Below, piece after piece: positions 1-64,000 of a stretch of 64,000 bases of DNA (its first letter is position 1; each line of letters begins with the position of its first letter). Origin of the DNA: Phoenix dactylifera (taxonomy: Eukaryota > Streptophyta > Magnoliopsida > Arecales > Arecaceae); NCBI RefSeq assembly GCF_009389715.1, contig NC_052397.1, positions 16,564,129 through 16,628,128 on the forward strand, in the 5' to 3' direction. A program made the position numbers and the translations under genes. Under the pieces are notes generated by a model. It was not told the origin of the DNA. It was given only the letters and a program-made list of their open reading frames with translations, and ran no database searches.

Positions 1-1198
1 GTCAACATAAAACCATTACAAAACAATCATCAAAAGCTGTAGGAAAAACAAGATTCAGAAATGAATGAAAGCACTAACAGAACGCACAACATAAACAAAA
101 AAAAAAAAAGTAACAGCAGAATTATATTTAGAGTCAATGACCTAGGTAAAAGCCATTAGCCATAAAATCATAAAAAATTCCCTAAAGTCTAAAACCAATA
201 TTAAGACATTCACATCGAGCCCTAAAAACCAAGAGTAGCTCCAACAGGCTCCTAAAAACATGTGTTAGATGTGTCCAATATTCGTCCAACTCTTCTGAAC
301 TCAAATATCCTAAACCGATCTAGTCATCTAGAGGCACTAATATCCACAGCAACAACCAACAGAGCTTGTGAGTTTCCAAAACATATGACTCATAAAATCA
401 TCAAAAATATGTCAGATAAAAAAAAATTACAGACAACCTCTATATTCCTAAGTTTGATGCTGTTAATATCAAACAAGCAGTCCACAAATAAGTGATCACT
501 GATTTGATTAGAAACATTAAACAATCGCAATCGAAAGACTGAAGCTCCCCTTGGTGAGGAAGTAAAACATCATTGTGTGCCTTAAATATATCCATAAAAA
601 AAAATACTGTTACGCATACATGCAGTGGATATCTAAAGAATTCTGCTGCCAGACCATAGACATGCCAATCCATACTCTGCAGCTAGACTATGAGTAACCC
701 AACTAGAGCTCCATCAACAGATAAATCAAAATACTCAATGCTAGGTATTTTCATGTGCTACTCAGTAATAAAAGCATGCTATCACCGTAAATATTTTGCG
801 GAATAAATTTAAGAACACCAAAGTTAGGGGAAAAAAATGGGGCACCATCTTCTAGTTTTGTACCACTTATAAATGAATCAGAGAGACAACACCAAAACAT
901 GGAATTATATGTCAAGCCTACTTAGATATAGCATTTGTTTGCATATTTAATATTATACACACAGAGAAATTATGCCAAAAGATTGCATCAAAGGACAAAA
1001 TCATGCTGCTTCTAAACTATGAAAATAAATTTCTACAGATCAAAATAGTAAACATGAAATATAGAAAATTTTCTTATGTATAACACAAGAATAACAGGGT
1101 AAAGTAAGACCCACAAAATCTCTAAATCAATCAAGAGATGTATGCCTGAAATAAAAAGATATACACATAAATGAAAACAGGGTAAAATGAGAATATAC
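1..1198 (-). other. 3'-side intron of the ANP32-type gene, running off the left edge
   Basis: AT-rich sequence without a convincing coding exon. On the minus strand it begins with a good splice donor (GAG|GTATAT, intron starting at 1198) directly after the acidic coding exon. The terminal coding exon or exons are probably beyond base 1. Short ORFs here show no recognisable protein. Confidence 0.55.
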
Positions 1199-2389
1199 CT
1201 CGTCTTCATCCTCACCATCACCCTCCTCATACTCCCTATCCTCCTCCACTCCTTGCTCATCCTCCTCGCCGATCTCCCCATTCTCATCCTCCTCCCCCTG
1301 CTCATGCCCATCGATCTCCCCTTCCGTGCTCATCAACCTCCCCGTGCTCCCTGGCTCACCATCATCCTCTTCATCCTCCACTTCCTCTTCCTCTTCATCT
1401 CCATCCCCATCCTCCTCATCAACCTCCTCTTCATCTACCGCCTCTTCTCCATCCTCCTCCACCCCATCAGCATCCTCATCACTATCCCCAACATCATGCA
1501 CCTCAACCACATCATCATCTTCCCCTTCCTCCTCATCGATCTCCTCCACCAAATCCTCTTCCTCCTCATCATCGTCCTCCACGTCCTCCTCTTCTTCCTC
1601 CTCGTCCTCGACATCAATGGAAGTTGCTCCGACTGGCGCGACCCGGAACCCATTTGATAGATGGTGATGAGGCCCCCGGCCCAGTCCATTGGCCTCCACA
1701 CTCCTACCAGTTTCAGTCTCCTCCTCATCGGCGTCACTCTCCTCATCCTCATCCACATCGACAATCGCATCACCTCTGGCACTTCCCCCGACGCCATTCA
1801 CTGACCTCCCGGCTCGATCCCCACCATCAACTTCGCCGCTCCCAGCGTCCTCCTCGTCCTCCTCCTCCTCTTCCTCATCCTCCTCCTCGTCGTCCGTCTC
1901 CGGACGCTCGTTCTCATCAGCATCCATCTTGTCGAGATACTTCAACGTCCTGATCATCCCGAACACCCGGGATCGGTAGTCCTTGACCCTGGTGACCGGG
2001 CACTCGTAGAGATCCAGCGACACCAGCCGGAGCTGCGCGAGAGGCGCGAGATCCTCGAGGAACTGGATTCGATTGTTGGAGAGATCGAGATCACGGAGCG
2101 AATCAAGCCCAGCCTCCACCAGGAACTCAAGGCCGCCGGCGATCCGGTTGTCAGAGAGTATCAGCCTGTGGAGGTTCCGGAGGCGTGGAAACTTCTCCAG
2201 CGACGACACCCCGACGTTGGCGATGGAGAGGTGCTCCAGGCTCTGGTACCTCTCCAGCAGCCTCGGCGGCGGAAGCCGCCCCTGGAGGCACTTCACCGCC
2301 CCGTCTAGGGTTAGGGTTCGCGGCGCCGAGGACGAGTCCGCCTGTCCTTCGAGGGCCGTCTCCACGGCTCTCTCCCAGGCCTCGTCCAT
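1199..2389 (-). CDS. Acidic leucine-rich nuclear phosphoprotein 32 (ANP32)-related protein, partial at 3' end
   Basis: The exon encodes about 397 residues from ATG at 2389; the in-frame Met 15 codons upstream lies in leader-like sequence, so the MDEAWERAVE start is preferred. Residues about 44-150 form leucine-rich repeats (LEHLSIANVGVSSL, LRDLDLSNNRI) closed by an LRR cap (YECPVTRVKDYRSRVF ... LKYLD), as in ANP32. From about residue 165 the chain is almost all Glu and Asp. This is the ANP32 layout: nuclear, histone-binding or phosphatase-regulating proteins (family knowledge). The reading frame continues past a donor at 1198/1197 into intron-like sequence, so the exon is ended at 1199. The C-terminus, often with a basic nuclear signal in this family, is not visible. 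The acidic tail is longer than in animal ANP32A and is encoded by a degenerate TCC/TCATCC-type repeat. Confidence 0.85.
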
Positions 2390-2406
2390 CCCTGTAACCA
2401 ATCCGC

Positions 2407-2627
2407 AAACCCTAGATTCGCAATCCCAATACAAAAACCCCCCAAAAACAACAACAAAAAAATCCGATCAAACCCTAGCAATCGATCAAACTCTTTTCAA
2501 CCGGCACCAAACAATCAAACGATTCCGCTCGTCAACGAATATCAAGGAAGCAAGGAAATATGGAGACGAAAAAGAGAAAACTCTAACCCTAGATTCAGGA
2601 AGTAGAGAACGAGAGAAGAAACCCTAA
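2407..2627 (-). promoter_or_regulatory. Telo-box cluster in the leader/promoter of the ANP32-type gene
   Basis: AAACCCTA-type motifs occur at 2407-2415, 2470-2478, 2585-2592 and 2619-2627, all within 240 bp upstream of the start codon, and a further TAGGGTTAGGGTT run lies just inside the CDS (2306-2318). Telo-boxes are known in promoters of plant translation and nuclear housekeeping genes and are bound by TRB-type factors. Occupancy here is inference. Confidence 0.55.
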
Positions 2628-2748
2628 TCCTAACTCCAGATGCTGGGGAAATTAAGAATTTTTTCTCTCTATTTTTCTCCCCCTTCTCTCCCCAGAGTTC
2701 TCCAGAGAACCCTCACAAGATGCTTTTTTTCGTTCGTTTCCGTGGCCC

Positions 2749-2765
2749 CTCTCTCTCTCTCTCTC
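2749..2765. repeat. (CT)n microsatellite upstream of the ANP32-type gene
   Basis: A short perfect CT run in a pyrimidine-rich stretch (about 2660-2780), in the likely core promoter or 5' leader of the minus-strand gene. Such tracts are common in plant core promoters. Confidence 0.7.
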
Positions 2766-4691
2766 CTCTCTTTCGATCCCTCCCTGGGCTTTTTATTTCG
2801 ATTTTTCTAATTTTTAATGAATTTCTAATCCCATTTATTCAATTTTTGGTTGGCATCGGGAATTCGAGCTGACGTCTCGGGTTCCAGGCCGGCGTCTGTT
2901 GGGCGGGTTGAACCGGATCCACACGGGCTAGGGAGGGGCGCTCTTGTTTTATTCTTCGGTGTCAGAGCCAATGGGGACCGTTCAATCAGGAGTCGCGGAT
3001 CGCTGACGTGGACAATTCCGACGGTGGATGCGGTGTTCTATGCGTTGTGTTTATCTGAAGCGAGTTTCGCTGGATGGCGGCAGACCGTCTTTTTTCTTTG
3101 TTTTTTTTAAATAAAAATATTATTTATGGGGATAACGCGTATCCGTGTAAAGTAAATCGTGTGTAAACTCTCCGTTACGTGGACTTGACGGCCTGGTTGT
3201 TTTACGCAATGCGACCTATCCAAATCTTTACCCAAACAATAATTACCCAACTAACGTATTTCACTCATCCTATCCTTACCCAAATAACATGCTTCGTTGT
3301 ATTGTTTTCATTAATGGTAAGCATAAAGTAGTATGTTGAGCGAGAATAATTTGCTAGTCCAATGTTATGTAATGTAATATTTTTCGGGTAGAGCTACTCT
3401 TTTCATAATCAAATTTTCTCCGCCTCCAATAAGTGAAGATTTTGTTTCATTGTTGGCTTAATATTTCTCTAGAGTGGTGTTATCCATTATTGCAGAAAGA
3501 TAAATGATAAATAGATCAATGACCTGGCTGAATAAGTGCTCGAACAAGCCATCAGTGTTCGAACAAATATATGATATTGAGTTCTACTGTCTTGACCGTC
3601 AAATACTTTCTCTATTAGGATGTCGCACTCTCGAGGAAGGAAGCTATGAGTATGGACCTAAAAAGATAAGAACTAGAAATTAAAAGGATAAACAATAAAA
3701 ATAATTGAAATATAAAATAATAAAGGTGTTGATCCTTGATTCAATGAAAGGTCTCTTCTTAAAGTTATGACTTAGTACTTATAAGTGGTTTCTATTAATT
3801 ATTAAGATATGTGTCAGCTTTGAGACTTATTCTTTCTAGTTTTCGCTGAATGGGCCACTCTTATCTCGCATGACATTTGCCTCTCTTTCACTATTTCTAT
3901 ATTCTAGATAGTGCCACTATTCTTCTTACATTCTAGGTAGTGGTAACTAATAGCTAGCCGTTCTATTATGTCCTGTTCTACTAAAGATCTTGTCTTAGAT
4001 CGATAGCTCTTATCTTCTAGATTTGCACATCATATATTCAATCCATATCTTGGTGTTTCAGCCTGTAGCCATGATGTTTCGGCTTACATCTTTGATACTA
4101 TGTTGTACTTGCTATGCTACATGATTCAAAATATTTTGTGTAAATAAATGAGCGTGGCTGCGAATATAAATTTAATTTCTCAATAAGCGCTTGAAGCTCC
4201 ACATCATCATCATTTTCCCGGGGGCAGGGGTAGTTCCTCTTCTCAAAATCCACGCAAAAGCAAAAATAATCCTTCATAAAAGCTCCATTTTCCCCCTTTC
4301 CTACATTCTATAATCAATAGACAAGGATAGGCATGCCACGTGCCAGATAATAGTCACATAAGAAATCTAGTTTGCTGGGGCCTATCTATATTTGATGACT
4401 TACATGTTTTCATACCAAACACTATTAATCATGCTTCTCATTGGAATACTTTTTTTTGAGTACACTAGAATTATGGAAAATCCCTCTTTAAAACATTAAT
4501 CTAATCCATGAAAGTAAACTGGCTCTTTTGACGACAGTTAAATTTGCACTTTGCTGTTCATATTTCATCTTGAATTCTTCTATGAAGCCTCTTACTATCT
4601 ATCAAGAGGCTTTATCGCAGACTGACGGCAAACAACCATACCTGTGATCTCGTGGATTAGTTCAAGTTGGGTTCTATCCATTATTTTAAGT

Positions 4692-4845
4692 AAGATTTGT
4701 CGTTTCGGTACCAAACTCCATATCGGTAACACGCTAGCACTGTGTTGGTATGATACGGTACAGTACAAAATTTTTTCAATGTACCGAGTGTCGGTACGTC
4801 TTCTACATCAGATACCGATATCAAACCGGTTTTGGCAAGACTTTT
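4692..4845. repeat. Dispersed GTACGGTAC-rich repeat, copy 1
   Basis: Dense in GGTAC and GTACC words. Its segment around 4752-4800 matches, in inverse orientation, the repeat at about 15370-15505 (shared: ACGGTAC, TACAAAATT, then GAGT.TCGGTACG-like words). This makes it a member of an interspersed family, probably a MITE, whose ends I cannot fix. Confidence 0.4.
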
Positions 4846-5377
4846 TAGTTTGCCTATGTATATAGCCATGATACCCTACGTGGGCTATCAAGTATCCAGG
4901 TCTTGGCAAAAGCCTAATAATACTTGAAGCACCTCCATTGCCATGCACCTTCTTGGACATCATGGGGTGCACGTGAGATAGACGCGTCACCCAACCACAT
5001 TAATTAATCCAATGTGAAAGTCCATGAGCCATAGCTACTGGGAAAGTCTATAAGTCACCAGGGCCCAAGATAATAACACAATGATTTAAATTTTTTTTGT
5101 GTGTTTTTTCTGCGTAAGGACATCAAGCAGGACAAGGGGTAGTCTCTCTTGCTTTTTAGACCATGACATCCAGTACCATGGACATGAATTTAATCATTCT
5201 GACGATTCAAAAATTCCATAGTTTTTGACCCCTGTAGTTGTTAATTCATGGGAATCACGAGTGGGCTGTCATGACATTATCTTCATGCTCTATGAATAAT
5301 ATTGAACCATCGATGGTCATGTTTGCATGAAATGGAGACTGGCTCTGTGAGCAAGCATTAGCTGTCAACTTCCAACG

Positions 5378-6075
5378 GGAAGTTCTATATACACCCCCCC
5401 TATTGCTCAGGACACCCCCCAACAACCAAAAAAAAATACCCAAACTAACCTTTAGTGTAATTACCATATTGCCCTTGAAATTTTCTCAGTACACCCCCCC
5501 TTCCTCCTTCCTCCTCCTCCCCATCCCCCACCTCCCCGTCCTCCTTCCTCCTCCTCCCCATCCCCCACCTCCCCCCCCTCCTCCCCTCCACCTCCCCGTC
5601 CTCCACCTCCCCCTCCACCTCCCCGTCCTCCTCCTCCGCCTCCCCCCTCCTCCTCCGCCACCTCCTCTCACTCCTCTTCCCCCACCTCCCCGTCCTCCTT
5701 CCTCCTCCTCCCCATCCCCCACCTCCCCCTCCGCCTCCCCCCGCCTCCCCGTCCTCCTCCTCCGCCTCCCCCCTCCTCCTCCGCCGGCGAGGTGCTCGTT
5801 GCTCGGGAGATGGCCGGGGAGGTGCTTGAGGCGAGGTTTTTTGGGCGGAAGGAAGAAGCCGGCGGGTGTTTTGGAGGGGAAGAGCGGGGTGGGGGGGGTT
5901 TGGGGGGTGTAGAGAGCAACTTAGGTGAGGGGGTGGGAAGGGTGGGGGGTAATTTAGGAATTTTTAATTTTTTAGGGGTGTCCTTAGCAAATGGGGGGGT
6001 GTAGAGAGTATTTAATTTTTTTTTAATTTTTGGGGGGTGTCCTGAGCAATAGGGGGGGTGTATACAGAACCACCC
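5378..6075. mobile_element. Non-autonomous MULE-like DNA transposon with 10-bp target duplication
   Basis: The left end (TTCTATATACACCCCCC) and the reverse complement of the right end (TTCTGTATACACCCCCC) form terminal inverted repeats that continue through TATTGCTCAGGACACCCCCC. The element is flanked by the direct repeat ACTTCCAACG at 5368-5377 and 6076-6085, a 10-bp target duplication typical of Mutator-like elements. The interior encodes no transposase. It is C-rich on the left half and G-rich on the right half, with extra copies of the terminal motif (about 5491, 5902 and 5975). Its long shadow ORFs are low-complexity artefacts. Confidence 0.8.
5500..5790. repeat. Pyrimidine-rich minisatellite inside the MULE-like element
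   Basis: Tandem and degenerate copies of a unit of about 37 bp (TCCTTCCTCCTCCTCCCCAT followed by CCCCCACCTCCCCG) occur at about 5503 and 5540 and again at about 5690, with shorter CCTCCGCC variants between. The strand is almost free of purines, with potential for triplex or, on the other strand, G-quadruplex structure. Confidence 0.7.
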
Positions 6076-6085
6076 ACTTCCAACG

Positions 6086-7372
6086 CATGCACGATTTCCT
6101 GGGCGAATCCAATTGGCAATTCTTACAAAAAAATCACAAAAGGAACTGCTAATTACGTTTCGAGTACAAAAGGGGCGGCCTGCACTTAATGCAAGCTTTA
6201 ACAAGGTCGACCGTTAGGAGTGATGTTTCATGTGATAGCCATTGCTCAAATAAAAGAAAAAGAATAACGATGTATCGCTTTTTTTTTTAAAAAAAAATGT
6301 CAGAATGCCTGTTATAAGTGTGAAAGTATGATGAAATTAATCAAAAGGATGGAGAGAACCAGGGTTTTGGAAGTCTATGAATTCTACCACCTCAAATGTT
6401 TTAAGATGCTGAAAAGTTGCCATTTCAGATTGTTGTCCGATATACACCCGTGATTCTTTCTGCATTAACTTAAAAACTTTTGATTCAGTCAATTAACAGG
6501 AAGAATTTATACTGTTAAGAACTCAAGAGCTGCAAGTTGTTGGTTCCTCAAACTTCTTCCCTCTTCCTCCCAATCTTTGTTTGTCGCCAACTTTAAATCT
6601 TGCCTCATGCTTGCGAACCCTTGCAAAAATTATGCTCAAATTCTATTCAAGCTTGTAAAGAGAGTAAAAAAATCTTTCTCCTTCACTAGTTTGAGAGAAA
6701 CGACCTAGCATACACAAGCCCGATAGCTATACATGTTTTTAGAAAAAACTAATTATACCGTATTTCAATCAACAATTAAGGAACCCTTTTTTTTTGGTTT
6801 TCAAGTGGAGAGGTCAATCCTCACTTCCACTCTATACCCATGTCATTCCTCAAGGGTCAATGCTAATTAGAATTAGACTTAGCATTTTTATCCAAATGAT
6901 AAGAGGTGATACCATCCAAGCAAATACTAGATGATAACCTATTTATAATTGTTACGTTTTCATTTTTATATTCTATTTGATGATCATACTATCACTATAT
7001 AGGCTTAAGAAGCATAGAAGGGTACACAATAAAACAACATGCAAGGAAACTATTATTCATTTCATTCTAGGTTTTGACATGTCCAAAGTCCATCAAAAGT
7101 CTTATGCAAATCTTATGGATTTTTATGATTCTTTTATCTGATGGATATATATATGTTACTAATCATGCAAATCTGATAACACAGTTGGAGATGGATGCGG
7201 GCGGAATCAAACCCGAACCCGAACCCGAACCCGAACCGGCCAGCCTTCCGCCTCATTTTCCGCGCTCTGGCTCAACCCATTTGGCATATCGTCGCCTCCC
7301 AATCTCCGAAGTTCGCCCGGCTCGTTTTCGCCATTCCCCTTCCCCCGTCTTTTTCCTCCGCCGGCGGCTCTA
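6086..7372. other. Upstream region of ClpR4
   Basis: AT-rich intergenic sequence with no recognisable gene. The last 170 bp become GC-rich and contain an (AACCCG)n run, so this end is the likely ClpR4 promoter and 5' leader. No clear TATA box was identified. Confidence 0.45.
7209..7237. repeat. (AACCCG)n hexamer run upstream of ClpR4
   Basis: Four to five tandem AACCCG units about 140-165 bp upstream of the ClpR4 ATG. They could lie in the promoter or the leader. Confidence 0.75.
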
Positions 7373-10300
7373 ATGGCGTCGATGGCCATCTCCGCGCCCT
7401 TCGGCTTCGTGGCCGCCTCGCTCACCTCCGTCTCCCCTTCGCCGTCTTCTTGCAGGTAGCTCTCTAATCCCGCTCACCCTTGTTTTGATTTCCCAAGTTC
7501 GTTTTAGTAAATCGACTTTCCTTGATTTTGTTTTCCTCTCAGGAATTTGCTCAAATTCGCCCCCTCCGCTTCGCTCGACCGCCGGGGTGAGTTCCTCTCT
7601 GTTCCCTCCATCTCTAGTATGAGAGGAACTAAAATATAATGGACGATCGATTTCGGTACCTAGGTCGCTTAATTTATTAATGTATTGATTTCAACAAAAA
7701 TTAACTTTTTTGATGCCAATCTATGAATTTCTGACAAGATATTGTCTTTAGTTCTACTTTCGGATAAGATTCGTACAATCAGTGTGAGTTGTTTGCAGAT
7801 TATGTGTTTTGAAATAAATGGAGAAAATGGAACGGTAATTGATCTTGAGTTTGTTATCTGAATGTCATAGAAAAATTCTGTTAGTATTTGGCCGAGCTTC
7901 CTACTTCATAATTCTAAGTCTGGCATTAAAGTTTTGGGAATTAATAATCGATGAAAGAATAAGTGGAAAGTTGTTGGTATGGGACCAAAGAAGTTATAGG
8001 AAGCTACTTAAATGAAATAAAGAAACAGGTTCTTTCCAACCACATTTGGTTTGATATCAGCATGATAAATTGATTATAGAATAGAGGACTTTTTTTTTAT
8101 AAAAAAAATAAATGGATGAAAGAGTGATAGCAAGTGGCTGCTTCTGACTAAAATAGAGACAGATACACTAAAAAAAAAGAGAGAGACTAAAATAGAGGCA
8201 GAGATGGACAAAGAGGAGACAAGAGAGAAGAGAAGAGTTGGAATAAGGGAAGAATGATAGAACAGTCTCTCCTGCTCTTATTTATGACCAAACTAGCATT
8301 ATAGAATTGATAACACTTACTTTGGATGAGCTTTCTGATGCAATAAGGATGTAGTTACCTATGATAAAAGATATGTAAACTAAATGTCTCAAAAAAAGTG
8401 TCAATGTTAAGAGGTAAGAAGGCTATGACTCTTGAAGATGTTCTACTTAGCTTTTTTTTATAATTAAAAGAAATACAGATAAGAACGAGCAAAGTGTCAG
8501 ATCTAGGACTCTTTCTAGCCTGCGTTGAGTTCCACTTTTTGAAAAGATAAGAGTAAAAGATGGAACAGTTTATCCCTTTTATGATAAGATAGGGGAGGAA
8601 GGGGGCAGGGATGTTTTTTCCTCTCACTTATATACAAATTTGAAGCCCCATAGATTCCTGGATATGAGATGCGATAGTCATTCTCAAAGACGATCATAAG
8701 TTAGTAATGAATTCGAGCTTTGTGAATCCAACTTTCAACTAGACTAAAACTTTTTGTTGACATTAACAGAATTGGGCTCCTAGGTATATAAGAACTTTAC
8801 CTTGCTGAGAAACAAAATAAACTTATCACTTTGAAAACTGAAGAGTTAGATTTAAGAAGTTTCAAATCAGCCATTCTCTTCTTTCAAATCTGCATTCCAC
8901 AAAATTACAGTCACGTATATACTAAAAAATTAAGAATGAAAACTAAAATTCAAGTCTCTTAAAATATATTTGGTTGTAGAAAATTTATCCCTAGGTTTAT
9001 GAGCTTCAACTCAAGGAAGCACTAGAAGTGGGTGTAACCACTGTATTCATGAATTCAACAGCCCTTGCTTCTGATAGGCAATCCTTCATAAAAGTTATAA
9101 CTTGTTTTGATATCAAATTGGTGTAAAGTAGAGTAAATAAGTCTTTCCAGAATGAGGAAGGCAGGGAGTTTTAAAATTCAATTGCTAGAAAAAGAAAATA
9201 ACTTAAATATTACCCAGTCTCTTTGATGAGTGCCCATTGACACATAACATTTTTGCACTTAGGGGCCGTTTGGTTACCTACATTTGAGCCTCAAATGCTG
9301 CACTCTGGTTGCTGGCGGATAGATGCAGATGTTTGATTGCATGTAACCGAGTCAGATGTAGGCAACTGAGTTGCACCTTAAGGCTCTTTTGCTGCATCTA
9401 GAGATGCAGCATAAAAGGCTGCATCCCCAAATGTAGGCTCTAGATGCCACATTAAAAGCTATCATCACATCCTTTCCCTCTAATAATCATATGATAATAA
9501 TATTACTGTAATTATAACAATAAAAGTTATCATAATATTATCATAATTCTTAGTATAATAATTCTTTATGATAAAATAATAATTAATATCATAATATCAC
9601 AACTAATATATCATATAATTTATACATAATGATATATTTATAATATCAAGATATACAGCTATAATACTTATTATAATAATATGATAATAACTATTTTAAT
9701 ATATTGTATTGGTATACGAATCAATTATTCATGCTAAATAATATGATAATTATATGCATTGGTATTATATTATAATTTTCATTATAGTATATAATATATA
9801 ATATAATATATGATTATATTATATTATATTTCATTATCTAATAATATTATAGTTGTATTATAATATATTATTATAATAACTATGTAATTAATATTCTATT
9901 GTATCGTACTATATTATCGTATTATATTATGTTATAATATTTTTAGTATATGATATTATAGGATAAGATAATATTATTTCATATCATACTACATTATATT
10001 ATATCATTTAACACAATGTACCATATCATGATCTATTATATTATATTATATTATATCTTATGGTATAATATTATGTATTATATATTATATTAGATCACAT
10101 TAGGTTTCATTACATTATTTTATATTATATCACATTAATATAGATATATTATAATATAATGTTATAATAATTATGTAATATTATAGTATAATATAATAAT
10201 ATCACTGGAGGTAATCTTAGTTCTCACCATGTTAGTTGCAGTGTGATCACACTTTCTTCATGGTAAACAACCAAACACAGGAATTGCAGTTGCAATTTTT

Positions 10301-13300
10301 AGATGCAAGCAAGCCTTATACTTGCAAATGCAAATTCAACATTTAGCTGCAGCTGCATCTAGATTACATACATCTAGGAAAGCAGGCAACCAAACAGCCC
10401 CTTATTGACTTACAGAATCAGTTATTTGCCTCTTAGAACTGAGAAGTCTTCAGGTATTTACTATTTTAGCAACTTAGATTATAAAATCAAGCATCTTTCT
10501 AATTTTTTATTGCATGGCATGAAGCCTTATCCCATTAGTTGGAGATCAAATAATAATGCACGCCTACCTATATCTCAATTCCTTTTTCATGTTTGATTAT
10601 TCTTATCTTTTACATATCAGTACTCAACTATTTTTTTTGAAGGTCATCTGACCTTTATTTTGGTCAAAGACTAACTAACAGTGCTTATGAGTCACAACTT
10701 ATCTAGAAACTATGTTGGGTGCTTGATAACCTTATTCTTTGTGCTGCTGCTTGTTACCATTCTACATGTTCATGTGTTATAGGTGGTGCTTCTGTGCTTG
10801 TTTAAAGATAATTTTAGCCCAAGAATCTGTTACAGTATATTAGGTTTACAGCCCAAACTGTTTAAAAAGGTATACTCTAACACCACTCCAAGTTATCTCC
10901 AGGACTGCATGGTAGAATTCGTGGTCTATCTCTGAAGCTTAATGAGCAGACACAGCACCATAGCACTTTGAGGTATATCCCAGAATTAGTTTTTAATTCT
11001 TCTCTATTTGTATATCCTTCTTAGTATTTACATCGCTCCCCCCCCCCCCCCCCCCCCCTCCTCCTCTTTCTTCTTGTTATATATATTTCCTCTAAATGCA
11101 TTATACTGATGTCTTATCTGTGCATTAACTGGACAGATTGGATGCAGATCTGGATGTTATTTGAAATTGACAATGATGGAGTTCTTAGGTTTCCTAAGTT
11201 TAATTAAGTTCTTTGTAGGGATGATATTGATAAAAAGGCATGCTCTCTGTGCAGTTTTAGTTGCAAATGTGAGCTGCTCTAGATGATGATAACATTTGGT
11301 ATTGGAAAAGAAAAGGGGCTTTTATTGTCTGAATATTTGCTTCCATAGGTGGTGGCATTGTCTATCCCAAGGTTTTAAGTCTCAATGGGACGGGTGGCAT
11401 CCTGGCTGTCTCATCTCGTTCCTATGAGAAAATGGGACCGGACCGGGTCCATCCATGCAGGAAGAGGAAGAAAAAGGAAAGAAAGAAAGGAATGAAATTT
11501 GAAGAAAAAAAGTGAAAGGAAAGAAGAAGAAGAAAAAGGAAAGAAAGAAAAGAAGGGAGAAGAAACAGAAAGAAAGGAAGGGAATAAGAAAGAAATGAAA
11601 GAGAAAAAAGTAGAAAAAGGAAAAAAAAGGAAGAAATAAGAAAAAAAAAGAAAAAAGAAAGGAGATAAAGGAAGGTAGAAGAAAAAGAAAAAAAAAGGAA
11701 GAAAGAAAAGAAAGAAGAAAAAATAGAAAGAAAGAAAGAAATGAAAAAACAATGGAGTGAGACGGAGGATATCTATCAGGATGCATGACTAGAACCACCA
11801 TTAGGATGGGATGGGATAGTTGGGCATCCCATTCCATGGAGAAACCGGGACACCGCCATCCCACAGGATTTAAATCCTTAGTCTATCTTGATCCCTCTAA
11901 GAAAAAAAAAATGGTTAGATGGCTAGGTTTATTTAAAAGTTCTTCCACATGATCATTGAATATTAGGGTGTCATTTGTCACAATGTTTTGCACTCTGCAA
12001 AGAATTGGATATGGAGAATCACTTCATGTTACTTGAAAATCTACAACAGTAGTTTGGAAGTTTAAAGTCCACTGTTAGCTTTGTTTGCTCTCGGTTTTTC
12101 TTTTCTTGGTCAAGTTAGAAATTGTTCATATACTATTACTGTACCTTGCTATATGGCAAAATAATGTTGCATGTATACCTGCTCCTCTAATTGCGGTAAC
12201 GTGGGAAGCATGCAGTAGCAGAATCCGAGGGGAAAGAAAATCATACATAGAAATTGGAAATGGCAGTGAATACGAAAAGTTTTCAATTTCAATGGATTAT
12301 AGATTATAGAATACAAAGTAAATAAGCAACCAGATGCTGGTAGACATAGAAGTCAGCATGATGTTGGGAAGGGCAAACTTCAATGATTGAGGAAAACTAG
12401 CCTTTTCAGATCAAGAAAATCCAAAACATTATCTCAGATGTTTAATTGGTGAAACATCATCTTCAACTGCAGATCAATGGATACAAGACTTTTAACCACT
12501 AAATTCAGCACATAATTTTTTGGGTAAATGATTTTATATCTTGCTAGTCAAAGCTAATTACTTTGGATTTGAATTTTAGTTTCTTCATCTTGTTTGGTTC
12601 GTTAGATCTGTTAGTAACAATCTCCTCTTATTGTTGGGCATGTTGTAAGTCTTCGTGTAGATCCTATTAGAGAAAGAACATTGTTTTCTTGTTTCGGCTG
12701 AAAGGAATATTGTAAAATAAATCCTGTAAGAAATAAAGGACTATTTGAAAACTAAAGCCTTGTAAATCCTTAAGAAAATAGCAGGGTATCTCCATGGGGT
12801 GATACCTTGTGAAAGAAGCTAGATATCTGCATATTGATTGGTATGCTTGAGAGCTATGCAGAATCTTGGATACAAGGCCTTACAGAAGGAAACAGGATGC
12901 ATGCCTCTCAAAAAAATAGCAAAACTGGGCTTTTAGGGTACTTCCTTGTGTATGTGAGCCAGTGAGGTAATATTTGGAAGGCTCTTAGATGGTCCAAGTA
13001 CAATTCACTTGTCCAATAATATTTAGATGGTGACTCATAGAACCCTACTTCATGGGAGAAGGATAGTTTAGGGGACTGTATGACATTATTAGTATTGTTA
13101 GCAATGACTTAGTTTTCTTTCTTCATTTTTCTCTTCAAGAGTATTGTTTCCTTTCATCATGTTTATAGAGTCTCAATTAATTTGCAGACCTACTTGCTAG
13201 GGTAGGGTAGAATCTATCGCAAGGGAATCTCTAATTCTCTTCCAAGCTTGTCTTTTTGGTCCTATTGTATTTGTGTCAGAGAACCTTCTCCTTGATGCAT

Positions 13301-16300
13301 GTATCGTTGTCTTGTAGCATGTCATTATGTCTTATCCTAACTCATCTATCTATTTACCCTGACCTGTTAAGAAGTGGACATGGAAGATACAAAAATTACT
13401 TAACTATTATGGCAAATATTTTGATGTTGTTATGTCTTATTTCTTTGCATCTGTAGAATCCATTTACCTTGATCTGTTAAGAAGCAGACAAAAAATGGTA
13501 ACTTGTTTGATAATTATGTATATATTTCAGTGTTGTGAAACTGAGGTAAAGAAAAATGAAGATGGGGTATAAATATTCTATCACTTTAAGCACAATCTAC
13601 CTGCATTTTATCGCTTTTCCTTTTAACATTCATTAGAAACCAGACTGAGCCACAAATAAAACCATGCACCTCTGCAATGTTAATTCTTCCCAACAGCCTA
13701 ATTGTTGACAGTTTTCTGCATCAAGTAAAAGCCATGAACTTACCATAAAGGATAAAGCTGTCCATCAGCTCTGGCAGAGACTAGATTTAGCTACCAAAAA
13801 GGCCAGAATCAATGCAATCTCACTCACAATGGCTGAGTAATTTATTATTTTAGGACTTCCTGGATTATAAAGTTCTGATGGTGGAGGTGGTAACTTGTGT
13901 CATGGAATTGCATATCTGGTTTGGTTCTTTCCCTGTGTCGAATGATTTAGTCATATCTCTTGAGTTGAAGGAATTCTCTTTTTGATTTTAAAATTTACAA
14001 TTTTTTTGTATTTCTTTATCTAATCTTCGGAAACACTGGGTTGGTCTTGGGTCGTACATGAGCAGCATGTAACTGAATTGCTAGGACAATACCAGAAAGT
14101 AAAATGAATTATGCTAAAAGAAGGTAAATTAACCAGAAAAAATGGATAGAGAACATGCATGAAAAGTCAAATGGGGAAAGATCTAAGACATCTTCTAACA
14201 TAAGTGTAAGAATCATGTGTTCAGACCGGAAATCCTGTAGAATGCTCAATAAAAAAAAGGGTCTGTCAGATTTCCTTATCTTAATTTAATTCGGTGATTC
14301 TGGTGTGAACTGCACATTGCTGCAGTTATATCGCCTAATAAGCGGAAGTCCTAGGTTCAAGTCTTGGGTGGTGCATCTTCAACAATCTGAACTTGCAATA
14401 TATTAAAGATGCTAGGTCTCCTTACCTTTGGTGATCCTGGCCATGTTTTGGCGAATGAAATATTTATATGTGGAATGAAGTGACTCTGTATGTTAAGCAT
14501 GGGTTGATAGCTTCTATTTCATAGGTTTCTGGGCAAATATATTTGTTTGGTCTCTTTCATCTGAAACAGCTGAGACTTTGTCTCTTGGATGAAACTATGC
14601 CTCTTTCTGAAACAAGGTGAAGAAGAGCATCGTATTAATAACTGGCATCAGCTGTTTGAATTGTCTACTAGCTATGATAGTGCCATTCGGAAAAACTGCA
14701 ATGTTCCAAATGAATTTCTGAAACAAGGTTCTCATACTAGAATTTGTATTATTTGTTTGGATTTCTCTCTCGTCAGGAAGTTTTGTTATGCATACAGATA
14801 TGATGCAGCTATAGAAGCAAAAAAGGGGAACCCACCTATAATGCCTGCTGTCATGACTCCAGGAGGACCCTTGGATCTTTCATCTGTATTGTTCCGCAAC
14901 CGTATTATCTTCATAGGACAACCTATTAGCTCACAAGTGGCACAACGTGTTATATCACAGCTTTTAACACTAGCTTCTATTGATGAGGATGCCGATATTC
15001 TGGTGAGGAATATTTCAATACCTCTTCTACCCTTTTTCCATCTTTTCTTGTTGGACTAACTGATATAAATTTTTGAGCAGACTCTTTTAACCGACACCAG
15101 ACTTATATTCCTTTTTGCTCACCTCTCTCAATTTCTGAGGTTAACTTGGAGATGCACCTTTTTTACAGGTCTACCTAAACTGCCCCGGTGGAAGCACTTA
15201 TTCTGTCTTAGCAATTTACGACTGTATGTCATGGGTAATAACTTGAATTTTGTCAATTTTTTGGTATCATTTTTTGCATGATTGACCATGCTCCAGATCT
15301 TTAGTGTAAAGCTGGATATCCTATCCCTCTCTCTCTCTGCCTCTTTTGCATGTATGAATTTATCAATAAAGTTTTGAATCATGGTATGCTGTATCAATCC
15401 GAATCGGGTGGTACGGAGCATACCATATTGTACTGGTACTTGGTACGGGTGGCGTACTGATACTCGATATGCCAAAATAATTTTGTACCGTACCGCGAAC
15501 CTTGTTCTAAATTCTATACTTTTGTTTGTGTTTCCCATGACAATCATGAAGTTTACTGTCAAAATATTAAGTGCTTTAGGCTGCAGCACAAGTCAAGTTG
15601 GCACTCGACAAATTTTGTACTGTTGCTATTATTGTCTATATGGGTCGATGTGGGGCATATAGACAATATAATATATTTTCTGTCATGCTTATATGCTCTG
15701 GGTTTGATGTGATGCCAATAGCAACCAAAATTTCCATCCAAATGATAGTCAAATATATCAATTTTTGGATATTCATGAAGCTCACTATCCTGTGTACCTA
15801 GGGTTTTGTTTAGATTGTTTGGATTCAAGATGTCATGTGAGTCATAGAATAATCATATCTTTGCTACCACCCACATCTACTATTTAAGACACTGAAGCAG
15901 AGTACTTAAAATTCAAAAGACTAGAGTTGACTAGCATCACTTAGGAGAAAAAGGGAAGGTCTAGCTTGCAAATTTCAATTTTGAGTTTTTGACCCAAGCC
16001 CAACTTGATTCCATGAGCTAACTGGGCTGAACTAGATCCAGATTTTTGACATGAAACCAATTTGGCATTGCATCCAGATTTTTGATATGACCCAAGCATG
16101 ACTCAGTCCCCAATTGTTCATCATTCCATGCTTCGTAACTAAGGAAAATTAAGGTGGTAAAAAGAGAGAAGGAATTGTAGCTTCCTTTGTCATTTGGCCC
16201 TTTCCCCCACTACCACCGTGTTGAGTTGCAAGTCTTAGGAAAAAGGGTCATAGTATATAATGAAGATCAATAGGATGAGTCAATCATAGCTCCTGTTCTA

Positions 16301-18502
16301 TATAAAACAAACACAGGCATGCTACATACGAATAACTATGAAATACATAGAATAGTTTTTCTTACACATATGGAAGGATAAATATTGCACACATTTCATA
16401 ATACATGCACATATATATGGCAGCATACATTATATAGGCATACTAACATTTTAGTATGTAATACAAACTACAAAAATGTAATATCTAAAACATAGTAGAG
16501 ATGGCTAGTTGTTAATAGGGAAAGAACATGGTTCCGTATAAATTTATTAGATATGAGCGATTATTATTGCTTTATAAAATAATAAAATGTTGATTAATAC
16601 AGTGTTGAAGCTGACCCGAAATACTTGTGCCAGTGCTTGATGGTTATAATTATGTGCAATGCCAACTATATTTTAGATAGATACCACAAATAACACATTC
16701 TTGTTTTCGTTCTCTATCAATTTTCTGAAGGTAAGTTTTGTCAGTCTTTGAAGTGAGATACTGTTGCTTGCTGACTTCAACTACAAAGATAACCTTCCCA
16801 TAATTTCATCTCACTACTGCATCAATGGATAATATTCACAGCATTTTCTTCTAATGTGCTCCAACATATACAGTGCCGAAGCTTTTAAAATTACTTGGCA
16901 GTAGAATATCAGCATGAGTATCTAGGAAAGTCATTTACTGGAGGATCTTCTAATGTTTTATAATTTTGGGTACATATTATATGTTCCTTCCCTCCCCCTT
17001 TTTTCTTTGTGAAACACTATCAATTTAATAGTTGCATTTTTTCAAAAAAAAAAAAAAAACAAAATAGTTGCATTATTTCCAATAACATTTGTCCCTTTTT
17101 TGCTCGACTTTACAAGGTAGCACATAGTATCATTTGTTGTTCTTTAATGATCAGATGTAGCACAAATCTAGGCATGCAGGGATCCAGTTTAATCTTGGGG
17201 ACTTTACTATTCACAAGATAGTTGTTTATCTGCTCATATTCTTCATAGTTGTTTAACTTCAATTTTAAGAGTATTAATGTTCACTAACTGTTAGAAACTA
17301 AATGATGGATCTCTGTCTCACTGAATAACCAGATAAAGCCTAAGGTGGGAACCGTATGCTTTGGGGTGGCTGCAAGCCAAGGAGCACTTCTTCTTGCTGG
17401 GGGTGAAAAGGGAATGCGCTATGCGATGCCAAATGCTCGCATAATGATACATCAACCACAAAGTGGATGTGGGGTATGCATTAATATCATCCTGTAGTTC
17501 ATTGCATCATATTGAAAGAATTGATTTTAGTAAGTGTTAACATGTCATTCTTGCTGCTGACCTTTAGGGGATTTATTCTTATTCTCTTGTCCGTGCCATC
17601 TTATCTCAGGGTCATGTGGAGGATGTTAGGCGGCAAGTGCAAGAGGCTGTTCAATCTCGTCATGTGAGTTTCTCTTATGGGTTTCTTAGAAGCAAGTTCT
17701 AATTGCGCCTGAGTGGAATCTCATGTTATTTTATGTTGGATGGCTATCTGTTTTCCTCCCTCATCTAAATCGAAGTCTGATTATGCATAAAAGTAGCGAA
17801 AAGCCTAGCTAATTGAATAATTGGAAAAATGAGTAAAGTCAGTAGGCATGTCATATGCACTTTTACCAAAGTTTCTTGTATTGAGGACACTGTGTCTAGA
17901 GTTAATTGTAATCAAGTTACTCTGGTCGTGTTTCAATGGATTTCTTTCTTTGAGAGACATGGTGGAGACACCACCACTTATGTTCAAACACCACGGACCA
18001 CTCCTGGGAGGGGTGCCTACCAGCTGAGCTAAGGGCATTCCATTGGACTTTTTGTGCAGTGTGCTACATGGACTTAACCATGCCAAATTTTTCATCTGAA
18101 TCATGATCCTGAGATTAGTTTGTATATTGAGCATTGAAAAATTGGAAATTAGAAAAACAAAGGAAAACCCCTGTAACGCCTCTTTACATTTCTGATAAAT
18201 TCTTTGTGATCTAAACATATGGAACAACATATGCAGAAAATTGACAAAATGTATGCTGCTTTTACTGGTCAACCTTTGGAGACGGTGCAGCAATATACTG
18301 AAAGGGATCGCTTCTTCTCTTCTTCGGAGGTATTTCAGTACTTGCATTCTTTGAGAATGTCGAGCTACAGATATGTTATAACTTATAACAATCCTTTGAC
18401 TAATGTCATCATGTTGTTGAAGTGCTCTCACATTCTTGTTTGCTTTCCATTCAGGCCTTAGAATTTGGACTTATTGATGGGCTGTTGGAAACAGAATATT
18501 AG
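7373..18502 (+). CDS. CLPR4: ATP-dependent Clp protease proteolytic subunit-related protein 4, chloroplast (ClpR4-like)
   Basis: Nine exons by splice-site reading: 7373-7455, 7543-7586, 10903-10972, 14798-15002, 15169-15234, 17333-17473, 17610-17663, 18237-18329 and 18455-18502. Phases agree and all introns are GT..AG. The product is about 267 residues. Residues 1 to about 65 are Ser/Ala/Arg-rich and fit a plastid transit peptide. The Clp fold follows: [70 protein letters not shown], ending [11 protein letters not shown]. The ClpP catalytic Ser (Ser171 in AASQG) and His (His196 in MIHQP) positions are kept, but the Asp position reads Tyr241 (QQYTERDR), so the triad is incomplete as expected for ClpR. 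ClpR4 belongs to the plastid ClpPR core with ClpP and ClpR partners (known). The N-terminal exons are the least certain; an exon could be missed in the 3.8-kb intron 3. Confidence 0.85.
9262..10401. mobile_element. PIF/Harbinger (Tourist)-like non-autonomous transposon in ClpR4 intron 3
   Basis: The left end GGGGCCGTTTGGTTACCTAC and the reverse complement of the right end GGGGCTGTTTGGTTGCCT form terminal inverted repeats. TTA occurs directly outside both ends (9259-9261 and 10402-10404), the 3-bp target duplication of PIF/Harbinger elements. The 1.14-kb body has no transposase. Its centre (about 9480-10200) is nearly pure A/T with many TATAAT/ATTATA words, while subterminal parts repeat GCAGATG and TGCATCTAG-type words. 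Confidence 0.75.
11038..11058. repeat. Poly-C tract in ClpR4 intron 3
   Basis: A run of 21 C residues about 65 bp downstream of exon 3. Its length is likely variable and error-prone in assembly. Confidence 0.85.
11367..11880. mobile_element. MITE-like element with polypurine interior in ClpR4 intron 3
   Basis: The ends are imperfect inverted repeats (left AAGGTTTTAAGTCTCAATGG, right reversed AAGGATTTAAATCCTGTGGG) and are flanked by GTCTATC on both sides (11360-11366 and 11881-11887). The outer parts are rich in GGGAC/GGGATGGG words. The centre (about 11459-11753) is an almost pure purine strand of GAAA/GGAA repeats. No transposase is present and the family is not assigned. Confidence 0.5.
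11459..11753. repeat. Long polypurine (GAAA/GGAA) tract
   Basis: About 295 bp in which nearly every base on the plus strand is A or G. The long minus-strand Phe/Ser ORF across it is a low-complexity artefact. Confidence 0.8.
15370..15505. repeat. Dispersed GTACGGTAC-rich repeat, copy 2, in ClpR4 intron 5
   Basis: Contains TTTTGTACCGTACCGCGAAC and several GGTAC words and matches the repeat near 4692-4845 in inverse orientation. It is probably a small MITE. Candidate ends (GAATCATGGTATGC and, reversed, GAACAAGGTTCGC) are only loosely inverted. Confidence 0.45.
17935..18045 (-). mobile_element. tRNA-derived SINE (or tRNA relic) in ClpR4 intron 7
   Basis: On the minus strand, TTAGCTCAGCTGGTAGGCAC is a good RNA polymerase III A box, and about 42 bases later GTGTTTGAACAT resembles a B box. 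The sequence between does not fold as a normal anticodon arm and the downstream part (TCTCTCAAAGAAAGAAA) is not tRNA-like. This fits a SINE head rather than a working tRNA gene. No clear target duplication was found. Confidence 0.55.
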
Positions 18503-21066
18503 TTAGAAAACAGACGGTATCCTGTCAGAGTTCATCGATCAGGCATTCCACACTTTAAGTGGTGGACTTGCCCTAAAATTTGCAGGTTTGGTGGTTTGGC
18601 TGTCTCCTTTGTCTCCAGTGGACTTCTGAGCTTAGAAATTCAAAGCCTTTACTCAGCAAGCAGAAGCAGTCTGTAATTTAATGATCTCATGTATAATCAT
18701 TCTCAGGTGATTGTTAAAATTTTAGCTCTCGGGCACTCCCAGAGACTAGATGACAAGTTTTATTAACACAATAAAAAGTTAAAAATAAATAAGTTTTACA
18801 AAAATTGTTGTTGGGTTGTTTTACATAATTTTTTTTTGCCAAAATTGGTAAGTCATAAAATTTGAAAAAAAATAAATTTTATGAAAAATAATCCCCTTTC
18901 TTTTTTTCATAAAATATATTTTATAGAAATCATGTTTTATAATATCTGTTTTAGAAAAGCTTAGTGACAATTAAGCAGCTCTTTAATATGATCACCACGT
19001 AGCTATGCTTATCCTTTCTTAATCAAATTTGTCTCTACCTCTATTCATGATATTGTAAGATGGTATATATTCCCCATTTTATAGGTAGCTCTGAGGGTGT
19101 GTGACTGTATAAAAATACTTAAAAGAATTGGTCATCCAATATTCACATATAGCATATAGTAAATTAAAAAAAAACATATTAACAGCATTTTCATGCTCAA
19201 GAGCAAAGTTTCCCAAATATATGTTGCATAGTTTTGGCTATCTATCTTTGTTTATTATGATTTAAAACCTAGATAAAATAATTGTTTATCCAATAGGTCG
19301 AATATAGCATATAGTAAATTAAAATATATATATATTAACAGTATTTGCATAGTTTTGGTTATCTATCTTTGTCTAGTATGATTTAAAATTTCTAGGTTGT
19401 GGTCCATCTTGTCTTGCCCCTAGTACTTGTTAAAAAAATATTATTTTTTTCACCCATATCTTCACAATTTTTTCTTTTTTTGAAACCCATATTCATATAT
19501 TTGGTTTATCCTGTTTTTTCATGTATATATATTTTTTTAATAAATCTCTCTCTTTCTGCCCATAAAGAGGTCAATGATTATCTAGCCTTAGAATATGTAC
19601 AACCACAGGAGTCTGCTACCAAAATTGCACCTACCAGGTAGAGAATGTTGGAAGATGATTCCTGCACCCGAATGATTAGTAACATGCGAAGCTATCTAAT
19701 CTGTTATGCTATTCGCCTCTTTATAAATATGTTTTGCTTCAAAAATAGTTAACGAAGAGATAAGTCTCTATAAACGATGGCATTGTCTTTCTAGTTTGTC
19801 CAATCCCAAATCCATGAGAATGGTAGTTTTGGAGTCTCCTTCCATTATTATATTTGATACTCCTAAACAGCTTACAACCCTACGAGAGGTACGCTAGTGT
19901 CAAAAAGCTGACATCCACCTGCAGCTGCAAAGGTGGAACCATAATTTCTTATCACAAAACCAGCATCCTTCACTGATCCGATCCATTCCTTTTCATGCTA
20001 CCATCAAAGTTAATTTTAAGAAAGCCAGATGATGGGGCCAAAATTCATATGAGAATGTGCAGGAGTTGCTGGACAAGAGAGCTACATTTTCGTAGCTATT
20101 AAGGATCCTTTGGGCAAATTGGTGAGAACAAATTCGAAGGCCCAGACCGATTCACATCACGGTTATAGGCATGAGAAAAAGTGTTGCACACGTACCTTTC
20201 TATGTTGATTACAAGAAATGATTATGGACCGGATGAGAAAGCATGTATGTACTTTAAACCTTTAATATAAGTATGATCATGCCCTTCCATCAAATATTAA
20301 TTTTTTTGCCTAAGTAAATCATCGTACCTTTCATTCCACAAATTAGGTGCAATCCAAGCCTTCAAATATTTCTAAATTTTAAGTGCTAATCCTTTTTTTT
20401 TTTTGGTAACACACAGTACTATGTATCATTCTAGTACGAGTACATTCGATAAAATTAAGAAGAAGAAGACAACAAAAGGGAGGGAAAGACCCATAAATAT
20501 CGCATAATAGTTTCAGGCTGAATGTACTCTGCTGAATAGATGAGCGCCTTATCGACAATAACCCTCTACCTCTACCTTCTGCTCTCAAAGATTCTGGTAT
20601 TTCTATTCAACCAAATATGATAAGTTATATAAGTGCATCTGACACTATTAGCCACATTGGCGGGTCTCTCCATAGAGCCCTTCCTGTAAGCTAGGTATGT
20701 CGTTACCGTGGTAGAGTCGAAGACAGCAAGAAATATCAGTCAGCTCCAATTAGCTGCCACACCAGAGTAGCCAAATAAAGCATGCTCCACTAATTTGTCT
20801 ATCTCCAAGCATCCATCATAGGTAGAAAAGAGTTAGTAGAAAAGGGCCTCGCTCCCCTTATGCAAAGAATAACCCTAGTCGGCACACAGCACAAAGGAAC
20901 AAGACAACTTTTCAACTAATGAATGTCTTTATCAAATTTTACTTCCGTTACCATTAATCAACGGGGGAGCAAAATAATCGTAGATAAAAAATCCGTTTAA
21001 GGGCGGTAATACTCTACCGGCTCCGTTGACTACCCTCCGATCCGATCCTTGGCTCGGACTTCCGCC
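18503..21066. other. Intergenic region between ClpR4 and MED32
   Basis: Begins with the ClpR4 3' UTR. The rest is AT-rich with no gene recognised. A T-run at about 20391-20403 followed by TGGTAACACACAGTACTATG could be the reversed poly(A) end of a degraded minus-strand retroposon, but no other part supports this. Confidence 0.45.
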
Positions 21067-21507
21067 ATGGAGAGCACCGTGGAGGCGCTCAGCGCCGCCT
21101 ACCAGGAGTTCGTCGCCGCGGCGGCCGGCGTCCTGGAGGCCAAGGAGCAGTCCGGCGGCCAGAAGACCGCTGCCACCGAGGCCGCCCTCGAGGTCTTCAA
21201 GCAGCGATGGGAGCTCTTCCGCGTCTCCTGCGACCAGGCCGAGGAGTTCGTCGAGTCCATGAAGCAGCGGATCGGCTCCGAATGCCTCGTCGACGAGGCC
21301 ACCGGCGCCGCCCCCGCCCCCGCCCCCGCCCCCGCCCGACCCCCCGCCGCCTCCGGGATCCCGCCCATCAGCGCCGTCCGCCTCGAGCAGATGAGCAAGG
21401 CCGTCCGCTGGCTCGTTATCGAGCTCCAGCACGGCGCCGGGACCGCTCCCCATCCCCACACCTCCGCCCCCTTCGATGCCCGCTTTTCAGAAGATGGAGC
21501 TCAATAG
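21067..21507 (+). CDS. MED32: Mediator of RNA polymerase II transcription subunit 32
   Basis: Single exon, 146 residues, ATG in a good GCCATGG context. The protein matches what I know of plant MED32: an alanine-rich helical N-terminus (EFVAAAAGVLEAKEQ), LEVFKQRWELFRVSCDQAEE, FVESMKQRIGSECLVDEATG, an Ala-Pro linker (about residues 79-95), then PPISAVRLEQMSKAVRWLVI and a terminus ending FDARFSEDGAQ. MED32 is a plant Mediator subunit, placed in the tail module and related to metazoan MED27/MED2-type subunits (known), and acts in the nucleus between activators and RNA polymerase II. The linker is encoded by a (GCCCCC)n run at about 21305-21338, likely to vary in length. Confidence 0.88.
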   Translation: MESTVEALSAAYQEFVAAAAGVLEAKEQSGGQKTAATEAALEVFKQRWELFRVSCDQAEEFVESMKQRIGSECLVDEATGAAPAPAPAPARPPAASGIPPISAVRLEQMSKAVRWLVIELQHGAGTAPHPHTSAPFDARFSEDGAQ

Positions 21508-24500
21508 GTGTGTGATCCTCTATGGATTGTTGTTGTATGACTTCAAGATTGTTCCTTTATACATGAAGACCTAAGAATGTTAAATTAATTAGCATCGGAG
21601 AGATTATTTTGTTGATAATCATATCATTTAAGGATCGTTAAATGACGTTTATCTTTACGATGCTTCTGAATTATCCAGAGATGTATTACAAGAGTGCGTT
21701 TTACTGAAAAATTGTGTAAAACAAGGATCCTATCTAGGTAAAGTTGTAGATCCCTGGACTGATAGCATGTGTTGGAGCTGTGCTTTAGTGGGTCATAGAA
21801 AGTTCTATTGTGAGTTCATATGAGCTATTGGAATTAAAATACGTAATCACAATCTTAGTAGCTTAACAAGAAAAAATCATGAAACATTGTAACTATTTTC
21901 TTGATTTATGTGAAACCATTTATTGGTTTTTACTGAATCTTTTGGAGTATTCCATCTTTTTGTTTTTTTGTTTTTTTAATGGAGGTATAATTGGTTTTCT
22001 GATTTTATCTCAGGCCTGATTCTCTTACAGATTATATTCCAAATAATTTCTTTTGCTTAACCTAGTTTAAGAACTTCATTTGCCAAACTAATCCCAAACT
22101 TGGCTTAATTGACTTTTGTTACATTGGCTAATCATGGTTAACTGCATCCAGAATTCCTAGTCAGCTGTCAGTTTGGCCAGCTTTAGCATCTAAACAACTG
22201 ATCGAGTAGCAACTAACACTCAAATAAACCTATATACACCAAAAATACTTATTTAAACTTGAACGAAAAACATGGATGAGCATTCTTTTGGTTCCCCGTT
22301 CTCTCTGAACATTAAGTAGAACCTGATCACAATACTCTCCATCAATCTCAAGAGCATTTTGAAGTCTCACTTGACACACCTGCCGACATGGGCCCTTCAG
22401 CTATAGAATTTGATAGTCCGGCCTTCAACAACCAAACCCTCTTTAAGGTTTTCATCTTGGCCTATATCTTGGCTGAGATATTGGTTTGTGCTGGTATATT
22501 TCTTTCACCTGTATGACAGGCATGTATCTTGGCCCTTATTATAGAGGATGATTTAATATCCAAATATTGCCTAAGACTTCCTAATCGGCCTTTTTGGATC
22601 TTAAATTGATGTTTTAATTATTTATTATTCATATCACAATCTTAACATGGAAGTTAAGCCAGGTTTACTATATTAACTGAGATCTCAGTTCCCCTACCAT
22701 CAGCTGAGTTTTTTGGAAAACTTGGTTAATTTCTATTATCTCGGCGCAGATAGACCAAGATATATGTCCATCTTGGAAAGGGGCTCCTTCTGTGGTGGCC
22801 AAGATCTCTGTGACTAAAAAACCCATTCCCTTTTGATTGAAAGAACTCTTGCTTGGGTTGGCTTCTCTTGTACCATACTTCTGAATAGTCTTTTGATTAA
22901 TCTACATTATCTATCACACAGCTGAAGTGACATTGATATATAGTTCATTAACCTACTTAACAGAACTGAATGCTAAAATAGGCTGCTCTCTTGTTAACAA
23001 CAGTCTCCTATTGTACTCATATACATTTGAATCATTAAAGATCTTTAAGAGTATTTTAGCTTGACAAAAGCTTAAGCCCATAATTATTGGCTCTAATTCT
23101 GATAAACACTAAACATAGTGCAACTTTTTTCGAAGCATCCTGATAACTTGATCACTTGTTTACCGTCAGGGGCACCAACAATAGCTTTAATGTCCCAGCC
23201 TACAATAGTTCTCCTGGGATGAAAGGATTTGTGATTAAGTTTTTTTTTTTTTTTTTATAAGATTAATGACTTCTCTATGGCTGGAGATTACAGATTTTCA
23301 CTAGTTAAATGGAGAGGCCATTAGTGGCACCAACCTTCTGGGGAGTTACACAAGTTTTTTCACCATTCTGTTTTGGTATGTCTAACCTGATAGGAGTAAT
23401 ATGAACCTTGACTCCAATGAAAAAGGTATATTGGTATATGATATCTGCCCTCATAAGCCCTTTAATCTTTTCTTCTCTTAGTAATTTTTTGACTTTACCT
23501 CATTAATTTAATTATGTTCATTCCTGTCACTCTAGGTAGTTCAGTGTGGTATTCAACTAAGAACTTGGGATATGTATTTTCCAGTTGACTTCAATTTATC
23601 ACAAATTTTCGTTTGTTGGGAAGACAATAAAAATTCTTGCAAGTCATTACCTCTGTGACCTATCTGGCAGTTAAAGCTCAGATTGAATCTCAAAGTTAAA
23701 GCTTGTTATGCACAGATTCAACCTCTTGTTGAATCATTTTCACTTAAATTAATATTCTCAACTTTGGGATTGCCTGATGTCTATATATCTGCGTAAACAA
23801 TTAGAAATTTGGACGGCTCTAAGTTTTACAATTTTTTTTCAGTTTACTTCAATATCACTGTTTGACAGCTTGTTCCATCGCTTTAAGCTTTAAATTTGAC
23901 ATTTCCTTCCATATCTATTTCTAGCTTTCCCTCCTTCTCCTAGTCCTCATAATGATCAATCTAAATGTGAAAGGCTCAAATTCCAGTGCTGTTACGTTTC
24001 TCTTCCTATATCAAGGTTGTGATGAAGTAAATACTTAGGATTTTGAAATTTCTGTCACCATTCTCTAAGCAAAATCACTAATTTCCTACGACTGCATTTG
24101 CTTGTAGAACCACTTTTATATTTCTCTTCGCTAAGCTTTCTGTTTAGTAGATACAGCTGGAAGTGTTAGCAAATAGATGAATTGTGTTCCTGAAATTGTG
24201 TATTTATCTAATTACAATGTTAACAAACTATAAACAGCTTCTTACTGTTATCTTGGATTTTCTGTATATCCTATGAATCATAATACTTTCTTTGCAGATG
24301 CATAGTTGTAGACTCTTCTCATTCATTACATGGATTCAAGTTTCTTATAAGAAAATAATCTGGAAAAAAAAAATCTCGTATAGCAATCAGTGGCTTTGGA
24401 GGTTTCTGTTATTATCATCGTTCCTAACTCATTTGTCATCACCATGTTGACAGCTCCTTGTCACTGCTTGGAAGGGTTTAGCTTAAGCCATCTTAAAGAC

Positions 24501-27183
24501 CTGAGTCATATTAGAAGCATTGTGTTTCATCCAGTTCCTTGATATCCATAATTTTAATGCAATCTATCAAATACAGCATCAGCTTTTGTGGGAGATGCAG
24601 ACATGCTGAATTAGGCTTACTGCGAGATCACAATTAGAGTCAACTCTAATGCAGCCATTTTTTGTTTGCTTTTCTGGAAAATGTTTACTTGTTTGGCCTG
24701 ACAAAACTGGCTCTAAGAAATTCTACTGGCATCCTGTTTGACAAAACTAGTTCGTAAAGGTCCTTATCTAGCTCAACTGGAAAGTCATCTTTTCAGTAAC
24801 AAACCCTTCTGGAAAAGGTGTCCTCAGGTTGCCTTCTTAATTTTCTGCCATTCCTTTTGGTTTAGTGCCATCACTAATTTCTGATCCAACCTTTGTCAAA
24901 TTGCTTATTTACTTTCTTTCTCCCCACCTTTCAATTTATGCTTGATATTGCACTTGTTCTCCATTTATTTCATATACTTTTGTTTGACAGCTACTTTTAG
25001 CTTTTCGATTGGACTCCCTTTCTTTAACATAAATTACCTAATATACATGTCCTCTAGCAAACAATATCGTGGTCCCTCTAGCTGCTATTCTTCTCCCCCA
25101 CCCCCATGCTAATGTAATGTTGGTTGGATCCTGCTTAGCTCTATTTGGATTATATATTTGCCTTCTGCCCCTTTTCACTCTTTTTTAGACCTTCTGTGGT
25201 TGTACCTTAGATATCATAATTTACTTACAAAATAGGCATGCTGCTATTTTTCTTTTTCTAAATAGGTCAGAGGTTAAGCTGTAGAAAGAAGTTAAACACT
25301 CCTAGTCTCCCTTTATAGCATTTCCATGTCAATATGTCGAAAGATTTGCTGTTGGATGGGTTTATCTTCTTTTCCTTGGAAAGACTGGATTAATGGGATA
25401 TAGGATTGCATTATAAGACCCAAGTCATCCAGTAAAAATTCTGCCAATCCAGCACCCTGCAATGAAAGGATCCTCTCGTTGGTCTTAGACCTGCTTCCAT
25501 GTGAGCAAGACTAGATTCCACCTCCCTTTACCATAGATGTACATATCCTCAGCTGGCATCATTCCTAGGTGCTATCTATCAGCCTCTTGTTATGTCAATC
25601 CATTCTTTTTTTTTTTTGGTCCCAGAAGTTGTCGTCGTCATATTCAACATCCCAGCATTTTCCCATTGGATATGGGTTGTCTATAGAGCATAGACCAGGA
25701 TTGAAAAAATAATAACTACCATACGTTATATTATATCTAATAATAATGGGAATTTAAACAATAGCCTTAATTTGTCTGTTATTCCATCATAACAACAACT
25801 ATCTTAGTGATCATTTAACAAATTTTGTTCCGTACCAGTTGGTCCAAGTATTTTATTTATTTATTTATTTTGGTAATATGTGAGGTTGAAAACCTCAACA
25901 GTGTTTAAAAATACAACCAATGAATTCAGCATTGGCAAGTAATGAAAGTCGAGGAGGAATCTCAGCATGGGAGTGAAAATCCTCCTGAAGCCCCCTGCCA
26001 GCAACCGAATCAGCTGATTGTTTTGCTTCTCGGAAGGCGTGCGTTGTGCGAAATAAGACAGTCGGGGATGGTACTCTTTATGTGCCATAAGTCCCTTAGG
26101 AGATGTTGGAAATAAGACTTTCTGTTCTCTATTCAGTGTCCATTATTTCCTGTCATAACAATCATAGCTACCATTATAAAAGCTTTTCAAATATTGTTAG
26201 TCCAAGAAGGAATAACTGAAAGGACCCATAATTTATTGAGCAGATTTTGGCATCTGAAAGTAATCTTCTTATTAGACATGAACTGTTCGCTCTTGAATTT
26301 TTTAGGTTATGCAATCTTTCTCGATGTCATAAAAGTGAATTTTCTGTTAGTGGTGATTCCAAGGAGAACTTTCACCTCCGGATTCTGAGAGAGCACCAGC
26401 AACCCATGTACATATGACACCATGCCACTGCAAATGGATTATTTGTTCACAAAGCATTTAAGCATGGATTAGGTGTGATGGTTACATCTTGCTTGTATGC
26501 AGAATCCTTATAGCTTATTTATGCATTGCATTTGCTTTTAAATTTGATCTAATCTGCTTCTTGATTCCAATGCAGTCCACATGCTAATAATTCCCAGCCA
26601 TACCTAATAATATGCTCCCATGCTTGCTTCTTCTTCTTTTTTTTGAATTCTATTATTTGTTTTCTTTGGAGAATATCGGTTGGAAGATTCTTTCCAATTC
26701 CCTGCGGCTGTCACTCCAAGATTTTGTGTAGCAATTCAAAGTGCCAAAATTAATGAAGTCATCTGTGGGTTCTGCCAATTACTGCAGCTTCTCTGCAGAA
26801 ATCCATGCAAGAGATGGCCCTATCCAGCTGAGAATGGAATGGAGGAATTCATCTGTGGGCCTGCTGTGTTGGCCTATTCCCTCCCTCAGAAAATGGCGGG
26901 TTTCGAATGTCTCAATGTCTGAAGCTTTTAAGAGTTTTCCTTTTAATGTGGTGGTTGGTCCTCAAAGACACCATGGCTGAACTCCTGCGGGATAAGGATA
27001 TTGGCTTTCGGAGCAGCAGAGTAGCATTTTAGTATTGGGTAGCACATGTAATTCTTTTTAGCACACTATTCTAGTTAACTCTGATTCTAGTGCCAATTGC
27101 CGTCATCTTCAATGCTGATCTTCTTCTTTTCACATGAATTAATTTTCCTAGTGTATAATACAAGAGAGTATAGACATGGCCCA
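21508..27183. other. Long gene-poor stretch downstream of MED32
   Basis: 5.7 kb, AT-rich, with T-runs (about 23240-23257 and 25609-25619). No coding exon, RNA gene or full transposon was recognised. It starts with the MED32 3' UTR and may hold an intron of that UTR. A possible minus-strand retroposon tail, (AAAT)n reversed at about 25855-25870, is too weak to annotate. Confidence 0.45.
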
Positions 27184-27807
27184 GGGCAAATTATACCATA
27201 TGCCAGGTGCACCATGTCAGCGGTGCACTACAGAAACAATCCGAGATGAGGTGACGAGGCGATAATCCAAGATAAGGCACATGATGAATGGAGCCCGCAT
27301 ATACGAGACATATAGTTGGTGTGGTGCACCGCTTTTAAAGCACCCACCTAATGGAAGTGCTTGATTGGTTTTTGCTTGGTTGAGAGAAGGGCTTTTGGAT
27401 GGCGAATGATAGTGTGAGAGGGAGAGGGTAGCTGAATGTGGGAAATCGATCCTCAAGCAAGGGTTCTATCAATGGCAATGGGGATTTTGTTCTCACACGG
27501 ATCATAGAAAAACCAAAAAGAAGACGAATCTCAATGGAAGCTGATCTTTTCACTGAACTTCCGTCTACCAAATCTGAAAAAGTTCACAACGAAGGACCAT
27601 GGGACGACGAATCAGCTAACCCAAGTGATGGGTTAGAGCCTCCTGGCCCACTTTAGCATGTATTGTTCAAGATTGGGATTGCACAAAGATTGCAATATAA
27701 TGCACCATAGGATCAATTTGATACGCGACAATTCGAAATGAGCTGCAAAAGTGGTTCGCTTGCTGCACCGCCCGGGTGGCGCACCTGGAGTAGGGTATAA
27801 TTTTTCC
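27184..27807. mobile_element. MULE-like non-autonomous element carrying a small ORF
   Basis: The left end (CAAATTATACCATATGCCAG then GTGCACCATG) and the reversed right end (AAATTATACCCTACTCCAGG then TGCGCCAC) form about 40 bp of imperfect inverted repeats. No target duplication is evident. Inside, 27438-27656 (+) encodes a 72-residue ORF (MGNRSSSKGSINGNGDF, IIEKPKRRRISMEADLF) that I do not recognise. The ORF and moderate GC content could mean a captured gene fragment, but that is inference. Confidence 0.45.
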
Positions 27808-28293
27808 ATTGGGGGTTGTACCCTTTCACACCAGCTATTTGACTTCAGCAGGATTGGCTCACGCGGTTTCAAATTTTCTCCTATCCATCTTACTTATCTC
27901 TCGCATGAAAGTAAAATGCGTCCCATGCCTAACGCTGTTGAATACATCAAGTATAAATATTGTTCTCCAAGCATAACCGGCTCCAGAACTTTGTATTTTA
28001 ACCGCGTAAATTACCTGTGCCAGAAGAAAAAAAAAAAAGCACGTAAATTTGTATAATTTATAATAACCAAATAAAAGAGTATCCACGTTCAACTTTACCA
28101 TCTCTGTAAGCCGAAGCGGACTTCCAAGTCCCTTCATCTCTCTGTAATACTCAACGAGCGAAACGCAGAAGCTCCCAGATCTTACTCTCCGCTCTTCTAC
28201 TCAACGATGGCGGCCGCTCCCGTTCTCTTCCCACCGAAATAGAAAGCGAAAGAGAGAGCAAGCAGGCTGTTTTTTTCTCCGGTCTCTGATGAG

Positions 28294-30349
28294 ATGAAGG
28301 AGGGCGATCAGCTAACGACGGCGGCGAAGCCCTCGTCCGCCGCCGAGGCCGCCCTCTTCGGCAAGGGCCGATACAAGTTCTGGGCCCTCGCCGCCATCAT
28401 CCTCCTTGCCTTCTGGTCAATGCTCACCGGCACCGTCACCCTCAAATGGTCCGCCGGCAACCTCAACCGCCTCTCCGACGATCTCCTCGGCGCCCCCTTC
28501 CGCGACGCCGATCTCGATGTCCTGGTCCGATTGCAAATTCCCAATCTTCTCCTCGCCCGCGATCTCGATCTCTTCTTCACGATCTCTTCTCTTCCCTGAT
28601 CGCTCAAGCATTCCTCTTGTTTGAAATCGTTATTGCAGGAGATGGAGGAGAGGGAGAAGGTTGTGAGGCACATGTGGGACATCTACGCGCACAGCCTCCG
28701 GATCCGGCTGCCGCGGTTCTCTCAGGAGGCCTTTGAGGCGGCCTACGAAGAGCTCGCCAGCGACGATCTGGCCGTCCGGGACGCCGCCGTCTCCGAGATC
28801 GCCCGGATGTCCATGCGGATGGTCGATCTCGAGCCCCCGCCTCGCCATCCCAAGGTTTAAATCCAACCCGGCTCGCTAGGGTTTCTTTTTAATTTCGTGA
28901 AATTGTTCGTTGGTGGCATTTGTGATTCTTAAAAGTTTCAACATCTTGTTCGAATATATTCGGCAACCTAGGAATTTCCCTCAGTGTCTTTTGTTGATTC
29001 AGTTAGAAGATTCGCGGAAATTTTGTGGCGGGATCAATGATGAATTTAGAATGCTGTTGAGGTTCAATGCATGAACTTGACACCAGAGAGATGAGATGAG
29101 AGCTGAAAGTTCGAGCTTATACGACTTCTAATTTTTCTATGTGTTATTATAGCTTCTTGGATTATGTGAGTTAGGAGTTAGCTTCATTCTTAAGCTTTCA
29201 GTTTCTTGTTATTCGAGCTTTTTGAGGTCCTATGAATTACTCGGAAATTCACCTCAGCGTTTTCATCTCATCCTCTGTTAATTAACTTATTTCGAGGGAT
29301 GTGGTATTGGCTGAATTTTGCGGAAAACTTTATTTATTGAAATTTTCAAAGAACTGAGATTGTTCTTGAAGTGCAATCCATGAAATCGACACAAGAATGA
29401 TGAGATTGGATATGAAATATCTACTCTATAGTTCATTTTTTGTCATATATGTACAAATTACTTGTTGGATTGTGTGAATTAGGAATGAGCTCAATTATAA
29501 GATGAACTTTTGGTTCACTTATAGATGATGTTGCTTTTCTTCGAGGTTTGGAAGGCTAATGCATTTAACATCCTTTAGATCTGATTTTTCTGTATGGTTC
29601 AGTTTGTTTGATGGTCTTTGCATTGGTCAAAGGTTCAGGAATGTCCTGCAATGGTTCCAGTGATGAACAGGGGACAATATAGCAAAAAGCTAAAAGAAGC
29701 TGACAGCAGACAGATGACATCAAAGCTTGTTTGTGTTTGCGTTTTAATAGTCAGAATGTAATATTTCTTTTTAACGTGTTTAGTTTGTTATTGACATCTA
29801 CTTACTTGGGTTGTTTTAGCTTCTAGCTCGCTTAATCATTTGTATGCTTTAGATTCAATTTACAAATGTTTTTTTTTTTTTTTGCCTTAAACCTTCATGT
29901 GATTATATTTCTCAGAATCCAAAATCAATGTGCCATTTAATTCGTTTTTACTTTTGTCAGGAAATTGTACTCCGTGTTAGTTAATTTTTCGAAACAAAAC
30001 CTCTAAAAGACCAAAAAACGAAAGATTGTAACTTTGATGGTTCTTATGCTTCATCTGTTTAGTTGATGTTGGCCTCCAATTGACTTGCTGTAATTGACCT
30101 TTGTTTTATAATATATATATATATACACGTTAAATCCAATTATTGTGATTTGGAACCATTCCAGTTGTCCTTGTTGGGGTGCTAGTTTCTCAAATTCTTC
30201 CTGGATGATCATCTGCATTAATTAAAAGGAATATAACGGGTATGTTGAATATCTTTCTGCAGAATGCTGAGCTGCATGATTTTCAAAGGGACGGCAGAAG
30301 TGGGCTTAAGGCGAAGCCGTCAGCCTTCTCATCAATGGGAGCCCAATAA
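28294..30349 (+). CDS. Small single-pass membrane protein resembling plant DUF1195 family
   Basis: Three exons: 28294-28524, 28639-28854 and 30263-30349, all in phase 0. The predicted protein has 177 residues. Residues about 29-50 (FWALAAIILLAFWSMLTGTV) form one transmembrane segment, preceded by an Ala-rich N-terminus. The second exon (MEEREKVVRHMWDIYAHSLR, FEAAYEELASDDLAVRDAAV, SEIARMSMRMVDLEPPP) is charged and helical, and the last exon is a short polar tail ending SSMGAQ. The pattern recalls the plant family of unknown function DUF1195. That family name is from memory and no function should be assumed. The first donor (CTG|GTCCGA) is a poor match beyond GT but gives the only clean join. 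The start is the first ATG after a purine-rich leader. Confidence 0.7.
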
Positions 30350-31268
30350 GTTGCAGCAAATATTCTTCGGCCCAACATTTCTGTTGTTGAGCAATGTTCT
30401 ATAAACAGCTGACTTACCGAAGTTTGCCAAGGTTGTTTCCTTATTAAGCAGGATCATGCAAAAAATTTGTTTTCCTGCTTTCTAAATTCTAGCTCTGGGT
30501 GCATGCTCAAGGCAAGCTTTTGCAAGATGCCACATAGTTATAAATTACACTAATGAGTCGTTATTGTACTCTTAACTCGTTTTAACTAGTATTGGAAGCT
30601 AGGTAGAGTTTGCCAAGTGAGTGCTCTTAAGACTACTTCACCTGGCTTTGTGAATTTATATAGGCATTACTGTAGTTGTAACTGTGGAGCCTTCACCTGG
30701 CTTTCTGAATTTTATATCCTTTATTAATGTAACTAATGGACGAACATATCTGCAAACTTGCTTTGCTGTTGTTGCATGGATATCAGTTTCAGTATTTTGA
30801 TGGGCACAGATAAAAGTGTTTAGGTAGAATGAATTGAAAAAAGATAAAAACATATTGGATCGAATAAGAAGTCCATGCCATTCAAGATTTTGAATATACT
30901 ATATTCCAGTAAATGTCGCAGGAGATCAAAAGAAAGTCCAAGCAACAAGCAGCTTAATTAAAACATTCCTTAATCAAAGTGGCATGTGGTGCCTTTGAGA
31001 TTTCTTGTTATGCTGTCTTAGAACAAAGTGGTTAGGTATGACTTGGGATTTAGTTTGACAACCAGCAATGTTGAGATTTACGTGTAATCAAAACCTATTT
31101 GGAATATCTGGGTTTGATGAAAAATTTCAAGGGTGTTTTAAACCTGATAGGCATATATGACATACTAGTCATGGATACGCGGTCTTGCTATATCATTGGG
31201 AATGACTGATGCACTTTGCTTTTAATCTCATGCAACTAAAACAAATTGGCACACGACTTCATGTATTA
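30350..31268. other. 3' flank of the DUF1195-like gene and intergenic sequence
   Basis: Contains the 3' UTR and AT-rich sequence. A short local duplication is visible (CTTCACCTGGCTTTGTGAAT near 30638 and CTTCACCTGGCTTTCTGAAT near 30690). No gene was seen. Confidence 0.45.
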
Positions 31269-31873
31269 ATCAAAGTAAATTGCACTATGGTTGATGGATG
31301 ACTTAAAACTTATTTTATATTTTGCACGAGCTTTAAATGGTGCTTTGATAGTTTCTTTCAGTGTCTGATTTCTCCTGATTATCTTTTTCCCCCAACTCCA
31401 GATTCTGTGTTAAGTTTTAGCCTTATTTTGAACCTATTCTTTTTTATGAGCATGTCCTGTTCCCTGCCAATTTCATTTTGCTTCCTCCACATGCACATTT
31501 ATACTCAGCACCTCCATTCTCTTAATTTTGCAACTAGTGCATTAGGAAGCCTGTTTTCTTTACAAATTACTTCAGTCGTTAGTCATTACACTTGATTTTA
31601 AAATCTTTGACTTCTCTGATGTCATTCGATTCTCCAGTTTGCTTTCCTGGTACAAGAAGTGAGAGCATCAGTATAACCCCTATAGATCAGCTTTTGCATT
31701 TCAACTCAGTTACAACTATACGAAGGGAATGCATTTTTGTAGCAAAAAAAAAGAGGGGAGGGGGGAAGAAGAAAGACAGAGAGCAAACTGAAAGATTATT
31801 TTATTCTTAGTGTTGGGTATCATTGTCTGGCTGCTCCATATCAGATCCTTTATTACAGATTATGTATGAGATT
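31269..31873. repeat. Duplicated block A, copy I
   Basis: Non-coding sequence matching 55918-56550 base for base over most of its length, with scattered differences. The match starts at TCAAAGTAAATTGCAC and ends at ATTACAGATTATGTATGAGA. It is followed at 31870-32110 by a local tandem repeat of about 170 bp (GATTATGAGAATAGGATTAG and GATTATGAGAATTGGATTAG). Confidence 0.85.
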
Positions 31874-32546
31874 ATGAGAATAGGATTAGCGTGTTATCTT
31901 CACATGTTTTCTTTGGCTCATGCTACTCTATGAATCTCGTGCTGATTTTTACTTCTTTTTCACTTGATGTTTTGAAGACATAGTTATGATGAATTCTAAT
32001 AGTTTGGTCCATGATTATGCTCCCAACTTGTAACAGATTATGAGAATTGGATTAGTATATTATCTTCATATGTTTTCGTTGACGCTTGTCAATCTATGAA
32101 TCTCATGCGCCACTTTTCATCCTTGGAAGTCTATATAATATAAAGAATTATCAAGCTTTTTGGCAATACGTTGTTAATAATGCTTGAAGGTACATTGGTA
32201 CAGAAAGAATGAGTTATTTCAATGAAAACCGAAGTCTAATTTTGTGAAATGATCCTTGAAGTCCTAGTTTGCAAATCGAACTTTTTGGTGTTCGTTGCCA
32301 GACCTTTAGTACCTTTTCAATTAAATTATATAGATATAGGCTAACGGGCCCCACCAGATTTCTCGCTCTGCAACGGACCATGGTCGTCCGTCAATCCTTG
32401 ATTGCGCGAATCGTAAAGCCGCGGGCGAAGCATCCAAAGTCCTAGGCTGCGTCGACTTCGAACGGCTGCCGGTATACTCGTTCGTCCAGGTATTGGATTC
32501 CCAGGAGGATTCGAACTCCTATTGCCAGGAAAGCGTCACTATCTGT

Positions 32547-32554
32547 TATATATA
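32547..32554 (+). promoter_or_regulatory. TATA box of F-box gene 1
   Basis: TATATATA lies 56-63 bp upstream of the ATG, consistent with a very short leader. The corresponding place in the two other F-box genes reads CCATATAGAGG, a weaker element, although the region upstream (CGGACCAT, GCGCGAATC, TCCAAAGTCCTA, TTCGAACTCC) is recognisably shared. Confidence 0.55.
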
Positions 32555-32585
32555 GAAGGTCCCCCTGCCACTTGCTTCTGCCAAG

Positions 32586-32885
32586 TCTTCATCTTCTCTC
32601 TTCATCGACATGGAATCCAGGAGCAAGAAAGCCCGGAGGAGCGAGAGCGTAGCAGCGAGGTCTTCATCTTCTCTCTTCATGGACATGGAATCCAGGAGCA
32701 AGAAAGCCCGGAGGAGCGAGAGCGTGGCAGCGAGGTCTTCATCTTCTCTCTTCATCGACATGGAATCCAGGAGCAAGAAAGCCCGGAGGAGCGAGAGCGT
32801 AGCAGCGAGGTCTTCATCTTCTCTCTTCATCGACATGGAATCCAGGAGCAAGAAAGCCCGGAGGAGCGAGAGCGTAGCAGCGAGG
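32586..32885 (+). repeat. Fourfold 75-bp tandem repeat in the F-box gene 1 N-terminus
   Basis: Four near-identical 75-bp units, each carrying its own in-frame ATG (32610, 32685, 32760 and 32835). As 75 is a multiple of three, the frame stays open. Each unit encodes 25 residues with a basic SRSKKARRSES core that looks like a nuclear localisation signal. Only one or two bases differ between units, so the expansion is recent. Confidence 0.95.
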
Positions 32886-34100
32886 TCTCACGTTCCACCT
32901 GACATTCTTCTCTCCAACATCCTCCCCCGTCTCTCCTTCAAGTCTCTGACCAGGTTCGAGTCTGTGTGCAAGAGTTGGCGTGCCCTGATCACCGAGGATT
33001 CCCTCTTCGCCGCCGATCAGTCCCTGCACCCTTCCCCCGCCTCCTCTGGCTTTGTCTACCTCGGCTCCTCCGGTCTCGAGTTCCTTTCAGCGCCGGGCAC
33101 CCCAGTTGGCGTTCCCCGCCCCTCCCTCGAAATCCCTTTTCATGCCTATAGCCTCAAGCTCGTGGCCTCTACCAACGGTCTCCTCTGCTGCCTCATCCGC
33201 GCTCCGGCCTCCAACTTTTTTAATGATGGGGGTCCCTGCTTCAACTTGCTCTACGTTCTCAATCCCGCAACCAGGGAGTCCCATCTCGTTCCTGCGGCCC
33301 AAAGTCACAGCAGCTTCTTCATCGGGCTAGCCTTCGACCCCTCCAACTCCCCGAGCCGTTACGCTCTGGTCTGCCTCCGTCGTTGCCATGGCGTTATCGA
33401 GGGGTGTCTCAAGACCCAGCATTGGTTTCATGTCTTCTCCTCTGAGACCCGCGAGTGGGTCGTCTCGAGCCAGACGGTCCTCGTCGATGATTTCGTGTCG
33501 GGCGAGCCCACAGCGGTGTTTGCTGGAGGGGTCTTGTACTGGGATTGCATTAGCTATCTGATATGGTTCGACCCCTCCAAGGACCTTGCAGGACGGACGC
33601 CACTGCCGGAGGACCCATCGAGTGCGGGCGTGCATTGGATCGGCGTATGGGAGGGTCGAGTGACGTGCACTCAAGCCTGGGACGGGGAGGTAGAGGTGTT
33701 CGTGATGACGAACGGGAACGGCAGCAGCGGGAACTGGGTGAGGAGGCACCGGGCAAGCTTCGAAGCAATGGTCGGAGGGAATCCGGAAGTGTTCGCTAAA
33801 TTCTGCCACCCCATGAGGCTGAGGAGCGGGAGACTATGGGACCGGCTGATTTCACGGTGGTTTCTGCGGCCGCTGGCGCTCGACGGAGGAGACAAGCTCT
33901 ATATAGCGCTGAAGCCCATTGCGTGGATGCCGAACGAGAAGGAAAGAGTGCTGTGTTACGACCTGAGAACGGGGGAGATGACATCGATCAGCGACGGGAT
34001 CAGGCTTATACCATTTGAAGACCGAGTATTCTCCTACCACAACAGCATGGTTAGACTGCCCGAACTATGCTCGGAAGCGGTAAATACAACCACATCATGA
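32610..34100 (+). CDS. F-box protein with F-box-associated region (F-box gene 1)
   Basis: Intronless, 496 residues from the first of four repeat-borne ATGs; starting at the fourth would give 421. Residues 1-94 are the 25-residue repeats with KKARR. The F-box follows at about 94-140 (PPDILLSNILPRLSFKSLTR, FESVCKSWRALI). The remainder is an F-box-associated, beta-propeller-like region with STNGLLCC, VLNPATRES, GLAFDPSNSP, FAGGVLYWDC and CYDLRTGEMTSIS. F-box proteins are substrate receptors of SCF ubiquitin ligases and bind SKP1/ASK through the F-box; the substrate is unknown. It is a diverged paralogue of the genes at 34.8 and 57.8 kb. No counterpart exists between blocks A and B of copy II. 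Confidence 0.88.
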   Translation: MESRSKKARRSESVAARSSSSLFMDMESRSKKARRSESVAARSSSSLFIDMESRSKKARRSESVAARSSSSLFIDMESRSKKARRSESVAARSHVPPDILLSNILPRLSFKSLTRFESVCKSWRALITEDSLFAADQSLHPSPASSGFVYLGSSGLEFLSAPGTPVGVPRPSLEIPFHAYSLKLVASTNGLLCCLIRAPASNFFNDGGPCFNLLYVLNPATRESHLVPAAQSHSSFFIGLAFDPSNSPSRYALVCLRRCHGVIEGCLKTQHWFHVFSSETREWVVSSQTVLVDDFVSGEPTAVFAGGVLYWDCISYLIWFDPSKDLAGRTPLPEDPSSAGVHWIGVWEGRVTCTQAWDGEVEVFVMTNGNGSSGNWVRRHRASFEAMVGGNPEVFAKFCHPMRLRSGRLWDRLISRWFLRPLALDGGDKLYIALKPIAWMPNEKERVLCYDLRTGEMTSISDGIRLIPFEDRVFSYHNSMVRLPELCSEAVNTTTS

Positions 34101-34516
34101 ATGTTGGGTTGTGCATGATTTGCTCTCGGGTGCAGCTCCGAGTTCAATCTCGTATACATCTTGAGAATTTAGCACGGTTGTAGTAGTTGGTGCAGAGCGT
34201 TTCAAGTGGGGATTTGGCTTTTTGGGGACTGGCTGCTTCATATTATCCTCTTCTGTAGGACATGAAATTATGTATCCACTTTGTGAGCATTATATAATAT
34301 CTCCAAGTAATTTGTTTCTCACATATCATTCCCTGTGAATCTCATGCACCATCCTTCTCTTCTTTTCACCCCAATGTTTTATATTGAATTTTATTTGGTC
34401 GTTAGGTTTTATTCTCATCTTCCATAAAAACACACCCCAAAACAATGACAGTTACGTTCAAATAATCTTTTCCCAGAAGTGATGCTAGATTGCGAAGGAT
34501 GTGCCGTTAATATCGA

Positions 34517-34517
34517 A

Positions 34518-34567
<50 letters not shown>
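34517..34567. repeat. (GA)n microsatellite upstream of F-box copy I
   Basis: About 50 bp of GA/AG repeat interrupted once by GG. The copy II counterpart lies at about 57503-57539 and differs in length. Confidence 0.9.
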
Positions 34568-34570
<3 letters not shown>

Positions 34571-34822
34571 TGTCCGCTCTGAAACGGACCATCGTCCTCC
34601 GTTTACCTTTGGTAGCGCGAATCCTAAAGACGTGGGGGGAAGTATATCCAAAGTGATCAGAATTAGTGTCGATCAGGGCGTCGGATTCTCCGGCCCTTTC
34701 CTAGAGAAATTCGAACTCCCATTACCAGGAAACCCAAACAATCTACCATATAGAGGGGTCCCGGCCGCTACGACTATAGCTACTTAATTCGTTCGTCTTC
34801 AGGCTTTCGACCTTCTCTCTTC

Positions 34823-36048
34823 ATGGACATGGAGGAATCCAGGAAGAACAGGTCCCCGAAGAACAACAGCGGCAGCGGCGAAGTAGCGAAAGGCTCTCGC
34901 GTTCTATATGATGATCTCTTTCGGTTCAACATCCTCCCAAGGCTGTCCTTCAAGTCCCTCTCCAGGTGCAAGAACGTCTGCAAGGCATGGCACGGCTACA
35001 TCTCCAACAGCCCGCTCTTCGCCCTCGAGCAGTCCCGCCGCCCTTCCCCCACCTCCTCCGGCTTCGTCTTCCTCAGCTGGCGCGGCCTCGAGTTCCTGTC
35101 CCCCCCGGCACCCCGATCGGCGTCCCCGACCCCTCCCTCTCCATCCTCAGCTCCCATCGCATCAGCCTCGTCGGCTCGACGAACGGCCTCCTCTGCGTCT
35201 ACGTCCACGCCCTCTACTTCAACTTCCTCTGCGTCCTCAACCCGGCTACCGAGGAGTACGAGCCCATCCCTCAAAGCAAGCGCCGTCGCTATGGTGTCGG
35301 GCTGGCCTTCGACCCCTCAACCTCGCCGGCTCATTATTCCTTGGTCTACCCCAAACGGGATAACGTCGAGGGCGCTGTCGATGAAGTCGAGTACCAGTTC
35401 GTGGTCTTCTCTTCTTGTACGGGCGAGTGGGTGCAGTCCAGCCAGAAGGTCGCCGTCGGTGGCTTCCGGTGGCGTCATGGGACTCCAGTGTTCGCTGGAG
35501 GAGTCTTGTACTGGGACTGCGTCGAGTATTTGATATGGTTCGACCCATGCAAGGACCTCGCAGGCTGGAGGCTGCTGCCAGCAGCGGTATCAGGACGAGC
35601 TCGGCATGCTCTCGGGGCGTCGACGGAGGGTCGGCTGACCTGCGCGGTTGTGGTGGGGGATGCGGTGGAGGTCTACGTGATCGAGGATGGCAGCCGTAGC
35701 AGCGAGGCGTGGTCGAGAAGATATCGAGTGAGCTTGGCGCAGATGGTTGAAAAGAATCGGCATGTCCTCGCCGAGTTCTGCAACACAATGCGACTGAGGG
35801 GCAGGAGCCTGTCGGAGCGGCTGTTCTCGCGGTGGTTCATGCAGCCATTGGCATTCGAGGGAGGGGACGAGCTTTACCTCTGGGTGAGGGCTGGGAATAG
35901 CATAGAGAAGAAAGTGAGGGTGCTGCGCCACGACTTGAGAACAGGAGAGGTGACACTGATCAGCAGCAATGTGAGCTTCGCGCTGGAGGAAGACCAGATC
36001 TTCACCTACCACAATAGCATGGCTAGATTACCAAATTGGTTCAACTAG
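34823..36048 (+). pseudogene. F-box gene copy I, frameshifted
   Basis: Near-identical to the intact gene at 57817-59043. The C run after GAGTTCCTGT is 7 long here and 8 in the intact copy, so the frame shifts at about residue 93. The remaining 310 codons stay open in the +1 frame with only two visible amino-acid differences (FAGG preceded by V instead of A; LAQM instead of LEQM). The F-box itself (ILPRLSFKSLSRCKNVCKAW) precedes the shift. A single homopolymer base could also be an assembly error, in which case the gene is intact. Confidence 0.75.
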
Positions 36049-36194
36049 CGAGATTTCCCCGATGTGTATTCCCGCTGTAACTCGTTAATAAAATTCCATT
36101 ATGGGACCACTGCACTTTTTGTTAATTTTCCGAATATAATACCAGCCTCAATAATAAAAACTGATTTAGTAACGAGTTCAGTGTGCCCTTGGGT

Positions 36195-39100
36195 ATTACT
36201 TTCATCTTCTACGGATGGCTACGTTTTTGCTTTTTGCTGGATATATTTTCTGCACTATTTAACATTTGGTTAATTCTACTATGTGCTAGATCACAGAAAC
36301 CATGAGTGAAACAGCTCTTGGTAATATTCACGTACAGTTGACAGGAATTTAATAGATTAATTTTCTTACTTGGCAACTGCTTCACTCTACTTTAGGAATT
36401 AGGACTCGATAATATATCCTTTCAAGACTACTCAGAATATCAATTTGAGCCCTCAACTCAGATAATCTTAATTATGGAACAATTTGCATTATCACACTAC
36501 AAGCCCTCATTCACCTAAACCTTCCCAACTTTACAATGGTAAATTATTATCAATGTTTTTTTTTAAAAAAATATTATCAGTGAAAAATGGGTAAAAAGAG
36601 AAAAAAGGATCCAGGGATATTCCTCATTCAAAATAATAGCCATATATTTGCATCAAAGAGAAAACAGGTAATTCTAACACTGTCCTGACCATGTTTGCAT
36701 AAAAGAGAACACAAGTAATTCTAACACTGTCCTGAGGACCATCCCCCACCCCACCCCACCCCACAAGAAAAACAATAAGAAGAAACTGTTAGATGTTACA
36801 TCAGTACTTTGCTGACGCTTAATAGTAGATATCAGCTGTAATCAACATTAAAATTTTGAACAGATTGTAACAAAACGATAATGTAGGTACAAAACAAAGC
36901 AACGATAGCTCCTTGTTATATGAGTTGCTTTTATTGACTGACTGAAAAGAATGAACATTTTCCCTAAGGACCTGGTAGCTCAGTAGATTCATCATAGCAC
37001 CAAGAGATGCAGGAATCCCACAAGAAACACTTGTAAGTTTGAATGAAAAATAATCCGCATAAGAAGATATTATGAGACAGAATATAAGATCGAAAAAGGT
37101 AACAAATTATCCAGACTGGTATGCTTTGAAGAGCACCATGCAACTAACCTACAAATTTGGGAAAAGAATAATCAAATGCCTTTGTAGGAGTTGATGGAAG
37201 AATATCAAAGTAGAAAAATTTTAGAACATATCCAGGAAGAGCAGCAGCAGGCAGCAAGTCATAGCACTGTTTGGATAACCTGATGCAATCCAACCAGTGT
37301 AGCACCTCTGCATTTGGATCCCTCTCCACCACCACATCCCTCACTGTAATCTGTAGCATCCCCCTATAGATGGTGATTCTCCCCGACTCTAACTAGCTCC
37401 CCCAGCTGAACTATCTCAGATTGCTTCAGTGTCATCTCGGCCATAAGTTCGAGATTAGATGAACCACCATGGGAAGTGGGGTAGTGGTAATTGAGCCAGA
37501 GGATGCAAGGGATGCACCCACTCCCATCGTCCACCAGGAACCTTAGAAATTTATTCTTGTGCTCACGGCTCACCACCATGCCTACAGTTTCAGCACAAGA
37601 TATAGGCCTGCCCTTCCGGGTGAAGTAGGGAGGGTTTGAGGGCCAGACAGTTAAGGAGAGGAGATCAGAAGCCATAAGCTTCACATGAACAATTTGGATT
37701 GGATCCATGGTAGTAGCCTTGATTTGTTCAGGATCTGAGACAAAAATCAAGTTCTTATTACAATAATGAGATATATTCGCAACCATATACATAGATATAT
37801 GTAGGGATGTTAAGAAAGAAGAATTCAGAACAATAAAGAAGAAAAAAGAGAATGAGATAGAGAGGGTTGGACTGCCCACTGTTGGAACTACATGGACAAC
37901 CAAAGTAAATAAATATCTCTTTTAATTAAATGCAAAAAAAGAGAAATAAGAGAGAGTTCAAATTTAGAGCAAGAAATCAAAACTATCAAATCACCTAGAA
38001 GAAAATATTTATTTATAACCAAAGTACAATTAAAAGTTTTGTTCCACAAAACACAGAGTGATGCAAGGGATAAAAGAACTTGGCAAGTCAATGCAGCATA
38101 AACCTTCTGCGAAATTTGTTAATTAGAATTATCCATAAGTTTGTACATGCTAAAAGCTAATGCAACACATGAGAGTGGGCAATCAGCTAAACAAAGAAGT
38201 AGTTGATACAATTTGATTCATGATCGAGAAGCCAGAAATTAAAAGAAAAGAGTGAATAAACAAGAGCGTTGTCTTCCGTGTAACCGCTTAGAACTCAAAC
38301 CCGAAAAGTAGAACAATCAAGCGGACAACCCAAGTGGTTAGTACTTACTGTTATAACCATTAATTAGATGAAAGTGAAGAAAAAAAAAACAATGGATAAA
38401 TTATAGTTTAAATTTTCCATAATTCATTGCCCACTCTTTTCCAAAGATCAATTTTTTACTAAGATGCTGAACTTTGACCCTTTCATTTTTAAGCAAAGAG
38501 AGAAGATGAATTCCTAAACCCCAAAGCTATTCCCCCAATTCCCAAACTCAAAGGAAAATAGAGAAGTTGGGTTACATGAAATCTTTAGAGAAAAATCTCC
38601 AAATACAGAAACAAATAAATCAACTATCTAAATCTCATGATTTACTAGCATATATTAAACTACATATATAACCCAGAAGACAACTGTCTCCCAAAATGGT
38701 TATTTAGATAGTGCAATGGAGGAGATAATACCTTATCCGATGCTCTCGGAGGAAGATTTGCAAAATCCAAGGCATTCTCGCAGGCGAAATCCAAAGCTCA
38801 AATTTGTGAAAAATGGGGAAGAATGGGAAGAGCAATTGCGTCAATAGCGGAAACCTTTTACCACGTTTTCTAGCCCGACCGCGGCCAGTCGGACCGAAAA
38901 CACTGCAAACTGGCCCATGCCCCGGTCCGATTCTCTCTCTCTCTATCTTTGTCGGTTGCTAATCAAGCAAACCAACTTCTAATTCAGAGTCTTGTAAAAG
39001 TTTTAAACAATAGAAGAATAATTTTATTTTATCCGTTCTAAAGGTTAGTTCTCTTTTGATCAATCATTTAAGGATGAATATATTTCAGAAACTTAAGGAA

Positions 39101-39270
39101 TTAAAGAATTCTAGTTTATTAAAATTACGACCCTTCTCACGTAAACAACCCCTAAATTAATTTATTGAGGAGTTGAAATATAGGTAGCCTCCATATACTT
39201 ATAAATGTATAAAAGGATTTATATCAAAAAATATGGTCATATTTTTAGCATCTTTCAAACATGATATTTA
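36195..39270. repeat. Duplicated block C (STN1 block), copy I
   Basis: Matches 51690-55912 in pieces. Copy II carries extra segments at about 51745-52105, 52195-52390 and 52550-52985. Divergence is several percent, clearly more than in block B. Includes a decayed STN1 copy and its 5' leader. Confidence 0.85.
37144..37708 (-). pseudogene. STN1 (CST complex) copy I, disrupted
   Basis: Starts MDPIQIVHVKLMASDLLSLT at 37708 and follows the intact copy until ELVRV (about residue 113). Two bases are missing there (CTCCCCGAC against CTCCCCCTGAC), shifting the frame to an early stop after GENHHL. The rest of the gene is still readable in another frame (MLQITVRDVVVERDPNAEVL). An internal stretch coding for NPHQDGSDRK in copy II is also missing. 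About nine amino-acid differences from copy II occur in the first 113 residues. The leader region (about 38700-38850) lacks the telo-box segment found in copy II. Confidence 0.8.
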
Positions 39271-39760
39271 TTTATTTTTCAATATTTAAGTATTTATTTT
39301 AGTTATTTTAATTATTTAGATATGTTTTTGATCAATGTTCGACCAAGTGACCTCTTAGTGAGGCCAAAGGCCGGCCTATCCAGCCACGCAAATATTTTGT
39401 TCAGTAGTTTCTCAATGTTATGATTATGGTTTGAGATTTTTTCTAATTGAGGTGGCTAGCATGTATCAAGTGACCAAGTTTGAAAGCATAGGAGGAACTT
39501 CAAAAAAAATGAAGTGCTACAAGGTTTATTTAGGATTAGGAACAATAAAAGACAATAATATCCTAACTTGATAAACTATTAAATGGGTTTGAAAACTGAA
39601 ATCAAAACTTTATCAAATTCGTTTGACGGTATAAGTCGCTTGTATTTTGATATATTTATTTTTTGAGTAAAGTTTTAATTTATTATTTTTTAAAAAAGAA
39701 TGTGTAGAAAAGTTTAATAGTTGGGTGAAGCTCCTAAAAATAAACTCCACATCTCTAAAT

Positions 39761-39806
<46 letters not shown>

Positions 39807-40747
39807 AAAACTGTCAAATGATCGGGCTTCTTAGAAATAAACCTGACATCTTTATCGTTTTAAAATTTATTAGATTATTTGTATCTATAATCTATCAGAT
39901 CATTTATGTCTATCTTATAATTTATGATTTTCTCACTTAAGTCAAAATTTTATTAAAATCCATCTGATACTTATTTGTAAATTAAGCCGCACGCATGGTA
40001 CACATGAGAGTTCCACCCAGGTATAGAAGTAGAGTTGTAAATCGGATTGGGATTTAGATTTTGACAAAATTAAGCCTCATTTTGAACCCAATCCTCTGCC
40101 ACCACACATCAAACTTTAAATCCTTCAAAATAGTGATGTGATATATGCTTTTGAAGAAGATTCCCATGTGTTTCTCGTGTCCCCTAATTTTTCATCAGTT
40201 CTCCCTCTGATTTCATTATAAGGAATTTATCTTTTTCACTTTTCTATCCATTTATGTAATTGTATGTACATTGATCTTGACTAGAACCTAGACTCTGCTT
40301 CCCATCCTAAAAGTTGAATGCTGCTAAACTTTGCTTGTGGTTTAATTGGATTTCACAATCTCTCCCTCTCTCTCTCTATGTGTGCGCTCTCTCTTTCTAT
40401 TAGTCTTTAGGCTCTTCGTATCATGCATGGATCGACCGAATGGCCTAAATATACTTCACGTAACTTACAACATTAATATGGATATATATATATACACACA
40501 CATAGAGAGAGAGAGCGGGGCTTTAGAGTTTTTCACATTCCTGTTTCAGTTACAATATATGACGTAACCGTTGCGTCTCAAAAAATCTAACTACTCATTA
40601 ACCACCCGAAGGCATCCCTTCATGTCATGGGAGACCTTCCCCCCCCTCTCTCTCTTTGTATGTCTTCTTATCTTATCCAACCGTTAGTCTTATAGAATCC
40701 AACATTAGATAGAGAGGAGTAGAGCAAGAACCACGCTCCCAACATTT
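39271..40747. other. Copy I sequence between blocks C and D, no gene seen
   Basis: AT-rich sequence absent from copy II. It includes a perfect (GA)n microsatellite at 39767-39803 and a pyrimidine-rich CTCTCTC stretch at about 40362-40395. The right end is the promoter of the pectinesterase gene. Confidence 0.55.
39767..39803. repeat. (GA)n microsatellite
   Basis: About 18 perfect dinucleotide units in otherwise AT-rich DNA. Confidence 0.9.
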
Positions 40748-40805
40748 AATACCATCATCCGTTTCCACCCCTTCAACGCCTCCACTCTCAATAACTTCCA
40801 CACTC

Positions 40806-40811
40806 TATAAG
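40806..40811 (+). promoter_or_regulatory. TATA box of the QRT1-like pectinesterase gene
   Basis: CACTCTATAAGACC lies 56-61 bp upstream of the ATG. The duplicate at about 59215-59230 reads CACTCGATAAGACC, so the TATA core is lost there. Confidence 0.5.
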
Positions 40812-40866
40812 ACCCAGAAGAATGCCAGCATCTAAAGCAGTGCGTTAGAGAGAGAGAGAGAGAGAG

Positions 40867-43068
40867 ATGGACTTCTTTGTTTTCAGTCTTTTTGTTGTGG
40901 CTTGTTGCAGGATCTTGAGTTGTCAGGGAACCCAGTTGCAGTACAAGGATTTCATTTCTTGGGATGACTTCAGTGCGGAGAATTACTCCGGGAACTTCAA
41001 CTTTAACGACGGGGCTCACAGTCGGGTCATCTTGGTGTCGCAGGATGGGAGCGGAGATTCGAAGACGGTGCAGGGAGCGGTGAATATGGTTCCAGATGGT
41101 AATAGGGAGAGAGTGAAGATATTTATTTCTCCAGGAGTATATAGGTGAGTGCTGTGTTACTCCTAGCTAGAAATGTAATTAGGTTTATAAGTGAGCGCTG
41201 GTGATTTGGTCAGTGAGTTCTGTTTTGGCCAGTGCTTTATACTCAATTTTCTTTTCGTTTAGCTTGGTTTGAGTGTTTTTACTTTGTTTTGTTCTAGGCT
41301 TTTTAAATTTGTGATGTGCGACTCTTTTCTCCGTAGTAGTTTGCATTGTCAAACTGTTCTACTTTTTTTCCTCCTTCCTTTGTGTCAAAAACTTGCAAAG
41401 CAGCCTTCCAATTGAGAAGCCTTGTTAATTTCTGTATTTCATTAGAGCACGGTCTCATCGCCTAGAGGTTCCTCTTTTCCATATATTAACATTACAGAAC
41501 TTGGATTCTTGCAGAGAGAAGGTGATCGTTCCCATAACGAAGCCTTATATTTCATTCATTGGGAACGGAAGCTCTGAAACTGTTATCTCGTGGCATTCCA
41601 GGGCATCTGATCGAGATCACAATGGCCAGATAATTGGGACCTTTTACTCTGCATCAGTTGCCGTGGAGTCCGATTACTTCTGCGCAAATGGAATTACTTT
41701 TGAGGTACCCAGAATCCCCAGCGAAAGCTAGATATGCAATGCGAGATGCACACAAAGGAAAATTTCTGACGTTCTTTGGTTCTGATAGCTTGAAATGGAT
41801 TTGAGTGACAGAACACAGCACAAGGTGCAGTGCCTGGTGCGATAGGAATGCAAGCGGTGGCGCTGAGACTGTCGGGCGACAAGGCCATTGTATACAGATG
41901 CAGGATCTTGGGATCTCAAGACACACTCTTCGATCACATGGGCAGGCATTATTTCTTGGAATGCTACGTCCAAGGATCCATTGATTTCATATTTGGAAAT
42001 GCAAGATCTTTGTATCAGGTTATGTCCGAGCAACAAATCTCTCTCTCTCTCTCTCTTTCTCAATTATGCCAACTTTTTCTCAGTCAGCCATCTATATTAG
42101 CATGTGCAAGTTCGCATTATCTTTGTGAATTCAGTCATCGACTGCAGAATTCTCTTAACTCTTTCGACATTGAATTGGTTGGCATAAATTTTTCTATAAA
42201 GCAGGATGTTCTCCTTCCAAGTTTGATTTTTAAATTTTGATTTTGTTTTTTTAAATTCAACAAGTCATCAGTAATGTATGCTGAAGAATGGTTGCTGCTA
42301 GTTTCATACCCTGAGTAGGATTATTTATACTGATTTAGATCAAAAAAATCTGTCACTGTTGTACGGGTCGATTGGAGAACAGTGAAATGCTCAAATTGTT
42401 CTGCTTAGATCTTGTGGTCTTGGATATCTATCTATTCATCGATGTCTTGATGTGGAGCAGGGCTGCACACTTCATGCAGTTGCAATGAGCTATGGAGCAG
42501 TCGCAGCTTCTCAGAGGAATTCACCAAAGGATGATTCCGGGTTCTCTTTCCTGGACTGCAGGCTGGATGGCTCTGGGATTCTGTACTTAGGGAGAGCTTG
42601 GGGACGGTATGCAAGAGTGGTCTATTCTTACTGCCAACTGGAAGGCATCATCATCCCTGAAGGATGGAGTGACTGGGGAGATCCATCAAGGACAAGGTAT
42701 AAGCATCTCTTATATATATAAAAAAGGAGGCCAACGGCAATTAGGAGAGGGATAGTTAAAAGCAACAACCATGTTATTAAAGTGCCATTGCCATTCATTA
42801 AAAACTCCACAGGATAATCTTGTTTACTAGTGTAATAGGCCTTTGAGGCAGCTTATGTTAGTTCATTCACTCGAAACCAATTTTGACTCTAAGAGGACTT
42901 GACTGATCTCAATTTTGCAGGACAGCATGGTTTGGAGAGTTCAATTGCAGTGGTAAGGGTGCCAATTTGAGAAAGAGGGTACAATGGGCAAGATCACTCA
43001 ACTACGATGAAGCACGGCCTTTCCTAGATCGGAATTACATTCATGGCAATCAATGGCTTCGATTGTAG
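40867..43068 (+). CDS. QRT1: Pectinesterase, QUARTET1-like
   Basis: Five exons: 40867-41144, 41515-41704, 41812-42018, 42461-42696 and 42921-43068. Phases agree and the product is 352 residues. A hydrophobic signal peptide ([20 protein letters not shown]) directs it to the cell wall. Pectin methylesterase motifs are complete: [19 protein letters not shown], the catalytic Asp motifs GSQDTLFD and DFIFGNA, and YLGRAW with the substrate-binding Arg. The opening [34 protein letters not shown] and the ending NQWLRL match what I remember of Arabidopsis QRT1, which de-esterifies pectin so that pollen tetrads separate. It has no PMEI pro-domain, as in QRT1. A (GA)n run abuts the ATG. The role in pollen is inferred from similarity. 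Confidence 0.88.
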
Positions 43069-44391
43069 TTCCTTATTTTTGAGCTGATCTTATAATTTTG
43101 TGCTGTTTCACCTTCCAGGCATATCCCTGAAAGTGTATGTACCAAGTCCATACCAATTGATGATGATAGTTACCAATCGACGAAATCATGTACCGGTCAT
43201 CATGATGCTATCTTTTGCTGACATCAACAAGGGACTTCACAATCTCATGTAACATAGCCCAAACCATTCAGTGTGATAAACGAAATGCTCATCATGAGTC
43301 TGTTAACCATTTCAATCAGAGTAGTTGCAAGTCTGGAAGAAAGAAGGAACAGAGCATGGATGCTGTGACACCCTTCCTAGTGTAGGTAATAACATCAGCA
43401 TGGAGCCTTTCCTTAAAAGAAGAAAAAGAATGAAGCCATGTGGCAGGATAAATGATTTGTAGAAGTAAATGAATGCCAGGGACTTTATTGCAAGACTTTA
43501 AATGGAAGGGGGATGGGTATAATGTAAAAAGAAACAACTTGTCCCTACCAATTCCCAAACCACAGTATATATGCCTGACAAAAGGAATCCGTGACTCCAA
43601 TGAGGATGGGTATAATGGATCCTGACTCATCAAATTTAAATGCTAAAAATAAGCGCTTGAATCAAACTAAATACTACCACTACATCTGTGACAAGAGAAG
43701 TAACATTAGGTGATCACTTCACTGACCATAACATCCAGTCACAGCTGCCGAGCCGCTAATGCAAACATCCAACATACTTCTGCAGTGGACAATGGCTTTC
43801 AGGATAAAGATTTGTGGCAGCTTACAAGGTTCCACAAGTTCAGATAAACTTCACCTGTCTACAGATCAACAAATTGGTCTCTGTTGTACTTCAGACATTT
43901 TCCTAATTTAGCTACATAGTGCTGCAGTTAGGGCCAAAAATGATGAGATGGCACCAAGGATCACACAGAGAGACGAAAACATAAACTGTCAACAGAAAAC
44001 AAGATACGGTTAGTTTCATATATAAAATTACCATGAAAAATTAATGTAGGCTTGGATTATATTCCCATAACACCCATGACAGGGGTACCTGGAAGCACTA
44101 GTGGCACAATTTGAACAAAGCCGGAAGAGGGGCCATTTCTTACCAGATACTCAAGGTCTAAATCTGGAATTAAATTGCTAGATAAGATGGCAAAAGCTTA
44201 AACTTCAAAAGCTACAAAGAATGCCAAGTCTTCAGTCAGTTCACCTCCATTGTTGTCCTAATTACAGTGCAGTTAATTTGGCCCCAGAAAGTAACATCAT
44301 CGTGATTATATATGATATTCTATACGCACACGTTTACATACAAAAAAATTTAAAGCAGGCCTGGTCCAACCTCATTTGCCAGCCTTCAACT

Positions 44392-45823
44392 CTAGTCACC
44401 ACTTATGCCTGGCTTTTCCTCAAAGTCTTCCTCAGAACTTTCATCCCTCAGCCGCTTTCTTGAATTAACTCGCTTCATGTTTACATCAGTTTTATCACTC
44501 AAGCTGGTTTCTGCTTGTTTATCTTCTTCATTTGAATCCGCTTGTGCAGTGATGACATCTTGGTCTGACATTGCAGAACTACCTGATTCCGAAAGCCAGT
44601 TGAACAGTCCCAGACAAGCATTTGATGCATGTTGCTTATCAAAATCAAGCATATGTTGCAAGAAGACAGCAAGTGGTCGATAAGAAAATTCCAAATTTTG
44701 ATTGCATATCATGGTTGGTTTGTATATATTTGTTAAAAACTAAAAGGTTATGGAAGGTTTTTGTTCATCTTTATGTTATGTACTTTCATCTAAGATTCCA
44801 GGAATTTTCCTTCGTGAGTGATAAAGGTGCCTAATTAGTTCACATCCTACACTAGTACCTTGTCTGCATGAGCCAAATCATCAGAACCTTGATAAATCAT
44901 CTAGCCTTGTCCTGACAATTTTGTTTCGGATTTATAGATCCTAATGTGCAGCTGCCTGAACCTTGATAACATGGGATAACTTGTTCCCAAGTACAGATTA
45001 TTACATAAACTGGCCTTAGATCAACATGTCCTCCGAATTATTGATGCAAAAGTCCAGACAACAAAACATAAATGCAGTCAAGATAATTATTTCACCAAAT
45101 TGGCTAGCTAAGTATGCAAATCAGACTTAACAGACATCCAGACTGCAGAATGATTTGAGAGCGTGAAAAGGGAGAGACAGTCCAATTTTTCTAGATGATA
45201 ACAACCTAGGATGTGCTTGAAAAATGTGAATGTGGTGAAGAAGATAAGAAGTGCTGAAATCATTACTTAATGTTATTATATCAGATAAGCGTTATAACAT
45301 TAAACTGTAAGTAGAAAGTATGGTCTTTTGTCTGTTTCAGTTCGCACAGGGTCAGAAACATTTGACGAAACAGGTTGAAAACAACCCAGCAGGAAGAACA
45401 CCAATGCCAACTGGTCTTGGTTGATTTCAGATAGTTTTAGCTTGGTTTCGTAGTTTTAGAAATCTGTGTTATATGTGAAGTGAATGTAAACGTGTCAAGT
45501 TTCAAACTAGCCCATTAAAAATTTCAAATGTATCTTTCAAGTTAAAGATTACTGAGGCAAGCATGTACGAAGAGCTATACTGTAACTACAATCTTGAAAT
45601 ACCAATTTGTCAGCCGAGTAACATCATGTAAAAGTTGTTTCACAAGTAATGAGATGATTGCGTGACTCTTCTCCTGAAAGATATTTCCTATCCAAAAGCT
45701 ATACAACTTTTCTGTTTTCTGGGAAGGTTGACATAAAAAGGGCCTTTTTTCCCTTTTTTTTTTATTTGGAGGGCGGGTGGGTGTTGGATTTGTGTCAAGT
45801 GGTCTGAAGGCAGGGATCCATTC
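44392..45823 (-). pseudogene. Agenet/Tudor-like gene 3' end, copy I, truncated
   Basis: Two remnants of the gene seen intact at 61341-62800. At 44392-44590 the C-terminal coding stretch survives ([33 protein letters not shown]), but the upstream part of that exon ([12 protein letters not shown] region) is gone, and the frame runs directly into what is intron in copy II. At 45800-45823 only the first eight or so codons of the preceding exon (EWIPAFRP) remain, followed by unrelated sequence, so the [13 protein letters not shown] core is lost. Sequence 44884-45799 does not match copy II. Confidence 0.65.
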
Positions 45824-45900
45824 CTACAGAATACAAACTGACAAACATAAAATCTAGCGAGACAGGTGTACCAAATTAAATAAACCTTCAATCAATTCCT

Positions 45901-48900
45901 AAAAAATCCGCTTTCTGGGATTACTAATCCACAACGGCCTCTTTCACAAAAAAACTTATATTTTTGTAACTAGGGTTCATCCATTAAGCATTCCCCAATC
46001 AAAAGTACTGCACTGAACATGCCACATTGGATTAAGGTTGCTACTTAACAACCTTTAGATTTCTTCTGATCAAAAGTACAAAACAAAGATCTGAACAACA
46101 CTTTGTGGTTATTCCCTAACCAACAGTGACGACAATCCAGGAATTCCCAAGTCAGCAGTCAACGAACTGGACTTACCCTACCTTGCTTAGCTTGGTGAAA
46201 TTTTCCACAAAGGAAACTGAAAGTGGAGAGAATGACCCCGCCAAGATGCACCCTAAACCAGCCTCCAGCTATAAAATTCCAAAACCTCATCCACCACAAC
46301 CTGCTACTATGACCATGAAAATAGAGTCCTTGAGCAAGCCGTCTCCTCAGACCACACAGTCAGTGAAGACGGTGATCGATGAAGAGAAGTAGTCCACTGC
46401 TAGGCCGAGAGAAGCTGCTAAGATACATCAAAGATATAATCAAGATACAAAACGACCCACTCCAGACATCATTGGAGATCATGCCCTCTACTAGCTTCCT
46501 GTCCAGTCCCTTCTCCACTTCTGCTCGATCCCCGCAGTCCAGAACAACCACATCCCTTCCTCTTCGCCCATGCCCAGTCCCAACCCTGCAGGGCCTCTTC
46601 TACCCCACGTCCTCTCAGAGCCAATCCACAACTGAAAGGTGCCCTCGTGCTCATCTTCCAACCTTCTATGTTCAACTTCTGTGTCGATTACCACCTGATC
46701 TGCACCAAGCACCACTTTGAAGTTTTCTCCTCAAAGGCAAATGGCGTACATCAAATGTTGTACTTCCAGAGAGGGCCCAAATGCTGCGGAGAGCTCCTGG
46801 TTTAGCATGGCTGTTAGTGGGGTGGCACCAACAAAGATACCGTAGTCTCCTATTGTGGATAAGCATCATGTCATAACTCCATCTTCAGTAGCAACTGGAG
46901 AATGGTCAGGTTGGGAGATCGGAGAGATGGATGGTAAGATATGCACCGGAATGGCAAAGGGGAGAGTCGAAATTCACATACTGGAGACGAGTGGGACATC
47001 TTGGTGGAAGATGGGTTCTCTGGATGCCGTGGGGGACCCATGGCCATTGGTGGCTGAGGGAAGGGAGGACATGATGATTGTATGGGTGAAAAGGAAGGGT
47101 CACCGGGATTAAGGTGGTGAGTGGGTGGATAAGGGTGCTTGGTGAAGGCGCATCCCTGAGCAGCATTGAAGGTAAGATAAACCTCCACAGCCTTGTCTCG
47201 GTAAGGGAGTTGCATTCTGCTAGATGATGCATAACTCCCCTACTTCGTTTGAAGGATGCAAAAGCTTTTAGAGAAAGTACACTCTTTGACAGGAAAATCA
47301 AGGGACTCATTGCTTCTCTTCATTCAGGCTACAAGTCAGTAAGCATATTGATCTCATGAAGCTTGTAAAATCACTTTTGAAATCAGAGGAGAATGTAAAT
47401 TTATTAAGTTATAAGATAAATTAAATCCTTTAAATACGTCAACAGAGATTGCATGAGAATGAGGAAGAAAGAGGAAGGGCGATGAATTTACCTTTTGGCT
47501 TGAAATAACAAGCCCAATTCTCGTGATTCCTCTGCAACAAATTGCCACGGTCAGATTTTCATTGGAGAACTATATCACAAATTATTCAAATATGGCAACC
47601 TTCAAACTGACACATAAGCTCAAAAAAACAAGGGTGAAGCTTCATGCAGGCCATACCAAAGAGGAGGAAATCATGAAAATCCCACGCATTAGCAACATTT
47701 CTTCAAAGGCAGGAAGCAACCAAAAGAACTCACAAGATAAAAATGCTCAATTTTATGCAGAGATTCCAACTAGAGGATGGGATAAAAAACTTGCAGTTGA
47801 ATATGATATAAACAATTATTATCTCTCAGCATGAGGAAGTTACAACAAAAGCCTCAAAATGCTGGGCAACCATAAAGAGAGCCCTATACTCCGTAAAAGT
47901 ATAAATAATCAAGAGATCCATTGCAAAAAAAAAAAAAAAAAAATCTCATTTGTTTGCCATTTCATCATGATTTGCACTTTTTATTGTCGAATACTTGCAT
48001 GTTATGCTACATCAAGGTCCAATGAGTCCAAGATATATGAGAACTGCCAGAATTATATTAAATAGCAGAAACTTTTATTCACATATCCTTCATCTATTTC
48101 TTGAAGTATTCTTAAAACTGCAAATAAACAATACTTTGCTGGCACTATCTGAATAGTTATAATCTGGATCAGCCAAGTCACCTGCATCCTATTTCATTAT
48201 TTTCTTAAATAACCAAAAACGCAAACAGAAAACCAGTTGTCTTTAGATAAATTAAATATATCAGCAAGCTTTCTCACACCTAGTCTGCTTGATAGCTTAT
48301 TCACATACAAAATTTGGACGCTTTTGACAAATATATAATAGCCATGAGCCATGTCTAATAATTTTTACAGGACAACATAATGCAGCTTTCAAATGCAATG
48401 TGCAGTTTCCAGCCATGGAAACACCATTAGCCTTCTCTGGAATCACGACTAGTTCCCAAATTCCATAAAGGCCCCTAGTACAGAAAAATCAATCTACACA
48501 TACAGGATTTTGTCCCTTAAATTTTTAACCTACGCAACTCTCCATTAATCTCCATGCCCTCTCGAAAATATCAAACAAATAGTAATTCTGTTAGGTCTGT
48601 GTTTAAGAAAATAACTTCTTTATGCTTCATGGTGCTTAAAAGGACATGCTAGTGCATGAAACTCCCACAACTGCAAGGATTCGGAGAGGGTTAGATATAC
48701 ACAGTCTTACCCTTGCGTACAGAGAGATGGTTTCAATATTTTAAACCCGTGACATCCAAGTCACAATGAAGTAACCTTACCGTTGCGCCAAGGCTTGCCC
48801 TCTTATGGTTAGTGTGCTTATGATCAATAAAATGTTAACAACTTACCCTACAATACTTGCATGTCTAAAACAAATTTATGCATAACTAGTTAAATGGTAA

Positions 48901-51689
48901 CCACAATATTTTGTTCGCCTTCCTTAAAAGTCCAACAATTTCAAAACTTACTCCAAGTGGAAGGAATGGAAGACTGCGATTTCATCTTTAAGAATGAAGC
49001 AATGTCTATTATTCCAAATGAAAGTAATCATATATTACACAGTTGTTTGGATCCAATTTGATATACCTGGGATATAACGGATGCTTGAATCCATTACCTG
49101 ACCCATATATAAAATGTTACGATGTGATTATATTAAAAACAAAATTACATATGATATGATCAGAATTTTGAGACGCGGCCTTAATCCGAAAAAAAATAAT
49201 CAGATATAGCAGAATGAAAAATGGTCAAATACAGGGCTAAAGGTTGAAAGCACAATTTTTTTTTTAAAAAGGAAAGATCATGAAGGGAAAAAGATATTTG
49301 ATTAGCTCCAGCAATTTATCCGTAAATAAGAGCAGCGAATCCCCGCTTGTATACATAAAGATACTTCTGCTTTCCAAACAAAGAAACATGTTTAAACTTC
49401 CTCCCGGGGAAAAAAAAGATCTGTATACAAAGATTTTTGAGAAGCAGGGTCAGTCATTTAAAAGAAAGAATATGTCAAATGTAAGCTTATGGCATCATTC
49501 AGACATGTTTATCTGAAGCTTGCCTCACCACACACCTTGAGGATCATGGGTGAGGTTAGTGACACCCCTGCATCTATAGACAAACTCAACTTAGTCTTAT
49601 GTCTCGTATGGGAAATAATACCTATAGGCCTTGATTATCTCCATAACCAAGGGAATGGAGGGTTTTGTTATTAGTAATTCTTACATAACATTATATAAAG
49701 AATCTTGGTCAATATTATAAATAGAAAGTTATTCTATTTTAAAATAATGTTGCTAACTATTAGATGTCCATATGATGTTGCAATTCATGTGAGAGGGGGA
49801 GAGGATTTAGGCGCCGGGTACCAATGGAGGGAATGGCTGAAGGGAGGACACAAAGGATCGCCAAATTCTATTAAAAATCCTAAAATACACCATAAAAGAT
49901 ATCCATCCTAAAAAAACGGCTTAGTCCCCTTTCCTCAAAAGAAACTAGTGCAGAATCTCCTCCTTGCCACCCAACATTTCCAAGGAACTAGATCTCGCAT
50001 CCAAAATTCCTCCATTTAGTTGGCAGGGCCCCGCACATTTTATTAGTCAAACTCAATATTAAAAAAACACTACCAAGTGTCCTTCTATATAAATTTTCAG
50101 TTCTTCCCCTTTCCCTTTCCCTCCTTGAACAGTGCCACAGTTTCATTGGAAAAACCGTTCTCTTCATTTCGTCAAGAACTAGAAAAAAAAAGAAGGAATT
50201 ATAAATTGAGAAAATGACAAGCTATCGTGGTGCATCTTAAATGCACTAGAGTGACTAGACTAAAACAGGGGTACATTAATATTACAAAGATACGATAAAA
50301 TTGAACATTATTAGGGAGCTAATACATACCTCAAAAACTCCAAGAAAAGAAAAGAGAAGATTATTACAAATGCAGAAGTAAAAAATATGCTCATGTTTAT
50401 AAAGCATATTTTAAAAAATAATGCCGTGAAAACAAGCAATATCTACCAATAAACAAATCAAAAGTAGAATATACATAAGACCATACATCAATAACTAGGA
50501 GGATGTAAGCTCACAAGCCTATTATTAAAAATTTCCCATCTGCTAAGAATTAGTGACTAACGGCATCAGGAATATCAAATGGTAAACATTTCCATAATTG
50601 ACTTTGCACATGAACAACATAAGCAAATGCAAAGCTATGGTATAAAGAAGCAGAACTTGACAGTCCTTTTTTTTCTGCCCTAAATAATTAGTATCATAAT
50701 GAAATAAGAAGGAACCGACAAGGAATAAAATAATACAAGCCGAGGCACTACCAACAACGTGATTACAAACCTGTTAGCCATCAGAAAGACTAATCCATTC
50801 CCTGATCATCCACTTTTGTCACTAACTCATTGAATTATATAGTTCTTTGAAGAAAAAATTCTTTGAACAGGAAAGCAAAATTTTTGTGCCAGAATTTCTT
50901 GTGTTATAGGGGTTCAGATAAGTCGAACAAGTGTATTGCCACCATATATTACATGCAAAGAGTGAAAATATGTGAAATAACCACCCATCATCATTCGCAG
51001 ACATCAAAATATGGTAAATTGAGTGAATGAGACCTTGTTTCCAAGTCCAATAAATTATAGCAATAATGGTCAGCTCTTAACCAACATAGGAGTTCCGGTA
51101 TTGAGCATAGAGATGAGTGTTTTTATAGAGATGAAATTGTTCTTTATCTATACAGCATCCCTAAGATTGAAATAACTCCGCATTAGAAGTTGTCTTATGA
51201 TTCAAAAACTTGAGGTTGCGCTAGAGATGAATGGGCTTTTCAATATACAAGAAACTAATATCTTTGATTCAGCACTATTTAACAGATTAAGTTTAGATTC
51301 CCCATATCACTTGCTACAAAATCCCTTATCACAATTTTGTTTTGCGTGTGTGTATCCGTTCACTCATTCACATAAAGCCATTGTAATTCTTGCTTTGCAG
51401 TTTTAAAGTTTCAGATTCTTTTCAACTTTTAAATTTTGGGTTTGGTATTGGGCTCAGATTTAATTTTGTAATTGTAAATGTCATGAAATTTTTACATAAG
51501 CTACAACCAGCTTCTAAATGCTCATTCGAACTTGTGTATTTCTCGATTCAGGAGACTGCTTAGCTTTTGGAGATCCTTTGCTCATTTTTAAGTTTTCTAG
51601 AAACCAGACTCGCTTAATCCCATTCTCTTTATCCTCCAAGAAGTTGATTTAACTTTCTTAAGCTTAAAATGGTGTGCTTATTACTTTCC
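45901..51689. other. Gene-poor spacer between the two duplicated copies
   Basis: Mostly AT-rich. A more GC-rich patch at about 46120-47310 holds open frames on both strands, for example the plus-strand stretch with FNFCVDYHLICTKHHFEVFS at about 46670-46730, interrupted soon after. It could be a degraded gene, but I do not recognise it. One Au-type SINE lies at 48645-48804. Nothing else was identified. Confidence 0.45.
48645..48804 (-). mobile_element. Au-like SINE
   Basis: On the minus strand it reads GCAAGCCTTGGCGCAACGGT (A-box head), then GTGACTTGGATGTCACGGGT and TTAAAATATTGAAACCATCT (B-box region), GGGTAAGACTGTGTATATCT, AACCCTCTCCGAATCC and a GGGAGTTTCATGCACT end. Order and wording match the Au SINE family of flowering plants, with several substitutions indicating an old copy. 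No clear target duplication was found. Confidence 0.75.
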
Positions 51690-53615
51690 TCTATGTTCTA
51701 TGGATGGCTATGTTTTTGCTTTTTGTTGGATTTTTTTTCTGCGAAAAAACATGGCTGGAAAAAAGTGGCTGGAGAAAAAAGGGCTAAGCGTACTCCAAGC
51801 CAATCCTTTCTTTGATAGAAAAATCCACTTTTGTCAACCAGGACAGACACATCCTTTCCATCTTTTCGTCGAGGCCTTTCATAGGCGCTTTTCTTCAGTC
51901 TCTCGAAGCCTTTCCTATTCGGAGCTCCTTGCTACAAAGCAAACGTACAAAAACTAAAGCAGCGGATTCAGTAGCATCAGCTGCAATAAGGGCTCGGTGT
52001 CATTATGTTAGCTCACCTCCTTTTCAGGGAGAGCTAATGCTTATGCTTGTTGGGTATTTTGGTTTGACGCTGCTTCACACCCAAAAAGAAGCTAACATTT
52101 TTTTGGGTTAATTCTACAATGTGCTAGAAACCAAGAGTGAAACATCTCTTAGTAATATTTATGTACATTTGACAGGAATTTAATGTCTTAATTTTTTACT
52201 TGTGGCATGTCTTTACTTTGATCTGATATCTCATTCTTTGGCATCAAACAAATATGGGGGCAAATTGGCATCGAAGCAGTGCTAATCCAACCACGAGGGC
52301 AGCTCTACCCTTCATAATCTTAATCATATGTATTCTTCTTATTTTCTCATGCACTTAACTTCTCACATTATATCGATCCCATTCTCCAGGTCAACTGCTT
52401 CACTCTACTTTAGGAATTAGGACTTGATACCGTATCCTTTCATGACTACTCAGAATATCAATTTGAGCCCTCAACTCAAATAATCTTGATCATGGAACAA
52501 TTTGCGTTATCACATTACATGCCCTCATTTGCCTAAACCTTCCCAACTTTCTTATTTGAAGTTGCTCTGGTGGCTTTCATTTGAATAAGTAACAAGATGT
52601 CTTGACATAGGTGGTAGTTGTGAAAAATGAAATGAGGTGGCTTGAACAACATCAAAGGAAGGCCTGGCAAATGGGGATCGATAATACCAACCCCAAATAA
52701 CTAGGACAAGCTTGATAATTATGGTTATGCTTATCGAGCTGTCAGAATACCGTGCTCCCACACTGCCAAAATGCTAAATCATTGTCTTTGTCAATAAATA
52801 ACATTCGTTATGTTGGTAAATAACTTCCATACTACATTGATATCCTTTAAAGGGGCTCGAACCATCTTTTCCCTTTGCCCTACCCTTTTTCTTGGTGTTC
52901 TTTGCCTCTTGCTAGCAGTATAGAGTGCAATCGGTAATAAGAGGTATTACCTATTCATCATGGTACATGGCTTCATAAGCTTCACAATTTACAATGGTAA
53001 ATTATTATCAATGTTTTTTTCAAAAAAATATTATCAGTGGAAAATGGGTAAAAAGAGAGAAAAGGATCCAGGGGTATTCCTCATTCAAAATAACAGCCAT
53101 ATATTTGTATAAGAGAGAAAACAGGCAATTCTAACACTGTCCTGACCATATTTGTATCAGAGAGAATACAAGTAATTCTAACACTGTCCTAAGGAGAACC
53201 CCCCCCCCCCCCAAAAAAAAAAAAAAACACCCCAAAAAAAAAAAAAAGAAAAAACTGGTTGGTGTTATATCAGAACCTTGCTGACGCTTAATAGCAGAAA
53301 TCAGCTGCAATCAACATTAAAATTTTGCACAGATTGTAACATAACCATAATGTAGGTACAAAACAAAGCAATGACATCTCCTTGTTATATGAGTCGCTTC
53401 CATTGACTGACTGAAAAGAATGGACATTTTTCCTAAGGACCTGGTAGCTCAGTAGATTCATCGTAACACCAGGAGATGCACGAATCCCACAAGAAACACT
53501 TGAAAGTTGTTTGAATGAAAAATAATCCATGCAAGAAGAGATTATGAGACATAATATAAGATTGAAGAAGGTAACAAATTATCCAGGCTGGCGTGCTTTG
53601 AAGGGCACCATGCAG

Positions 53616-54218
53616 CTAACCTACAAATTTGGGAAAAGAATAATCAAATGCCTTTGTAGGAGTTGATGGAAGAATATCAAAGTTGAAAAATTTTAGAATC
53701 TTACGGTCAGACCCATCTTGATGTGGGTTCAGAACAGATCCAGGAAGAGCAGCAGCAGGCAGCAAGTCATAGCACTGTTTGGATAACCTGATGCAATCCA
53801 ACCAGTGTAGCACCTCTGCATTTGGATCCCTCTCCACCACCACATCCCTCACTGTAATCTGTAGCATCCCCCTATAGATTGTGATTCTCCCCCTGACTCT
53901 AACTAGCTCCCCCAGCTGAACTATCTCAGATTGCTTCAGTGCCATTTCAGCCATAAGTTCGAGATTAGATGAACCATCATGGAAAGTGAGGTAGTGGTGG
54001 TTGAGCCAGAGGATGCAGGGGATGCACCCACTCCCATCATCCACCAGGAACCTCAGAAATTTGTCCTTGTGCTCACGGCTCACCACCATGCCTACAGTTT
54101 CAGCACGAGATATAGGCCTTCCCTTCCGGGTGAAGCAGGGAGGGTTTGAGGGCCAGACAGTTAAGGAGAGGAGATCAGAGGCCATAAGCTTGACATGAAC
54201 AGTTTGGATTGGATCCAT
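53616..54218 (-). CDS. STN1: CST telomere-capping complex subunit STN1
   Basis: One coding exon, 200 residues, start MDPIQTVHVKLMASDLLSLT. The series PISRAETVGMVVSREHKDKF, LRFLVDDGSGCIPCILWLNH, GELVRVRGRITIYRGMLQIT and VVVERDPNAEVLHWLDCIRL matches plant STN1 and covers its single OB-fold (about residues 35-135). STN1 works with CTC1 and TEN1 on single-stranded telomeric DNA and in lagging-strand fill-in (known). The upstream in-frame ORF extension is leader sequence: an acceptor (TTGGCTCAG|ATCC) lies at 54245/54244, 26 bases before the ATG, and the first, non-coding exon ends at 55364 (ATAAG|GTATTA). It is about 40 residues longer at the C-terminus than I recall for Arabidopsis STN1, with the extra PAAALPGSVLNPHQDGSDRK region unverified. 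Confidence 0.85.
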   Translation of the reverse strand: MDPIQTVHVKLMASDLLSLTVWPSNPPCFTRKGRPISRAETVGMVVSREHKDKFLRFLVDDGSGCIPCILWLNHHYLTFHDGSSNLELMAEMALKQSEIVQLGELVRVRGRITIYRGMLQITVRDVVVERDPNAEVLHWLDCIRLSKQCYDLLPAAALPGSVLNPHQDGSDRKILKFFNFDILPSTPTKAFDYSFPKFVG

Positions 54219-55500
54219 GGTAGTAGCCTTGATTTGTTTAGGATCTGAGCCAAAAATCAAGTTCTTATAACGATAATAAGAAATATTCTCAACCATATAC
54301 ATAGATATATGTAGGGATGTTAAGAAAGAAGAATTCAGAACAATAAAGAAGAAAAAAGAGAATGAGATAGAGAGGGTTGGATTGCTCACTGTTGGAACTA
54401 CGAGGACTTCTTTTTTTCTTCTGTGCAAAGCATAAAAAAGCAATTAAATGCAAAAAAAAGAAAAATAAGAGGGAGTCCGAATTTAGAGCAAGAAATCAAA
54501 ACTATCAAATCACCTAGAAGAAAACATTTATTTATAACCAAAGTACAATTAAAAGTTTTGTTCCACAAAACTCAGAGTGATGCAAGGGGCAAAAGAACTT
54601 GGCAAGTCAATGCAGCATAGACCTGCTGTGAAATTTGTTAATTAGAATTATCCATAAGTTTGTTAAAAGCTAATGCAACACATGAGAGTGGACAATCAGC
54701 TAAACAAAGAAGTACTTGATACAATTTGCTTCATGATCTAGAAGCCAGAAATTAAAAGAAAGAGTGAATAAACAAAAGCAAACATGCTACGAAATGTCAT
54801 CAGAGTGCAGTCTTTCGCGTAACCACTTACATCACAACCCCGAAAAGTAGAACAATCAAGTGGACAACCCGAGTGGTTAGTACTTACTGTTATAACCATT
54901 ACTTAGACGAAAGTGAAGAGAACAAAAAACAATGGATAAATTATAGTTTAAATTTTCCATAATTCATTGCCCACTCTTTTCCAAAGATCAATTTTTTACT
55001 AAGATGCTGAACTTTGAACCTTTCACTTTTAAGTAAAGAGAGAAGATTAGTTAATGTAAACTTTTCTTTTCTAACAAAGGCCGAGTGGTTTTGCCTCCCT
55101 CTTCAAAAAAATAAAATAAAAAGTAAGTAAAGAGAGAAGATGAACTCCTAAACCCCAAAGCTATTTCCCCAATTCCCAAACTCAAAAGAAAACAGAAAAG
55201 TTGGGTTACATGAAATCTCGAGAGAAAAATCTCCAAATACGGAAACAAATGAATCAACTATCTAAATCTCATGATTCACTAGCATATATTAAACTACATA
55301 TAACCCAGAAGACAACTGCCTCCCAAAATGGTGAATTAGATGGTGCAATGGAGGAGATAATACCTTATCCGATGCTCTCGGAGGAAGATTTGCGAAATCT
55401 AAGGCATTCTTGCAGTCGAAATCCAAAGCTCAAATTTGCGAAAAATGGGGAAGAAGAGGAAGAGCGATTTTGATGTTCTATCTCTAAAACCCTAGGATTT
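54219..55500 (-). promoter_or_regulatory. STN1 split 5' leader with telo-box
   Basis: A 5' UTR intron (55363 to 54245) separates a non-coding first exon (from about 55490 or beyond down to 55364) from the coding exon. AAACCCTAG at 55487-55495 is a telo-box near the probable transcription start. The copy I leader lacks about 33 bp containing it. Confidence 0.5.
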
Positions 55501-55917
55501 GCGTCGGCAGCGGGAACCCTTTACCACGTTTTCCGGCCCGACCGCGACCAGTCGGACGGGAAACGCTGCAAACCGGCCCATTCCCCGGTCCGGTTCTCTC
55601 TCTCTACCTCTGTCGTTTGCTGATCAAGCAAACCAAATTCTAATTCGGACTCTTATAAAAGTTTTAAACAAATAGAAGAATAATTTTATTTTATCCGTTC
55701 ATCTAAAGGTTAGTTCCCTTTTGATCAATCATTTAAGGATGAATATATTTTAGAAACTTAAGGAATTAAAAAATTCTAGTTTACTAAAATTGCAATCTTT
55801 CTCACATAAATGTAATTTGTTTAGGAGTTGAGATATAGGTAGCCTCCATATACTTATAAATGTACGAAAGGTATCATATCAAAAGTTTTGGGCAAATTTT
55901 TAGTATCTTTCAAATGC

Positions 55918-56396
55918 TCAAAGTAAATTGCACCATGGATGATGGATGACTTAAAACTTATTCTATATTTTGCACGAGCTTTAAATAATGCTTTGATAGT
56001 TTCTTTCAGTGTCTGATTTCTCCTGAGTATCTTTTTCCCCCAGCTCCAGATTCTTTGTCAAGTTTTAGCCTTATTTTGAACCTATTCTTTTTTATGAGCA
56101 TGTCCCGTTCCCTGCCAATTTTATTTTGCTTCCTCGGCATGCACATTTATACTCAGCACCTCCATTCTCTTAATTTTACAACTAGTGCATTAGGAAGCCT
56201 GTTTTCTTTACAAATTACTTCAGTCATTAGTCATTACACTTGATTTTATAATCTTTGACTTCTCTGATGTCATTAGATTCTCCAGTTTGCTTTCCTGGTA
56301 CAACAAGTGAGAGCATCAGTGTAACCCCTGTAGATCAGCTTTTGCATTTCAACTCAGTTACAGCTATATGAAGGGAATGCATTTTTGTAGCAAAAA

Positions 56397-56433
<37 letters not shown>

Positions 56434-56550
56434 GGGTTGGGGAAGAAGAGAGACACAGAGCAAAGTGAGAGATTATTTTATTCCTAGAGTTGGGTTTCAT
56501 TGTCTGGCTGCTCCATATCAGATCCTTTTATTACAGATTATGTATGAGAT
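55918..56550. repeat. Duplicated block A, copy II
   Basis: Counterpart of 31269-31873. The main change is expansion of a G run (56403-56432) where copy I has AGAGGGGAGGGGGGAAG. Confidence 0.85.
56403..56432. repeat. Poly-G tract of 30 bases
   Basis: Thirty consecutive G residues, preceded by an A run and followed by TGGGTTGGGG. It can form G-quadruplexes. The true length may differ because of sequencing or assembly error. Confidence 0.8.
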
Positions 56551-57370
56551 CCTTTTTTTTCATACATGGACAACCATGATGAGTTTAAATTGGAGGGTTA
56601 TGGGTGGTGTGCATCACATACATGTTGATACAGGACTATCTACAAAATAGAATTTTGCCAACAAAATCTTCTTTAAGATAGATATATTTATCTGGCTAAA
56701 TTACAATCATGAAATGCTATAAAGAGAAGCAAAATATAATTCTCTTATATTAATGGTGCCATTGTCTAGTTAGAATGGCTACTGAGATAACTATTATAGA
56801 AAAGAAATAAAAAAATTATAGAAGAGATAAAAAATCTGTCTCACTATGTATCGCTGCAAATTCTATTGAAACCCTACAAGGGGAAAGAGAACTTTGCAAA
56901 GTTCAATTTGCACATTTTGATAGTTGATCTCTTTTTCTAAATTTAGTTCATCCTACGCTTGAGAAATTATGTTTCCATTCAACAATTTCTTTTTATGAGA
57001 AAAATCTGCTTGCTAGCCTTTGCGACAACTATTATTTTGTCTCAATTGATATAAAACAGAAAATGGTTTCGATCATCACATATCACAATCACAATATCTG
57101 GTGGATGGTGAATGAATATCATGGTAAAAATCTTAGGATTCTCTCTCAATTATAGCTAACTTCTATTTGGCAGCCATCTTTTTTTTTCCTGGGGGATGTT
57201 AGGTTTTCTGCTCAATCTTTTTATAAAAAAACACATGAAAATAATGGCACTTTGGTTCAAACAATCTTTTCCTTAATCTAGAGTCAAAAAATTTTAGGAT
57301 TCTCTTTCAATCACAGCTAACTTCGAGTTGGCACTAATCCTTTTATAAGTTTAATTGGATCCTACTAGAG
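56551..57370. other. Copy II spacer between blocks A and B
   Basis: AT-rich, no gene. In copy I the corresponding interval (31874-34387) contains F-box gene 1; no trace of it is visible here. TCAAACAATCTTTTCC near 57258 resembles the TCAAATAATCTTTTCC word just upstream of block B, suggesting a small local repeat. Confidence 0.5.
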
Positions 57371-57496
57371 TTTTATTTGGTTGTTAGGTTTTATTCTCAT
57401 CTTCCATAAAAACACACCCCAAAACAATGACAGTTACGTTCAAATAATCTTTTCCCAGAAGTGATGCTAGATTGCGAAGGATGTGCCGTTAATATC

Positions 57497-57502
<6 letters not shown>

Positions 57503-57539
<37 letters not shown>
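57503..57539. repeat. (GA)n microsatellite upstream of F-box copy II
   Basis: Uninterrupted GA repeat; the interrupted copy I counterpart is longer. Confidence 0.9.
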
Positions 57540-57541
<2 letters not shown>

Positions 57542-57816
57542 TGTCCGCTCTGAAACGGACCATCGTCCTCCGTTTACCTTTGGTAGCGCGAATCCTAAAG
57601 ACGTGGGGGGAAGTATATCCAAAGTCCTACTCCGCGTCGACTTCGGACGATCAGAATTCGTGTCGATCAGGGCGTCGGATTCTCCGGCCCTTTCCTAGAG
57701 AAATTCGAACTCCTATTACCAGGAAACCCAAACAATCTACCATATAGAGGGGTCCCGGCCGCTACGACTATAGCTACTTAATTCGTTCGTCTTCAGGCTC
57801 TCGACCTTCTCTCTTC

Positions 57817-59043
57817 ATGGACATGGAGGAATCCAGGAAGAACAGGTCCCCGAAGAACAACAGCGGCAGCGGCGAAGTAGCGAAAGGCTCTCGCGTTCTA
57901 TATGATGATCTCTTTCGGTTCAACATCCTCCCAAGGCTGTCCTTCAAGTCCCTCTCCAGGTGCAAGAACGTCTGCAAGGCATGGCACGGCTACATCTCCA
58001 ACAGCCCGCTCTTCGCCCTCGAGCAGTCCCGCCGCCCTTCCCCCACCTCCTCCGGCTTCGTCTTCCTCAGCTGGCGCGGCCTCGAGTTCCTGTCCCCCCC
58101 CGGCACCCCGATCGGCGTCCCCGACCCCTCCCTCTCCATCCTCAGCTCCCATCGCATCAGCCTCGTCGGCTCGACGAACGGCCTCCTCTGCGTCTACGTC
58201 CACGCCCTCTACTTCAACTTCCTCTGCGTCCTCAACCCGGCTACCGAGGAGTACGAGCCCATCCCTCAAAGCAAGCGCCGTCGCTATGGTGTCGGGCTGG
58301 CCTTCGACCCCTCAACCTCGCCGGCTCATTATTCCTTGGTCTACCCCAAACGGGATAACGTCGAGGGCGCTGTCGATGAAGTCGAGTACCAGTTCGTGGT
58401 CTTCTCTTCTTGTACGGGCGAGTGGGTGCAGTCCAGCCAGAAGGTCGCCGTCGGTGGCTTCCGGTGGCGTCATGGGACTCCAGCGTTCGCTGGAGGAGTC
58501 TTGTACTGGGACTGCGTCGAGTATTTGATATGGTTCGACCCATGCAAGGACCTCGCAGGCTGGAGGCTGCTGCCAGCAGCGGTATCAGGACGAGCTCGGC
58601 ATGCTCTCGGGGCGTCGACGGAGGGTCGGCTGACCTGCGCGGTTGTGGTGGGGGATGCGGTGGAGGTCTACGTGATCGAGGATGGCAGCCGTAGCAGCGA
58701 GGCGTGGTCGAGAAGATATCGAGTGAGCTTGGAGCAGATGGTTGAAAAGAATCGGCATGTCCTCGCCGAGTTCTGCAACACAATGCGACTGAGGGGCAGG
58801 AGCCTGTCGGAGCGGCTGTTCTCGCGGTGGTTCATGCAGCCATTGGCATTCGAGGGAGGGGACGAGCTTTACCTCTGGGTGAGGGCTGGGAATAGCATAG
58901 AGAAGAAAGTGAGGGTGCTGCGCCACGACTTGAGAACAGGAGAGGTGACACTGATCAGCAGCAATGTGAGCTTCGCGCTGGAGGAAGACCAGATCTTCAC
59001 CTACCACAATAGCATGGCTAGATTACCAAATTGGTTCAACTAG
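57817..59043 (+). CDS. F-box protein with F-box-associated region (F-box gene copy II, intact)
   Basis: Intronless, 408 residues. The F-box is at about residues 30-75 (FRFNILPRLSFKSLSRCKNV, CKAWHGYI). It is followed by an F-box-associated region with STNGLLCVYVHALYFNFLCV, LNPATEEYEP, GLAFDPSTSP, FAGGVLYWDC, YLIWFDPCKDL and LRTGEVTLISS. It is a probable SCF ubiquitin-ligase substrate receptor (family knowledge). Compared with F-box gene 1 it has one N-terminal segment (MDMEESRKNRSPKNN) instead of four repeats. This copy has the eight-C run that keeps the frame open. The GC-rich coding sequence in AT-rich surroundings is typical of monocot single-exon genes. Confidence 0.9.
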   Translation: MDMEESRKNRSPKNNSGSGEVAKGSRVLYDDLFRFNILPRLSFKSLSRCKNVCKAWHGYISNSPLFALEQSRRPSPTSSGFVFLSWRGLEFLSPPGTPIGVPDPSLSILSSHRISLVGSTNGLLCVYVHALYFNFLCVLNPATEEYEPIPQSKRRRYGVGLAFDPSTSPAHYSLVYPKRDNVEGAVDEVEYQFVVFSSCTGEWVQSSQKVAVGGFRWRHGTPAFAGGVLYWDCVEYLIWFDPCKDLAGWRLLPAAVSGRARHALGASTEGRLTCAVVVGDAVEVYVIEDGSRSSEAWSRRYRVSLEQMVEKNRHVLAEFCNTMRLRGRSLSERLFSRWFMQPLAFEGGDELYLWVRAGNSIEKKVRVLRHDLRTGEVTLISSNVSFALEEDQIFTYHNSMARLPNWFN

Positions 59044-59260
59044 CGAGATTTCCCCGATGTTTATTGCTGCTGTAACTCGTTTATAAAATTCCATTATGGG
59101 ACCACTGCACTTTTTGTTAATTTTCCGAATATAATACCAGCCTCAATAATAAAAACTGATTTAATACCATCATCCGTTTCCACCCCTTCAACGCCTCCTC
59201 TCTCTATAACTTCCACACTCGATAAGACCCAGAAGAATGCCAGCCTCTAAAGCAGTGCGT

Positions 59261-59261
<1 letters not shown>

Positions 59262-59315
<54 letters not shown>
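59262..59315. repeat. (AG)n microsatellite replacing the pectinesterase start
   Basis: About 27 AG units. Copy I has only about nine units ending GAGATGGACTTC; here the junction reads GAGAGGGACTTC. Confidence 0.9.
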
Positions 59316-59318
<3 letters not shown>

Positions 59319-60206
59319 CTTCTTTGTTTTCAGTCTTTTTGTTGTGGCTTGTTGCAGGGTCTTGAGTTGTCGGGAACCCAGATGCAGTACAAGGATTTCA
59401 TTTCTTGGGATGACTTCAGTGCAGAGAATTACTCCGGGAACTTCAACTTTAAGGACGGGGCTCACAGTCGGGTCATCCTGGTGTCGCAGGATGGGTGTGG
59501 AGATTCGACGACGGTGCAGGGAGCGGTGACTATGGTTCCAGATGGTAATAGGGAGAGAGTGAAGATATTTATTTCTTTGTATATAGGTGAGTGCGGAGAA
59601 GCCAGAAGACCGTTATGGGATTATGCAATGTACTTGATGATCTTTGTATCCTTTTTTTGTTTTTTTTTCTATAGCTTGAGTGTTTCATCCTTTTTAAGAG
59701 ATTAGGATGCTATTACGTAATGTTTTTCATCAGTCCTCATTGTTTATACCTTCAAAACTCGGGAAAAAAAAAAGAATGTTATCCGTTAACTTTAGGTCCT
59801 CAAGCTAGCTAGAAATGTATTTAGGTTTATAAGTGAGCGCTGGTCATTTGGTCAGCGAGTTCTGTTTTGGCCAGTAGTTTACTCATTTTTCTTTTCTTTT
59901 AGCTTGGTTTGAGTGTTTTTACTTTGTTTTGTTCTAGGCTTTTTAAATTTGTGATGTGCGACTCTTTTCTCCGTAGTAGCTTGCATTGTCAAACTGTTCT
60001 ACTTTTTTAACTCCTTCCTTTGTGTCAAAAACTTGCAAAGCAGCCTCCCAATTGAGAAGCCTTTGTTAATTTCTGTATTTCATTAGAGCACGGTCTCATT
60101 GCCTGGAGGTTCCTCTTTTCCACATATTGACATCACAGAACTTGGATTCTTGCAGAGAGAAGGTGATCGTTTCCATAACGAGGCCTTATATTTCATTCAT
60201 GCGTTT
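59315..60206 (+). pseudogene. QRT1-like pectinesterase copy II, degraded
   Basis: Exon 1 is recognisable ([39 protein letters not shown]), but the start codon is lost (ATG to GGG next to the AG run), one base is missing after TTGAGTTGTC, and the exon 1 end is altered (TTTATTTCTTTGTATATAGG against TTATTTCTCCAGGAGTATAT). Exon 2 begins at about 60156 (GAGAAGGTGATCGTTTCC) and breaks off near 60200. The next matching base in copy I is at about 43144, beyond the stop codon, so exons 2 (most) to 5 are deleted. The TATA core is changed as well. Confidence 0.85.
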
Positions 60207-61340
60207 CCATAACCAAGTCCATACCAATTGATGATGATGGTTGCCAATCGACGAGATCATGCATCGGCCATCATAATGCTATCTTTTGCTGACATCAACA
60301 AGGGACTTCACAATCTCATGCAGCATAGTCCAAACCATTCAGTGTGATGAACGAAAATGCTCATCATGGGTCTGTTAACCATTTCAATCAGAGTAGTTGT
60401 AAGTCCGGAAGAAAGAAGGAACAGAGCATGGATGCTGTGACACCCTTTCTAGTGTAGGTAATAACATCAGTATGGAGCCTTTCCTTAAAAGAAGATAAAG
60501 AATGAAGCCATGTGGCAGGACAAATGATTTGTAGAAGTAAATGAATGCCAGGGACTTTATTGCAAGACTTCAAATGGAAGGGGGAATGGTTCGAAGGTGA
60601 AAAAGACCATCAAACACCACTACCACTACATCTGTGACCAGAGAAGTAACATAGGTGATAACTTCACTGACCATAACATCCAGTCACAGCTGCTGAGCCG
60701 CTAATGCAAACATCCAACATACTACTACAGTGGACAAAGGCTTTCGGGATAAAGATTGTGGCAGCTTACAAGGTTCCACAAGTTCAGATAAACTTCACCT
60801 GTCTACAGATAACAAATTGGTCTCTGTTGTTCTTCAGACATTTTCCTAGTTTAGCTACATAGTGCTGCAGATAGGGCCAAAAATGATGAGATGGCACCAA
60901 GGATCACATAGAGAGACGAATACATAAACTGTCAACAGAAAACAAGACATAATTAGTTCCATATATAAAATTACCATGAAAAATTAATGTAGGCTTGGAT
61001 TATATTCCCATAACACGGCGCACCCATGACAGGGGCACCTGGAAGCACTAGTGGCACAATTGGAACAAAGCTGGAAGAGGGGCCATTCTTACCAGATACT
61101 CAAGGCCTAAATCTCGAATTAAATTGCTAGATAAGATGGCAAAAGCTTAAACTAAAAAAGTTACAAAGAACGCCAAGTCTTCAGTCAGTTCACCTCCATT
61201 ATTGTCCGAATTACAGTGCAGTTAATTTGGCCCCAGAAAGTAACATCATCTTGATTATATATGATATTCTATACGCACACGTTTACATACAAAAAAAATT
61301 AAAGCAGGCCTGGTCCAACTTCATTTGCCAGCCTTCAACT

Positions 61341-62800
61341 CTAGTCACCACCTATGCCTGCCTTTTCCTCAGAGTCTTCCTCAGAACTTTCATCCCTCAG
61401 CCGCTTTCTTGAATTAACTCGCTTCATGTTTACATCAGTTTTATCACTCAAGCTGGTTTCTGCTTGTTTATCTTCTTCATTTGAATTGGCTTGTGTGGTG
61501 ATGACATCTTGGTCTGACATTGCAGAACTACCTGATTCCACCCTCTTAGGGAAGAGTGAGGAGGAAGTTACCTTTGCTCCATGGCTAACTGAAGATATTG
61601 CTGACAAGATATCTGGCTTAGCTACGATATCGACCCACTGGTTCCCCACCCAGTCTTTAGAAATTCTTAATTTTTTTCTCTGGCATATTAAGAAGACATC
61701 TTCACCTGAATCATATGAAATTCATATATCATTTCTCCCGCTCTGAGCTGTCAATTGAGCTCTTAAAAACAGAACTAGAAATTGCAGCTCTGAGAGCCAG
61801 TTGAACAGTCCCAGACAAGCATTTGATGCATATTACTTATCAAAATCAAGCATATGTTGCAAGAAGACAGCAAGTGGTCGATAAGAAAATTCCAATATTG
61901 ATCCGTTGAAATTTTGATTGCATATCATGGTTGGTTTGTATATATTTGTTAAAAACTAAAAGGTTATGGAAGGTTTTTGTTCATCTTTATGTTATGTACT
62001 TTCATCTAAGATTCCAGGAATTTTCCTTGGTGAGTGATAAAGGTGCCTAATTAGTTCACATCCTACACTAGTACCTTGTCTGCATGAGCCAAATCATCAG
62101 AGCCAAAAAGGAGGATTTCTTTTTTAGAATTATGTGGTACCTCATCTGAAAATACAATTTAAATGGCAAAGGTACTAACAACTCCAGACAAGGTTCCTGA
62201 GTAAAATAAATAATGCATTTCTACATAACTGGTTAAAGGTATGCGCTGCATGCAAACCTCTATTCACATAAGTATTGTTCTTTTCTCCTGAATGACCCTT
62301 TGTTTTTTTTTTTTTTTTGGCTAAGGCAATGACCCTTTGTTAGAAATCCTTTTTCTTACTAATAATTTCAAATCACCATGTGAGAAGGGACACTATGGGA
62401 GACTGGAAATCAATAGCACAAGCAGATGTGTCTCACTACCATACTCACCCCAGATTCTCAACTAAAACATAGAATGGGTGGCAGCTAGAACAGAACAACC
62501 ATATGAACAAAAATGTCTTAAAAAGGGGGAATAACAGTGTAGCAACTCAAAGTTCAAACAAATGAGGAAGCACATACCTGGAAAATATACTTGCCGACTA
62601 TCATCTCCACAGCTGTCTGTTCCAACCACAACCCCTTCCCACCAGCCGTCATTCCACCATGCATCCACCGGGGTTCCATTAAGAAATGCAACACTATCGA
62701 GAAAATGATCACATGTGGGATAAGGACGAATTGTTGGGCGGCCTGAGCATCTCATGCCTAATTTATCAGGAGCCGCTGGTCTGAAGGCAGGGATCCATTC
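61341..62800 (-). CDS. Agenet/Tudor-like domain protein, C-terminal exons
   Basis: Two exons read on the minus strand: 62800-62578 (acceptor TGTAG|GAATGG, donor CCAG|GTATGT) and 61705-61341 (acceptor TTCAG|GTGAAG), joining in phase. The first encodes [28 protein letters not shown] and [19 protein letters not shown]; the second begins [20 protein letters not shown], then [19 protein letters not shown]. It ends in a Ser/Asp/Glu-rich tail with [16 protein letters not shown]. The WW.DGWWEG.V ... VYFPGE ... LR.S.DW pattern fits the plant Agenet domain, as in Arabidopsis proteins that pair Agenet with BAH (for example At1g68580, from memory); such proteins read chromatin. About 195 residues are visible. 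Upstream exons were not found up to base 64000 and may lie beyond the edge, or this may be a gene fragment left by the duplication. Confidence 0.65.
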
Positions 62801-62880
62801 CTACAGCATACAAACTGACAAACATAAAATCTAGCGAGACAGGTGTATCAAATTAAATAAACCTTCAATCAATTCCTAGA

Positions 62881-63345
62881 TTCAGAGACACTGTTCAATA
62901 ATGCATTTGCAATAGATCTTGCAATCAAGGGATATAGTGCTTAGGAAGAAGGCAGATTCCTAGCAATGGATTATAAGATCACCAAAGTTCGATAAAGAAT
63001 AACACAGTTTAAATAACAAAAAATTATATATAAAATAAGAAAATATGATAAAAGAGAAAAAGTGAATTAAGGAAACACTATCACATATTCACATTTATTG
63101 GAGCACTTAAATCAGCATAACATTGCATGCTAATTAGTGAAATTACAGGTTGTCCCCACAAACCATAGGATAGTATTAGTTTATCATGTATAGAAACATG
63201 ATCAATTATTCAAGAGGGTTCATGCAACTAGCAAGTCTGTATATGTTGAATACTCAATCAAAGAAATAAAAAAAATCAAAGAATTGCTAGAAACTATAAC
63301 TGAGTTGGTCTGAGTGCCAATTGAAAAATAGTTCAACTATCCATC
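62881..63345. other. Right-hand flank of the duplication, no gene seen
   Basis: AT-rich sequence that no longer matches copy I (divergence after CAATCAATTCCTA). It would be intron or upstream sequence of the Agenet-type gene if that gene continues. Confidence 0.4.
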
Positions 63346-63804
63346 TGTCATGCCCTGAACCTAACATCTAGGTGCGGGCATGTAACACGGGCACACACTC
63401 CCTAAGGCAGAGCCATAGAGAATATGCTAGGCTTGAGATGAATGAAATTCACACAATACCAACAAGTATAATTAAATCACTCCACCAACATTAAATCATC
63501 AACTAGTTCAATTACAAATTTTTCGATTTCCATCCGTATCAGTAAAATAAGAGAAATAACTAACTAACTAATGATTAGTTGTACGAACTCCATGTCCCTC
63601 CCATTTGAAACTATGCCTCTTGTGACTCTGAAAAAAATAAGAAGAGTATGAGCTTTTCCAGCCCAGTAAAAATCCCAAACCGTTATACCATAAGTAATAA
63701 AAAATAATCAATTAACAATACCAGATAAATGAATATCGTATCAATACTCAGAAAGCTCATAAATAACATGCACATAAGTTCTCATTATCATTTTTTTCAA
63801 AGAA

Positions 63805-63856
<52 letters not shown>

Positions 63857-64000
63857 AATGTAACTAATTGTTTAACACCAATTCTTAAGTCATGTCATCC
63901 GTTTTTCATTAACTTGATTTCTAGATTTCTTAGTAATTAACTTCCGGCTTTGGACTAACCAAGATCATGACTCAGTCTAAGACTAATATTGTATCACGTT
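63346..64000. mobile_element. Possible LTR-like repeat fragment at the window edge
   Basis: TGTCATGCCCTGAACCTAAC followed by GGGCATGTAACACGGGCACA resembles the start of plant LTRs with TGTCACGCCC-type ends. Only one putative end is visible. No primer-binding site, coding domain or second LTR is in the window, so family and age cannot be judged. Confidence 0.25.
63807..63854. repeat. (AT)n microsatellite
   Basis: 48 bp of uninterrupted AT repeat. Confidence 0.95.

Follow-up and report, generated by a model that had tools for sequence, protein, structure and literature searches.

Open and broken gene copies in a segmental duplication of Phoenix dactylifera mostly do not fit reciprocal loss

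Results

Block map of the duplicated region

The window, a 64,000-nucleotide stretch of the Phoenix dactylifera contig NC_052397.1, contains homologous blocks in two sets, 31270-45901 (copy I) and 51679-62878 (copy II), every one in direct orientation (Table 1). The initial annotation described four genes in duplicate, coding for an F-box protein, STN1, a pectinesterase (PE) and an Agenet-type protein, and proposed aligning 31.2-46 kb against 51.6-63 kb. The alignment confirmed the homologous blocks, but their order differs between the copies: B, F-box, STN1, y, PE, Agenet in copy I and STN1, B, F-box, PE, Agenet in copy II. When the STN1 block (block A) is set aside, the outer ends of homology are single (31270/55918 and 45901/62878); with their direct orientation and common ends, the two units, S1 and S2, have the form of a tandem segmental duplication. 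The segment duplication is real. S1 and S2 are not adjacent now, which speaks against a simple tandem unit, and S2 is without the STN1-I/y segment and F-box A.

Table 1. Positions of blocks and genes in the window
Feature	Position	Strand	Remarks
S1, left copy of duplicated unit	31270..45901	+	14,632 bp; left border ancestral
B block in S1	31270..31872	+	pairs with 55918-56550 in S2; 30/603 sites differ
F-box A	32610..34100	+	open, 496 aa, above Pfam's cut-off; in S1 only
F-box B-I	34823..36049	+	one-base frame shift in C7 run at 35100
STN1-I	37147..37708	-	carries disabling deletions of 2 bp and 36 bp; only 114 aa open
y	39260..40743	+	flanked by STN1-I and PE-I
PE-I	40867..43068	+	open, 352 aa, 5 exons, GT/AG borders
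PE-I exons	40867-41144, 41515-41704, 41812-42018, 42461-42696, 42921-43068	+	
Agenet-I	43661..45901	-	3' fragment only, plus further deletions
S1-S2 interval (z and STN1 block A-II)	45902..55917	+	10,016 bp, outside unit
STN1-II	53616..54218	-	open, 200 aa; sole uninterrupted STN1 found in assembly
S2, right copy of duplicated unit	55918..62878	+	6,961 bp; right border ancestral
F-box B-II	57817..59043	+	open, 408 aa
PE-II remnant	59314..60211	+	retains exon 1 and the 5' part of exon 2; remainder deleted
Agenet-II last two exons	61341-about 61721; 62577-62800	-	gene runs past window end

STN1 was recognized by its OB fold and a best PDB match to the CST complex subunit STN1 (3.3e-12), with the Pfam Stn1 model scoring 17.4 bits, below its cut-off of 21.5 bits. 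PE was assigned to the Pectinesterase family; the QRT1 label is that of the initial annotation, and NCBIfam returned distant bacterial pectinesterase models, below their cut-offs. An F-box-associated domain from NCBIfam likewise scored below its cut-off. Two reading frames in z had no Pfam match. A search of the assembly with y gave three short matches and no other long one, and a search for the origin of z elsewhere in the assembly gave, among the matches listed (41; 40 of 284 candidates scored), only its partner on a second contig, C1009, and a dispersed repeat.

An outgroup region identifies the ancestral flanks

Events were polarised with two contigs: C15, which carries a collinear region ~25% diverged, and C1009, the near-allelic partner of copy II, which begins inside z and covers locus II only. 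The C15 alignment continues across 31270 (133/173 bases identical on the left, 73/99 on the right) and across 62878 (519/641, 125/158 and 211/257 identical). By this comparison S1 keeps the old left flank and S2 the old right flank, as in a tandem duplication. A circular intermediate, cut and permuted, had been considered for the altered block order and was dropped when C15 revealed which flanks are ancestral. Across the 30 kb of C15 examined we did not detect STN1 or F-box matches, a result that counts against the tandem-unit model. On C15, the 1.5 kb preceding the pectinesterase aligned no better than shuffled sequence with y (score 14; maximum of 60 shuffles, 18) or with the S2 F-box block (score 16; maximum of 60 shuffles, 17).

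The same contigs bear on whether the copies could be an assembly artefact, either with two haplotypes joined in series as if they were duplicates, or with frameshifts that are sequencing errors. The matching published assembly represents an outcrossing species and was built from PacBio RSII reads with ~14x short-read polishing (PMC6794320), 30 of the 39 C1009 indel events fall within 52162-55067, a 30-G run lies at 56403, and the F-box lesion sits in a C run; all of these would suit such an artefact. However, block order and per-block divergence differ between the copies, C15 agrees with S1 at the left end and with S2 at the right end, the near-allelic contig pairs with copy II and begins inside z, and the 1.58-kb and 36-bp deletions exceed the size of read errors. 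We consider an artefact very unlikely.

Two classes of divergence

Noncoding differences amount to 211/2,388 sites in block A versus 107/2,548 in the unit (Fisher p 3.6e-11), that is, 8.8% between the two STN1 blocks versus 4.2% in the unit, the latter computed with 228 Agenet exon sites not counted as noncoding. From this difference the STN1 pair looks older than the duplicated unit. Over ~500 bp, partly coding, divergence between the two STN1 genes is no more than 4.1-4.9%, near the unit's value, which argues against an older pair. Divergence is also uneven within the unit (B 5.0%, PE part 4.6%, Agenet part 3.4-3.5%), another point against the tandem-unit model.

The gene pairs probably differ in history

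PE-I is open, in line with the initial annotation, and PE-II is broken: positions 41560-43140 of copy I (1,581 bp) are swapped for 11 bp in copy II. This 1.58-kb deletion is present on both the window's contig (C6) and C1009. Two further C6 lesions are not common to both, the start codon and exon-1 frame of PE-II being open on C1009. A Ka/Ks of 0.68 for PE exon 1 was set aside because the final codons are misaligned. PE is the sole gene of the four that clearly died after duplication, in S2.

The remaining pairs, each said to be intact only in copy II, agree with that description in part. STN1-I carries a frameshifting 2-bp deletion and a 36-bp deletion, both polarised as derived by a third STN1 fragment, and STN1-II is open; yet on C1009 the STN1-II frame is broken twice, in a poor stretch dense in 1-2 base indels, a point against the tandem-unit model. 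STN1 Ka/Ks is 0.29, from 11 nonsynonymous and 11 synonymous changes over 186 codons, with 14 further codons skipped; the value says only that constraint acted part of the time. In the BAH+Agenet gene, the exons of both copies represent only the 3' end; the 5' exons with the BAH and Agenet domains lie at about 65979-67160, to the right of the breakpoint and past the window end. S1 therefore only ever held an Agenet fragment. Because the breakpoint lies in an Agenet intron and S2 is joined to the old right flank, only S2 has the whole gene. For the F-box gene, the B-I frame is indeed shifted, but the lesion is a single base (C7 at 35100, C8 at 58094) and copy I has the open F-box A.

Apart from that base, F-box B-I and B-II differ by 2 substitutions in 1,227 coding sites, as against 107/2,548 in the remainder of the unit, so local identity exceeds that of the flanking unit. 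S1 and C1009 have in common two derived changes, a 23-bp deletion and E306A, that are absent from C6 copy II (two sequences compared for locus II and one for locus I); F-box A shows the ancestral state of both. These patterns suggest that gene conversion is keeping the 1.8-kb F-box repeats alike. C6 copy II may have regained its 23 bp from F-box A.

STN1-I and y could have entered S1 between the F-box and PE after duplication, leaving a 5-bp ATTTA repeat, or the segment could have been deleted from S2 at a 5-bp microhomology. ATTTA stands on both sides of the segment in S1 and once in S2, and STN1 DNA has been copied elsewhere on the same chromosome, both in keeping with insertion. Against it, the C15 context adjoining PE fits the S1 junction better than the S2 junction, weakly (anchored scores 3 versus 0; a score of 3 is attained at 6.4% of 3,000 background places). 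We regard the insertion as a tentative option.

Discussion

We think it probable that the array arose by a head-to-tail duplication followed by partial losses, with an older STN1 copy in between. A 14.6-kb unit holding the B block, the F-box genes, STN1-I, the pectinesterase and the BAH/Agenet 3' end would have given rise to a head-to-tail copy, with the right breakpoint in an intron of the Agenet gene, so that S2 alone has that gene whole. A 10-kb stretch with the older STN1 copy now separates S1 from S2. S2 would subsequently have lost most of its pectinesterase through the 1.58-kb deletion, and the S1 STN1 would have been disabled by its two deletions while STN1-II remained open; gene conversion would continue to homogenise the F-box repeats. 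The block map, the polarity of both flanks, the lesions, the divergence classes and the derived changes common to the F-box repeats are observed; from them we infer this order of events, the origin of the 10-kb stretch and expression of the open frames.

The initial annotation saw reciprocal loss, in which a single segmental duplication yields two full four-gene sets and opposite members are then lost. The working copies are indeed spread over different segments, with STN1-I and PE-II broken, STN1-II and PE-I open and a frameshift in F-box B-I, and PE did die in S2 after duplication. The STN1, Agenet and F-box pairs do not fit: Agenet-I never possessed 5' exons and, owing to the breakpoint, was not complete at birth; STN1-II sits beyond the borders of the unit and has diverged further, so that derivation from one duplication holds for the F-box and PE pairs and apparently not for STN1; and the F-box lesion is a single homopolymer base. 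Moreover, four random losses would split between segments in 87.5% of cases (7/8; probability 0.875), and the copies are linked, ~20 kb apart on the same contig. Reciprocal loss thus appears mostly to fail for this array, and we judge it quite improbable as its history. An open/broken split easily mimics reciprocal loss given breakpoints, inserted stretches and homopolymer bases, and a single collinear outgroup region resolves much of the question.

The suggestion that defective recombinants could form follows from the map in so far as risk goes, but the route would be unequal crossover inside the array, and no such haplotype was seen. For all six pairs of blocks that were assessed, a crossover deletion would remove the only open STN1, the lineage's only full-length pectinesterase, or both. 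The 1.8-kb F-box repeats are the best substrate and conversion-active, and a crossover between them would delete ~23 kb with STN1 and the pectinesterase. The array might conceivably be locked by this split of sole working genes, the duplication being kept because its loss is harmful, but we find this doubtful. Were it so, deletion alleles would arise recurrently and then be purged, and palm haplotypes without STN1 and without this pectinesterase would recur and be findable in resequencing data.

Among literature titles from searches aimed at other subjects, none concerned this locus. A published example of gene duplication with reciprocal loss is DGS1/DGS2 in rice, where the unlinked loci occupy chromosomes 4 and 7 and two species have lost opposite copies (PMC5555463). 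The palm array resembles that case in having a duplicated segment with one gene copy disabled and another retained. Unlike there, the palm copies sit ~20 kb from each other in cis within a single haplotype, and for most pairs the two members did not arise complete from one duplication. It resembles interlocus gene conversion between tandem paralogs in that excess identity is confined to the F-box block and derived changes are common across loci, here seen from two locus II sequences and one locus I sequence. Tandem segmental duplication with later fractionation is matched in direct orientation, common outer ends and ancestral outer flanks on opposite sides, but here a 10-kb stretch with an older STN1 copy stands between the units and the breakpoint truncated one gene. 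The array is a tandem duplicate with its working genes in different pieces.

Arrangement and boundaries of the duplicated blocks

Comparison of the window with itself showed that all duplicated blocks are directly oriented. This agrees with the segmental duplication proposed in the initial annotation, but the left and right sets (copies I and II) are not collinear: on the left the order is B, F-box, A (carrying STN1), y, pectinesterase (PE), Agenet, and on the right A, B, F-box, PE, Agenet. When A is excluded, the homology of the two sets starts at one point on the left (31270/55918) and stops at one point on the right (45901/62878); these limits define the left and right units S1 and S2. The 10,016 bp between these units consist of z plus A-II.

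A region of another contig of the assembly, C15, aligns in reverse collinear order to the window and the sequence to its right, in pieces spanning 28,239–69,168. Its pooled K2P distance from the window is 0.253 (five noncoding stretches), and it is probably the partner from a palm whole-genome duplication. C15 is continuous across 31270 (identity 133/173 bases left, 73/99 right) and across 62878 (519/641, then 125/158 and 211/257), so the old left flank was kept by S1 and the old right flank by S2.

Block A is more diverged than the unit, with noncoding differences at 211/2,388 versus 107/2,548 sites (p = 3.6e-11). Scaled to the distance between the window's contig (C6) and C15, the values are ~ 0.37 for A and ~ 0.17 for the unit, the latter from a slightly different pool. 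Block A, which C15 lacks, may have a different rate, and the lower divergence among the STN1 copies (below) is a further caveat.

Coordinates of features (window positions unless a contig is named)
Feature	Position	Remark
S1	31270–45901	left unit
S2	55918–62878	right unit
B	31270–31872; 55918–56550	left; right
F-box A	32610–34100	second F-box gene, copy I only; open frame of 496 aa
Repeat	32585–32888	75 bp, in frame, four times, 98% alike; start of F-box A
y	39260–40743	left set
z + A-II	45902–55917	between S1 and S2
Frames in z	46100–47350	several, overlapping; no Pfam match for the two tried
Dispersed repeats	48638–48804; 55048–55124	short, SINE-like by our reading; A-II carries the second as an insertion not present in A-I
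Patchwork	51740–52092	in A-II, missing from A-I; three pieces match C2390 (715,001 bases, presumably mitochondrial from its size) at 98–99%, the final 80 bp have matches in several other contigs
Run of 30 G	56403–56432	copy II; C1009 lacks 35 bp here; possible assembly error
Agenet 5′ exons	~ 65,979–67,160	BAH and Agenet domains
Third STN1 fragment	G000:C6:16401973–16402482	510 bp, opposite orientation, ~ 160 kb left of window
C15 region	C15:3136002–3164208	
C15 PE	G000:C15:3149660–3150053	likewise down to exon-1 remnants
C1009	C1009:1–23244	collinear with 50,576–73,872

A near-allelic contig

Contig C1009 differs from the window by 132 substitutions in the first 12.4 kb, and we regard this contig as allelic to locus II. 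The differences are patchy (z, 0/1,103 sites; B, 21/598; one A stretch, 55/1,199; right flank, 93/7,604), and C1009 could possibly be a very recent separate copy instead. Its stretch matching 52,162–55,067 holds 30 of the 39 indel events, 27 of these 30 being 1–2 bp long, and we take it to be poorly polished. Both breaks in the C1009 STN1 frame lie there; the broken frame is evidence against STN1-II being open on both haplotypes.

Fate of the paired genes

The initial annotation read four doubled genes, with their working copies split between segments, as reciprocal loss. The observation was confirmed in part: PE-I is open and PE-II broken, and STN1-II is open and STN1-I disabled by deletions. 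Random loss of one copy from each of four pairs would give a split with a probability of 0.875. The pattern therefore carried little weight to begin with.

PE-I has five exons with GT/AG borders, encodes a spliced product of 352 aa and matches Pfam Pectinesterase (1.3e-71). PE-II has lost exons 3–5 and most of exon 2. The 1.58-kb deletion is common to C6 and C1009, and loss in this one direction stands; the lost start codon and 1-base exon 1 deletion occur on C6 and not on C1009. The assembly, in which the window is G000:C6:16564129–16628128, has 773,078,369 bases in 2,391 contigs. Its other pectinesterase genes reach at most 60% identity to PE-I per matched piece among 116 matches from 115 of 163 candidates, and a DNA search found exons 3–5 of this lineage in PE-I only. 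A translated search of 30 kb of C15 recovered a degenerate exon 1 alone; the 3′ exons of this gene were thus lost in two places. STN1 and F-box had no match in these 30 kb.

STN1-II is a frame of 200 aa matching PDB chains of CST complex subunit STN1, and STN1-I has suffered two deletions, of 2 bp and 36 bp. Beyond these, a protein search of the assembly listed (7 matches) C1009 pieces and one fragment on C6, the latter with no further homology to the window within the surrounding 20 kb. The three copies differ by just 4.1–4.9% over ~ 500 bases, partly coding, with 12 (STN1-I), 11 (STN1-II) and 8 (third fragment) unique substitutions. At both lesion sites the third fragment and STN1-II share the undeleted state. 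Reciprocal loss very likely fails for STN1. It does fail for the Agenet gene: the 5′ exons lie beyond the right breakpoint, and S1 therefore received a 3′ fragment only.

For the F-box gene the reading is unproven. The coding sequences of the pair, B-I and B-II, are separated by two substitutions (2/1,227 sites; noncoding, 11/548) and by a single C within a C7/C8 run. A DNA search of the assembly matched S1, S2, C1009 and F-box A only (five matches). Across the block, C1009 matches S1 and differs from C6 copy II at four substitutions and in a 23-bp deletion. The reverse holds at nine substitutions, one 11-bp indel and the C7/C8 base, where it matches C6 copy II and differs from S1. Four further substitutions are private to C1009. 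This sharing is best explained by conversion between loci. F-box A carries the 23-bp stretch and glutamate at codon 306, which makes the deletion and E306A derived; C6 copy II may possibly have regained the 23 bp from F-box A.

Predicted consequences of crossover between direct blocks

We derived the deletion expected from crossover for six of the block pairs. STN1-II is removed by five (B, F-box and three PE/Agenet pairs). PE-I is removed whole via the B, F-box and A pairs and, by our reading, crossover within the PE pair would leave PE without 3′ exons, which brings the deletions that cost PE to four of six. By the geometry of the layout, each deletion costs STN1-II, PE or both; no deletion haplotype was seen. 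The locus contains no new system, and its genes are ordinary plant genes.
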